The translations under genes were made by a program, and so were the position numbers. A stretch of DNA of 64,000 nt from Sipunculus nudus (Eukaryota > Annelida > Sipuncula > Golfingiida > Sipunculidae), in the NCBI GenBank assembly GCA_026874595.1, contig CM049309.1, positions 306,501 through 370,500 of the forward strand. The letters run 5' to 3'. A model generated the notes under the pieces. It was not told the origin of the DNA. It searched no databases and saw only the letters and a list, made by a program, of their open reading frames with translations. Position 1 is the stretch's first letter, and the number at the start of each line of letters is the position of its first letter. This document shows positions 1-64,000 of this stretch, piece after piece.

Positions 1-38
1 ATCAACTTGGGATCCCTGATATTGTTTGTTTCATTCAG

Positions 39-248
39 GCTGGTGATGGCAGCTGGACACCAGATATACCAGTGCTACAGGACTATTACTTGCCAGAGCA
101 GTCTCTGTTTGCTGGTTTGGAGGAGAACGAGTCAGTCCATGCAGTCCTGAGCTGCTTCAGAGATCTAACAGCACTGATGTGGATGCTACAGGCACGGGAT
201 GAACTGTCACTGAACCTGAGACAGAAGGCTCAACTGCTACAGAAAAAG
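39..248 (+). CDS. CPLANE1: Exon 1 of window (CPLANE1-like), residues 1-70
   Basis: A TTTCATTCAG acceptor precedes 39. The reading AGDGSWTPDIPVLQDYYLPE continues through a leucine-rich helix (FRDLTALMWMLQARDELSL). The donor is uncertain. A GC donor after AAAAAG at 248 and a GT donor (TTA|GTTAGT) at 275 both leave phase 0, so both join exon 2. The longer choice adds nine residues (AGFAAHYLL). Exon 2 starts at 681. The intron 249/276-680 is AT-rich and holds nothing I recognise. Confidence 0.7.
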
Positions 249-3200
249 GCAGGCTTTGCTGCCCATTATTTATTAGTTAGTTTATATGCGATGAAAATAA
301 AAAAAATCATTTATAGCTAAGATGACTTTTAGCCATATCGACCTGTGAGATCAAACATTATCCATAACTGTTATATAGGTATGTCAGTTGATATCATACT
401 CCTAGAATATTAAATAAACTAAGATTAACAATATAAGATGATATTATCAATTAAGAGAAAGATAATTTTAGGTAAGCTGACTTTAATCATGCTACACAAT
501 AAAAATTCACTTGGTCTGTTCACCTTTGTCTGTCTGTTGAATTTCAATTTATTTTTTAAAAAAATCAGATATTACACACAAGGTTGACAGGCAGCAGTTT
601 AATCATCATGCCCATACTTTTTTTTATTATTGATATTGATCCTTTAACTGATGAAACCTAAAATAAATTGTTTTTCTCAGAGTGGCACTTCAAGGGTGAA
701 AGAAGCAGATTGGTTGGACAGGTGTCAATCAGCATTTGAATGGGCAGAGCATATGATGCCATTTATGTATTTCCTTGATGCTGAAGGTGAAGTTTCAGGA
801 ACTTTACTCTCACTTCTTCTTGAGCTTCCACACACATTGGAATCCGCCCATGTTCTAGCACACTACTTCCATGACCTAGAAAACCTGGATCCAGAAATTC
901 AAGAGAGAGTCCGAGCTGTTCTGATGGAGTGGAATAATATTTTCTTAGATAAACAGAGCTCAGATTCAAGGAGGAAATCTCGCAAATCTGATAACCATCC
1001 CCTACCATCACCAAGAGGGGCTACATTGTCAACTGCATTCCATAAATATGTTCAGCAAAATGAAAAGGAAATGAAGCAGAGAAGGGATGCCTTTGGAAAG
1101 ATTGAGCAGTTTGTTTTTGCAGATCATAGTGACCAAGAGCTTTCTGAACCAGATGGTTTGAATTACATTGGTTCCCGATCATTTGAGAGTGATAACATGT
1201 TCCTCAAGTTCTTGGACACATTTTACGCAGTGTGTTTTAATCGAGCTGTTGAGGAAGAACATGAAAGTCAGACTACCCATCAGCCTTTGCTGCAACCATT
1301 TGCCTCCGCAGTCAGAGAACGAGAACTCAGTTCTGTAGCCCACCAAGCTGCAACAAACCTGCAAAAGAAGCAAGCCCTGGTACAATCCCCTCGACGTGAG
1401 AAGATTTCAATCAGGAAGCCAGCTCCACCAGAAATCATTGATTTAGACTTCCTTGTGGGAGCTAGTCCCAAGAGGAATTTTGGTTTGTTTCGCAGTAAAA
1501 GTGTCAGTGACATCAGAGGTCGATCTGATTCTAGTGTTGTAGCAGACTCTCAGGGTCTTGAGAAAAGGTATTTAAGCGATGTCAACCTGGCTGCGGAACC
1601 GATGGATAAATTACCGCCGCCAGCAAGGACAAGAAGTTCTAGTCTCAACCGAGTAAACAGGAGACCAAAACGTAGCTTTAGCACCCCAGAGACTAAATCT
1701 AAGTCAAATCAGGGTGGGAAAGTTAAACGTAGCTTAAGTTCATTGAATTCACCTTCTGGAGGAAGTGAAGACTCTATATCAAGACCTTTTGAAGATGATC
1801 CATTAGCAAAACCTCTTATTCCTACTCATATTCTTACTCAGCTCAAGTTTCAGAGGCAGTACAAAGAACTTGAACAGTTAATGGAATGGCTTGTTCGCTG
1901 GTCTGGCAAGCAGCATTTGCTTAGTTTGAAGAAATCCCAGCAGGGGACAGAAACATCTGCCATGTCAGTCAGTCCAGCGATGAGGATCCGAGTCCACCCA
2001 CAGATGGTTATGCACAGCATCTGGTTGATGGACAATGAATATCATGCATCAAAGATACAGAGCCAGAATGTGGTGGATGAGAATGTGGTGTCTGATGAAG
2101 GTATTACAGCTGGAGAGAAGCAATTGGATCTAGAGGGAGCTAACTGCTCTAAAGAAGCTAAGCCTCCAGAACACTTTGTCCCACCAGAAGATATTCCAAA
2201 GAAAGATATTCTTAACAGCAAAACTGGTAAATTGCCAAGAAAGAAGAAAGACAAACTTAAAAGAAAACCAGTAGTTCCACCACTTAATCTTGAGGAAGAG
2301 CCAATCATAGCCCAGTCTGAAATTGAGGCACAAATTCAGCCAGTTAGAGTGCATTCTGAAACAGAGGCTAAATTTCAGCCGTCCAGAGTGAGTGAAGATG
2401 AACTGACCCAGGTAACAGATGTTCACTCTGACAGAACTACAGGCAGGGCATTACCATCACTTCGCAGTGTTCATAGTGACCACAGGTTAGTTGACTTGCA
2501 GTCTACTTTGTCCATGTGTAATATCAACACTGTTTTGTCTTCCAGTGATCATCATTACTTACGTGTAATGGATCTCTCTTTGTATATTTTTTTCTGTATA
2601 CAATATTCATGCGATCCCTTATAAATCTCTTATAAAATAGCTACCATCATTTGCAGTATTTAACCTCAAATCCCAAGCACAATTTTGTGTATTTTTATTT
2701 ATAACTAGACATTTAGCTGAAATTAATTAAATAAACCAGATTTATTGAAGATATGCAGTGAATCCTCTTCTCTGTTGAGATTTGCTGATGATTTATATTT
2801 TATCGGTATAAAATTGTTTATTGTGCAGATGATAGTCTGTTTGTTCAAGTGAAAGTACATAAAGTAATAAGAACTATGTACCATCATTATTTAAACATGG
2901 GTAATAATATTTTATACTTCTGTTCCAAAAGTCCTGGAAGAATCAGCAGCCCTGGCCTTGGGTCACTGCCAGAAGAAACCAAGAAGACTGAAACTATGGA
3001 CAGTGCTGCTGCTGACAGCAGGTTAGCTCAGAGCTTTATACTCATATGTATGATGTGGGGCTGTAATGATGCATTGAATAATCTACATGTACTATATTAA
3101 AACAATATTCAAATAATATCTAAAATAATAATTGATACATTGAATCAAATCTAGACACTAATTTATAGTTGTATTACACTTATTTTCAAACACTTTTTAG

Positions 3201-6200
3201 CTCAGCTGACTTTCAGTCATGCTGAGCTATAGCGATCACTCTTTGTCCGTCGTCCGTCTGTCCGTCTGTCTGTCCGTCTGTCCGTTAACCTGGCACAAAT
3301 CGTAACCGCTGGACTTAGAATCTTGTAACTTTACATTCTGAGAGGTCAATGAAAAATCTCCTTGGAAACCAGAAATTAGGTCTCTGTTACCCATATCCTT
3401 CGAGCTATTGGGCCCCAAAGTATCCCCCAGAATAGTCAAAATTTTCATACAAAAACTTTAATATCTCATTAACTACATCACTGATGGTCATGATTTTTGG
3501 CATACATATTTATGATGAGATGTTTCATCAGTTCCTGCAGATTGGTGGCGCCACCTGTATTTTTAGATTTTTTACGAATTTTTTTCTCTATTTTTAAGAC
3601 CTTTAAAAATGTGAACAACTGTTAACAGGGCACAAATCATAAAGACTGGACCTAGAATCTTCATTCTTGACACAGTGAGAGACCTATGAAAAGTCTCCAT
3701 GGAAACCAGAAATTAGGTCTCTGTTACCCAAATCCTTTGAGCTATGGGGCCCCAAAGTACCCCCCAGAATAGTGAAAAATTTCATACAAAAACTTCAATA
3801 TCTCATTAACTACATCACTGATGGTCATGATTTTTGGCATACATATTGATCATGAGATGTTTCATCAGTTTCTGCAGACTGGTGGCGCCACCTGTATTTT
3901 TCGATTCTTTACGAATTGTTTTCTCTGTTTTTGAGGTCTTTTAAAATGTGGACATCTTTTAACAGGGCACAAATCGTTAAGACTGGATCTAGAATCTTCA
4001 TTCTTGACACAGTGAGAGACCTATGAAAAGTCTCCATGGAAACCTGAAATAAGGTCTCCGTTACCCATATCATTTGAGCTGTGGGGCTCCCAATTACCCC
4101 CCAGAATAATGGAAAATTTGATTTAAAAAAACTGCAACATCTCAATAACTACAATACAGATGGTCATGATTTTTGGCATACATATTGATCAAGAGGTGTT
4201 CCATCATTTCCTGCAGACTGGTGGCGCCACCTGTATTTTTTCAAATTTTTACAATATTTTTTTCTCTATTTATGAGAACTTTAAGGATGTAATTATCTGT
4301 CAACAAGGTACAAATTGTAATGACTTGACCTAGAATCTTTATTCTTGACACACAGGGAGACCCATGAAAAGTCTCCATGGACACCTGAAATTAGGTCTCT
4401 GTTACCCATATCCTTAGAGCTATGGCACTCCAAAGTACAGCTCGGAATAATGGAACATTTGATACATAAGCTGAAGTATCTGAACAACTTATGCAGAGAT
4501 CACCATAATTGTTTGCATGGATATTGATCATGGAGTGTTTCATCAGTTTTTGCAGACTGGTGGCACTACCTGTATTTGTTTGGGTTTTTAGCTCAGCTGA
4601 CTGTAAGTCATCTGAGCTATAGCAATCACTCTTTGTCCGTCGTCCGTCCGTCTGTCCGTCCGTCTGTCCATCTATCCGTTAACCTGGCACAAATCGTATC
4701 GCTTGACCTAGAATCTTGTAACTTGACATTCTGAGAGGTCCATGAAAAATCTCCTTGGAAACCAGAAATCAGGTCTCTGTTACCCATATCCTTCAAGCTA
4801 TGGGGCCCCAAAGTACCCCCCAGAATAGTAAAAAATTTCATACAAAATCTTCAATATCTCATTAACTACAACACTGATGGTCATGATTTTTGGCATACAT
4901 ATTGATCATGAGATGTTCCATTAGTTCCTGCAGACTTGTGGCGCCACCTGAATTTTTTTCTCTATTTTTGAGACCTTTTAAAATGTGGACATCTGTTAAC
5001 AGGGCACAAATCGTAAAGACTGGACCTAGAATCTTTATTCCTGAAATTCTGAGAGACCTATGAAAAGTCTCCATGGAAACTAGAAATTAGGTCTCTATTA
5101 CCCATATCCTTCAAGCTATGGGGCCCCAAAGTACTCCCCAGAATAGTGAAAAATTTCATACAAAAACTTCAATATCTCATTAACTACATCACTGATGGTC
5201 ATGATTTTTGGCATACATATTAATCATGCGATGTTTCATCAGTTTCTGCAGACTGGTGGCGCAACCTATATTTTTCGATTTTTTACGAATTGTTTTCTCT
5301 GTTTTTGAGGTCTTTTAAAATGTGGACATCTTTTAACAGGGCACAAATCGTTAAGACTGGATCTAGAATCTTCATTCTTGACACAGTGAGAGACCTATGA
5401 AAAGTCTCCATGGAAACCAGAAATTAGGTCTCTGTTACCCAAATCCTTTGAGCTATGGGGCCCTAAAGTACCCCCCAGAATAGTGAAAAATTTCATACAA
5501 AAACTTCAATATCTCATTAACTACATCACTGATGGTCATGATTTTTGGCATACATATTGATCATGAGATGTTTCATCAGTTTCTGCAGACTGGTGGCGCC
5601 ACCTGTATTTTTCGATTCTTTACGAATTGTTTTCTCTGTTTTTGAGGTCTTTTAAAATGTGGACATCTTTTAACAGGGCACAAATCGTTAAGACTGGATC
5701 TAGAATCTTCATTCTTGACACAGTGAGAGACCTATGAAAAGTCTCCATGGAAACCTGAAATAAGGTCTCCGTTACCCATATCATTTGAGCTGTGGGGCTC
5801 CCAATTACCCCCCAGAATAATGGAAAATTTGATTTAAAAAAACTGCAACATCTCAATAACTACAATACAGATGGTCATGATTTTTGGCATACATATTGAT
5901 CAAGAGGTGTTCCATCATTTCCTGCAGACTGGTGGCGCCACCTGTATTTTTTCAAATTTTTACAATATTTTTTTCTCTATTTATGAGAACTTTAAGGATG
6001 TAATTATCTGTCAACAAGGTACAAATTGTAATGACTTGACCTAGAATCTTTATTCTTGACACACAGGGAGACCCATGAAAAGTCTCCATGGACACCTGAA
6101 ATTAGGTCTCTGTTACCCATATCCTTAGAGCTATGGCACTCCAAAGTACAGCTCGGAATAATGGAACATTTGATACATAAGCTGAAGTATCTGAACAACT

Positions 6201-9200
6201 TATGCAGAGATCACCATAATTGTTTGCATGGATATTGATCATGGAGTGTTTCATCAGTTTTTGCAGACTGGTGGCACTACCTGTATTTGTTTGGGTTTTT
6301 AGCTCAGCTGACTGTAAGTCATCTGAGCTATAGCAATCACTCTTTGTCCGTCGTCCGTCCGTCTGTCCGTCCGTCTGTCTGTCTATCCGTTAACCTGGCA
6401 CAAATCGTATCGCTTGACCTAGAATCTTGTAACTTGACATTCTGAGAGGTCCATGAAAAATCTCCTTGGAAACCAGAAATCAGGTCTCTGTTACCCATAT
6501 CCTTCAAGCTATGGGGCCCCAAAGTACCCCCCAGAATAGTAAAAAATTTCATACAAAATCTTCAATATCTCATTAACTACAACACTGATGGTCATGATTT
6601 TTGGCATACATATTGATCATGAGATGTTCCATTAGTTCCTGCAGACTTGTGGCGCCACCTGAATTTTTTTCTCTATTTTTGAGACCTTTTAAAATGTGGA
6701 CATCTGTTAACAGGGCACAAATCGTAAAGACTGGACCTAGAATCTTTATTCCTGAAATTCTGAGAGACCTATGAAAAGTCTCCATGGAAACTAGAAATTA
6801 GGTCTCTATTACCCATATCCTTCAAGCTATGGGGCCCCAAAGTACTCCCCAGAATAGTGAAAAATTTCATACAAAAACTTCAATATCTCATTAACTACAT
6901 CACTGATGGTCATGATTTTTGGCATACATATTAATCATGCGATGTTTCATCAGTTTCTGCAGACTGGTGGCGCAACCTATATTTTTCGATTTTTTACGAA
7001 TTGTTTTCTCTGTTTTTGAGGTCTTTTAAAATGTGGACATCTTTTAACAGGGCACAAATCGTTAAGACTGGATCTAGAATCTTCATTCTTGACACAGTGA
7101 GAGACCTATGAAAAGTCTCCATGGAAACCAGAAATTAGGTCTCTGTTACCCAAATCCTTTGAGCTATGGGGCCCTAAAGTACCCCCCAGAATAGTGAAAA
7201 ATTTCATACAAAAACTTCAATATCTCATTAACTACATCACTGATGGTCATGATTTTTGGCATACATATTGATCATGAGATGTTTCATCAGTTTCTGCAGA
7301 CTGGTGGCGCCACCTGTATTTTTCGATTCTTTACGAATTGTTTTCTCTGTTTTTGAGGTCTTTTAAAATGTGGACATCTTTTAACAGGGCACAAATCGTT
7401 AAGACTGGATCTAGAATCTTCATTCTTGACACAGTGAGAGACCTATGAAAAGTCTCCATGGAAACCTGAAATAAGGTCTCCGTTACCCATATCATTTGAG
7501 CTGTGGGGCTCCCAATTACCCCCCAGAATAATGGAAAATTTGATTTAAAAAAACTGCAACATCTCAATAACTACAATACAGATGGTCATGATTTTTGGCA
7601 TACATATTGATCAAGAGGTGTTCCATCATTTCCTGCAGACTGGTGGCGCCACCTGTATTTTTTCAAATTTTTACAATATTTTTTTCTCTATTTATGAGAA
7701 CTTTAAGGATGTAATTATCTGTCAACAAGGTACAAATTGTAATGACTTGACCTAGAATCTTTATTCTTGACACACAGGGAGACCCATGAAAAGTCTCCAT
7801 GGACACCTGAAATTAGGTCTCTGTTACCCATATCCTTAGAGCTATGGCACTCCAAAGTACAGCTCGGAATAATGGAACATTTGATACATAAGCTGAAGTA
7901 TCTGAACAACTTATGCAGAGATCACCATAATTGTTTGCATGGATATTGATCATGGAGTGTTTCATCAGTTTTTGCAGACTGGTGGCACTACCTGTATTTG
8001 TTTGGGTTTTTAGCTCAGCTGACTGTAAGTCATCTGAGCTATAGCAATCACTCTTTGTCCGTCGTCCGTCCGTCTGTCCGTCCGTCTGTCCGTCTATCCG
8101 TTAACCTGGCACAAATCGTATCGCTTGACCTAGAATCTTGTAACTTGACATTCTGAGAGGTCCATGAAAAATCTCCTTGGAAACCAGAAATCAGGTCTCT
8201 GTTACCCATATCCTTCAAGCTATGGGGCCCCAAAGTACCCCCCAGAATAGTAAAAAATTTCATACAAAATCTTCAATATCTCATTAACTACAACACTGAT
8301 GGTCATGATTTTTGGCATACATATTGATCATGAGATGTTCCATTAGTTCCTGCAGACTTGTGGCGCCACCTGAATTTTTTTCTCTATTTTTGAGACCTTT
8401 TAAAATGTGGACATCTGTTAACAGGGCACAAATCGTAAAGACTGGACCTAGAATCTTTATTCCTGAAATTCTGAGAGACCTATGAAAAGTCTCCATGGAA
8501 ACTAGAAATTAGGTCTCTAATACCCATATCCTTCAAGCTATGGGGCCCCAAAGTACTCCCAAGAATAGTGAAAAATTTCATACAAAAAATTCAATATCTC
8601 ATTAACTACATCACTGATGGTCATGATTTTTGGCATACATATTAATCATGCGATGTTTCATCAGTTTCTGCAGACTGGTGGCGCAACCTATATTTTTCGA
8701 TTTTTTACGAATTGTTTTCTTTGTTTTTGAGGTCTTTTAAAATGTGGACATCTTTTAACAGGGCACAAATCGTTAAGACTGGATCTAGAATCTTCATTCT
8801 TGACACAGTGAGAGACCTATGAAAAGTCTCCATGGAAACCAAAAATTAGGTCTCTGTTACCCATATCCTTCGAGCTATGAGGCCCCAAAGTACCCCCCAG
8901 AATAGTGAAAAATTTCATACAAAAACTTCAATATCTCATTAACTACATCACTGATGGTCATGATTTTTGGCATACATATTAATCATGAGATGTTTCATCA
9001 GTTTCTGCAGACTGCGGACGCCATCTGTATTTTTTCGATTTTTTACGATTTTTTTCTCTATTTTTAAGACCTTTAAGGATGTGGTTATGTGTCAACAGGG
9101 TACAAATTGTAACAACTGGACCTAGAATCTTCATTCTTGTCATGCAAGGAGGCCCATGAAAAGTGTCTGTGGAAACCTTAAATTAGTTCTCTGTTTCCCA

Positions 9201-12200
9201 TATCCTTCAAGCTATAGGACTCCGAAGTATCCCTCAGAATAATGGACAATTTGATACAAAAGCTAAAAGTATCTGACCAACTAATGCAGAGGTCACCATG
9301 ATTCTTTACATGCATATTGATTATGGAGTGTTTCATCAGTTTCTTCAGACTTATGGTGCAACCTATATTTTTATTAAATTTTTTTGAATTTTTTTCTCTA
9401 TTTTTGAGACCTTTAAGGATGCTGTCATCTGTTAACATGGCACAAATTGTAACAACTGGACCTAGAATCTTCATTCTTGTCATGCAAGGAGGCCCGTGAG
9501 AGTGTCTTTGGAAATCTGAAATTAGGTCTCTGTTACCCATATCCTTCACGCTATAGGACTCCGAAGTATCCCTCAGAATAATGGAAAATTTGATTCAAAA
9601 GCTGAAGTATCTGAACAATTAATGCAGAAATCACTATGATTCTTTGCATGGATGATGACCATTAAGTGTTTTTATTAGTTTCTGCAGACTGGTGGAACCA
9701 CCTGTATTTTTTTTAAAGTTTACGCATTTTTTCCCATATTTTGAGATATATAAATTCAGAAACAATCTTGGCTTATTCTTTAATCTGTTTGATGCTTCAG
9801 TTGAATGGGTATATACTACCATTCAGATGATAAAATTGCCTTTTGCAAATCTCTTCCCAGTCAGCTGAGCGTCATGACCCATGGGTCACTTGTTTTTATC
9901 CAAAACTCATATCTGAGGTCATATAAACAATATACATGATGTAATAAGCATAATTGTTTACAAGGAAAGTCATGATACCTTCTGCATTTGATGTTAAAAA
10001 AAGCATCCATCATTGTATCCCTAGACAAAGTTGGGATACTATGGTTTAAGCATGGTCGCGCCGCTGCAGAGATTTCATTTGGACGCAATACGTTAGCTGA
10101 TAACTCAAAAAATATTTTACAGATCTTTACCAAACTTGACATGTGCATAGATATGGGTGAGAGGACAAAGCCTATAAAAAATGGGGTCATGACCTTTTCT
10201 AGGAGAGTGACCTTGGCCTTGAATAGATCCATTTTGGGTAAAATCACACAAATTCATAAATATCTCAGAAAAATCTTTCATGGATTGATAAAAAAATCAA
10301 CTTGACCGAAGATCTAGGGCAGCGTTGACAGGTATTGGAAACTGGTGGCGCCACCTGTTATCCTTTACTTGTTGTTGTGCAGTTTAATACCCCCATCATT
10401 GGCACCTAACAGTACTGTGAGCATTATAAGTCAAAAACTAATGGACAGATTTCTTTCATATTATGCATATACATAGACATAGGTTATGGGAGGATGTGTA
10501 TTAAAATTGGGATCATGACCTTGAATATTGCCATATATGGTGAAATTCACACAAAATCATATATATCTTAATAAGGGATGCATGGATCGGTCCAAAAATC
10601 AAACTGACTGAAGATCTTGGATAGCTTTGTCTTCTGTGGAAAACAGGTGGTGCCACCTTCTGTCCTTTTCTGGTTTTTTCGCACTTTTTAATACCTTATC
10701 ATTGCTGCTTGACAGTACTGAGCATTATAAGTCTAAAACTAAAGGACAGATTGGGCTGAAATTGTGCATGTCCGTTTATCTTGGATACCTCCATCTTGTA
10801 TTCAAGACTGGTGGTGCTATCTGCAATCGTTATTGTGTGACGTCATTCCATACATTTGCTTTTGGTGAAAATTATATATCCAGGGTGGTTCAAGGTATAG
10901 GTATTGGTCTGAAATTATTTGCTGCTGAAGATGGGGGCCTATTCTTAAAGGGGGGGGGGATTAATTGTCTGGGGATACTATGGCACCTGGTGCCAAGAAA
11001 TATCTAGTTGTATATAACTTCACATACATGACATCCCTTTTAGTTCACTCTGTGAACTTGCACACTTGTGCAGCGTCCATCGACTGTTACCAAATATCTC
11101 AGCAGCCGCTGCTGCTTTCACCACAAAACTTTGCAGACTTTTTAGCAAACCTGTGAGCTTAAGAGATGGTGTGGTGTTGTACATCATCTGTGCGTTAACC
11201 ATAGCTATCTCAAAAACAGCAGGAGCTAGCATCACCAAATTTTTTTGCATATAATCAGTCATCCAAAACACTATATCGGATTTTGTTTATTTTTTTTCTA
11301 ACTGCATTTTCTTAGATTTTATGGGGAAAAAGCTAAAAAAGCTTTAAAAATCTTCTTCTCCGAAACTGTCCAGCCAAATTGTCCAATATTTCACAGAAAT
11401 GATCCTTGGAACAATCTCTCTCAAGTTTGTTCGACAGGAGGTTGAACTTTGTCATCTGTCCAAAAAAGCATATAAAATTTAAATCTCAGAAACGGCTGGA
11501 GCTATCATCACCAAATTTAATGCCAATGATGGTCACATGAGTCATATCTGAAATTGAGGTATTGGTGGCGCCACCTGCATTGATCTGTTTTTTTACAAGC
11601 AAAAACGTAATTTTAGATTCTTCTAGCTTATACACTGTTTTATGATGAAACTGTTAAGCTGATTGGTTTAAACTTAACAAGAATTATTCTATGGTAGGGG
11701 GTCTGCCAGTTTTATAAGAATAGATTGGGTAATGCAGCTTTAAAAAAGTAGTGTAGCCAATTGAAAAGGCGTTCTGTGTTTGAAAACAGATTTGACAACA
11801 TGCCAAGTTTCAGCAGCCAAGTCAAGAGGTCACTCAGTACAACCAGGTGGGGTCCAGACATCACCATGGCAACTGACCTGGCTCTGTCTGGTGTCCAGAT
11901 AATGTGTCTAGATGTCTAGACACAGTGTCTAGACATTTAGACACCTAGTCTAAACGCAGAATGCCCAGATTAGAATTGTTGAAACTAAATCTTTTAACTG
12001 TTTGAAAAAACTTGGTTTGCATTTTTAGCGAATCTGTGAGCTTATGCAGTGGTGTAGCGTCGTTCTTCTTGCGTCATAGCTATCTCAAAAAGGGCAGGAG
12101 CTTGCATCACCAAATATTTTGCAAAGAATTTCTCATCTAATAAAAATTTTATCGGATTTTGCTAATTTCTTGGCTAACTGCTTTTTCTTAGATTTTATAG

Positions 12201-15200
12201 GGAAGAAGCTAAAAACATGAAAAAAAATGTTCTGCTGCCAAATTGTCCGTTCGTCTGTCCCAGTAATTTTCCCTGGCAAAAAGAACATATCCGAAAAATC
12301 CTGACTGATACATCCTAGTTTTAAAATGTCCTAATCCGAAACTTGCAGGTCCGAAACGTCCATTTTTCTGAAATCAAAATGACTAAGGAAGATATGCAGG
12401 ACATAAGAGGATCAATATTAAATTTATAAATAAACCTCCATTCATACTCCCAAACTTTGCACATGTTCACATTAAGCCTGTAGGCCTTGTTTTATTTTAA
12501 GGAATTTTCAAAATTTTATCTCAATGTGTCCATGAAGGTGTATGTATGTGTGAACTACAAGATAAAATTTAAAACATGGAATATCAGATTATTGAGATAA
12601 TCGACAAGTAAAAAAATCAAGTATTGGAATAGGTTTTGACAAAAGATTTCCCTGACTCACCATGCTTTGTGGTATTGTGACCTACATAGTTAAACGTTAT
12701 AACAAAATTGGATTTTAAATTTTAGATTTTAGATTTTATATGCCTGTCCTTGACTCAACATATAATGCTATACCAACAGTCTGTTGTTAACTTTGTGTAG
12801 CTGTGATAACTTTCTGGGGCTTTGATGGGTTTTCACGAAATACTATTATCTAGCCCGAGTTCGGTTATAGGCAAAGTCAAGGCATATTTAATGAGGTCAG
12901 AGGTCACAAGGCTACTTTGTGGTGTTGCAGCAATAACTTATCAGGAATATGATGAATTTTGATGAAACAATAGACCAATATTATATCTCATCTAATTTTG
13001 ATTCCCGGCAAAATCCATGCATATTTAATGAGGTCAGAGGTCACAAGGCAAGTTTGAGGTGCCATGATGACTTACCAAAATCTGATGGATATTCATGAAA
13101 CTCGTTATGAATATCAACCAATATTGTTTCTCATCCTAATTTAATTCTTGGCCAAATTCACTCATATTTAATGAGGTCAGAGGTCACCAGAAATAATATG
13201 GGCGTATAATGCACAATTGCAGTGTTCTTTTTAGACTTTGGATTGCCTGCTGTATACCAAACAATGCCAGCTATACAATTTGAGGCACTGCAATTGTTTA
13301 TAAATATGCAAATTTATCCAAATTATGCAGCTCATAACTTTGCACTGACAACAGTGCAGTGCACTGGAATGGTTAGTCAAGTATAGACCTGTCTGGCTAT
13401 GCATGAGTACCTCACATACTGTGTGTAGGTTTATGTTTATCTGCACATTGTCATCATGGTTTGTTTATTTGCACTAAACCAGTCTTTAGTATAACCTTTC
13501 TCAGATGGTCCAGCAGTAGGGTCAGGTCTGTATACCTGACATTACCTGTTTATAAACTACTACACCATGTCTTATAAATATAATATATGGTACATGGTAA
13601 CCTGAACAATATATGTGTTGCTGCCATGTGGCAAGTAAGTATTTTATTCCTACTCACTTTGTCATATATAGCTGTCACATTTTCTAGTTATTTTGGATTT
13701 TATCATGTATAGCTAAATCACAGCATATACTGATCCACGGTAGGAATGAACTGTTGGGACGGGGGTAGTAGGGTTCAGGAGCTTAAGGTTAGGGATTTTG
13801 CCATGAAGTCACAGTACTGCACATATTATGAGAATCTTCTTAGTTAACTTAGCCAGCTGTCTCCTGAGGTTTGCTCTTACCTTTCACAATCATTCACCAG
13901 TAGAACTGTTCTCAAGTTATATCAGACACCTGTATTACATACTACACCTGATATATTGTTATATATGTCTTAGTCAAACTAATGGTCTTCTTGTGCAACT
14001 AAAATAAACTGCACATGAGGTTGTAGGACTAAAATATCTCCCAGTGGTTTTAAAGCTGACAAACACAGTGACAAGGGACTCATGATGTTAGAGCAATCAC
14101 TGGGTAATTGATGGATAGGGATAAGAGCCCTTGATGAGTGCTAATATTATTCTACTCCCTTCTTTTGTATAAATCTGAGGCCATAACAGTGTGTAAAGTT
14201 TGGTTTCAATAAGAATTTAAACTGATTTCCCACAATATATTCAAGGGTATGCAGGTGTGTGTATTTGGTAAATAAATGTGAATTAACCTGTTAACAAAAG
14301 CATTTTTTGTGTAAAAGCTATTATTGTTTCATAAAGATAAGTTTTGCTCATTTCTTTTTCAACTTAGTGAATAGAGATGATTCAACTGGCATGTAAATGT
14401 AGGGTTACATTTTAAAGATTTTACATGAAATTGAAGTAGACCACCCTATCATAGGCCCCACCCCCTCCCCCTTCCCTGATTAATGTGAATATAAATTACC
14501 AATACACCATACCATACAAATATGACTTTTGTGAATTTAATTGTATCCGCCAAAACAGAGTTTTGCGGATACTATGTTTTCAGCTGCACGCCGCCGCCGC
14601 GTAGGTGTCCAGAGAACTCCTCCCTAACCGCTGGGCAGAATTTTACGAAACCCAGGATTATGTTCGGGTCATATGTGAACTGCTGCGCCCCGATTTTGTT
14701 TTGACCTCTGACCTTTCCTCTGCGCTCCGCGTCCGTTTGTGCGTCTGTTTCCACACATAAACCCACATATCTCGGGAACCGTTTGACGGATCAGGAAAAT
14801 TTGTTTGCACAAATGTAGCCCTTGGAGAGCTTTATAACATACACACAAAATGGTGGCGCCACCTGCAACCATGTTTGCACAGTGTCCATCTGTTCGTCTG
14901 CCTTGGGTTAAAATCACTCATATCTCTGCAGTGATTTGACTAATTCATCTGAAATTCGGCATTCGTATACATCCTGGATAGCTTATCGGATTTTATGACA
15001 GGTGGCGCCACCTACATTCACATTTACGCTGCAAACATCCAAGCTCATATCTTGGGAACCGTTTGACGGACTGGGCCAAAATTTAGCATGTGTATAGATC
15101 TCACATAGCTCTTTATCATACGAAAAACTGGTGGTGCCACCTGCAGCCATTTTTGCACAGCTCCCATCTGTTTGTTTGCCATGGGATAAAATCACTCATA

Positions 15201-18200
15201 TCTCTGCAGTGATTTGACTAATTCACCTGAAATTTGGCATGCGTATACATCCTGGATAGCTTTTCTGATTTTGTGACAGGTGGCACCACCTACATTCACG
15301 TTTACGCTGCAGACATCCAAGCTCATATCTCGGGAACCGTTTGACCGATTGGGCCAAAATTTTGCATGTGTATAGATCTCACATAGCTCTTTATCATATG
15401 CAAAACTGGTGGCGCCACCTGCAGCCATTTTTGCACAGCTCCCGTCTGTTTGTCTGCCATGGGGTAAAATTACTCATATCTCGGCAGTGGTTTGACATAT
15501 CTGCCTCAAATTTTGCATATGTATACAACTCGGATGGCTTTCTGGATTTTGTGGTAGGTGGCGCAACCTACATACACCATTTGGCTGCAGACATCCATGC
15601 TAATATGCAACACTTCACTCTATTTCCCCTTGCCACTCAATCCATGCCTCACTTCACCCGCTCCACTCTGATTTAGGCGGATACACGTAGTCGCTTGTCG
15701 ACTACCCGTATTCTAGTTTCTGAATTGAACACTGCTGATAACACCGATCCAAGTTGTGTCATGTACTTTTATAATGTGCAAGGATTATACATAAGCATAA
15801 ACTTACTTAAAATTATAAGTCATGTTAGCATTAAATCAGAGGATTTCTTCTGTATTCAAAGGGATATATATTTGCGAGGGGATATAGTAACACCTCCATT
15901 CATGCATTCGTCTGTCTAAGTGCTGTCTGTCTGTCCTGAATTGGCTTGTGGATCTATTTTAAGCTTAACCGTTTCACCAAAATCTTTCTTCTTGCACGTA
16001 AGGCTCACTCACCTACAGATGAAGAACCCTATCCTTTTTCGGGTCAAAGGTCAAGACCACAGGACCCAGTCCATGAAAAAGCTTGTCAACCCATTTTAAG
16101 CCAAACTGTTTGTCCAAAACCTTTCATCTTGCACATGTGGCTTACCCACCTACGATTAAGAACTCTATCGATTTTGGGGTCATGGGGTCAAAGGTCAAGG
16201 CCACAGGACCCACTCCTTAAAAAAAAAAATGTGGACCCATTTCAAGCCAAACCTTTTGCAAAAAACTTTCATCTAGCACATATGGCTCACCCACCTACAG
16301 ATAAAGAACCCTATGGATTTTGGGGTCATGGGGTCAAAGGTCAAGGCCACAGGACCCACTTCTTGAAAAAAAGCTTGTTGACCCATTTTAAGCCTAACCG
16401 TTTGTCCAAAACGTTTCATCTTGCACATATGGCTCACTCACCTACAGATAAAGAACCCTATCGATTTTGGGGTCATGGGATCAAAGGTCAACGCCACAGG
16501 ACCCACTCCTTGAAAAAAGCTTTTGGACCCATTTTAAGCCAAACCATTTGACTTAAACCTTTCATCTTGCACATATGGCTCACCCATCCACAGATGAAGA
16601 ACCGTATCGATTTTGGGGTCACGGGGTCAAGATAAGGGCCACTGGACCCACTTCTTGTAAAAGCTTGTCGACCCATTTTAAGCCATACAGTTTGACCAAA
16701 ACCTTTCATCTTGCATAAATTGCTCACCCACCTACGGATAAAAAAACCCTATTGAGTTTTAGGTCACAGGGTCAAAGGTCAAAGTCACAGAGCTGCCCTC
16801 ATTTTCACACTTTGTAATACACACAATATAATTATGCTCCTGTGCAAGGGGATGCTCCTGTTTGCGGTGTTCTTGTTGCATTTTTTTCTGGCTAAGTCTG
16901 GCCCATTTTTTATTATATCCCATGGTTTATTTATTACCTGATTTTCAGAAAAGTAAATCCAGTAGAGATAAACCTGTGATTTTTGTTATCAGGGGAATCA
17001 ATCATTGTAATGCAAGAAGATTTATATTTAATGCAATACTTTCTACAAATTCCCATCATTTCAGGGCTATGAGACTTGAAGACTTAGAACCTGCTGCCAG
17101 TGATCCCCAGATGGCAGCACATACAAAACTAAAGCCTGCAGCGAATGCCACCTCTAAAGTAGAACCTAAGTCCATACCATCTCCCCCACAACAGAGCCAT
17201 GCAGCAGTTAAAACATCCCAGGCGATGACCTCTGACACTCAGCAAGCCATGTCTAACGGCATCACTACAGCTGACGAGCTCAGGGATGTGGTCAGGAACG
17301 AACTACGAGCAATCATGGAGGTAAAGTTTGAGGGAGAGTTTGAAGAAAGATTTAGTTTTTAAATTTTTAAAAATTTTCAGTGGGTTAACATTTTGTTTAC
17401 AGTTGGTAAATATTCATATCTTTTTCAATGGGTAAATATTCCTATATTTTTTTCAGTGGATAAATATTCATATCTTTTTCAGTGGGTAAATATATCTTTT
17501 CTTCAGTAGATAAATATTCCTATATTTTTGTGATTAAATATTCAGGTATTTTTTTCAGTTGGTAATTATTCATATAAATCTTTTCTTCAGTGGATAAATA
17601 CTGTAGTATGCTTTTTGTCCCAAAAAGAGAAATAATCGCGAAAATAAAACCTCTGTGAATAAGATACCTCATATACACAGGTGACTGGTCATATATAATA
17701 CATAGCCCAATGGCATTTGATGATAGTTATCCACATGACCATGATATATAGCCTCATTGGCATTTAATGTGTGTTATCCACATGACTAAGATATATAGCC
17801 TCATTGGCATTTAATGCATGTTAACCACACGACCATGATATATAGCCTCATTGGCATTTAATGCATATTAACCACATGATCATGATATATAACCTCATTG
17901 GCATTTAATGCATGTTAACCACATGACAATGATATATAGCCTCATTGGCATTTAATGCATGTTATCCACATGGCCATGATATATAGCCTCATTGGCATTT
18001 AATGCATGTTATCCACATGACCATGATTATACCCTTATTGGACTTTAATGTATGAATGAATGAATAGAAATTTACTCTGAAATAAAAGGCATCAGGCTCA
18101 TGGTTCCACAAAGAGCATGTGTTTAGCATCATAAAAATTCAACAATATCAAATTGTAACAGCATAACATGAACTAAAAAAATGCATTAAAACACAATGTT

Positions 18201-21200
18201 GTATGAAAACCCATGTTTGCAATATCTAAACACAAGCAGAAATTTTTCAATCACATATTTCATTTCATTTAAAGGTCAAATAATAACAATAATAATACCA
18301 ATTATAATAATAATAATAATAAAGAAGTGAACATATAAACAAACAGTAGTACAATGCATTGATGGAAAACAGATTATCTATTCCTTGATTGGTAGATGAA
18401 TAAGTAAGTGAATAAATAGATTACCGTAAAATCTCCACTTAAAACCGCGGTTTAATCAAGAAATTCAAAATCTTGAAATCAGGTTGATTTCCTGAAAGCA
18501 CTGTGCGGTTTATACTAGAAGGGTTTCCTGAATATCTTCCTGACAGGCATCGTTTTTGGGCCGGCGCGTGGGCGATAATATTGCAACTTTCGGAGGCTGT
18601 TCTTAGCATGCATGGGAGCCGTGTGTAAATGTATTATTTACGATTATTTGTTATTTATAAATTAAATATTGCTGATTAGTTTTCGTGTGATATATAACTT
18701 GTTATAAAATCTTGGTAATTGTCACCAAATAATACGTTTAAAACAACCCTGCTGTTACACACAGCGGTCCACTTCGTTGGGCATGGTCAAGCAAAATTTA
18801 AATAAAAGCCTACTTTAAACCCATTTGCGGCATTATTTAGAAATGATTATTTGTTTAAAACGTAAAATGAATAAAAAGCTGACATCGTAAAGAGTCACAC
18901 AATGGCAGACAATCGTTTTAAAATCAAGTTTGAGAACCGCCATGTGCTGAAACTCCCCGGTATTCTGCTAAGAATAAATTGAACGGCTGTACGCGGTGGG
19001 TGGTAAATAGAACAGCCACCTATTTCGTCCCAGCGTGCCTTGCGCGAACACTGCCTTGACAAAATGGCTCTCCACACGGAAACTTTCTTCAGGAAAAAAA
19101 CTTGCTAACCCGGACTGGCCACTTTAATTTTACCTTAAAATCACTCGTTTTCAAGCGTCATGTTTCCTATACGTGCGTATCTGGAAAAGGTAACTTCAGT
19201 TACTTTGATATTTAGTTAAGTTAACCAGCGATGTTTTCAACGCACCAGCAAATTGTGACATGGAGCGATGTGAACGTACGATGTGACGAAGATAATACCG
19301 AAGTAACCGGTATGAAAATGATTTGAATCTTCCGAGTTATTCCAGAAAATGGAATTTTCATCAAAAATTAAGATTTCAAAATATTACTTTTAGAATTAAA
19401 ATATACAGTGACTTGAAATAGATCAGCAGAATATTTTTTCCAAAATATAATGACAAATCGGTAGCAAACAAGAATACGGCACGGAATATAAAATCTGTAT
19501 AAACAGGCAGAGGTTCACCGGCCCTTACGTCTTCCCAAACTTCATGCTTGAGTGACCCTGCAAAAAAGTGTTATGATGTGTTTAAACAAAATGCCCAAGG
19601 AATTTTTAAAGTGGACAGGAATGGCCGAGTCGCAACCTACGCGTGTTCATTTCTAGATGATTGCTCGATTGTGTCTTTTGTCAAATCATTCCGTAGCGAA
19701 AGTTGGTGCGGTTTTAAAGGGGGGTTCTTAGTATTTGAGCCCCTCGCGGTGTCTCGCCTGGAATTTCGGCCAAGTCTGGGTGCGGTTTTAATCGGAAGTG
19801 CGGTTTTAAGTGGAGATTTTACGGTAATTAGATGATAGCTTTCAATTCATCATCTCTCCTGGCAAAGGCATAGTGTACATAGGTCATTTAATGTATGTAA
19901 TCAACTTGACCATAATATATAGCCTCATTGGCATTTAATGCATGTTATCCACATGACCATGATATAAAGCCTCATTGGCATTCAATGCATGTTATGAACA
20001 TAACCACAATATATAGCCTCATCAGCATTTAATGCATGTTATCCAAATGACCATGATATATAGCCTCATTGGCATTCAATGCATGTTATGAACATAACCA
20101 CGATATATAGCCTCATCAGCATTTAATGCATGTTATCCAAACGACCATGATATATAGCCTCATTGGCATTTAGTGCATGTTATCCACATGGCCATGATAT
20201 ATAGCCTCATTGGCATTTAATGCATGTTATGAACATGACCATGATATATAGCCTCATTGGTATTTAATGCATGTTATCCACACGACCATGATATATATAG
20301 CCTCATTGGCATTTAATGCATGTTATCCACATGGCCATGATATATAGCCTTATTGGCATTTAATGCATGTTATCCACGTGCCCATGATATATAGCCTCAT
20401 TGGCATTTAATGCATGTTATCCACATGGCCATGATATATAGCCTCATTGGCATTTAATGTATGTTATCCACATGACCATGATATATAGCCTCATTGGCAT
20501 TTAATGCATGTTATCCACATGACCATGATATATAGCCTCATTGGCATTTAATGTATGTTATCCACATGACCATGCCTGTTTGTTTTAACAGTTGAAAGGC
20601 AAAAGATTGCTATTATAAAATATAAATAAATTATATGTTACCTGTAAATAAAAGATAATATAAGATTTTTCATAAATAATATGTATATAAGATTTTTCAT
20701 ATTATCTGCCTGTAGGGGACAATTAAGAACATCAGCTCGTTGTTGTGGATCAAATTGTTAAGATTGAGCATACATATTAAATAATCAATGTGATAATGGA
20801 TTAACTGTGTAGATTACTGCATAGTAAGACCAGGAAAATGGAACCCTCGTGAAACAATGAAATAGTGACAATCTCGAATATGAAGCTTTGCAAATATGAA
20901 GGAAACCACAGTTTATTTTTTTTCAGTGAGTAAATATATCAAAAAGAGAACAAAAAAGCCTGTCAAAAATTAGCTGTTATATTTTCATGATAGCAAAACT
21001 TAAGGTATATCATATATTATAGTTTTGCCAACTACATGCCCCCACTTGTTGATTCCTAAAAAAATTTTTGTTTCAGCCCTTTAAAACTAAGCCTTTTAAA
21101 AACTAATAGAAACAGAGTTAAAAATGATCTAGGGTTTATATATGATGCTTTATATTAAAATACTCCATTTTTGCTCTTAAATGGATGACCATTTTATATA

Positions 21201-24200
21201 CATTCTAAATTTTATTAATATAATGCTTATTTTTTCTTTTTTTTTTTATATAGGCTCAGCATCAAGGAATCTTGGCAATGCTTGGGGCTTTGAATGGTGA
21301 ACCTGTCAATCAGTTAAAGTCCAGTCAGAAAAAAGGAGTGGAGTCTGTTGTACAGAAAGCGAACCAACCACAGACAGAAGTCAAGAGCAAGCCATCAGAT
21401 AAGTTGAAGGACAAACAGCACTCGGAATGGAGTGAAGTCCTGGATCATGAGATGATGAACGGTCCGTTAGATAAATCACAAACTGATGATGATGAAGTAT
21501 CCCTGCTGCCTAGTGATGGCCTGTCTCCAAAGTCAGATGGGCCGATGAGTATGCAAGATTTAAAGAAAAGTGCCTTCCCATACCAAGGTCATGCTCAAAA
21601 ACGGTCTTCTGCCCTCCCAAGTGCCTTACATGAACTGAAATTATTGAAAGCTCATGTGTCTCCAGAGCGTGGATTTCTCACAAAACAAGGATCACCACCT
21701 TCAAAATATGGATCTCCATATCATCCAGGCCCTGCCTACCCTGGGAAGGAGAATGTCATGAGTTATGCACCTCAGTTTGGAGCTGGTCTACAACATCAGG
21801 TTTACCACACCAGTCCCAGTCCAATGTTTGCTGGTGCCATGAGAATGCTGGATATGTTTAATAAGTCACTAGGAGTGAACCACCCACCTGGGCATGTTAT
21901 GAGTCATGGCATGCAATCAAATATGGAACCACCAACTAAGGACACAGATGTTCCCAGAATGCCATTGTTACAAATACATAACACACAGCAAGCTTCCCAG
22001 GCCTTGTTTCCTAACTTAATGAACAGTAAACACAGCTTCCCTAAAAAAGTGAGTTTTCCAGACTTGGCCCAAGAATCAGCATCAGGGGCCCCTGAACATG
22101 GGTGCCAGCATGGATTTGTCCCCTTCCCTCTGTTGAGGCTCCCAGTGAATGATGGGAAACCTAGACTGGTTCCTCCTCACATGAAGGAAGAAGAGATGAA
22201 GCCTGTTGACCATGAGGACAGTAGAATTAACAAGAGGTTTGTACTTTAATTTGAAGCTGGCTGTCTGTATATACCTGTCTCCAATATCCATTTTCTGTCA
22301 TCTGTAAAATACCTTTAACCTTTCCATTTTAAAGTTGTTTTATTTGAAAAAAATGTTGAGAACCAAAAATGCACAGATTCTTTCACACCTTGAATTCTCT
22401 CTTAACTCTCAGTCTGGCCATGTGTAATAAACTGTTTTTCATGCTTGTACACCAGCTTGTAGGCGTCAAGCCAGTAGATTATTTATGAATTTAGTTTGGG
22501 TTTATCTGAAAAGAAGAGTGTTTATCTTCAAGTTTTTAATTTACCTTTAAGAGTATGATGTCTATAATGAAACCCTGTGGTGGATTTTAATATGGAAAAT
22601 TAGTTCAATCTGCTAATTTAATATAGGCCACAATTGCACCTATGTTAACAATTAATGGCCCCACTTCAAAGAAGTGGCAACATAACTTTGTGTTCCTTTC
22701 AATAGAACTACCTTATGAGTGAGCTTTATGTTTGCCTGATTATTATTGTTTACAGATCAAAAAGAAGGGAACATATAGTAAACCATGATGTGGCAACCAG
22801 TCTGTCAGCCAGGATGACACAGACCACACCACGAGAAGAACCAGTGAGTACACAACAAACTCTCTGCTTTCTGGGGATATATATCTTTAAGTTATTGGTT
22901 GTGCACTGTTTTAATATTAGTGGTTTCGCTGAAAATGCATTTGTATTTTCAGGATTGGCTGAAGAAGCGCTTTAGGTGGTTTTGGACTGTTAATGGATAA
23001 AATATAAAGTACAATCAGAATCAAGAAAATCATTTATATTTGAGTGTGACCTTTGATAACTAAGGGTATATGCATGGGATACAGGGGTCAAGGTATCACC
23101 ATTGATATTGCCTACACCAGCCTCCACTTTCTCAATACTGGACATGGGTTCATCCCTGCTATATTCTTGCTAACTGGCCCATTCATCACTTTGAGGTACA
23201 GTAGTAATGTCTGCAACTGTCATATTTGTCCTTATAGAAGCCATTTGCATAAGCAGCAGCCTTAATAGCAGACAGAAATTTGACTCTCATACATTATTAC
23301 AGTTCACATGTTCCATTCCATGTGAATCCAGTCTGATAAATCCCCTTTTCAGTGCAGACACCTCTTGATTAAACATCACACTGAGTTACCAATTATGAAT
23401 ATTCATACATTTATCCTTCATTGGCCAATACAGTGGTGATAGAGTGCCAAGGGGTTACCAAGGGACTTTGTTTCTGAAGCAGCTCAGGGACCAGGAGAGG
23501 CAATCAGCATGAATCCATGTCTCGATTTAGACCATCTACAATTCTACAAACTTATAGGGTTCCTTCTAGTGGTTATGTCTTGTCACCTGCCAGAAGTTCA
23601 CAAATACTTAATATTTCTGCCTATTGGTGCAGCTGAATTTTACCTCATTGGAACTTTTTCTTAACATTGTTCCTTATTGTGGTGTCTTATACTATGTAAA
23701 TAACCCAACCACTGGATCAGGACGTGCGTTTTGTATTTTCAGGTGGCGACTCCTAGCAGGCCTCAGAAGACCCAGGAGATTCAGGCAGGAAGTGGAGTTG
23801 TTGATACAGAGGAGACAGTTCCACTGCATGATGGGTATGCTTTCAAACCAGGTATGTTACAGCTACAGCTCTATTTTCATCAATTCAGGTTTTTAGCTCA
23901 GCTGACTATAAGTCATCTGAGCTATAGTCGTGGTCCATTGTCCGTTGTCTGTCTGTCCGTCCGTCTGTCCGTAGATGTGGCATGTTTTGAAACCGTAAGA
24001 CCTAGGAATCCAAAATTCGGCATAATGTTAGATATTCCCAAGATCTCCTACCAAGCCAAAAACTGGGTCTTTGCGACTTTGTTCCTTTGAGAAATTAAGG
24101 AAAAACCTCAATTTTTTTTATTAAAAACCTATTTTCACACTTCAGGACCGCCTAATTTCAAAACCACTCATCTGTTTTTAGCTCAGCTGACTATAAGTCA

Positions 24201-27200
24201 TCTGAGCTATAGTCATGGTCTATTGTCCGTCGTCCGTCCGTCTGTCTGTCCGTGCGTTCGTCCGTCTGTCCGTCTGGATGTCCGTCCGTAAGACTGGCAC
24301 GTTTCAACACCGTTCGACCTACGAATCTGAAATTTGGCATACAGTTAGATGTCCCCAAAATCTCCTACCATGCCAAAAATTGGGTCAATATGACTTTGTT
24401 CCTTTGAGATATTAAGGAAAAACCTCAATTTTTTATTAGAAATTTATTTATCACACTTCAGGACTGCCTAATATCAAAACCACTCATCTGGTTTTCTTCA
24501 TTTTTACCATAAATATTCCTCTATATGGTTCCTATGTACATGCTTGAAATTAAGTCAGTATTATTTAATTTAAAAAAGTTATGGGCCCAAATATAATGGA
24601 CTTTGTAAAAAAATAAGGAAAGATATTTTGTAACTTAAGACCAAAAGTGTTAAAGGTAGGAATTTTTTTTTCAGTAATACTACTTTAAATAATCAAAATT
24701 GAATTGTATACCAAAAATTAGATCAAAATCTGTTAATTTTTTTTAAATATTGGCAAAAATATAAAATTGGTACCTTAAATTTCCCAAAGTTTGACCATGG
24801 CAGGTTTTTTTCCTGTAACTGCTGTGGATTTAATTTTCAAAGCATGTTTTTGTTACCATTTCAACTGTTAAAACAAAAAATTTGAAACCAGTTGATCTAA
24901 AACTTTAGATTTTATTCAAGTTTTAAAGCACCATGTCATATATTGTTTACACCAAGCTAGTGTTATGCAGTTTACTAGAGCTCCGCTCCCCAGCTTCAGC
25001 TCTAAGTTCCTTAAATTTTGCATACAGTTAGATGTCCCCCAAATCCTCTACCATACTAAAAGTTTGGTCACTAGGACTGCATTCCTTCGAGATATTAAGA
25101 AAAAACTTCATTTTTTCCATTAAAACCCCATTGTTACACTTTAAGATTGCCTAAAATCAAAACCACTGATCTGACTTTGATAATATATAATATACATATT
25201 TTTCTATACATTCGCTATGCATATGCCAGAAATGATGTCAGTATCGTGTAATTGTTTTAAGTTCTAGGCCAAACCATAATGCACTTTGTAAAAAATCAAG
25301 AAATATATTTACTCTCTTAACATGAAAATTGCTGAAGGTAGACATTTTTTGCCAGGGATATAACATAATTTAATCAAGATTCAATTGTATTCCCAAAATT
25401 AGTTCTGAATTTTTCAAATTTTATAAGTTATTAGCATAAATATAAAATCAGTACCCAACTTTGGCCATGGCATGTTTTTTCCCTGTAAGCACTGTTGATT
25501 TAATTTTCATATCTTGCACTGATAAGGATTTAGGCTTCTAAATTCTGAAGTTATAAAAGGAATTGGTCAAAAACTAGCTTTTATGAAAGTTTTTATGAGA
25601 CCATATCACACCTTGGCTGTACTGAAGCCCCTCTTTTATGTCCCCACATTGACCTTTCAGGCCAATTATGCATGCTTGAAGCGAGGCACTCTGCAGCCAG
25701 CCAGCTCTTGGGTGGCTTCAACTGGATCTAACTGTCCAACCCTCTCCACTAGTATTTGTTTAGGCCATAAACATAACAATAAACTTTTTTTTTAATATTT
25801 GGTTTATGATAAGAACTTAAAAAAATAAATGGAAAAGGAATTTATAGTTAATGAGTTACAGGGGATTACCTTGCAATTACTGATCATTTATGGATCTTCC
25901 ATGGATGGCCAAAATTGTATATCAAATAACACCATGCAATCACCATTGGGTATTTTTCATTTCAATCATAAAAATGAAAAATAAATAATTTAAATAAATT
26001 GTTGTTTACTATTAGGGATTATATGAAGCAAGATAATGATAGACAAGGATACAGTTGATTATATTAAATTAATCTAAATTTCCAGGTCTTTTCCAGGTCT
26101 TTAACTTGTTGGTTTATATTTATTACAAAATTAAAATAATAAATAAATATGTCAAAAATTTAAAATATTACTCAGACAAGTGTTCATTAAAGATTTTAAT
26201 TTGTTTGACTTATAACTCATGGTTGTATCAGTTGTTACATGAGACTGGCTAAATAATCAAAATTTATATTGCTGGTCCTTTATTTCAGTTCATAAAATTA
26301 AACATTTCCAACTCCAGTTTGCTCCTGGTATGATATATTGGGTGTTTTGATCCTTGGATTAATTTTAACACATGTATTAGTTTTATAGCTGAGAATACTT
26401 TTCTTGTTTTCCTGATACCATTTAAAAAAATATAAATATTCAAATTTTTCCTGTTAGTGCTGTGGATATAATTTTCACAGCATGTACACATTAACATTTC
26501 ATCTGTTAAAATCTGAAATTTGAAACCAATTGATCAAAAACTGTAGATTTTATTCAAGTTTCCAGGTACCATGTCTTCATTGTTTGCATCAGATCAGTAT
26601 AAATGCAGTGTACTGGGCAGTTACATAACACCTTCAGGTCTGACCTACTGCCACTGTGAGTGTCTGGGTCAGGCTGGGTCAGGCAGTAATTACCAGAGAG
26701 CCTCTCTTTCTCTCTCTCTCTCTGGCAATCTAGGTCTCTCTTTCTCTCTCTTTCTCTCCTCTGCTTTTTCTCTTTCTTTCTCCATCTTTCTTTCTCTCTC
26801 TCTCTCTCTCATTCTCTCTCTCTCTCCCTAATTGCCTCCCTTGCTCCCTCCATCCCATTCTGTTGACAGGTACTATAAACTAGATACATTAGCTATAAAT
26901 ATTGATGCAATTTAGAAATGTGAATCAACTGAAATATTCACAATCACATGTATGTTTTACTGTAAATTTATAGTAACATTCGGAAACTTGGATTAAAATT
27001 ATGTAATGAAAAAAAGGAATAAATGCAAATATTGTTAATTTTTTCTTGGCTCAGTAGAATGGGGAAAAAATTATTTGCTTTGTTTCTCCATCTTTCTTTC
27101 TGTTTTAAATATTTAATGTTCATGAATAAACTTTTTTTTATAAGCACTGTTGAATTAAATTTCATATCCTGTATGTATATGCAAGGGTGTTGTAACTCTC

Positions 27201-30200
27201 ACCATCCCCTTCTTCATCCCACTGAGGCTTTGCTCCTTGGCACTGTGAACAATAGTTCTATGGCTATAGCATAAAATTTAATAATTAAAGAAAATATCTA
27301 CAGAGAGACAGAGGCATTGTAACTCTGATCATAACACAACACCCCTCCCCCCCTATCAAGTCATTGCACCTGTGGAATGAGGACATTATGGCAACTGTAT
27401 ACATATCATAAAATTGATAAAAAAGGTTTACCAAATAAATTGGATCTCATCAGACAAATGTGTAAACTGTTGAACTGTCAACAGCTTATCAAAAAGGTAA
27501 CCAATGGAAAGGCATGGTCAGGTCTCAAATATTATTTGCAACATTTTCTTCAATCATATAAACCAGCCATGGCCCAGATTACCTCTTCCTCTCAAAAATT
27601 ATCTACATTTCATCATATTTTTAAGATTTTAACCTTCCAGGTGGTTGAGTACTGTTGACCATTTGTCCATAGGTACCTATGTACATGCCAGAAATTATGT
27701 CAATATTGTGTAATATGTAGACGTGAGGGGCATCAAAATAATGCACCTTGTCAAGACCGATCTTGTCAAGATATTATGTCATACAGTCACAAATTCATAA
27801 ATCCCCTCATCAGTATAGTTAATCATAACCTTTTATCTGTCAAATTGAACTCTTGCAGTTTTCCATACACTATAGATCCTTCAACAAATAGCCTTATCAT
27901 CATTATACCACTGCTTAGCATACTGTCATTGCATTCATATTTGCTCAAATAAATTGCTTTTGTCGACCCCTCCCAAATAAATAAAAAATAAACCACTATA
28001 TTTTACTCCATATTAATCCATCAGTCAGGTTATTTCATATATCATTTACTCACATATTACATTATATTCCTATATAAAACCCAACATGACCATGATATTC
28101 TAAGCTTTATCTACTCAATATAGTATCACAACGGTGATACATTTATAGTCCAATCAGGATCAGCTGAGCGTCGTGACCCATGGGTCCCTTGTTCCTCATA
28201 TTTGCCATAAATATTCCTCTATATAGTTCCTATGTACATGCCAGAAATTAGGTCTGTATTATATAATTAAAAATGTTATGGGCTCAAACATAATGCATTT
28301 TGTAAAAAATCAGGAAAGATATTTTATCACTTAACACAAAACATGTTAAAACTAAGGACTTTTTTTCCAGTAATATAACTTTAATTGATCAAAATCAAAT
28401 TGTATAAACAAAATTAGATGAAAATCTTTTAAATTTTTTAAAATATTAGCAAAAATAAAAAATTGGTACCTTAAATTTTGCCCATCTTTGGCCGTGGCAC
28501 AATTTTTCCTGTAAGTACTGTGGATTTGATTTTCACAGCATGTACAAATAAGGATTTAATCTGTTATAATCTGAAATTTGAAAATTAAAGCTGCAAAATT
28601 AGGCTAGTTATTGAATTTTTTCAGAGGCTCTTGTTGTATTCCCTTATATTGTCAAGCAGTCCACTTTGGTCACTGTAGGTCATTCAGTGCAGCTCTGTAT
28701 GCTCCCAAGGCTGTTGGCATAATCCTAGATGTCCCCAAGATCTCCTACCAAACTGAAAACTGGGTCTTTGCGCCTTTGTTCCTTTAAGAAATTAAGAAAA
28801 AAACCCAATTTTTTATAAAAAACCTATTTTCAAACTTCAGGACTGCCTAATATCAAAACCACTCATATGTTTTTCCTCATATTTGCCATAAATATTCCTA
28901 TATATAGGCCCTATGTACATGCCAGAAATAAGGTCTGTATTGTATAATTTAAAAAAGTTATGGGCTCAAACATAATGCAATTTATAAAAAATCAGGAAAG
29001 ATATTTTATTGCTAAACACAAAACATGTTAAAGCTAAGGACTTTTTTCATTAATATAACTTTAATTAATCAAAATTAAATTGTATACCCAAAATAAGATC
29101 AAAATCTTTTAAATTTTTTAAAATATTAGCAAAAATAAAAAAATTGGTACCTTTAATTTTGCCCAACTTTGGCCATGGCACGTTTTTAGCTCAGCTGACT
29201 ATAAGTCATCTGAGCTATAGTCGTGGTCCATTGTCCGTCGTCCGTCCGTCTGTCCGTCCGTCCGTCCGTCCGTCCGTAGATGTGGCACGTTTTGAAACCG
29301 TAAGACCTAGGAATCCAAAATTCGGCATAATGTTAGATGTCCCCAAGATCTCCTACCAAGCCGAAAACTGGGTCTTTGCAACTTCGTTCCTTTGAGAAAT
29401 TAAGGAAAAACCTCAATTTTTTATTAAAAACCTGTTTTCACACTTCAGGACTGCCTATTATCAAAACCACTCATCTGTTTTTCCTCATATTTACCATAAA
29501 TATTCCTCTCTATAGTTCCTATGTACATGCCAGAAATTATGTCTGTATTATTTAATTTAAAAAAGTTATGGGCCCAAACATAATGCATTTTGTAAAAAAT
29601 CAGGAAAGATATTTGATCACTTAACACAAAAAATGTTAAAGCTATCAACCTTTTTTCCAGTAATATAACTTTAATTAATCAAAATTAAATTGTATACCCA
29701 AAATTAGATGAAAATCTTTTAAATTTTCTAAAATATTAATAAAAATAAAAAATTGGTACCTTAAATTTTGCCCAACTTTGACCATGGCACGTTTTTTTCC
29801 TGTAAGTACTGTGGATTTAATTTTCACAGCATGTTTTTGTTAGCATTTCAACTGTTGACACCAAAAATTTTAAACCAGTTGATCAAAAACTGTAGATTTT
29901 AATAAGTTTTCAAGCACCATGTAACATATTGTTTACATCAAGCTAGTGTTATGCAGTTTGCAAGAGCTCAGCTCCCCAGCTTCAGCTCTTAGTTCCTTAA
30001 ATTCGGCATACAGTTAGATGTCTCCAAAATCCCCTACCATGCCAAGAATTTGGTCACTAGGACTTAATACCTTTGAGATATTAATGAAAAACTTCATTTT
30101 TCCATTAAAAACCCATTGTTACACTTCAAGACTGCCTAATATCAAAACCACTGATCTGACTTTAATCATAAATAATATACATATTTTTCTTTCTCTATGC

Positions 30201-33200
30201 ACATGCCAGAATGATGTCAGTATTGCGTAATTGTTTTAAGTTATGGGCCCAAACATAATGCACTTTGTAAAAAGTCAAGAAATATATTTACTCCCTTAAC
30301 AAGGGCATTGCTGAAGCTAGAGATTTTTTTTGTCAGGGATGTAACATTATTTAATCAAGATTCAATTGAATACCCAAAATTAGTTCTGAATTTTTCAAAT
30401 TTTATAAGTTATTAGTATAAATATAAAATTAGTACCTTAAATTTTGCCCAACTGTGACCATGGCACGTTTGTGTCCTGTGAGCACTGTTGATATAATTTT
30501 CATATCATGCACACATTAGGATTTCAGCTTTTTAGTTTAGAAAGCTGAAAGAAATTGGCCAAAAATTGTAGCTTTTATTAATGTTTTTTATGAGACCCTG
30601 TCAGACTTTGGCTCTCTCCAGCCCCTCTTGAGTCACCTGTATGTTGACCTTGTTGACCTTTCATCAAATTATGCACGCTTGAGGCGAGGCATACAGGAAT
30701 CCAGGCAGCTTATGGCCAGCCACAGTTGATCCAGGTGTCCAACCCAACTCATCTAGTAGTTTTAACCAACAACATAACAATAAACAATAAATTAATAAAT
30801 TTTTATTGGTTTTTAATAACAAATTAAAGAAAAATAGAAAAGGAATTTGTTAGTTTATAATAACAGGAAATTAACTTGCAGTTACTGATGATATAAGAAT
30901 CTTGTATCGATGGGTAGAATGTCACATATTCCAAATAACACCATGCAGTCACCTATGGCATTTTTCAGTTCAATTTTAATAATAAAGAAGTAAATCATAT
31001 TATTCATTACTAATCATTAGGGATCATATGAAGGAAATTAATGATAGACAAAGATGCAGTTGATAATATTAATCTAGATTCCTACTGTGTCTAGTGTGTA
31101 CATTGATGTGAAATTAGTCCAAAATGAATTTTTTACAGTTATTTTTTAATATAAATAAAAGCCATAAAACCAGGTACTTATGATCATTATTTAAATGTGT
31201 GAATTTTGTATATTCTGGATTCTCAACATCATTGGTTGGTGAAACTGAATAAATACCAGACATGGTGCTAATACTTTGTAATTATATTTAAATACGAATA
31301 TGATTATGTACTCCATTATAAAATTTCTTGCATAAAGAATAGGAATTCAGGTAAAAATGAAAGTATATGAATACTCGTGCAAATACCTTCAAAATGTATT
31401 CATGAATGCATTCATGAATATATTCTTTAAAATTATTTTAATAATCATATCAGTTATATTTCAATTAAAAAAATCATGATTCTCTTATTATTTTTTATAA
31501 GAATTATATTTGGGACAATATTTGTAATTTTTTTTAATAAATAGTTAAACTCTTATATTATATGTTCTGCTTATAAGTTATTTGGCCAAGTCAAAATCTG
31601 TGTGACAATAGTACTCCATTTGTTAATAAAATAAATGAAATCAATCCTCTTCCCTGTCTCCAAAGGTACTATCAAAATCATACATAAGCTAAACAACAAC
31701 AACTCATAATACAGCTTATATTTATTACCACACAAAACCAGCATGTGCCTCATTTCTAAATAATATTTTTTTATCATATATAACAGCTGAGCGTCGTGAC
31801 CCATAGGTCCCTTGTTTTCCTGTAAGTACTGTGGATTTAATTTTCACAGCATGTGCACATAAGGATTTAATCTGTTAAAATCTGAAATTTGAAAATAAAA
31901 GCTACAAAATTCGGCTAGTTATTGAATTTTTTTTGGAGGCTCTTGTTGTATTCCCTTATATTGTCAAGCAGACCACTTTGGTCACTGTAGGTCATTCAGT
32001 GCAGCTCTCTATGCTCCCCAGACTGTTGGCATAATGTTTGAGCTTGATCAGGCTGTCTGCAGTTAATACCATATCACAGGGAGCCTTTTCCTCTCCCCCC
32101 CCCCCCACCCCATTCTGTTGACAGACCTGTACTATGAACTAGATGAATCTTAAAATCAACATTTTTTTCAGCAAGAGCAGTAACAACGGAGACCCCTCCC
32201 CCCACCCACCCCTTCAATACACAGGACTAATAAACAAGATGAATCTTATTATTTTAATGTTAAATAAATTCATTTTGATGAGACTTGGCCAATTTTGATA
32301 TTTTAAAGAAAAAAATTTCAGGAATTTAATCCTTATATTCCAATGTGATAAAATATCAGGATCTAATGTAAGTGCTAACTGACAAGATTTAAGAAGATAA
32401 AAATACTTTGTAGCATTTCATTCATATCTCTAAAAGTTGGCAGGTCCTAGGTGTGAATAACACTGTTAACTTAGTGTTAAAATTAGGAATATTGGTCAAA
32501 CTTTGTGGGATTAATTGTATCGCCAGACATAGTCTGGAGATACTATGGTTTAGGCACGGTCGCGCCGCCGCCGCCGCAGAGATTTCTTTTGGACACAATA
32601 ACTCAAAAAATATTTCACGGATCTTTACCAAACTTGGTATATGTATAGATATGGGTGAGAGGACGACGCCTATATAAAATGAGGTCATGACCTCAACTAG
32701 GAGAGTGACCTTGACCTTGAATAGGTTCAATTTTTGGGAAAATCACACAAATTCTTAAATATCTCAAGAAAACCTGCATGGATTGATCCCAAAATCAAGT
32801 TGATCGAAGATCATGGATAGGGTTGTCATGTTCCAGAAACTGGTGGCGCCACCTATTATTCTTAATTGTTTTCATGCCGTTTAATATCCCCAAAATTGCT
32901 ACTTGACAGTACTGTGAGCATTATAAGTCAAAAACTAATGGACAGATTTCTTTCATATTATGCAAATACATAGATATGGGTTATGGGATGATGTTTATTT
33001 AAATTGGGGTCATGACCTTTCCTATGAGAGTGGCCTTGACCTTGAATATTGCCATATATGATGAAAATTACACAAAATCATTAATATCTCAATAAGGGAT
33101 GCATGCATTGGTCCAAAAATCAACTTGACCGAAGATCTTGGATAGTATTGTCATGTACCAGAAACAGGTGGCGCCACCTGTTATTCTTTTACTTGTTTTG

Positions 33201-36200
33201 TGCCGTTTAATACCCCATCATTGCCATTTATCAGTACTGTGAGCATTATAAGTCAAAAACTAATGGACAAATTTCTTTCATATTATGCATATACATGGAT
33301 ATGGGTTATAGGATAATGTTTATTTGAATAGGGGTCATGACCTTTCCAATGAGTGGCCTTGACCTTGAATATTGCCATATATGGTGAAAATCACACAAAA
33401 TCATTAATTTCTCAATAAGGGATGGATTGATTGGTCCAAAAATCAACTTGAACGAAGATCTTGGATAGTGTTGTCATGTACGGGAAACAGGTGGTGCCAC
33501 CTGTTATTCTTTTACTCGTTTTTGTGCCGTTTAATACCCCATTATTGCCACTTAACAGTATTGTGAGCATTATAAGTCAAAAACTAATGGACAGATTTCT
33601 TGCATATACATAGACATGGGTTAGGGGATGATGTATATTGAAATTTGGATCATGACCTTTTCTATGAGAATGACCTTTTCTATGAGTGTGGTCTGATATT
33701 AATTGTTGCTGAAGATGGGGGGCCTATTCTTAAAGGGGGGGGGGGGGTTAATTGTCTGGGGATACTATGGCACCTGCGGTGCCAAGAAATATCTAGTTTT
33801 TAACTCATATGGGGCCATATATTTAACTTTTGAAAACTTAATACCTTCACACATTATTTGTTTATGAAATGTTACTTTTATATAACACTTACTGTAGGTC
33901 TATTTGTTCCCTTGGTGCATCACTAAATGGTTTAGCTCATGTCCATTATTCTATAATTTACAGTTTCATTTTAGCAGGGCCATTTTCTCATAGCTTTTCT
34001 AATGATACAACACATGAAAAACCAAAATAAATAAAAATATTTTGCAGTGACTAATATTTTCCAAAATTCAGCTGAGTGATGTGACCCATAGGTCCCTTGT
34101 TTCTTAATTCTATTTTGTAGGATTTCTTTCAGGTTTTACGATTTTGAGCTCAGTTGACTGTAAGTCATTGTTTCCTCTTAGTTAAAAAAATGTATTTCCT
34201 TAACCATGGTGTCAATATATGCTTCTGAAGAAGGGGCCCTGCTGTGGTTGCTTTTATGTTTGCGGGGGTTTCACATTTGCGATTTTCACAAAGGGGAAAT
34301 TACTTTGGAAAAAAAAACCTTCCTAAATAAGATGCCACATCTGCACAGGTAATTTATTCTATAGATTCAGTGGCATCTCAATATAGATAATAATACCAAG
34401 ACTGTATTATATCTGCCAATATTCATGAAGAATCCGCCTGCTCAAAGTTCTTTTAGCTCCGTGTGCAATTGTTAAAATTTTGTGTACATATTAGGTAACT
34501 GATATAATTGTTAGGTACATTGTGTAAGTACATATTAGGTAACTAATATAATTGTTTGGTACATTGTGTAAGTTACTGTACATATTAGGTAACTGATAAA
34601 ATTGTTAGATACATTGTGTAAGTTACTGAACATAGTAAATAAGTAACTGATATAATTGTTAGGTACATTGTGTCAGTACATATTAGGTAACTGATATAAT
34701 TGTTGGTTACATTGTGTAAGTTACCGTAAATCTTGTTTTATGGCCGCACGTCTATTTATAGCCGCACCCTGAGTTTGCAAGGTCTCTTAAAGGAGCTCCC
34801 ACTAAGGTCCGAATACCCAAAACCCCCCTTAAAGGCCGCACCCTGACTCCGTCTCTGGCCATAGGGTAAGATTATCAGCTGCACGTAGCAAAATAAATCA
34901 CGACAAAGCTGCTTTAATGAAGACTAGAATAAAAATATATTTAACGTTGCGATAGGGACAAAATATCTGTATGTTACTAACGACTTTTGCACATGGATTG
35001 GCAGGCATTAATCAGAAAAAGAAAGTTTCCCTGAACGATCATTTCGTTTGAATGGTGGTTAAGCAAAACGATTCTTGTATGCATCAAAACACTTCTTTGC
35101 ATGTATGTGCAATTGTCAAAGACCATAGTATGAACACTGAATTGAGGTTTATATGTACATTCATTGAAGCAAAAAGCCTGAATACTATCCACTATTACGC
35201 ACCATCACGCAGTAGCATTCAGGGGGCGATATGATGGCTAAGACTGCTGAAACTGTCAGATTTTCAACCTGCAGAAACCTGAATCACGGCTCGTGGTATA
35301 CATATAAAAATTAAATGTAGAACCTTGACATGTATATATATAACATATATGTACATATCTAACTTATTATAAAAAATCTTGGTAATTGTCACCAAATAAT
35401 ACGGTTAAAACAACCCTGCTGTAACACAGCGGCCTACTTTGTTGGGCATGGTCAAGCAACATTGAAATAAATGCCTACTTTAAACTCATTTGCAGCATTA
35501 TTTAGCAACGATTATTTGTTTAGAAAGTAAAATGAATAAAAAGCTGACATCGTAAAGAGTTGCTGACGATCGTTTTAAAATAACGTTTGAGTGACGCAAT
35601 GTGTTGAAACGCCCTGGTGTTCTGCTGAGAATATTTTGAACGGCTGTATGCGGTGGGTGGTAAACAGAACAGCCACCTATTCCATCCCAGTGTGCCTTGC
35701 GCGAAGGCTACCTTGACAAGATGGCTCCCCACACGGAAACTTTCTTGAGGAAAAAAACTTGCTTACCTCTACCAGCCATTTTAATTTCACATTAAAATCA
35801 CTCGTTTTCACGCGTCATGTTTGCTATTCATGCTTATCTCGACAAGGTAACTTCAGTTATTTTATTATTCAGTTGATTTGACCAGCCATGTTTCAAACGC
35901 ATCAGCAAATTGTGACATGGAGCGATGTCAACGTACGATGTGACGATGATAATACCGAAGTAACTGGTATGAAAATGATTCGAATCTTCCGAGTAATTCA
36001 AGAAATGGAATTTTCATCATAGATTAAGATTTCAAATTATTACTTTTAGAATAAAAATATACAGTGACTTTAAATGGATCAGCAGAATATTTCTATCCAA
36101 AATATATTGGAAAATCAGTAGCAAACAAGAATACGGCACGGCATATAAAATCTGTATATTCACCAAATTCCATCGGCTGTAGTGATGTGTTATACCATTT

Positions 36201-39200
36201 ATATCTACAAGCGGTTTCCCCTCTAACAGTATTTCCAGTCATACAATATATCCGTGATTGTATAAAAAAAAACAAAGATTAAACAGAAGTAAATGACCGG
36301 GCTATACGCATTCAAGGATGGTTTTCCAGAAACATGACATGGGGGCGAGAAGATTGGCTATTCAATATTGAGGTACATGTATCAGACATTATAAAAAATG
36401 TCAGTAAGTAACCTGCTAAATATGTTATCTCGTAATAAGTGTTGTTTTTGTTCAATTGTTATTGTTATTGTTCAATTGATTGCAAATAATTATTATACTT
36501 TGTATGAACATTTAGACTATACAATTTTATACAATAAATCTGTGACTACAAAGAGTATTTCCTCTGTGGTGTGCTTGATCTCCTATTATCACCCAAAGGA
36601 GCGCCATGTCTGGGAGAGAGTTCTTCTCACAGTTCATTTCTGATAAACCATCTATTTATGGCCGCATCCCGAGTTCAGATAAAAAGTCGAGATTTTCGAT
36701 TTTGATTTTGTTTTTTTAAGGCCGCGGCGATAAAAACAGGATTGACGGTACTGAACATATTAGGAAACTAATATAATTGTTTGGAAACATTGTGTAAGTT
36801 ACTGTACATATTAGGTAACTGATATAATTGTTAGGTACATTGTGTCATTGCATATTAGGTAACTGATATAATTGTTAGGTACATTGTGTAAGTTACAGTA
36901 CATATTAGGAAACTAATATAATTGTTTGGAAACATTGTGTAAGTTACTGTACATATTAGGTAACTGATATAATTGTTAGGTACATTGTGTCATTGCATAT
37001 TAGGTAACTGATATAATTGTTAGGTACATTGTGTAAGTTACAGTACATTTCTGGTAACTGATGTAATTGTTAGGTATATTGTGTATGTTACTGTATATAT
37101 CAGGTAACTGATATAACTGTTATGTACATTGTGTAAGTTACTGTACATATTAGGTAACTGATATAATTGTAAGGTACACTTACTGTCTGTTCATCAATGA
37201 CGCTTTCTTTCACATGTGATATCTCAACTTGAAAATGCTTGATTTTTCCCAAATTCACAGGGATCATCGGGGTCTATGAGGACTCCAGACCTAGTAAATT
37301 ACAGACCTGTCTGATTCTGCAATATACCTGCCAGAGCACAATCATTGATTTTACTTCATGCGCATAATCTAAAAAAAAATAAATTTGATTTTTAGCTCAG
37401 CTGACTATAAGTCATCTGAGCTATAGTTGTGGTCCATTGTCCATCGTCCGTCCGTCTGTCCGTCCGTCCGTCCGTAGATGTGGCACGTTTTAAAACCGTA
37501 AGACCTAGGAATCCAAAATTTGGCATAATGTTAGATGTCCCCAAGATTTCCTCCCAAGCCAAAAACTGGGTCTTTGCGACTTCGTTCCTCTATATAGTTC
37601 CTATGTACATGCCAGAAATTATGTCTGTATTATATAATTTATAAAAGTTATGGGCCCAAACATAATGCATTTTGTAAAAAATCAGGAAAGATATTTCATC
37701 ACTTAACACAAAACCTGTTAAAGCTATGGACTTTTTTTCCAGTAATATAACTTTAATTAATCAAAATTCAATTGTATACCCAAAATTAGATCAAAATCTT
37801 TTAAATTTTTTAAAATATTAACAAAAGTAAAATATTGGTACCTTAAATTTCACCCAACTTTGATATGGCACGTTTTTTTCCTGTAAGTACTGTGGATTTT
37901 ATTTTCACAGCATGTTTATGTTAGCATATTGTCTTTTAACCTCAAAAATTTGAAACCAGTTGATCAAAAACTGTAGATTTTATTCAAGTTTTCAAGCACC
38001 ATGTCACATTGTTTACATCAAGCTAGTGTTATGCAGTTTGCAAGAGCTCAGCTCCCCAGCTTCAGCTCTCAGTTCCTAAAATTTGGCATACAATTAGATG
38101 TCTCCAAAATCCCCTACCATGCCAAGAATTTGGTCACTAGGACTTAATTCCTTCGAAATATTAATGAAAAACTTCATTTTTCCATTAAAAACCCATTGTT
38201 ACACTTCAAGACTGCCTAATATCAAAACCACTGATCTGACTTTAATCATATATAATATATATATTTTTCTATACATTCTCTTTGCACATGCCAGAAATGA
38301 TGTCAGTATTGCGTAATTGATTTAAGTTATGGGCCCAAACATAATGCACTTTGTAAAAAAAACAAGAAAATATTTACTCCCTAAACAAGGGGATTGCTGA
38401 AGCTAGAGATTTTTTGTCAGGGATGTAACATTATTTAATCAAGATTCAATTGAATACCAAAATTAGTTTCAATTTTTCAAATTTTATAAGTTATTAGTAT
38501 AAATATAAAATTAGTACCTTAAATTTTGCCCAACTTCGACCATGGCACGTTTGTTTTCTGTGAGCACTGTTGATATAATTTTCATATCATGCACACATAA
38601 GGATTTCAGCTTTTTAGTTTAGAAAGCTGAAAGAAATTGGCCAAAAAGTGAAGCTTTTATTAATGTTTTTATGAGACCATGTCAGACCTTGGTTCTCTCC
38701 AGCCCCCTTTGAGTCACCTGTATGTTGACCTTGTTGAACTTTCAGCAAATTATGCATGCTTGAAGCGAGGCATTCACTGGGGCAGCCAGGCAGCTTATGG
38801 CCAGCCACAGTTGATCCAGGTGTCCAACCAAACTCATCTAGTAGTTTTAACCAACAACATAACAATTAACAATAAATTAATAAATTTTTATTGATTTTTA
38901 ATAACAAATTGAAGAAAAATAGAAAAGGACTTTGTTAGTTTATGATAACAGGAAATTAACTTGCAGTTACTGATGATATAAGAATCTTGTATCGATGGAT
39001 AGAATGTCACATATTCCAAATAACACCATGCAGTATTTTTCAGTTCAATTTTAATGATAAAAAAGTAAATCATATTTTTCATTACTAATCATTAGGGATC
39101 ATATGAAGGAAATTAATGATAGACAAAGATGCAGTTGATAATATTAATCTAGATTCCTACTGTGTCTATTGTGTACATTGATGTGAAATAAGTCCAAAAT

Positions 39201-42200
39201 GAATATATTACATTTATTTTTTTTTTAATATAAATAAAAGCCATAAAACCAGGTACTTATGATCATTATTTAAATGTGTGAATTTTGTATATTCTGGATT
39301 CTCAACATCATTGTTTGGTGAAAACTAGACAAATACCAGACATGGTGCAAATACTTTGCAATTGTATTTAAATACGAATATGAATTTGTACTCCATTATA
39401 AAATTTCTTGCATAAAGAATGGGAATTCAGGTAAAAATGAAAGTATATGAATACCAGTGCAAATACCATCAAAATGTATTCATGAATGCATTCATGAATA
39501 TATTCTTTAATATTATTTAAATAATCATTTAAGTTATATTTCATTTTAAAAAATCATACAATTCTCTTATTATTTTAAATAAAAATTATATTTGGGACAA
39601 TATTTGTCATTTTTTTTAATAAATAGTTAAACTTATATTATATGTTCTGCTTATAAGTTATATGACCAAGTCAAAATCTGTGTTACAGTAGTACTCCATT
39701 TGTTAATAAAATAAATGAAATCAGTCCTCTTCCCTGTCTCCAAAGGTACTATCAAAATCATACATAAGCTAAACAACAACTCATAATACAGCTTATATTT
39801 ATTACCACACAAAACCAGCATGTGCCTCATTTCTAAATAATATTTTTTTATCATATATAACAGCTGAGTGCCGTGACCCATAGGTCCCTTGTTCTCAAAT
39901 TCACAGGGATGATTGGTGTCTATGAGGGCTCCAGACCTATTGAATTACAGACAAGTCTGAATACCCGTATGGCCACCAGGCCATCAGAGCACAATTGGTG
40001 AATTTCTCTCGCATGCAATATCTCAAAGAGAATACACGTGATCTTTCTCAAATTCACAGAGATGATTAGTGCCTTGAAAGCTTCAGCTCTATTGAATTAC
40101 AGACTCATCCATAAACAGATATGGCCCCCAGAGCAAAATCATTAAAATGGGGAACCGAAAATTTATTCGTATTTCCGAAATATATTTCAAGTTAGTAAAA
40201 ACCTAAAATGAGTATTGTAATTATGAGTCATAAGGCTGCAGTCATGTGTAAAGCCCAGTGGTGACCCTAATTAATTAGTTCTGGGGCGATATTGTCGCCG
40301 GGCCAAAGTTGTGAAAACTACAGCTGGCCCCGCACATTCGGCCCCCTGTACCCCTAGTAAGCGATTGAGCAGTTTATCCGAGAGCACTTGTGTGTTATCA
40401 ACAACATCTCGTTTGTACGCAAGCAAGCATAGTTCGTCGGCAACGGACAGGATGTCATGCCAAATAACTTAGCAATTTACTCGCATCAGAATTGGTGAGG
40501 TATAATTCATTAAACGCTTGTGCTCGAGCAGCTTTTATATGTCCCGGTCTTCAATTACGTAGATCGATAAGAAACACCGTGTTCCTTGGCATTGTCATTT
40601 GACCTTTCCCTTCAGTGAATTTGATGAAAAAACGAGCACGGACGTATCCTGAAAGCAGGTTAGACTGATCTTTGCCAATTATACTTAGCAATAATCCTAT
40701 ATTTTTATACTTCCAGGTCTTCAATAACGAATATCGAAAAGATACACTGTGTTCCCCGGGTAAAATGGCATTGAGTTAATCATTAACTGATGTACTAACT
40801 TGCTGCTAGACCCTTGTCCGCATTTCCGAATGTTCGTTTTTACTAACAAAACGCTTGTCCCCCGACGCTTTCGGAAAAACGGCGCTCTACTGTATTATGA
40901 ATTATTTCAGGTACATTTGATGAATATCTTGACAAGCAGCATGAACTAGGCTCGGCAGCAGATAACAGTGCCAAGCTGCATTACAAGACTGTCAAAGCAC
41001 TGTCTCCAAGAAAGGTGAGTGTGAACAAACATGTCATGCTCACTCACTGACTTCACATATTCTTTTATAAAAGCCTTTCATTTTAGTGTTGAGGACATTA
41101 GTTTGGTGATGTCATTCTATCTAATATAACTTATAACAGTCAGCTGGGGAAATACAAGGGCTAATGTTCTTAGCATTTGCTTGCTGGATTTTCTTCAGAT
41201 TCTTTAAAATTTTTCCATATGCTTAAAGATCCTTTTATATTTTTTAATGTTTTTTAAGGCCTTGACAGTTCATAGCTGATTTTGACAATTTCATCAATAA
41301 GACCTTGACTCTGAGGACTAGCCATGACAGACCAGGAGGGCCAAGGCCTGCTTTAACCTGTCTCTAATCTCATTATCGTCTTTGTAAAACAGTCTGTTTG
41401 AAGATTATGCATAACACAAGACAGTTAGAAAGTTGGGCAGTGGGTGGTCAAGGAAGCTGTACAAAAAAGTGGGCTCTTGAAAATCGTAATCAATGTCCTT
41501 GAGAAATCTGGCAGCAGCTTGAAAATGAAAGAAAAATGTAGAAAACCTGGTTGAAATAATTCTCATCTTTATCACCAGTTACTTTCTAGTTGTAGTTTAA
41601 AGTACTTTGTTATATGTTGTGATAATGTCTTTTTTTTGCAACTCTTAACTAATGGGACATAATGTATGAGCATAAGATAAGTGTAAATGCATCACATGAG
41701 TGGTTTGGTTTTTGTCAACACCTGAAGAATAAGTGTACCAAGTACCTGAAAATGTGCATATCCATAGATCTTGGACTCCTCCATCTTGTACTCAAGACTG
41801 GTTGCACCATCTGCAATTGTTTTGGTGTGGCGTCCATCTGTACATGTGCTTTGGGTGAAAATTGTTCATATCTCCAGAGTGGTTCAAGGTATAGGTTTGA
41901 AATTTGGCATGTCCATCTATCTTGGAAAGTTTTCTTGTAAACCAGACAGGTGGCGCCACCTATCTTCCCCTTTCTGTAGAATAAATTAATGCCCTTTTCT
42001 CAAGAGTAATTCACCATATTGGCCCCCATATTTGGTGAAAATATTGTTTCTCAAGTTGATAGATGGAAGAAACAATAGTCGCTTGCTGAGAGTCAGCATG
42101 TGCTGCTGGAGATGGGAGGCCTATTCCTTAGGGGGAGGGGGGATTAATTGTCTGGGGATACAATGGCACCTATGGTGCCAGGAAATATTTAGTTATTTCA

Positions 42201-45200
42201 CAGTTCTCAGTTGATCTTTAATGTATTTGTCTGAAAATATTGTTTATGCATGCTTTAGTATATATTTGTGTATTTATATGTTGTTTCCAGGGAAACAAGA
42301 AGGATGTTGCTGTGGAGACAGAGGAAAGGAGCCTGACAAGGGAAATGGCCACAGCCACTGTGATGGAAACAGGTACAAATCTGCTTTCTTACTGATGTAA
42401 TATTTATCATCCAGCATTAAGTAGCAAGGTATTATGTTGTTTCCTTGATTTGTTGGGTTGTCAATAAGCAACTGTTTCAGAAAGTCATGAACAGATTTTT
42501 TTTTAATTTTGGAGAGGCTTAGGGTCAAACACAAGAACCAATCCATTTGATTTTTGAGGTAATCTGGAACACCAAAATATATGTTTTAATTTGAAGGATT
42601 CTATTTCATTGTGCATTTGAGTAATTTCTCCATTCTAACAAAGGGCCAGGGCCATTCAATGGTATTAGGGGCTGTATCTGTGTAACAGCTCACCTGTTAA
42701 CTTTGTTGGTGAACCATGATACAGAAAAGTTTGATTAAGATCTTTGCCAAAGGTATACATGTAGGCTAAAATGATAGTTCGAGCTTATATGTATACGTGA
42801 AGGCTAAAATGATAGTTCTAGTTTATCTGTATACATGTAGGCTAAGGTGGTAGTTCTAGTTGTCTGTGTACATGTAGGCTAAGATGATAGTTCCAGTTTA
42901 TCTGTATTGATGTAGACTAAAATGATAGTTCTAGTTTATCTGTATATGTGTCGGCTAAGATGATAGTTCCAGTTTATCTGTATAGATGTAGACTAAAATG
43001 GTAGTTCCAGTTTATCTTTATAGATGTAGACTAAAATGATAGTTCCAGTTTATCTGTATACATTTAGGCTAAGATGATAGTTCTAGTTTATCTGTATACA
43101 TGTAGGCTAAGGTGATAGATCAAGTTTATCTGTAAACATGAAGGCTCAGATGATAGTTCCAGTTTATCTGTATACATGTAGGCTAAGATGATAGTTCAGG
43201 TTTATCTGTATACATATAGGCTTAAATGATAGTTCCAGTTTATCTGTATATGTGTAGGCTAAAATGATAGTTTTAATTTATCTGTATACATGTGGGCTAA
43301 GATGATAGTTCCAGTTTATCTGTATATGTGTAGGCTGAAATGATAGTTCCAGTTTATCTGTCATCAAGTAGGCTAAGCTGATAGTTCAAGTTTATCTGTA
43401 TACATGTACTGTAAGACAATAGTTCTAGTTTATCTCTTTTACAGCTTACAAGTATTATATATTTTTTTAAAGAAAACAGTATTTACTTCATTTTAGATTA
43501 AACAAAAAATAAAAAAATTGCTGACTTTAATTCATCATAAATTGTTTCAACATATAAATGTTGTAATTAATATTAATCTGTTACATTGGGATTGTTCTTA
43601 AGACTCCTTTTGTCAAACTGGTTCCTGTTTCAGGGACCAATCCCATATCAGATGCAATAGAAGATTACAGAAACACTCAAGCAAGAGTTGAGGGGCATAT
43701 TCTGGCACCGAATATCTTCATGGACCTCAAGTTTCAGGACGCCAGCAAAGATAGCAACGTAAGGCCAAAAAAAATAATTATATTGCATTAGGCCAGTAGG
43801 CCTTGTTTACGGTGAATATAGAGTAAAATATCATTATGTCTCAAACACTGGCATAGAAATGACAGACAGATGGTTAAAATATATGATAATAATGACGTAT
43901 ACTTCAAATTAGTCAAGAGTTTTAAAGGATCATCAAATATGTGTTATTTTTATTTCTTGTACATGTAATATTATCAATAAAACCAGACTGAAAAGAACTA
44001 TGGGTCTCAAAATCTTGCTGTGATCCCCAGAACACATGCCCCCCCCCATGGTCATGACATTGGGATTCCCCATCAAAATGCAAGATGGTCATGCATTGTT
44101 AAAACAAGATAGGAGATCATTTACAATACAATGGGAATTTCTTTAAGGCATATATAATCTTTGTTGGTATTTCTTAATTAAATATTTAATGCAAAATAAG
44201 TTTATTAGAAGTAAGTTTATGAAATGAACTCTGCTTATGGGGCATAATGCCAGCCATGTTTAATTTCACAGAACAGTCACGAAGCATGAAAATAGTGAAA
44301 ATACAAAAAATAATTTCTTTTTGTTGGCCGTAATTTTACAAATTTTAATTTCATCACACAAAAATAAGATCGATTCCATATGATTAGTTTAGGTTTTTAT
44401 GGAAACCGAGCGTGTTAACACATTGTTAGATGTGAACACTGGTGCCACATAGCGGCCACTAGAGAAAATAGTTCAGTGAGATACTGCTACAGAGATAGCA
44501 GGTATTCAGCAGTATCTTTCCACAACATTATAACCTTTCAGTAGATGGCAGTAAATCTACTAAACTTTACAGTCTTAGCCTATACTGACCTCTTGTTTTT
44601 TTTTTATATTTTTAGCTCAGTTAACTTTTGGTCATGCTGTGCTATAGCAATGAGTCTTTTTCCGTCGTCTTTGCATCTGTCCATTCATCTGGTCATCTGT
44701 AACTGTAAGGGCTAGAATCATGTACCCTATCATATCTCCTTGCAAACCTAAATTTTGGTCACTACAACCTATATTCTCCGAGTTACCGGTGGGTTTGCAT
44801 CCCACAAAATTTATTCTTGTAGCCAAAATTTTCATCTCAAATATTCCATCATTCACATAAGCCTCACCTACCAACAGGGGAGGAACCATAATTATTTTGA
44901 GGTCACAAGGTCAAAGGGCAAGGTAACAGGACCAAAGTTCTTCTTTGAAAAAGCTTGTTGATGCAGTTAAGCCAAACCTTTCATCCCAAACCTTTGATCT
45001 TCACATATGGCTCACTTACCAAGAGGGAGAAGAATCCTATAGATTTGAGGTCACACGGTCCAAGGTCACAGGATCTACTTCTTTAAAGGTTGTCTACACA
45101 TTTCAAGCTAGCCGTTTCATTCCAATCCTTCCAAATATGCCTCATCTATGCATCACTCAATTTGATTCAAACTTCATATTTATGGGTCTTTTTGTTAGAA

Positions 45201-48200
45201 GAAATAACTTATTGATTTTAGGGTCGACTGGTCAGGAGGTTAAAGGTTGCAGGTCAAAGTTATTCACACATTGATTGCCAAGTGATCACTCCAGTTTTAA
45301 GTGGTTAGTAGTTACCCATCACTCTAGAAAGAATCCAGTGGATATGTGGGCTTAAGGCCAAGGTCATAGGTCAAGGATGTTCACAATAAAAACTTAATTT
45401 GTAGACCATCTCTATTTTTATGCCCCCGCCACAAAGTGGCCGGGGCATATAATTTTACCCATGTCCGTCCTTCCGTCATTCCGTCATTCCGAAATCAAAC
45501 AGTTGTACGGACTTTTTTTCGCAATGCCTGCAGATATTGGCCTGATTTTCGATGTGTGGGCAGATAATAACCAGTTACAGATCAAGTTCGCATTTCGTCC
45601 CGGTTGACCTACTTTTGATCATTTTACATCTCATAAACTTAGAAAATTTCATGAAAAATAGAAATTTTCATGACAAATACACATGTACAGACTTTTTTTT
45701 CGCAATGCCTGCAGATATTGGCATGATATTTGGTGTGTAGGCAGATAATGACCAGTTTCAGATAGAGTTCGCGTTTCGTCCCAGTTGACTTACTTTTGAC
45801 CGTTTTACGTCTCCTAAACTTAGAAAATTTCATGAAAAATAGAAATTTTCATGACAAATACACATGTACAGACTTTTTTTTCGCAATGCCTGCAGATATT
45901 GGCCTGATTTTTGGTGTGTATGCAGATTTAGACCAGTTACAGATCGAATTCGCGTTTCATTCCAGTTGACCTACTTTTGACTGTTTTACACCTCCTTAAC
46001 ATAAAGAATTTCATGAAAAATATAAATTTTCATGACAAATACACATGTACAGACTTTTTTTCGCAATACCTGCAGATATTGGCCTGATTTTTGGTGTGTG
46101 GGCAGATAATGACCAGTTACAGATCGAGTTCACGTTTTGTCCCAGTTGACCTACTTTTGACAGTTTGATGGTGCTCTAACATAGAAAATCCATAAAAAGT
46201 GCACATGTACAGACTTTTTTTCACAGTGCCTGCAGATACGGGCCTGATTTTTTGTGTGTAGGCAGATAATGACCAGTTACAGATCGAGTTCTTGTTTTGT
46301 CCCAGTTGACCTACTTTTGACCATTTGACTGCTCCTGAACATAGAAAATTTCATGAAAAATAGAAATTTTCATAACAAATGCATATGTACGGACTTTTTT
46401 TCCTCAATGCCTGCAGATACCACCCTGATTTTTTCTGTGTGGGCAGATAATTACATTTACAGATAGAGTTCGCGTTTCTTCCCAGTTGACCTACTTTTGA
46501 TTGTTTTACGGCTCTTAAACATGGAAAATTTCATGAAAGACAGAAATTTTTATGGAAAATGCACATGTATGGACTTTTTTTTACAATGCCTGCAGATACT
46601 GGCCTGATTTTTATTGTGTTGCTTGATTATGACCCGTTACAGATTGAGTTTGCATTTTGCCCTTGTTGACCTACTTTTGACCATACGACACCTCCTGAAC
46701 TTAAAAAAAATTTCAAAAATTAACAAATGTTTCTAATTTGCGTCAGGCAGGGGCATTCATGTCGTTCCAACACATCTAGTTCTTGTATATATAACCATTG
46801 CACTCCAACTAGTTCATCTCACTCTGTGGCCTTAATTGTGAGTAACACTTGTGATATTTGACTCCCTTTTGTATCATCCCATTGAATGATAAGATCATGA
46901 TTAGTGCATAACAAAAACACTCTGTTGCTGGAATGCTTCAGCCAGGCATTAAGACTATTAGAGTATAGTATTAAGGTTTATCTACTAATTTATAAGATGA
47001 TGGGAACATTTTGCAGTTTATTTTATGGAATCATATCAGTAAACTTAGTTTCCTAGATATCTGAATACTTTTATACAAATCATCAGATATACCAGCAAGT
47101 GATTTTTTTGCTATTTATGTTGATCTTATATCTAGCCTGTGTGGTGTTCCTTTTGAGACTGACAGGTATCAAGCAAGCTATGGGATTAGTTCCTGATAGC
47201 TCAACAGCCATACATTTTGCCTCAGAACATCAAGTCGCTGTGTTTAACCAGACATATGTGATATTTATTTCTGTCATCATAGAAAGTTTCAATAAAATTG
47301 GCAAATAGGTTCTTCAGAAATTTGACTGGAAGTTGTGAATCTCAGCCCATGATGTTGCAGGTCATGCTTGGCAGCTGAGCATCATGGCCCGTGGGTCACT
47401 TGTTTCAATGTATGATGATGCTGAATTTTATTCCAGAAGGTTGAATTAAAATTGCTTTGGTATCCTCATAATTCAGTCTATACAGTAGATATTTGTCACC
47501 CGCTATTGCCCCCTTGGCAGATGACACAGAAATGGTGAGCGTCTGTCTTGCCATCCCGCCGTCTGGCCAATCGTCTGTCCGTCACACATTTGTTAACGCA
47601 ATACCTCAAAAAGAATTTGAGGTACAATCACCAAACTTGCAGCATTGATGCACCTTATCAAGGGCTAGATCAAGTTTGAACATGGATGACCTTGATGTAG
47701 TTTTCAAGGTCATGGAGACTATGCTAAAATGATATTAACACAATAACTCAAAAAAATTTGAGGTACAGTCACCCAACTTGCAGCATTGATGCAACTTATC
47801 AAGGGCTAGATCAAGTTTGAACATGGATGACCTTGATGTAGTTTTCAAGGTCATGGGGACAATATGCTAAAATGATATTAACGCAATAACTAAAAAGAAT
47901 TTGAGGTACAGTCACCAAACTTGCAGCATTGATGCATCTTATCAAGGGCTAGGTCAAGATTGAACATGGATGACCTTGACCCATTTTTCAAGGTCACAGA
48001 GGCTATAATTCTAAAATAATGTTAACGCAATAACTTATGAAATTTGAGGTATAGTCTCCAAACTTGCATCATTGATGCACCTTATCAAGGGCTATGTTAA
48101 GCCCAAACATGGATGACCTTGATGCATTTTTCAAGGTCACAGCAGCGATAATGTTGAAATGATTTTAACACAATAATTCAAAAAGAATTTCAGGTGCACT

Positions 48201-51200
48201 AACCAAACTTGCTGCATTGATGTTTCTGATGGAGGGCCAGGTCAAGATTGAATATGGATGACCTTCATGCAGTTTTCAAGGTCACAAGGGTAATTTTGTT
48301 GTGTGACATTGACCCATCTCAAATTTCATATATGTATTAACAACTTATTTTTTCTAGCTATTCCCACATCAGGTGGGGGACATACTAGATCTGTTCCACA
48401 GATCAACTTTTCCCTTGTGTTTTACTAAATCTGTATAAACATGGCAGTATGGTGTGTCTCCAGAAACCAAGCAGCCCCCGCTCCTTCATCAGCGTGGTAG
48501 ACATACAGGGGGCAGCACTGGACAATATCATGTCTCAGATGCCTGAGAAGAAGGTGATACTGCAGCAGTCTCCTGATCCCGTGCCAGCTCCACACATCAG
48601 CACCAAACTTCCTAGAGGGATACTCAAGTCAGGTGTGTTTGAATAGTGTGTAAAATGACTGTCATTCTCAAAATCAGGGGAATCCTTAAAGCATGAGTTT
48701 CTTTTTTATTTAAGTCAGAAAATTTTATTAAAATGCCTTTGATCATGAAAATCAGGAAATTTGATTGGCCCAAAAGGGAAATAAGCCAATCTATTACCAG
48801 TTTATTTTGTCTTATTTCCAAACAGCACATCCATCAGATGATTTACTGTGTTGTTTTTATTTTGAGTACATTCAGTTGTACATGGAATATATACATATTA
48901 GTTCCTTAGTATCACTATGTATACTGTAACAACAAAGATAATGTGACAAATGTGAAAGTTCATTGTAGAGACTGCATGACAGATCATTGTAGATAATGAA
49001 TGACCAAGAAGAGAAGGAATGCATACTGACACATCAAAGATGTTATTGAATTTCTGGATGCTCTGTACACTGCAGTCTCTGGTCTGCCTTGCAATCTCTG
49101 AATTGAACCTTTGGTTCTGTATAATCAGTCTGTATTGTCAGTCTTGAACTGTGTCACGTTGCTTTACAGAATCCACAAAACAGAGTAGCAGTCCTGAGAG
49201 ACAGCCTGGTCCTGATGCTGTGACAGCAAGACTCCTTGAAGATCGCCCTCTGGATGCCAGCATTGATGAGTATGTTAAATTTCCACCAGGGGTCTCTGCT
49301 AGGCTCACCTCTGGTCAAACTCACCAGACTTATGTAGGTCTTGAAATTTTAGGATCATTCTGGCTCCATGAATCATCCTGGTTTGACAATGAGCATTTTG
49401 AAAATTTTGGCCTAATCAAAATAGAATAGTTTCCTAAAAACTGTTGTATTAGGATTTGGAATTTTCACAAGTGGGCATGTATAGATACATGCATTCATGA
49501 AGTTAAGCAATAATACACAGTGTGTAATTGATAATTTAGCCCTATTCAGGACTACACCATTGAACTGGTAATTCATACAATTGTCTCCTGTACTTTTTTT
49601 CAGAAAAGAAAATGTAATATTTAAAGAATAAAGCCTTTTGTATATGTTGGTTAATCTTGATGCCTTTAGTTTCCAGCGATGGTCCTGATTACTCAAAACC
49701 TTCCCTGTCATACAAAAGTTTAAAGAAAAAATCATATTTAATTTTATATCAGTTCTCAGTGTGATGCTAGTCACCTGAGCATCATGACCCATGGGTCACT
49801 TTTCTGATATTACCTGCTTCTTATATGTAAAGGGGCATTACATGTGAAGTTTAGTATACAATGTTTCAGGCTGGTAGCAGCTGATATGGCTACAAAGGGA
49901 TATCGCTTCCGAACAAAAAGTGGAATCAGAAAGAGGCTAGGGCAGATGAATGATCAAATCTCTGCCATCAATCAGATGTCAGCCAAAATGGAGGCTGAGT
50001 TCCAAAACACCCGACTGGTGAGTACCAACAGTCAAACACAGGAAAGGTCACATACTCCAGTCACTCACACAGGAAAGGTCACATACTCCAGTCACTCACA
50101 CAGGAAAGGTCACATACTCCAGTCACTCACACAGGAAAGGTCACATACTCCAGTCACTCACACAGGAAAGGTCACATACTCCAGTCACTCACACAGGAAA
50201 GGTCATGTACTCCAGTCACTCAAGGATAAGAAACCTGTTCAGATCAGTGATTATATCAATTGGTGTTGACATGATATGATTAAGAATGGAAAAAAAATTA
50301 TGAAACCTTGTCCAATTGAATGTCTGAATGGTTGATGCCTTTTTGTGTGTATTTTTGTATTTGCACAACTTAAATTTTTGATGTTTTGCAAACAAATAAA
50401 GTAAAACTTACCTTGGTTAATATTCATTGCCAGATAGGATACATTCTGTAATTTAGAATAATCTTAAATGGGATGAACACTCTTTTACATAACTTTGGCA
50501 ATATTGTTCAGCCCCAGTGGAATGTTGACAAAAAACTCATAATAAATCATTTCAAAGATTAATACCAGGTGTCTTTGAGGGTAAATTGTTTTATTTTTTA
50601 CCTTGAATAAAAGTATACTAATAAGTATACACTTTTCTATCTGCATATGAATCTTGTAAATAATTATTGGCTTTTGTATTCATGCATTATTTCAGCTTAT
50701 GAACACAGTTGAAAACATGGCCGAGGCAATGGAGCCAGACAGGGAGCAATACCCTCCAAGTAGAGCATTAAAACATGTTGGCACACCAGGGACCCCAGTC
50801 AAGGAACTACAGGTAAGTGTACTACCAACAGACCTAAAACCACAGCTCACATTCTATATTAGACTGGCCAAGTCAGTATGCATTAAAATGACATATCTGA
50901 GCCAGTGAATATAATTTGCCTCCAGATTTGATTAAATTACTATCATATAGCATGCCGTACCACACATGGCTGTGGGCATACTGACATATAGAGTGAACAA
51001 CAAGGTGATAGCGCCACCTGTCACTACCTGGCTGTACTAGGGGTTTTCTTTATACATCAGCAATATTGATGTCTTCATCAGGATTTCATTACAAATAAAG
51101 TACAGTAGAGCGCCATTTTTCTGAATGCCGATTTTCTGAAAACTTGTTTTACCAAAATTTAAAATCGGGAACCGAAAATTTATTGGGATTTAAGAAAAAT

Positions 51201-54200
51201 TTGTCAAGCATGTAAATACCTCAAAGAATTTATTTGTAATTACAAGTCACAACAGCCTGCAGTCAAATATTTAAGCCCAGTGGTGACCTTAATTAATTAG
51301 TTCTGGGCCGATGTTGTCGCCAGGAAAAGGTGTGAAAACTACAGCTGGTCCCGCAATGTTAGGCTCCCTGTAGCCTCAGAAAGGGGGGAGCAGTTTATCC
51401 AAGAGGACTTGTATGTTATCAACCATATCTCGTTCGTACCCAAACAAGCAGGGTTGGTCACCTTGGGCTAGGATGCCAGGCCAAACAAATGAGCAGTTTA
51501 TTTGCATGAACATACATCACTTGTGCTCAAGCAGGTTTTGTTCATTGCCAAGAGCAAATGTGTCATCTGCCTTAACTCGCTATTACTCAGCTTATTCATC
51601 ATTTCATGTTTACTGTCATGAAAATCAGTGCTGCTCAAACACGATCGTCTTGCTGTCACTTGTCAAAGATATGGAATCAAAGAAGAGAAATGGACAATGT
51701 TATGCTTTGATGACTAGCTGTCAATCCTTGAACCCCCTTGTTGAATTTGTTGAAAAAGTGGCCACTACGTATTCTAAAAACCAGTTAGACTTATCTTCAC
51801 CAATCCAGCTCTGCAATAAATCCAATATTTTTATACAATAACATAGGCCAAAAAGAAAAACAGTGTTCCCTCAGTAAAATGGCGTTACTATAAATTAATC
51901 AACTGTCTTATGAACTTGTTGCTTGACCTCTGACCGATTTTCCCAAAATTTGCTTTTCCTTAAAAAGTGCTTTTCCCCTGCCGATTTTGGAAAAACGGCA
52001 GGGGAAAAGCCATTGTCATTGCTGGTGTTGGGACTGATGAGGGATTATAAACGATGATCAGTCAGTTAATGCAAACGATCCAGTGATTGATGTTGCCCTG
52101 CCATAATTGATTACAGAGTTTTTCAGTTAGGTTTCATAATGACAAAAGGAACACTTTAATAAAAATTATGCTACCAAACTTCTGTTTTTACTAGTATATT
52201 CACACCTAAGAGTACTCTATATACATGTAGGCTACAGAGTTATTAGATCTATATATGAGTTGAGAGGATGTACAGGTCAGTATTTGATCAGATATATCAT
52301 ACTCCTAGAGGTCAACCAAGTTTTACTGATGATTGACCATGAAATTACCACTGATTCCCAACACTTCTCAAAACACATCTAATAATAAATCATCAGTCGC
52401 TGATATGCTGTCAATGATTGATTATGATCAAGGAAGCGATTCCTAACACAAGTCATTGCCATTCTTGACCTTAAGTGTTGTGTAATAATATGCCATTGAG
52501 AAGGAAATGCTAACTCATTCAAGTGACTTGTCACATACAAATTAATGCAAGTATCAGCAACTTACCCTGTTTACTTAATAGACCATTAGGATGAGCAGCT
52601 AAAGAAGCTTTATTTTTGTGGCCATGGCATCTATCCAGGTGCTGAATTACATTTTATTTCCTATGTTTCTGTTATCAAACAGCCCGGCAGGCCTTATTAT
52701 ATAGCATTAGGGGTTACATTTTACAAGCTTCAGTCAGCTAACTGAACTGATTTGTTGTTCACCTTAAGTCTCCATTGTGCTGAGGTTCACACCTGTATAG
52801 AATGACTGCAGAAACCCTGCCATATGTATTCACTGGCCAAGAACATCATATGTTGTCTGGTAAAACTGTGCTGTTGTGTCTATTAAAGGGACATTTTCAG
52901 AAGCTAAATTGTATCTATTCTTTCACACTATTAGTTCAGTTTTGCTTTATACAAATGTTTTCAAGCAAAACCATCCACACGGTCTCATTTTCTCGCATAC
53001 GGCTGTTTAACACCATGTTATGGCTCTGCGTAGTGGTAAACACAGTCTGTTTACCATTACAAGGCCGTGTGACCAGAGGTCCGATTGAGAGGGATAACAT
53101 GCATTGTTTCAACCAGCACAAACATGCATTAATTTTTGGGCCAAGTCAGACCAGGTATCTCCTGATTGACACTTGTTTTGTTCAACAATGCACACTGCCC
53201 CACACGCTTTGTTTATATGACATGTCATCACGCCTTGTCCACTGTTTTAATCATTTGTTTACAGGAGAAAGCAAATGGTTTAAGGGCAATATTTTTGCAG
53301 ATACAGATTTATTTTAAGGGTGAAGAAGCTATTTTTTGTGTTAACTCAACATGCTTGGGCCCCTTTAGACATAAAGTTCAATCATGTAATGATGGATTTT
53401 TTAAGCTAGTATTTAGTCAAATGACTCCAAGAGAACTATCAAAGAAAAAACTTACTTGTAAAATGTAAAAAAAAAACATATTATTTTAACATATGTAAAA
53501 GATGTGTAAAATAAATCAGAAAGGTTTAGTTATACACGCAGTAACTAGACAATTTTGAGTTAAATAAATATTGATCTTGTGAATTAGGAATTTTCATCTG
53601 TGATAAATAATTGTTAATTTAAAGGTTACAATCGAAGCACTGTTTAATTTATTATTTGGTTTTTACAGGATGGTTCTCCAAGGGAAAAAGGTCCAGGAGT
53701 CAGTCAAAGGTAGATATTTATAATCAAGAGAAATGAGATTCAGTTAATAATACAGAAAAAAATTCATAATTGTGGTTTTGCAGTGATGCAATGTCTTGTT
53801 TAATACACTTTAATTGAGTAAAAACTATTTTTAAATACATGTACATTTTAAATTAAAAGTTTTTACTCTGTAGTATGCTTATTACTCCCAAGTTAACTTG
53901 AGACTGGTTATTTCTAACTTTTAACATAGATAATGAAAGACTTGATGAGACAGATATGCTCATTGTTGTATTACTACCAGTAACATGCAGTTTGTTGCAA
54001 GATTCTGCCCACAATTTGTCATAGAATTTGATTCAGGCACTTGAAAATTGTTCCTGATTTGTTTCTTTTGTCACAAAAAAATTAAATATGTAACTTAGTA
54101 TTTAATAAATTGAATAAGACTATGTATCCAGATGTTGACTGTGAAGTATAGTCCTTACAAAAGTCCTGTCATTTTCATCTTTTGGAGGTATAAATGTTTT

Positions 54201-56196
54201 GAATGTTTATGAAGCCTGAAGGTTTGTGGAATTTCTCAAACCTTCAGCTTAATCTTTCAACTGTCCAGGTTATGTTTTCAGATAAAAACAAAAATATGTT
54301 TAGCAAAGAGTCCTGTTTATAGGCCAGTTATATCATAACAAAAATACAGTAGAACCTGTCTAAAAGACCACCTCTCTGAATTTAGACCACTTTTGGCCAG
54401 TCCCATGGCTGCTCTTATTACACTGTGTAAATATTCAGAAATACCAGCTTCTGTGGCTCAGGATAAGAGCACATTACTCAAACCCTGGAGATCATGAGTT
54501 AAAATCTCAGTCTAGGTGGTGAGATTTTTCACGGTGGGCCCCACCAAGGGTAAGCACTCTGCAGGCTAATGGAAAGCTGTGCCTAACGGCCATGTTTCAC
54601 TCGCAAACAAGTGTGCCTTTTGTGGTTTTCTGGGTATGACCCAGCAATTGGGACATTAACACACCCAGGGCACACAGGTGCAGTAGTCACTGTGCCTGGT
54701 AAACACAAGGACATTAAATGAGAGGAACTGTGTGATACTGCCCTGTCATTTAGTCCAAAACTGGAATAGAATTCTGCAGATGTACATATACATAGTTAAG
54801 TTAGCATAAAAAATGGAGGCAGTCACCTCCAACAAAAAATTAAAAAAAAAAATGTATTAAGAAATTAGTTATTCGTGAAAGGTTCCTGATATTCAGACTA
54901 TCCTTCACCAGTTATGAAGACTCTCAGCTAGAGATAACAGGGCTGAGTGGTGTCAGTGATGTTGTGGCTGAACTGGTTGCCAAGGGTGATGTGGATGCCA
55001 CTGAAGCAGGCCTCAGCAGCAGAGACATGGAAAAACTAACAGCCAGAGCAAGGTAAGAAGAGATAAACCCATACAGCCCTGACCAGTGCTGAACTCTTCT
55101 CCATATCCAGTCAACTGTTTACTCCTTGCCTCAAGATTCAAATGTCTTTTGGAACTAGTGTATTCCCTGGATGTTAATTAGCTCTGCTCTTGGAAAAGAT
55201 GTACACACATATACAGCAGGGATCATCTCGCTATTCCTATCACAATACTTCACTCACGGTACAATACAGAATACAATACATATTATGTATTATAATTAAG
55301 ATTCCAAGACAAATTTTCCCCATGTACATGGAAATGTTATTAAGAGTACTCTGATGTCCATTTAACCATAAATAAAAGTGATTCCAAAACAGTTTGTCAA
55401 TCAGATGTGATTCAGTTTGAATCTTACCTGTGACGTTTCACCTTTGCTGCTGTTGGTGATGCAGAAGAACTGTTTTTAGATACCGATATTGCTTTCCACT
55501 GGATGATTAAATATCATTGCCATATCAATACAGACATTGGACTATTTCCTGACAGTATTTGACTTTGTATCTTGATAAAGCCATGCACCCATGAATCAAT
55601 ACAGCTGTAATATACATACAGTGTGAACTCATTGCACTAAAAACATGAATATATCCTTCCTTTGTCAAAGTCAAAAGTTGTAACTTCAGATTGAGAGGAT
55701 CCACATTTTGATCTGTAACTTTAGGTTAAGAGGTTCCAAATTTTGGTCTGTAACTTAAGGTTTAGAGGGTCCAAATTTGGTCTGTAACTTCAGATTGAGA
55801 GGTTCCAAATTTTGGTCTGTAACTTCATGTTCAGAGGTTCCAAATTTTGGTCTGTAATTTCAGGTTGAGAGGTTCTAAACTTTCAACACTCGATTACAGG
55901 TTCCATGACCATAATTTCACATGTCATCATGTCAGTGATTATTACTGGATGATGCTTGCAGGCAGGTAACACAGGGACAAGACGTCAGGCTGAGTAACGA
56001 GCAGCTCCGGGAGATATTCTCAGCTCGCTCACCACGAAGGATTGGTGAAGACCAGAGTGAGGCTGACAGGAGGAAACTACATGAGTGGATGGATAAAAAG
56101 AGGGCAGAACTTATGCGCATGTGGAGAAAAGAGCGAGATGAGACACGGGAACATGAACGTCGTCCATACAAGGAAGAGCAGGATTCTATGCACATG
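39..56196 (+). CDS. CPLANE1: CPLANE1-like ciliogenesis protein, 17 internal exons (gene-level entry)
   Basis: Exons: 39-248, 681-2485, 2932-3021, 17065-17320, 21254-22236, 22756-22843, 23743-23851, 40911-41014, 42291-42372, 43634-43758, 48464-48632, 49170-49269, 49870-50017, 50696-50812, 53669-53709, 54897-55052, 55962-56196. Phases agree at all 16 junctions, giving 1606 codons without a stop. Start and stop codons lie outside the window. Residues 1-170 are helical and hydrophobic. Residues 170-1340 are mostly disordered, rich in Ser, Lys, Pro and Gln, with RSKSVSD-like basic-serine motifs. Residues 1360-1423 and 1540-1606 look like basic coiled segments. The order of segments (an FEWAEHMMPF helix, a long disordered middle, a KKRAELMRMWRKER tail) resembles the C-terminal half of CPLANE1 (C5orf42, JBTS17). 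In vertebrates that protein works with CPLANE2, INTU, FUZ and WDPCP to recruit intraflagellar transport proteins to the basal body. The family name rests on memory of that protein, with no alignment. Exon structure is more certain than identity. Confidence 0.65.
681..2485 (+). CDS. CPLANE1: Exon 2 (CPLANE1-like), large 1.8-kb exon, residues 71-672
   Basis: The acceptor is TTGTTTTTCTCAG and the donor CACAG|GTTAGT; the exon ends in phase 2. Its first 75 residues form a folded helical segment (ADWLDRCQSAFEWAEHMMPF, then a run of Leu-rich helix and an acidic helix ending MEWNNIF). A second conserved-looking stretch is FLKFLDTFYAVCFNRAVEEE. A serine/arginine-rich region with SPKRNFGLFRSKSVSDIRGR suggests phosphorylation sites. 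Then come ILTQLKFQRQYKELEQLMEW and MRIRVHPQMVMHSIWLMDNE, which look like short structured islands, and a Lys-rich tail (KLPRKKKDKLKRK). Coding sequence read past the donor ends in a stop after about 45 residues, so splicing at 2485 is preferred. Intron 2 (2486-2931) is AT-rich with nothing recognisable. Confidence 0.85.
2932..3021 (+). CDS. CPLANE1: Exon 3 (CPLANE1-like), 90 nt
   Basis: The acceptor is TTCTGTTCCAAAAG and the donor GACAGCAG|GTTAGC. It takes one base to finish a Ser codon from exon 2 and ends in phase 2. It reads PGRISSPGLGSLPEETKKTE and DSAAADSR, a disordered linker. The donor lies only 177 bases upstream of the tandem array that begins at 3199. Confidence 0.75.
3199..9892 (+). 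mobile_element. Family 1 element: giant tandem-array copy with 1711-bp higher-order units
   Basis: It begins AGCTCAGCTGACT after five T, in a near-perfect hairpin with AGTCATGCTGAGCT. It ends CAGCTGAGCG...GACCCATGGGTC...CTTG followed by T. The first and last parts form a subterminal inverted repeat (AGCTCAGCTG / CAGCTGAGCG). A GTCCGTC microsatellite follows the hairpin. The body is about 19 monomers of 318-378 bp, each with a centre like GGTGGCGCCACCTG. Those centres fall at about 3545, 3882, 4220, 4559, 4937, 5255, 5591, 5932, 6270, 6648, 6966, 7302, 7643, 7981, 8359, 8677, 9016, 9354 and 9694. Small ORFs inside recur every 1711 bases and are not genes. Confidence 0.85.
4590..8011 (+). repeat. 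Two complete 1711-bp higher-order repeat units
   Basis: The leader AGCTCAGCTGACTGTAAG recurs at 4590, 6301 and 8012, exactly 1711 bases apart. Each unit holds five monomers spaced 378, 318, 336, 341 and 338. The units read as almost identical. The clearest differences are in the GTCC/GTCT tract: one base change each at about 4668, 6379 and 8090. The partial unit 3199-4589 has four monomers, and the last unit (8012-9892) diverges from about 8520 on. Confidence 0.9.
10015..11007 (+). mobile_element. Family 2 element, copy A (degenerate 5' end)
   Basis: It starts ATTGTATCCC...GGGATACTATGG, a decayed form of the 5' hairpin seen intact at 32517. It contains TTTAAGCATGGTCGCGCCGC, two to three monomers with TGGTGGCGCCACCTG near 10345, and a G-run. 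It ends GTCTGGGGATAC, a GGCACC-GGTGCC palindrome, then ATATCTAG followed by TTG. The subterminal repeat at the 3' end matches the reverse complement of the 5' end of copy B. Confidence 0.75.
11144..12489 (+). mobile_element. Family 9 elements, two staggered copies
   Basis: One 5' end at 11144 (AGCAAACCTGTGAGC after five T) and a second at 12027 (AGCGAATCTGTGAGC after five T) precede a single 3' end, AAGCCTGTAGGCCTTG, at 12489. The segment 11144-12026 matches 56862-57790. It includes AGGTGGCGCCACCT-like palindromes (near 11565) and a cluster of GTCTAGAC palindromes at 11908-11960. The 3' part (CCGAAACTTGCAGGTCCGAA onward, 12330-12489) matches 59690-59849. Confidence 0.7.
12780..13200 (+). repeat. 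Three tandem ~140-bp monomers with perfect AGGTCAGAGGTCA motifs
   Basis: The line CATATTTAATGAGGTCAGAG recurs, placing AGGTCAGAGGTCA at 12894-12906, 13031-13043 and 13174-13186. The flanking text (CTTATCA...GATGAATTTTGATGAAAC) also repeats. It is a fragment of a tandem-monomer element whose ends I do not see. The stretch 13201-14540 is AT-rich intron with nothing recognised. Confidence 0.75.
14543..15716 (+). mobile_element. Family 3 element, copy A, intact both ends
   Basis: The 5' end is GTATCCGCCAAAAC-AGA-GTTTTGCGGATAC, a perfect-looking hairpin, followed by a GCCGCCGCCGC stretch and GTCCGTTTGTGCGTCTG. The body is dimeric monomers with palindromes at about 14853, 15000, 15131, 15279, 15408 and 15556. 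The 3' end has GGCGGATAC (inverted repeat of the 5' GTATCCGCC), the hairpin GTAGTCGCTTGTCGACTAC, then CCGTATTCTAG followed by TTT. It has no coding capacity. Confidence 0.85.
15919..16860 (+). repeat. Family 5 tandem array, ~147-bp monomers with GGTCAAAGGTCA
   Basis: Six monomers each carry CCATTTTAAGCC, CATCTTGCACATATGGCTCA and GGGGTCAAAGGTCAAGG. GGTCAAAGGTCA is exact at 16042-16053, 16186-16197, 16332-16343 and 16770-16781, with one mismatch at 16479-16490. Because 147 is a multiple of three, a repetitive 201-codon open frame results. It is a repeat artefact. A GTCTGTCTGTCC tract precedes the array. Confidence 0.8.
17065..17320 (+). CDS. CPLANE1: Exon 4 (CPLANE1-like), residues 702-787
   Basis: The acceptor is CATCATTTCAG and the donor ATGGAG|GTAAAG. 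It takes one base to complete an Arg codon and ends in phase 0. It reads AMRLEDLEPAASDPQMAAHT and runs through a Pro/Ser/Gln-rich linker. It ends in a helix, ELRDVVRNELRAIME, that continues as AQHQGILAMLGAL in exon 5, so the two exons together encode one amphipathic helix. Confidence 0.85.
17374..17610 (+). repeat. Degenerate ~30-bp tandem repeat made of splice-site-like units
   Basis: About seven units of the form TTTTTTCAGTGGGTAAATATTC lie 55-290 bases after the exon 4 donor. Each has a T-rich tract plus CAG, followed within a few bases by GTAAATA. A further copy lies at about 20920-20940, beyond the minisatellite. Confidence 0.75.
17697..18055 (+). repeat. 47-bp minisatellite, first block
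   Basis: About seven copies of a unit beginning CATGATATATAGCCTCATTG and ending ATCCACATGAC. The array is interrupted at 18056-19865 and resumes. Confidence 0.9.
18424..19824. mobile_element. Non-autonomous TIR DNA transposon, copy 1 (1401 bp, TA target duplication)
   Basis: The ends CCGTAAAATCTCCACTTA and its reverse complement form an inverted repeat of at least 25 bases, flanked on both sides by TA. The interior has no transposase I can read. 18690-19500 is homologous to 35340-36170. GCGGTTTTAA-type motifs repeat near the right end. The flanking 18056-18423 holds an ATAATAATAAT microsatellite (18283-18320) and AT-rich DNA. Confidence 0.85.
19866..20575 (+). repeat. 47-bp minisatellite, second block
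   Basis: About 15 copies of the same unit as 17697-18055, including a higher-order pair with GAACATAACCAC-AATATATAGCC variants. The rest of intron 4 (20576-21253) is AT-rich with nothing recognised except one CAGTGAGTAAATA unit. Confidence 0.9.
21254..22236 (+). CDS. CPLANE1: Exon 5 (CPLANE1-like), residues 788-1115
   Basis: A long T-tract and ATATAG acceptor precede 21254. The donor is AAGAG|GTTTGT, phase 2. After the helix AQHQGILAMLGALNGE the exon is disordered: Lys/Ser/Gln rich, then Pro/His/Met/Tyr rich (SPPSKYGSPYHPGPAYPGKE, then many HGM/PPG runs). It closes with KKVSFPDLAQES and FVPFPLLRLPVND, the latter possibly a short binding motif. Intron 5 (22237-22755) holds nothing recognised. 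Confidence 0.85.
22756..22843 (+). CDS. CPLANE1: Exon 6 (CPLANE1-like), 88 nt
   Basis: The acceptor is TTGTTTACAG and the donor GAACCA|GTGAGT, a strong site. It completes an Arg codon and reads SKRREHIVNHDVATSLSARM, then TQTTPREEP. It ends in phase 0. Intron 6 (22844-23742) holds nothing I recognise. Confidence 0.8.
23743..23851 (+). CDS. CPLANE1: Exon 7 (CPLANE1-like), 109 nt
   Basis: The acceptor is TGTATTTTCAG and the donor AACCAG|GTATGT. It reads VATPSRPQKTQEIQAGSGVV followed by DTEETVPLHDGYAFKP and ends in phase 1. A family 4 element begins 43 bases after the donor. Confidence 0.8.
23895..24179 (+). mobile_element. Family 4 element, outer copy, 5' part
   Basis: It starts AGCTCAGCTGACTATAAG with hairpin and GTCTGTCCGTCC tract, then TGGCATGTTTTGAAACCG and ATTCGGCATAATG. 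It is cut at 24180 by a second copy and resumes at 28192 (CTCATATTTGCC), matching the uninterrupted text at 29475 and 60955. Its own 3' end may be the trailer at 34069-34100 (CAGCTGAGTG...ACCCATAGGTCCCTTG), but that link is inferred. Confidence 0.75.
24180..28191 (+). mobile_element. Family 4 element nested inside the previous copy
   Basis: The 5' end is AGCTCAGCTGACTATAAG after five T. The 3' end is CAGCTGAGCG, GACCCATGGGTC, CCTTG followed by TT. The interior 24660-25800 matches 29600-30830 and 37740-38890 with divergence. A CT-rich microsatellite (26696-26850) and unassigned AT-rich DNA (26850-28150) make it longer than the other full copies. Confidence 0.75.
26696..26850 (+). repeat. TCTC microsatellite
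   Basis: A run of TCTC/TTTC units. It opens a Ser/Leu-rich frame that is not a gene. Confidence 0.9.
29188..31814 (+). mobile_element. Family 4 element, full copy (2627 bp)
   Basis: The start is AGCTCAGCTGACTATAAG, with hairpin and a (GTCC)n tract at 29229-29280. The end is AACAGCTGAGCGTCGTGACC then CATAGGTCCCTTG. It is nearly co-linear with 37394-39891. It is inserted into an older family 4 copy: flanks CCATGGCACG-TTTTT and TTTTCCTGTAAG match the uninterrupted text at 29783. It encodes no protein of note. Confidence 0.85.
32517..33796 (+). mobile_element. Family 2 element, copy B, intact both ends
   Basis: The 5' end is GTATCGCCAGAC-ATA-GTCTGGAGATAC, a hairpin, followed by GGTCGCGCCGCCGCCGCCGC. 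Three to four ~320-bp monomers follow, with AGGTGGCGCCACCT-type centres near 32845, 33170 and 33492 and GGTCATGACC palindromes. The 3' end has a G-run, GTCTGGGGATAC (inverted repeat of the 5' end with one mismatch), the palindrome GGCACCTGCGGTGCC, then AATATCTAG followed by TTTT. Confidence 0.85.
34069..34100 (+). mobile_element. Orphan 3' trailer of a family 1/4 type element
   Basis: CAGCTGAGTGATGTGACCC and ATAGGTCCCTTG followed by TTTC match the 3' ends of family 1 and 4. A fragment of a 5' end (GAGCTCAGTTGACTGTAAG) lies 45 bases downstream at 34146. Confidence 0.65.
34487..34731 (+). repeat. ~50-bp minisatellite, left block
   Basis: Units beginning GTACATATTAGGTAACTGAT and ending TGTGTAAGTTACT, about five copies. 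The array resumes at 36751 after the TIR transposon. Confidence 0.9.
34734..36748. mobile_element. Non-autonomous TIR DNA transposon, copy 2 (2015 bp)
   Basis: The ends CCGTAAATCTTGTTTTATGG and an imperfect inverted copy (ATAAAAACAGGATTGACGG) are flanked by TA. GGCCGCACCC-type motifs repeat at both ends. The core 35340-36170 matches copy 1 at 18690-19500, although the terminal repeats differ. No transposase is readable. Confidence 0.8.
36751..37180 (+). repeat. ~50-bp minisatellite, right block
   Basis: About nine copies of the unit at 34487-34731, including an internal duplication of a two-unit block (36760-36870 against 36900-37010). Confidence 0.9.
37181..37393 (+). repeat. Unassigned tandem monomers, left part, split by a family 4 insertion
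   Basis: TTCACAGGGATCATCGGGGT at 37254 and matching text at 39896-40100 (AATTCACAGGGATGATTGG; AATTCACAGAGATGATTAG) show monomers of about 125 bases on both sides of the family 4 copy at 37394-39891. Ends were not found. Confidence 0.65.
37394..39891 (+). mobile_element. Family 4 element, full copy (2498 bp)
   Basis: The start is AGCTCAGCTGACTATAAG after GATTTTT. The end is AACAGCTGAGTGCCGTGACC then CATAGGTCCCTTG followed by TTCTC. It is co-linear with 29188-31814, with a deletion of about 150 bases near the 5' end (after 37585). Confidence 0.85.
40144..40892. mobile_element. TIR transposon remnant (CAGTAGAGCGCC family) ending at the exon 8 acceptor
   Basis: The 3' end GGCGCTCTACTG followed by TA is the inverted form of the 5' end CAGTAGAGCGCC at 51103. 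The interior (CCCAGTGGTGACC, TTAATTAGTTCTGG, GAAAACTACAGCTGG) matches 51180-51370. The 5' terminal repeat is missing. The TA target and end motif suggest a pogo/Tigger-like non-autonomous element. No transposase frame is readable. Confidence 0.75.
40911..41014 (+). CDS. CPLANE1: Exon 8 (CPLANE1-like), 104 nt
   Basis: The acceptor is AATTATTTCAG and the donor AGAAAG|GTGAGT. It completes a Gly codon (G|GT) and reads TFDEYLDKQHELGSAADNSA then KLHYKTVKALSPRK, phase 0 at the end. Only 18 bases separate it from a transposon end. Confidence 0.8.
41740..42193 (+). mobile_element. Family 2 element, copy C, 5'-truncated
   Basis: CTCCATCTTGTACTCAAGACTGG and CAGGTGGCGCCACCT (41948) match copy A. The 3' end is GTCTGGGGATAC, the palindrome GGCACCTATGGTGCC, then AATATTTAG, where CTAG has become TTAG. 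I see no 5' hairpin. The rest of intron 8 has nothing recognised. Confidence 0.7.
42291..42372 (+). CDS. CPLANE1: Exon 9 (CPLANE1-like), 82 nt
   Basis: The acceptor is TTGTTTCCAG and the donor GAAACAG|GTACAA. It reads GNKKDVAVETEERSLTREMA then TATVMET and ends in phase 1. It is a charged linker. Confidence 0.78.
42750..43435 (+). repeat. 38-bp minisatellite in intron 9
   Basis: About 17 degenerate copies of a unit with TGTAGGCTAAGATGATAG and TTCCAGTTTATCTGTATACA. Confidence 0.9.
43634..43758 (+). CDS. CPLANE1: Exon 10 (CPLANE1-like), 125 nt
   Basis: The acceptor is TTCCTGTTTCAG and the donor AGCAAC|GTAAGG. It reads TNPISDAIEDYRNTQARVEG and then HILAPNIFMDLKFQDASKDS. The NIFMDLKF island looks more conserved than its surroundings. 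It ends in phase 0. Confidence 0.82.
44614..47402 (+). mobile_element. Family 1/5-like element, split by a family 6 insertion
   Basis: The 5' end is AGCTCAGTTAACTTTTGG after TTTTT, with a weak hairpin. Monomers with GAGGTCACAAGGTCAAAGG (44900) and GGTCACACGGTCCAAGGTCA (45050) resemble the 15.9-kb array. The 3' end is GCAGCTGAGCATCATGGCCC then GTGGGTCACTTG followed by TTT. Family 6 (45420-46779) lies inside. 43759-44613 is intron with no feature beyond a short solo motif, GGCCAGTAGGCCTTG (43793). Confidence 0.65.
45420..46779 (+). mobile_element. Family 6 element with ~180-bp monomers, intact both ends
   Basis: The 5' end is ATGCCCCCGCCAC-AAA-GTGGCCGGGGCAT, a hairpin, followed by a GTCCGTCCTTCCGTC tract. 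Seven monomers carry CCTGCAGATATTGGCCTGAT and GTTGACCTACTTTTGAC. The 3' end has GGGGCAT (inverted repeat of ATGCCCC), then CACATCTAG followed by TT. Confidence 0.85.
47490..48388 (+). mobile_element. Family 7 element with ~145-bp monomers
   Basis: Five monomers carry AATTTGAGGTACAGTCACC, CTTGCAGCATTGATGCA and TTTTCAAGGTCA. A GTCTGTCCGTCAC tract lies at 47572. The 3' end is CCCACATCAGGTGGG, a hairpin, then GGACATACTAG. The 5' end is not clear; 47490 is approximate. Confidence 0.7.
48464..48632 (+). CDS. CPLANE1: Exon 11 (CPLANE1-like), 169 nt
   Basis: The acceptor is GTGTGTCTCCAG and the donor AAGTCAG|GTGTGT. It reads KPSSPRSFISVVDIQGAALD, continues NIMSQMPEKKVILQQSPDPV and ends in KLPRGILKS, phase 1. 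SFISVVDIQG is a likely conserved strand-like island. The acceptor is 75 bases from a family 7 end. Intron 11 (48633-49169) holds nothing recognised. Confidence 0.82.
49170..49269 (+). CDS. CPLANE1: Exon 12 (CPLANE1-like), 100 nt
   Basis: The acceptor is GCTTTACAG and the donor GATGA|GTATGT. It reads STKQSSSPERQPGPDAVTAR then LLEDRPLDASID and ends in phase 2; the last codon (Glu) is completed by exon 13. Confidence 0.8.
49768..49802 (+). mobile_element. Orphan 3' trailer in intron 12
   Basis: CACCTGAGCATCATGACCC and ATGGGTCACTT resemble the family 1/4 trailer. No matching 5' end is visible in the intron. Confidence 0.55.
49870..50017 (+). CDS. CPLANE1: Exon 13 (CPLANE1-like), 148 nt, coiled-coil segment
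   Basis: The acceptor is ATGTTTCAG and the donor CGACTG|GTGAGT. It reads LVAADMATKGYRFRTKSGIR and then KRLGQMNDQISAINQMSAKM. The heptad-like Leu/Met/Ile spacing suggests a short coiled coil. It ends in phase 0. Among the short exons this one has the most structured-looking sequence. Confidence 0.87.
50037..50226 (+). repeat. 31-bp minisatellite starting 20 bases after the exon 13 donor
   Basis: Six copies of a unit starting GGAAAGGTCACATACTCCAG and ending CACACA, beginning at 50041, 50072, 50103, 50134, 50165 and 50196. All but the last are essentially identical. Because 31 is not a multiple of 3, the open frame through it repeats every 93 bases. Confidence 0.93.
50696..50812 (+). CDS. CPLANE1: Exon 14 (CPLANE1-like), 117 nt
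   Basis: The acceptor is CATTATTTCAG and the donor CTACAG|GTAAGT, near-consensus. It reads LMNTVENMAEAMEPDREQYP then PSRALKHVGTPGTPVKELQ, phase 0 on both sides, so it could be skipped without a frameshift. Confidence 0.83.
51103..52005. mobile_element. TIR transposon remnant, CAGTAGAGCGCC family, second copy
   Basis: It begins TA-CAGTAGAGCGCCATTTTT. The interior matches 40144-40340. It ends in CCCCTGCC-GATTTTGGAAAAAC-GGCAGGGG, a hairpin, and lacks the GGCGCTCTACTG terminus, so the 3' end is lost. The remainder of intron 14 (52006-53668) is unassigned; a 171-codon open frame at 52802 looks non-coding. Confidence 0.72.
53669..53709 (+). CDS. CPLANE1: Exon 15 (CPLANE1-like), 41-nt microexon
   Basis: The acceptor is TTTGGTTTTTACAG and the donor CAAAG|GTAGAT. 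It reads DGSPREKGPGVSQ, phase 0 to phase 2. It is short, so support comes from phase continuity with exons 14 and 16. Confidence 0.68.
54355..54420. mobile_element. Possible MITE fragment
   Basis: ACAGTAGAACCTGTCTAAAAG resembles the end of TA-target DNA elements. No second end was found. Confidence 0.35.
54449..54730 (+). mobile_element. tRNA-derived SINE-like element
   Basis: CTTCTGTGGCTCAGGATAAG resembles a tRNA 5' end with an A box. GATCATGAGTTAAAATCTC, 35 bases on, resembles a B box. The body has GTAAGCACTCTGCAGGCT and ACCCAGCAATTGGGAC. The A and B box matches are imperfect, so this copy is old. Confidence 0.6.
54897..55052 (+). CDS. CPLANE1: Exon 16 (CPLANE1-like), 156 nt
   Basis: The acceptor is CCTGATATTCAG and the donor AGCAAG|GTAAGA. 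It reads LSFTSYEDSQLEITGLSGVS, continues DVVAELVAKGDVDATEAGLS and ends SRDMEKLTARA, phase 2. The regular helix pattern (VSDVVAELVAKG, then a second short helix) suggests a small helical domain. Confidence 0.86.
55690..55885 (+). repeat. ~36-bp minisatellite in intron 16
   Basis: About five units carrying GGTCTGTAACTTCAGGTTGA and GAGGTTCCAAATTTT. Confidence 0.85.
55962..56196 (+). CDS. CPLANE1: Exon 17 (CPLANE1-like), 235 nt, last exon in window
   Basis: The acceptor is GATGCTTGCAG and the donor CACATG|GTAAAT. It reads QVTQGQDVRLSNEQLREIFS then ARSPRRIGEDQSEADRRKLH. A highly charged helix follows (EWMDKKRAELMRMWRKERDE, then TREHERRPYKEEQDSMHM). This basic helix is the best single match to what I remember of the CPLANE1 C-terminus. 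It ends in phase 0. No further exon is identified downstream, so the gene probably continues past 64000. Confidence 0.86.
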
Positions 56197-56339
56197 GTAA
56201 ATTCAGACAACTTTTCTATGTATTCTTTCATTTTATTCTATCTTGCAGTTTGTCAGAGGCCTTTCAAAACAGAAGTTTTATTACATGAACAGCAATGTGA
56301 GCTTTTCTGTGGGTTCTCCAATCTGTAGGGGATTTTGTA

Positions 56340-56861
56340 CAGACCATAAGTATACACCCAGTGCTCGCAACCCAAGTTTTGTCACTGGTACTGTCTCTGC
56401 CTCTGCCGCTGCCTCACTACCACCAGGTACCAGCCCTCAATGATTTACTGGCACATTGTGGTCTCTCTGGATCTATCAGATTACCAGTCTGGAGCATGCC
56501 CTGGCTCATTATGGCTTACCTCGGTGCACCAGCAATCGTTTTATTCAGATCCGATATATCCTGTGGCTCTGTGGTTTTCACTGTGCTGTTCGTTGCTCAC
56601 ATATCCACCTACACTCCTTCCCATCAATCACTACCCAGTGTGAGCACTCTGCAGCCTTTATGGGAAGGCTGAACCCCACAGCCTGGTATCACTCACAAAC
56701 GAGTGCGTCTTTGGGAGGTTCCTCAAACTGTGTTATGACCGAGCCATGGATATGCTAACCATTCCCGGCCCTTCAGGTGCCGCAAAAACACCGGGCCTTG
56801 GTGACATCAGGATATACCACAATGCCATGGATCCTTTGGTGCAGGACCTCCATTACCTTAA
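56340..56861 (+). other. Unassigned GC-richer segment, possible decayed coding relic (left part)
   Basis: This stretch is richer in GC than the surrounding intron and open in several frames over 200-300 bases. One reading includes SLVSLTNECVFGRFLKLCYD then RAMDMLTIPGPSGAAKTPGL, with a stop just upstream. 56605-56720 (GAGCACTCTGCAGCCT, CACTCACAAACGAGTG) also matches part of the SINE-like repeat at 54555-54630. It may be a dead retroelement or repeat mosaic. No family is recognised. Confidence 0.35.
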
Positions 56862-59849
56862 AGCGAACCTGTGAGCTTATGCGATGGCGCAGCGTCGTCC
56901 GTAAGCCGTCAGCCATCCGCCGTCCAGGGCTGGCTTTCGGCCGTCCATGGCTGTAAGTCAGAAACCGTCAGAGCTAGCAGCTCCAAATTACATGTAAGAA
57001 TTAGTCACATGTGAAATTTGTTGCCCTGGAGCTAAGTAATGGGTATCTGCATTAATTTAGATTTTATAGAGAAAAAGCTTAAAAACCTTTAAAAAATTTC
57101 TTCTCTGAAACTCTATAGCAAAATTGTCCAATATTTCACAGAAATGATCCCTGGAACAATCTCTCCCAAGTTTGTTCGAATGGTTCCAGTTCGAAGATTT
57201 TTGGCGGAGTTACAGGAGGTTGAACTTAGTCATCTGTCCAAAAAAGCACACTAAAATTAAAATCTCAGAAACTGCTAGAGCTATAATCACCAAATTTTAT
57301 ACCAATGATTATCACATATGTCATATCTGATTTTGAGGTATTGGTGGCGCCACCTACATTGATGTGTTTTTTACAAGCGAAAATGTAATTTCAAACTCTA
57401 CTAGCTTATACACTGATTTATGATGAAACTGTAAAGCTGATTGGTTTAAACTTTACAAGAATTATTCTATGGGTTCTGCCAGTTTTTATAAGAATAGATT
57501 GGGTAAATACAGCTTAAAAAAAGCAGTGTATCCATTTGAAAAAGGCTTTCTGTATTTGAAAACAGATTTGACAACATGCTGAGTTTCAGCAACCAAGTCA
57601 AGAGGTCACTCAGTACAAACAGGTGGGGTCCAGACATCACCATGGCAACTGACCTGGCTCTGGGGGAGTGTGGAGACAATGTGTCTAGACGTCTAGACAC
57701 AGCGTCTAGACATCTAGACACAATGTTGAGATGCAGAATTCCCAGATTATTGGAACTATATCCTTCAACTGTTTGAAAAAACTTGGTTTGCATTTTAAGC
57801 GAATTGGGTTTATCCTCAGTTCAGATGTGAACTGCAGCCCCCTCATTTTTGGTTGACCTCTGACCTTTCCTCGCTGCCCAGGGTCCATTTGTGTGTCTGT
57901 TTCCACACATAAACCAGCATATCTCGGGAACCGTTTGACCGATCAGGCTAAAAATTTTGCACAAATGTAGCCCTTTGATAGCTTTATAACATACACTAAA
58001 AGTGGTGGCGCCACCTGCAACCATTTTTGCACAGCCTTCATCTATTCATCTGCCTTGGGACAATATCACTCATATTTCAGTAGTGGTTTGACTTATCCAC
58101 CTAAAATTTTGCAGGTTTATACATCCTGGACAGCCTTCTCGATTTTATGATAGGTGGTGCCACCTAAATTCACTTTTACTCTGCAGACATCCAAGCTCAT
58201 ATCTCGGGAACCGTTTGAATGATTTGGCCAAAATTTTGCATGTGTATAGATCTCACATAGCTCTTCATCATAGGCAAAACTGGTGGTGCTACGTGCAACC
58301 ATTTATGCACAGTGTCCATCTGTTCATCTGCCTTGGGATAAAATCACTCATATCTCAGCAGTGGTTTGACTTATCCACCTGAAATTTTGCAGGTTTATAC
58401 ATCCTGGACAGCTTTCTTGATTTATGACAGGTGGCGCTACCAACATTCAGGTTTACTCTGCAGACATCCAAGCTCATATCTCGGGAACCGTTTGACTGAT
58501 TGGGCTAAAATTTTGCATGTGTATAGATCTCACATAGCTCTTCATCATAGGCAAAACTGGTGGCGCCCCCTGCAACCATAAATGCACAGCACAGATCTGT
58601 TCATCTGCCTTCGGATAAAATCACTCTTATCTCAGCAGTGGTTTGATATATCCACCTGAAATTTTGCAGGTTTAAACATCCTGGAAAGCTTTCTCGATTT
58701 TATGACAGGTGGCGCCACCTACATTCAGGTTTACACTGCAGACATTCAAGCTCATATCTCGGGAACCATTTGACCGATTGGGCTAAACTTTTGCATGTGT
58801 ATAGATCTCACATACCTCTTCATCATTGGCAAAACTGTTGGTGCCACCTGCATCCTATTATGCACAGCGTCCATCTGTTCATCTGCCTTGGGATAAAATC
58901 ACTCATATCTCAGCAGTGGTTTGACTTATCCACCTGAAATTTTGCAGGTTTATACCTGCATCCTGGACAGCCTTCTCGATTTTATGACAGGTGGCGCCAC
59001 CTACATTCACGTTTACTCTGCAGACATTCAAGCTCATATCTCGGGAACCATTTGACCGATTGGGCTAAAATTTTGCATGTGTATAGATCTCACATACCTC
59101 TTCATCATAGGCAAACTGGTGGTGCCACCTGCAACCTATTATGCACAGCGTCCATCTGTTCATCTACCTTGGGATAAAATCACTCATATCTCAGCAGTGG
59201 TTTGACTTATCCACCTGAAATTTTGCAGGTTTATACATGCATCCTGGACAGCCTTCTCGATTTTATGACAGGTGTCACCACCTACATTCACATTTACTCT
59301 TCCGACATCCAAGCTCATATCTCGGGAACCATTTGAGCGATTGGGCCAAAAGTTTGCATGTTTATAGATCTCACAAAGCTCTTCATCATAGGCAAACTGG
59401 TGGGGCCACCTGCAACCATTTTTGCACAGCGTCCATCTGTTCATCTGTGTCACTCATATTTCAGTAGTGGTTTGACTTTTCCACCTAAAATTTTGCAGGT
59501 TTATACATCCTGGACAATTTTCTTGATTTTATGACAGGTGGCACCACCGACATTCACGTTTACGCTGCAGACATCAATGCTGACATACAACACACCTCAC
59601 TCTATTCCCCTTGCCACTTAATCCATGCCTCACTTCACCCGTCCCACTCTGATTTCTGTTGTCTACCCATATTCTAGTTTTAAAATGTCCTAGTCTGAAA
59701 CTTGCAGGTCCGAAATGTCCATTTTGCTAAAATCATAATGACTAAGGTAGATATGCAGGACTTAAAAGGATCAATATTAAATTTTAAAAATAAACCTGAA
59801 TTCATACTCCCAAACTTTGCACAGGTTCGCATGAGGCCTGTAGGCCTTG
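56862..59849 (+). mobile_element. Family 9 element with nested family 3 copy
   Basis: The 5' end is AGCGAACCTGTGAGCTTATG, followed by GTCGTCCGTAAGCCGTC. The 3' end is CAGGTTCGC (exact inverted repeat of GCGAACCTG), then AGGCCTGTAGGCCTTG followed by TT. 56862-57790 matches 11144-12026. It carries AGGTGGCGCCACCT-like centres (57344) and the GTCTAGAC palindrome cluster (57680-57725). Confidence 0.78.
57806..59677 (+). mobile_element. Family 3 element, copy C, 5'-truncated, inside family 9
   Basis: Starts within the GTGAACTGC...TTGACCTCTGACC region without the 5' hairpin. Six ~280-bp dimers carry alternating centres near 58003, 58153, 58287, 58427, 58560, 58706, 58839, 58990, 59122, 59273, 59398 and 59540. 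It ends GTCTACCCATATTCTAG followed by TTTT, with the 3' hairpin eroded. Confidence 0.75.
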
Positions 59850-59861
59850 TTATCTTTAATT

Positions 59862-60655
59862 GATAAGCCACACTTACTGTATGCCTATCCCCAGGGTTTT
59901 GGGCTGATTCTTGTCTGTTGTATGCCCCATCTGTCAAAGACTGGCTTCCTCACACTCCTCTGGTTTATGAATTCTTACAAGGTGTTCACTTCAATTATTC
60001 TCAGCCACGTATCTTTACTCCTTCATTCTGTCTTAATATCTTACTCCACCATTTCCGGCGCTTCTTTTTCACCTGTCTCATAATTTGGTGTTTCTTCTTG
60101 CTCTTGCCTTGGCAGGGCATCGGGCTTAGCTGCCTGCTGGTTTTTTCTGCAACTCTTCTTTTCCCCCTGTTTTATCGTTAAATCAGCCATCTGTTGCCCC
60201 TGCGGTTCTATGGCTCCTTCCTGCTCTCCCTAACGGGCATTTTAGGTTTGAAGCCACAATCTGTCCAGTTCATGCCTTTTGCTCTACCTCCAGGCGAACA
60301 TGTCTCACTGGAAGACCTTTCTTCCTTCAATGTACCCGCTAATGATGACAGAGCAATCGCTACCTCCTTGCTCACTTATCTGGCATCTCAATTTCCCAGT
60401 TCCAAAAGAAGGGCTTCTGGAAATCTCCTTTCATGACATTTTATCTAAATGATATCCATCTACAGGCCTCTGGTCTGTAATCTGGTCCTGTAGTTGCTGC
60501 TGGTGCGGTTCTTCAATTCTCACCACTGTCTACCATTCCAGCCACTACTTCGACGATTCCTGCCAAGTCTTCTAGGCACGAGTTGTCTCCGTTCAGTTCA
60601 CATCTTCCTTAAAGGCTGGTATCTCCCCTCCCCATGGGTTACCTATTATTTTTTT
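59862..60655 (+). other. Unassigned GC-richer segment, possible continuation of the 56.3-kb relic
   Basis: Resumes directly after the family 9 element. It has CT-rich composition and short open frames, one reading CMPHLSKTGFLTLLWF and another FALPPGEHVSLEDLSSFNVP. No conserved motif is seen. The juxtaposition suggests that 56340-56861 and this segment were once continuous. Confidence 0.3.
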
Positions 60656-60658
60656 ATT

Positions 60659-63600
60659 AGCTCAGCTGACTATAAGTCATCTGAGCTATAGTCGTGGTCC
60701 ATTGTCCGTCGTCCGTCCGTCTGTCCGTCCGTCCGTCCGTCCGTCCGTCCGTAGATGTGGCACGTTTTGAAACCGTAAGACCTAGGAATCCAAAATTCGG
60801 CATAATGTTAGATGTCCCCAAGATCTCCTACCAAGCCGAAAACTGGGTCTTTGCGACTTCGTTCCTTTGAGAAATTAAGGAAAAACCTCAATTTTTTTAT
60901 TAAAAACCTATTTTCACACTTCAGGACTGCCTAATATCAAAATGACTCATCTGTTTTTCCTCATATTTACCATAAATATTCTTCTATATAGTTCCTATGT
61001 ACATGCCTGAAATTATGTCTGTATTATATAATTGTATCCGCCAAAACAGAGTTTTGCGGATACTATGTTTTCAGCTGGCCGCCGCCGCCGCCGCCGCGTA
61101 GGTGTCCGGAGAACTCCTCCGTAACCGCTGGGCGGAATTTTACGAAACCCGGGATTATGTTCGGGTCACATGTGAACTGCTGCGCCCCGATTTTGTTTTG
61201 ACCTCTGACCTTTCCTTTGCGCTCTGCGTCCGTTTGTGCGTCTGTTTCCACACATAAACCCACATATCTCGGGAACCGTTTGACCGATCAGGAAAATTTT
61301 TTTGCACAAATGTAGCCCTCGGAGAGCTTTATAACATACACCAAAAATGGTGGCGCCACCTGCAACCATGTTTGCACAGTGTCCATCTGTTCGTCTGCCT
61401 TGGGTTAAAATCACTCAAATCTCTGCAGTGACTTGACTAATTCACCTGAAATTGGGCATGCGTAAACATCCTGGATAGCTTTTCTGATTTTATGACAGGT
61501 GGCGCCACCTACATTCACGTTTACGCTGCAGACATCCAAGCTCATATCTCTGGAACCGTTTGACCGATCAGGAAAATTCTTTTGCACAAATGTAGCCCTT
61601 GGAGAGCTTTATAACATACACCAAAAATGGTGGCGCCACCTGCAACCATGTTTGCACAGTGTCCATCTGTTCGTCTGCCTTGGGCTAAAATCACTCATAT
61701 CTCTGCAGTGACTTGACTAATTCACCTGAAATTGGGCATGCGTATACATCCTGGATAGCTTTTCTGATTTTATGACAGGTGGCGCCACCTACATTCACGT
61801 TTACGCTGCAGACATCCAAGCTCATATCTTGGGAACCGTTTGACCGATCAGGAAAATTCTTTTGCACAAATGTAGCCCTTGGAGAGCTTTATAACATACA
61901 CCAAAAATGGTGGCGCTACCTGCAACCATGTTTGCACAGTGTCCATCTGTTTGTCTGCCTTTGGTTAAAATCACTCATATCTCTGCAGTGACTTGACTAA
62001 TTCACCTGAAATTTGGCATGCGTATACATCCTGGATAGCTTTTCTGATTTTATGACAGGTGGCGCCACCTACATTCACGTTTACGCTGCAGACATCCAAG
62101 CTCATACCTCGGTAACCGTTTGACCAATCAGGAAAATCTTTTTGCACAAATGTAGCCCTTGGAGAGCTTTATAACATACACCGAAAATGGTGGCACCACC
62201 TGCAACCATGTTTGCACAGTGTCCATCTGTTCGTCTGCCTTGGGTTAAAATCACTCATATCTCTGCAGTGGTTTGACTAATTCACCTGAAATTCGGCATG
62301 CTTATACATCCTGGATAGCTTTTCTGATTTTATGACAGGTGGCGCCACCTACAATCAAGTTTACGCTGCAGACATCCAAGCTCATATCTAGGGAACCGTT
62401 TGACCGATTGGGCCAAAATTTTGCATGTGTATAAATCTCACATAGCTCTCTATCATATGCAAAACTGGTGGCGCCACCTGCAGCCATGTTTGCACAGCTC
62501 CCATCTGTTTGTCTGCCATGGGATAAAATCACTCATATCTCGGCAGTGGTTTGACATATCTGCCTAAAATTTTGCAAGTTTATACATCCCCGACAGCTCT
62601 CTTGATTTTATGACAGGTGGCGCCACCTGCATTCTAGTTTATGCAGCAGATATCCAAGCTCATATCTTGGGAACCGTTTGACCGATTGGGCCAAAGTTTT
62701 GCATGTGTATAGAGCTTTCTGGATTTTTTCGTAGGTAGCGCAACCTACATACACAATTTGGCTGCAGACATCCATGCTAATATGCAACACTTCACCCGTT
62801 CCACTCTGATTTAGGCGGATACAAGTAGTCGCTTGTCGACTACCCGTATTCTAGTTTAAAAAAGTTATGAGCCCAAACATAATGCATTTTGTAAAAAATC
62901 AGGAAAGATATTTGATCACTTAACACAAAATATGTTAAAGCTATGGACTTTTTTTCCAGTAATATAACTTTAATTAATCAAAATTAAATTGTATACCCAA
63001 AATTAGATCAAAATCTTTTAAATTTTTTAAAATATTTACAAAAATAAAAAATTGGTACCTTAAATTTAGCCCAACTTTGACCATGGCACATTTTTTTCCT
63101 GTAAGTACTGTGGATTTAATTTTCACAGTATGTTTTTGTTAGCATTTTGTCTGTTAACACCAAAAATTTGAAACCAGTTGATCAAAAACTGTAGATTTTA
63201 TTCAAGTTTTCAAACACCATGGAACATATTGTTTACATCAAGCTAGTGTTATGCAGTTTGCAAGAGCTCAGCTCCCCAGCTTCAGCTCTCAGTTCCTTAA
63301 ATTTGGCATACAATTAGATGTCTCCAAAATCCCTAACCATGCCAAGAATTTGGTCACTAGGACTTAATACCTTCGAGATATTAATGAAAAACTTCATTTT
63401 TCCATTAAAAACCCATTGTTACACTTCAAGACTGCCTAATATCAAAACAACTGATCTGACTTTAATCATATATAATATACATATTTTTCTATACATTCTC
63501 TATGCACATGCCAGATATGATGTCAGTATTGCGTAACTGTTTTAAGTTATGGGCGCAAACATTATGCACTTTGTAAAAAATCAAGAAATAATTTACTCCC

Positions 63601-64000
63601 TTAACAGGGAGATTGCTGAAGCTAGAGATTTTTTTTTCAGGGATGTAACATTATTTAATCAAGATTCAATTGAATACCCAAAATTAGTTCTGAATTTTTC
63701 AGATTTTATAAGTTATTAGTATAAATATAAAATTAGTACCTTATATTTTGCTCAACTTTGACCATGGCACGTTTGTTTCCTGTGAGCACTGTTGATATAA
63801 TTTTCATGTCATGCACACATAAGGATTTCAGCTTTTTAGTGTAGAAAGCTGAAAGAAATTGGCCAAAAATTGTAGCTTTTGTTAATGTTTCTATGAGACC
63901 ATGTCAGACTTTGGCCCTCTCCAGCCCCTCTTGAGTCACCTGTATGTTGACCTTGTTGAACTTTCAGCAAATTATGCATGCTTGACGCGAGGCATAAACT
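60659..64000 (+). mobile_element. Family 4 element, interrupted by a family 3 copy, runs off the window
   Basis: The start is AGCTCAGCTGACTATAAG with hairpin and the longest (GTCC)n tract in the window (60710-60752). It is split at about 61033-62855 by family 3 and resumes with TTTAAAAAAGTTATG, co-linear with 29553 onward to the window edge. Confidence 0.82.
61034..62854 (+). mobile_element. Family 3 element, copy B, intact both ends (about 1.8 kb)
   Basis: The 5' hairpin is GTATCCGCCAAAAC-AGA-GTTTTGCGGATAC, with a GCCGCCGCCGCCGCCGC run. Dimeric 280-bp repeats have centres at about 61350, 61498, 61630, 61778, 61910, 62058, 62190, 62338, 62467 and 62615, giving 148/132 spacing. The 3' end has GGCGGATAC, the hairpin GTAGTCGCTTGTCGACTAC, then CCGTATTCTAG. 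The 280-bp units at 61300-62180 are almost identical to each other. Confidence 0.88.

Follow-up and report, generated by a model that had tools for sequence, protein, structure and literature searches.

The repeat families 1/4, 2, 3, 6, and 9 in a 64,000-nt stretch of the Sipunculus nudus genome (CM049309.1; hereafter the window, to which all counts refer) are very probably non-autonomous rolling-circle transposons of the Helitron2/Helentron branch, that is, HINEs of the kind known from the bivalve pearl elements. By structure, HINE-like is the right class: the elements carry subterminal inverted repeats (subTIRs) about 11 bp long and internal tandem arrays, four of the five families have a 5′ inverted repeat, family 1 contains a GTCC microsatellite, and palindromic 3′ sequence is present in most families, clearly so in families 2 and 3. 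They insert into T-runs, and at the three unoccupied sites any target duplication is limited to an ambiguous TT. The initial annotation had proposed that five unrelated families share one HINE-like terminal architecture. The common architecture was borne out, with all five motif pairs found at their reported positions, and the class assignment stood on structural grounds (subTIRs, hairpins, arrays, and T-run insertion), whereas the unrelatedness of the families was upheld only in part (see below). The architecture is not new, since it matches that of HINEs from mites, flies, and oysters, as described in the portions available of PMC4067079 and PMC7492417, and that of bivalve pearl elements; the Sipunculus elements are new members, ordinary in kind.

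Table 1. Positions in the window of the 17 insertions, with strand and supporting observations.
Feature	Positions	Strand	Observations
Family 1 element, array of 337-bp units	3195–9892	+	One 3′ end, four 5′ ends (3199, 4590, 6301, 8012)
Family 2 element	10015–11007	+	Ends; 79% to copy at 32517
Family 9 element	11139–12489	+	Two 5′ ends (11144, 12026), one diverged 3′ end; inverted pair no longer significant
Family 3 element, 278-bp array	14541–15716	+	Array, ends, inverted pair
Outer family 1 copy (681-bp-unit type), 5′ part	23890–24174	+	Interrupted by two further family 1 insertions; resumes at 28192
Family 1 element nested in outer family 1 copy	24175–28191	+	Unoccupied paralogues, 8 spanning matches
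Family 1 element nested in outer family 1 copy	29183–31814	+	Unoccupied paralogues, 9 spanning matches
Family 2 element, 325-bp array	32515–33796	+	Array, ends, inverted pair
Family 1 element (681-bp-unit type)	37389–39891	+	93% to copy at 29183
Family 2 copy, no recognised 5′ end	41746–42192	+	3′ end; 81% to 10756–10902
Diverged family 1-type element	44610–47402	+	Array related to 15944–16790; inverted pair not significant
Family 6 element, 180-bp array	45416–46779	+	Inside 44610–47402; single copy, no unoccupied paralogue found
Isolated family 1-type 3′ end	49771–49801	+	3′ end match
Family 9 element	56860–59849	+	Carries end-truncated family 3-like element
Family 3-like element	57806–59678	+	Inside family 9 copy; without 5′ end, 3′ end damaged
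Family 1 copy (681-bp-unit type), 5′ part	60655–61031	+	96% to 29183–29557; resumes at 62855 past family 3 insertion
Family 3 element, 280-bp array, nested in family 1 copy	61032–62854	+	Unoccupied paralogues

The element with four 5′ ends is built of successive periods, two of which (4585–6295 and 6296–8006) are 99.9% identical, while the others are 88–90% identical. The outer family 1 copy may end at 34099, as judged from the last 33 nt, the only part that is shared, and it is plausible that the family 2 copy at 32517 is a third insert within it. Beyond the family 3 insertion near the end of the window, the interrupted family 1 copy resumes with 95% identity (62847–63996 to 29549–30693). The core of the copy at 41.7–42.2 kb also resembles family 3 (55 bits with the family 3 profile), and a family 2/family 3 mosaic was considered; this was rejected, as the core is 81% identical to the family 2 segment cited in Table 1, and the copy is therefore assigned to family 2.

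The inverted pairs were scored by comparing the 5′ 45 nt with the 3′ 60 nt of each element, with mismatches tolerated, against random segment pairs from the same window. A subterminal pair of 8–14 bp, in some cases with one mismatch, was found in each family; pairs exceeded chance (P < 0.05) in 9 of the 12 elements examined and were significant in the best copy of every family. The exact pairs of four family 1 copies measured 12, 10, 9, and 8 bp (P = 0.002, 0.008, 0.016, and 0.065), that of the copy at 37394 being marginal. Family 2 gave 13/14 and 12/13 bp (P = 0.002 and 0.004), family 3 gave exact pairs of 10 and 11 bp (P = 0.002 and 0.001), family 6 gave 10/11 bp (P = 0.03), and family 9 gave an exact 11-bp pair, GCGAACCTGTG (P = 0.003); the pairs of the last two families had been annotated as shorter than they are. 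The elements at 44614 (P = 0.51) and 12026 (P = 0.27) showed no significant pair. The 5′ hairpins, which had been claimed for families 1/4, 2, 3, and 6, were confirmed to fold far more stably than shuffled sequences (z = −5.2, −5.9, −7.7, and −4.8 for families 1, 2, 3, and 6, respectively), and family 9 has no such hairpin (z = −0.1 relative to shuffles).

The 3′ ends read CTAG or CTTG (TTAG in one copy), followed by T. Folding of the 3′ end surpassed that of shuffles in family 2 (z = −3.0) and family 3 (z = −2.3) and did not do so in families 1 (z = +0.6), 6 (−0.1), and 9 (−0.7), which, together with the presence of family 6 as one copy, counts against the preferred explanation. Three of the seven family 1 ends contain the perfect palindrome GACCCATGGGTC and the other four carry a change that breaks it, the family 9 end is palindromic in sequence without unusual folding, and no clear palindrome was found at the family 6 end. 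A seed-free scan for a palindrome followed by CT[AT]G and TT returned 13 sites on the plus strand and 2 on the minus strand, compared with 1–3 sites in each of six shuffled windows searched on one strand. Seven of the 13 plus-strand sites are ends of described elements, three are the array palindrome, and three are neither.

Sets of elements that are unrelated in sequence and alike in structure have been reported in Crassostrea gigas (11 Cg_HINEs; PMC7492417) and C. virginica (CvA, CvE, and CvG; PMC11136912). The Cg_HINEs, as far as the oyster report describes them, share with the Sipunculus elements a subTIR (11–12 bp), a complementary inverted repeat behind the 5′ subTIR, a GTCC-type microsatellite, an array of 140–180-bp units, a 3′ subTIR followed by a palindrome, and an oligo-T target without target duplication, and their autonomous partner is likewise not resolved (PMC7492417). 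In a comparison made by structure alone, the Sipunculus elements differ in having units of 278–340 bp and 681 bp as well, and four 5′ ends in one element; both orientations occur among the oyster elements genome-wide (PMC7492417), whereas a single one was found in this window. The HINE/DINE-1 elements of mites and Drosophila, in the available account, also have subTIRs, a 5′ inverted repeat, a 3′ stem-loop, tandem repeats in some, a TT-rich target, and paralogous empty sites without target modification; they differ from the Sipunculus elements, which end in CTAG/CTTG, and have a known autonomous partner (PMC4067079). The bivalve pearl family (CvA, CvE, and CvG) and DTC84 similarly combine differing sequences with one structure and central satellite-like repeats, and the DTC84 repeats carry a conserved palindrome close to their junction, a resemblance by description (PMC5139131, PMC7492417, PMC11136912, in the parts available).

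Structure alone does not separate Helitron2 from Helentron, and a minor but appreciable chance is given to the reading that a Rep/helicase lacking an endonuclease domain moves these elements, which would then be of Helitron2 type, and hence rolling-circle elements but not strict Helentrons. Helitron2 is described as having asymmetric inverted repeats, hairpins at both ends, and insertion between TTTT and T or C (PMC5148889, in part), and the TT...CTAG ends of families 2 and 3 recall the Phytophthora proto-Helentron, with 5′ TT, 3′ CTAG, and insertion between A and T (PMC4067079, in part). However, the elements fit the oyster and mite HINEs closely in every part tested, which favors the HINE assignment. 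Canonical Helitrons (Helitron1) begin with 5′ TC, end with 3′ CTRR, insert between A and T, and have no terminal inverted repeats. The Sipunculus elements have no 5′ TC, possess inverted repeats, target T-runs, and end in CTTG in families 1 and 9, and this class was rejected.

Three nested insertions, two of family 1 and one of family 3, have unoccupied paralogues in the window; for families 2, 6, and 9 no spanning match was found, and a 74% spanning match for the flanks of the copy at 37394 looks like a local repeat and was not used. All three unoccupied sites fall within T-runs and are matched most closely by a gain of two Ts, which is ambiguous and, as it could be a 2-bp duplication, is a further point against the preferred explanation; no other target duplication was detected at these sites. 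This gain would suit MITEs mobilized by a DDE transposase that duplicates a TT target, a reading we regard as very improbable: MITEs of this type have terminal inverted repeats and a fixed target duplication, whereas the repeats here are subterminal, lie at unequal distances from the two ends, and use the same motif in the 5′ hairpin, and several copies combine a single 3′ end with additional 5′ ends. As to what would have spoken against the HINE-like class, within the window the inverted pairs are present and no observed staggered duplication exceeds TT. That the arrays, which form much of several elements, are classical satellite DNA with ends shared by chance is next to impossible, as copies at separate loci begin and end at identical bases and the unoccupied paralogues contradict it.

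The five families had been considered unrelated in sequence, but families 2 and 3 have both their 5′ ends and their core units in common, and one palindrome, GGTGGCGCCACC, in most cases with a T after it, recurs in family 1 (337-bp type) and in families 2, 3, and 9. With the palindrome removed, a family 3 profile scored 30 bits in the unit at 41949, 21 and 11 bits in family 2, and 11 bits in the family 1 region 23890–28191, all above the best of 30 shuffles; two family 1 elements were marginal (7.9 against 7.5 for the best shuffle at 3195, and 5.8 against 4.7 at 29183). Family 9 did not exceed shuffles (5.5 against 8.4, and 0.1 against 2.8) and is therefore shown to share only the palindrome, and no match was obtained in family 6 or in the 143/146-bp arrays. 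Core homology across all families was rejected on these results. Consensus identity is 100% within the palindrome, a value partly built in because the units were chosen by it, and 30–40% around it (random, 27%). The palindrome comprises two overlapping AGGTGGCGC-like cores, which may resemble CTCF-type insulator sites. A broad text search of the CTCF literature showed no AGGTGGCGC among the matches listed, and GGTGGCGCCACC was found in one unrelated paper. The palindrome context occurred in one IMG/VR contig, the exact family 1 5′ pattern was absent from IMG/VR, and the family 1 3′ pattern was absent from GTDB genomes.

The window contains 48 ORFs with a length of 90 aa or more, the longest being 658, 331, and 203 aa, against the 1,881 aa of the mite protein. 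No Rep/helicase gene was found among the 15 of them that were tested against Pfam, which also counts against the preferred explanation. By analogy with what is known of Helitrons, a Rep/helicase supplied from another part of the genome would recognise the element ends and nick one strand at the 5′ end; the nicked strand would be peeled off while synthesis replaces it, a further cut beyond the 3′ palindrome would yield a circle, and the copy would be joined into a T-run.

Unexpectedly, all 17 insertions counted face the same way, and self-BLAST gave 310 plus and 0 minus pairs. They lie sense to a gene that is probably of the Joubert family (CPLANE1-type). Target supply was rejected as the cause, being too even between the strands, both in the window (267 runs of at least five Ts on plus, 246 on minus) and in stretches made mostly of elements (5.5 and 4.6 T-runs per kb). 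Cryptic signals are slightly fewer on the element plus strand (poly(A), 2.1 against 2.5 per kb; splice acceptors, 0.14 against 0.23 per kb), but an equal deficit is present in the flanks, and avoidance of such signals was rejected as well. Donor-like GTRAGT is commoner on plus (0.34 against 0.14 per kb, in small numbers). Selection may be the source of the bias. More speculatively, and with a low likelihood in our estimate, the direction in which HINEs insert would be locked to transcription or replication at the site; in addition, GGTGGCGCCACC would be conserved within the arrays of elements that have diverged elsewhere, perhaps to serve a host protein as a landing site. The rolling-circle intermediate would then integrate exclusively where a T-run lies open on a single strand, either the non-template strand of a transcribed gene or one of the two strands at a replication fork, and insertions across a gene would therefore all face alike. 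Among the matches listed for Helitron insertion orientation, only the Helraiser paper bore on the subject, judged by title.

The Sipunculus elements add clean unoccupied sites, copies with multiple 5′ ends, and nested stacks, which are informative about the way rolling-circle elements terminate and start anew. The orientation bias is worth a genome-wide test; if it holds genome-wide, it would provide a natural readout of the strand attacked by the Helentron intermediate.

The five repeat families (1, 2, 3, 6 and 9), which the initial annotation had described as unrelated and as sharing one terminal architecture, lie in a 64-kb window that has a GC content of 37% and a eukaryotic look. All five subterminal motif pairs were found where the initial annotation had placed them. 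When scored against random segment pairs drawn from the window itself, the inverted pair in the best copy of each family gave P values of 0.001-0.03, and 9 of the 12 elements scored fell below 0.05; the element at 37394 was marginal (0.065), and those at 44614 and 12026 failed. The pairs of families 6 (ATGCCCCCGCC/GGCAGGGGCAT) and 9 (GCGAACCTGTG/CACAGGTTCGC) exceed the lengths first reported. The 5′ hairpin proposed for families 1/4, 2, 3 and 6 is real in families 1, 2, 3 and 6, and none was seen in family 9. A 3′ palindrome had also been proposed; the hairpin is convincing in families 2 and 3 and not in families 1, 6 and 9. In four of seven family 1 3′ ends the palindrome is broken.

The end table comprised 15 rows, 14 with a 3′ end and 14 with a 5′ end. 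As anticipated, 13 of 14 3′ ends are CTAG or CTTG, the lone exception being TTAG at 42192, and TT follows in all 14. The 5′ flank terminates in T in 13 of 14 rows (CATCATT for the family 2 copy at 10017), the exception being TTAAA at the family 9 copy at 56863. Unoccupied paralogues exist because three insertions sit within other repeat copies. For family 3 at 61034, the unoccupied site is AATTTA in all four copies printed, and the occupied site is AATT/GTATCC...CTAG/TTTAA. Eight matches span the family 1 site at 24180 (T5 in the three closest, GGT4 in one, diverged in four; occupied, T5 + T2), and nine unoccupied copies correspond to that at 29188 (four with T7, one each with T6 and T5, and three whose run a G interrupts; occupied, T5 + T4). 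A gain of two Ts with no other change was the closest fit at all three sites, the extra TT being either part of the element or duplicated target, which T-run sites cannot distinguish. Among spanning matches within the window, no unoccupied site was found for families 2, 6 and 9. The target-site pattern agrees with the HINE description in section 6 of PMC4067079.

The families are not all unrelated. The 40-nt family 3 5′ pattern matched the family 2 5′ end with eight edits, and the family 3 unit profile detected family 2 and the 41949 unit (the core of copy 41746-42192) without needing the palindrome described below; 41949 is assigned to family 2 because of its 3′ end and 81% identity to 10756-10902. 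An end-truncated family 3-like element lies inside the family 9 copy at 56860, and at least three interiors occur between family 1-type ends (337-bp units, 681-bp units and, at 44610, a 146-bp-type array), much as varied interiors are published for Cg_HINE group 2 in the oyster study (PMC7492417). Related arrays of ~146 bp occupy 15944-16790, without recognised ends, and 44821-45117, inside a diverged family 1-type element.

The palindrome GGTGGCGCCACC, allowing one mismatch, occurs at 46 sites (3544-62616) versus 0.05 expected from 20 simulated first-order Markov windows, although the independent events are far fewer than 46, owing to array amplification. All 46 lie inside elements, in array units of families 1 (337-bp type), 2, 9 and 3, the last including the truncated copy; within the window it is absent from 681-bp family 1 copies, family 6 and the 143/146-bp arrays. 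PMC5139131 mentions a bivalve element, DTC84, whose units carry a conserved palindrome. Other tandem arrays, of 47-bp repeats (two, sharing a unit) and 38-bp repeats, lie at 17698-18054, 19885-20574 and 42753-43435.

Coordinates of the long ORFs, counted insertions and elements with several 5′ ends
Feature	Strand	Position	5′ ends	3′ ends
Long ORF	+	3-317
Long ORF	+	648-2621
Long ORF	+	21254-22246
Long ORF	+	49148-50266
Counted insertions (starts)	+	3195, 10015, 11139, 14541, 23890, 24175, 29183, 32515, 37389, 41746, 44610, 45416, 49771, 56860, 57806, 60655, 61032
Family 1 element	+	3195-9892	3199, 4590, 6301, 8012	one
Family 9 element	+	11139-12489	two

The 5′ ends of the family 1 element are spaced by 1391, 1711 and 1711. 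Between its periods from 4585 and 6296 identity reaches 99.9%, against 88-90% for the rest. Head-to-tail copies are already known for Helitrons.

All 17 insertions counted by their own ends or arrays (span 3195-62854) lie on the + strand. With a cut-off of E 1e-10, self-BLAST returned no opposite-strand pair against 310 on the same strand, many of these within arrays; when the cut-off was relaxed, two short opposite-strand hits (22 and 28 nt) appeared. A seed-free end scan recovered seven true element ends on the + strand, and on the - strand two sites without an assigned element, which is the shuffle level. Also on the + strand, and excluded from the count, are weak candidates at 34140 and 43772 and a 3′ end at 34069, perhaps that of the 23890 copy. 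Two dispersed repeat pairs are likewise same-strand: 18690-19501/35355-36158 (0.8 kb, 88% identical), in which HINE ends were not recognised, and 40134-40883/51153-51999 (69-78% identical). Chance is one possible explanation of the orientation, with a coin-toss probability of 2 x 0.5^17 = 1.5e-5 for a pattern noticed post hoc; selection and strand-directed insertion are also possible. Oyster elements take both orientations genome-wide (PMC7492417), whereas those in this window take only one.

The Pfam family Joubert (PF15392) was hit by a + strand exon/ORF at 55939-56325, with E 1.3e-5 and 25.5 bits, below the cut-off of 27. This sub-threshold match suggests that a CPLANE1-type gene runs through the window, and the exon and the long ORFs may jointly belong to that gene. 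Many elements are thus probably intronic and sense-oriented; those past 56.3 kb may lie outside the putative gene. A 31-bp repeat (six copies, 98% alike) occupies 50036-50222, in an open + frame adjoining a likely exon.

The Helentron/HINE-like assignment thus stands as far as HINE-type, the elements being very probably of rolling-circle nature; their place in Helentrons proper would hinge on an autonomous partner. The kind is already known, and these elements are new members of it.
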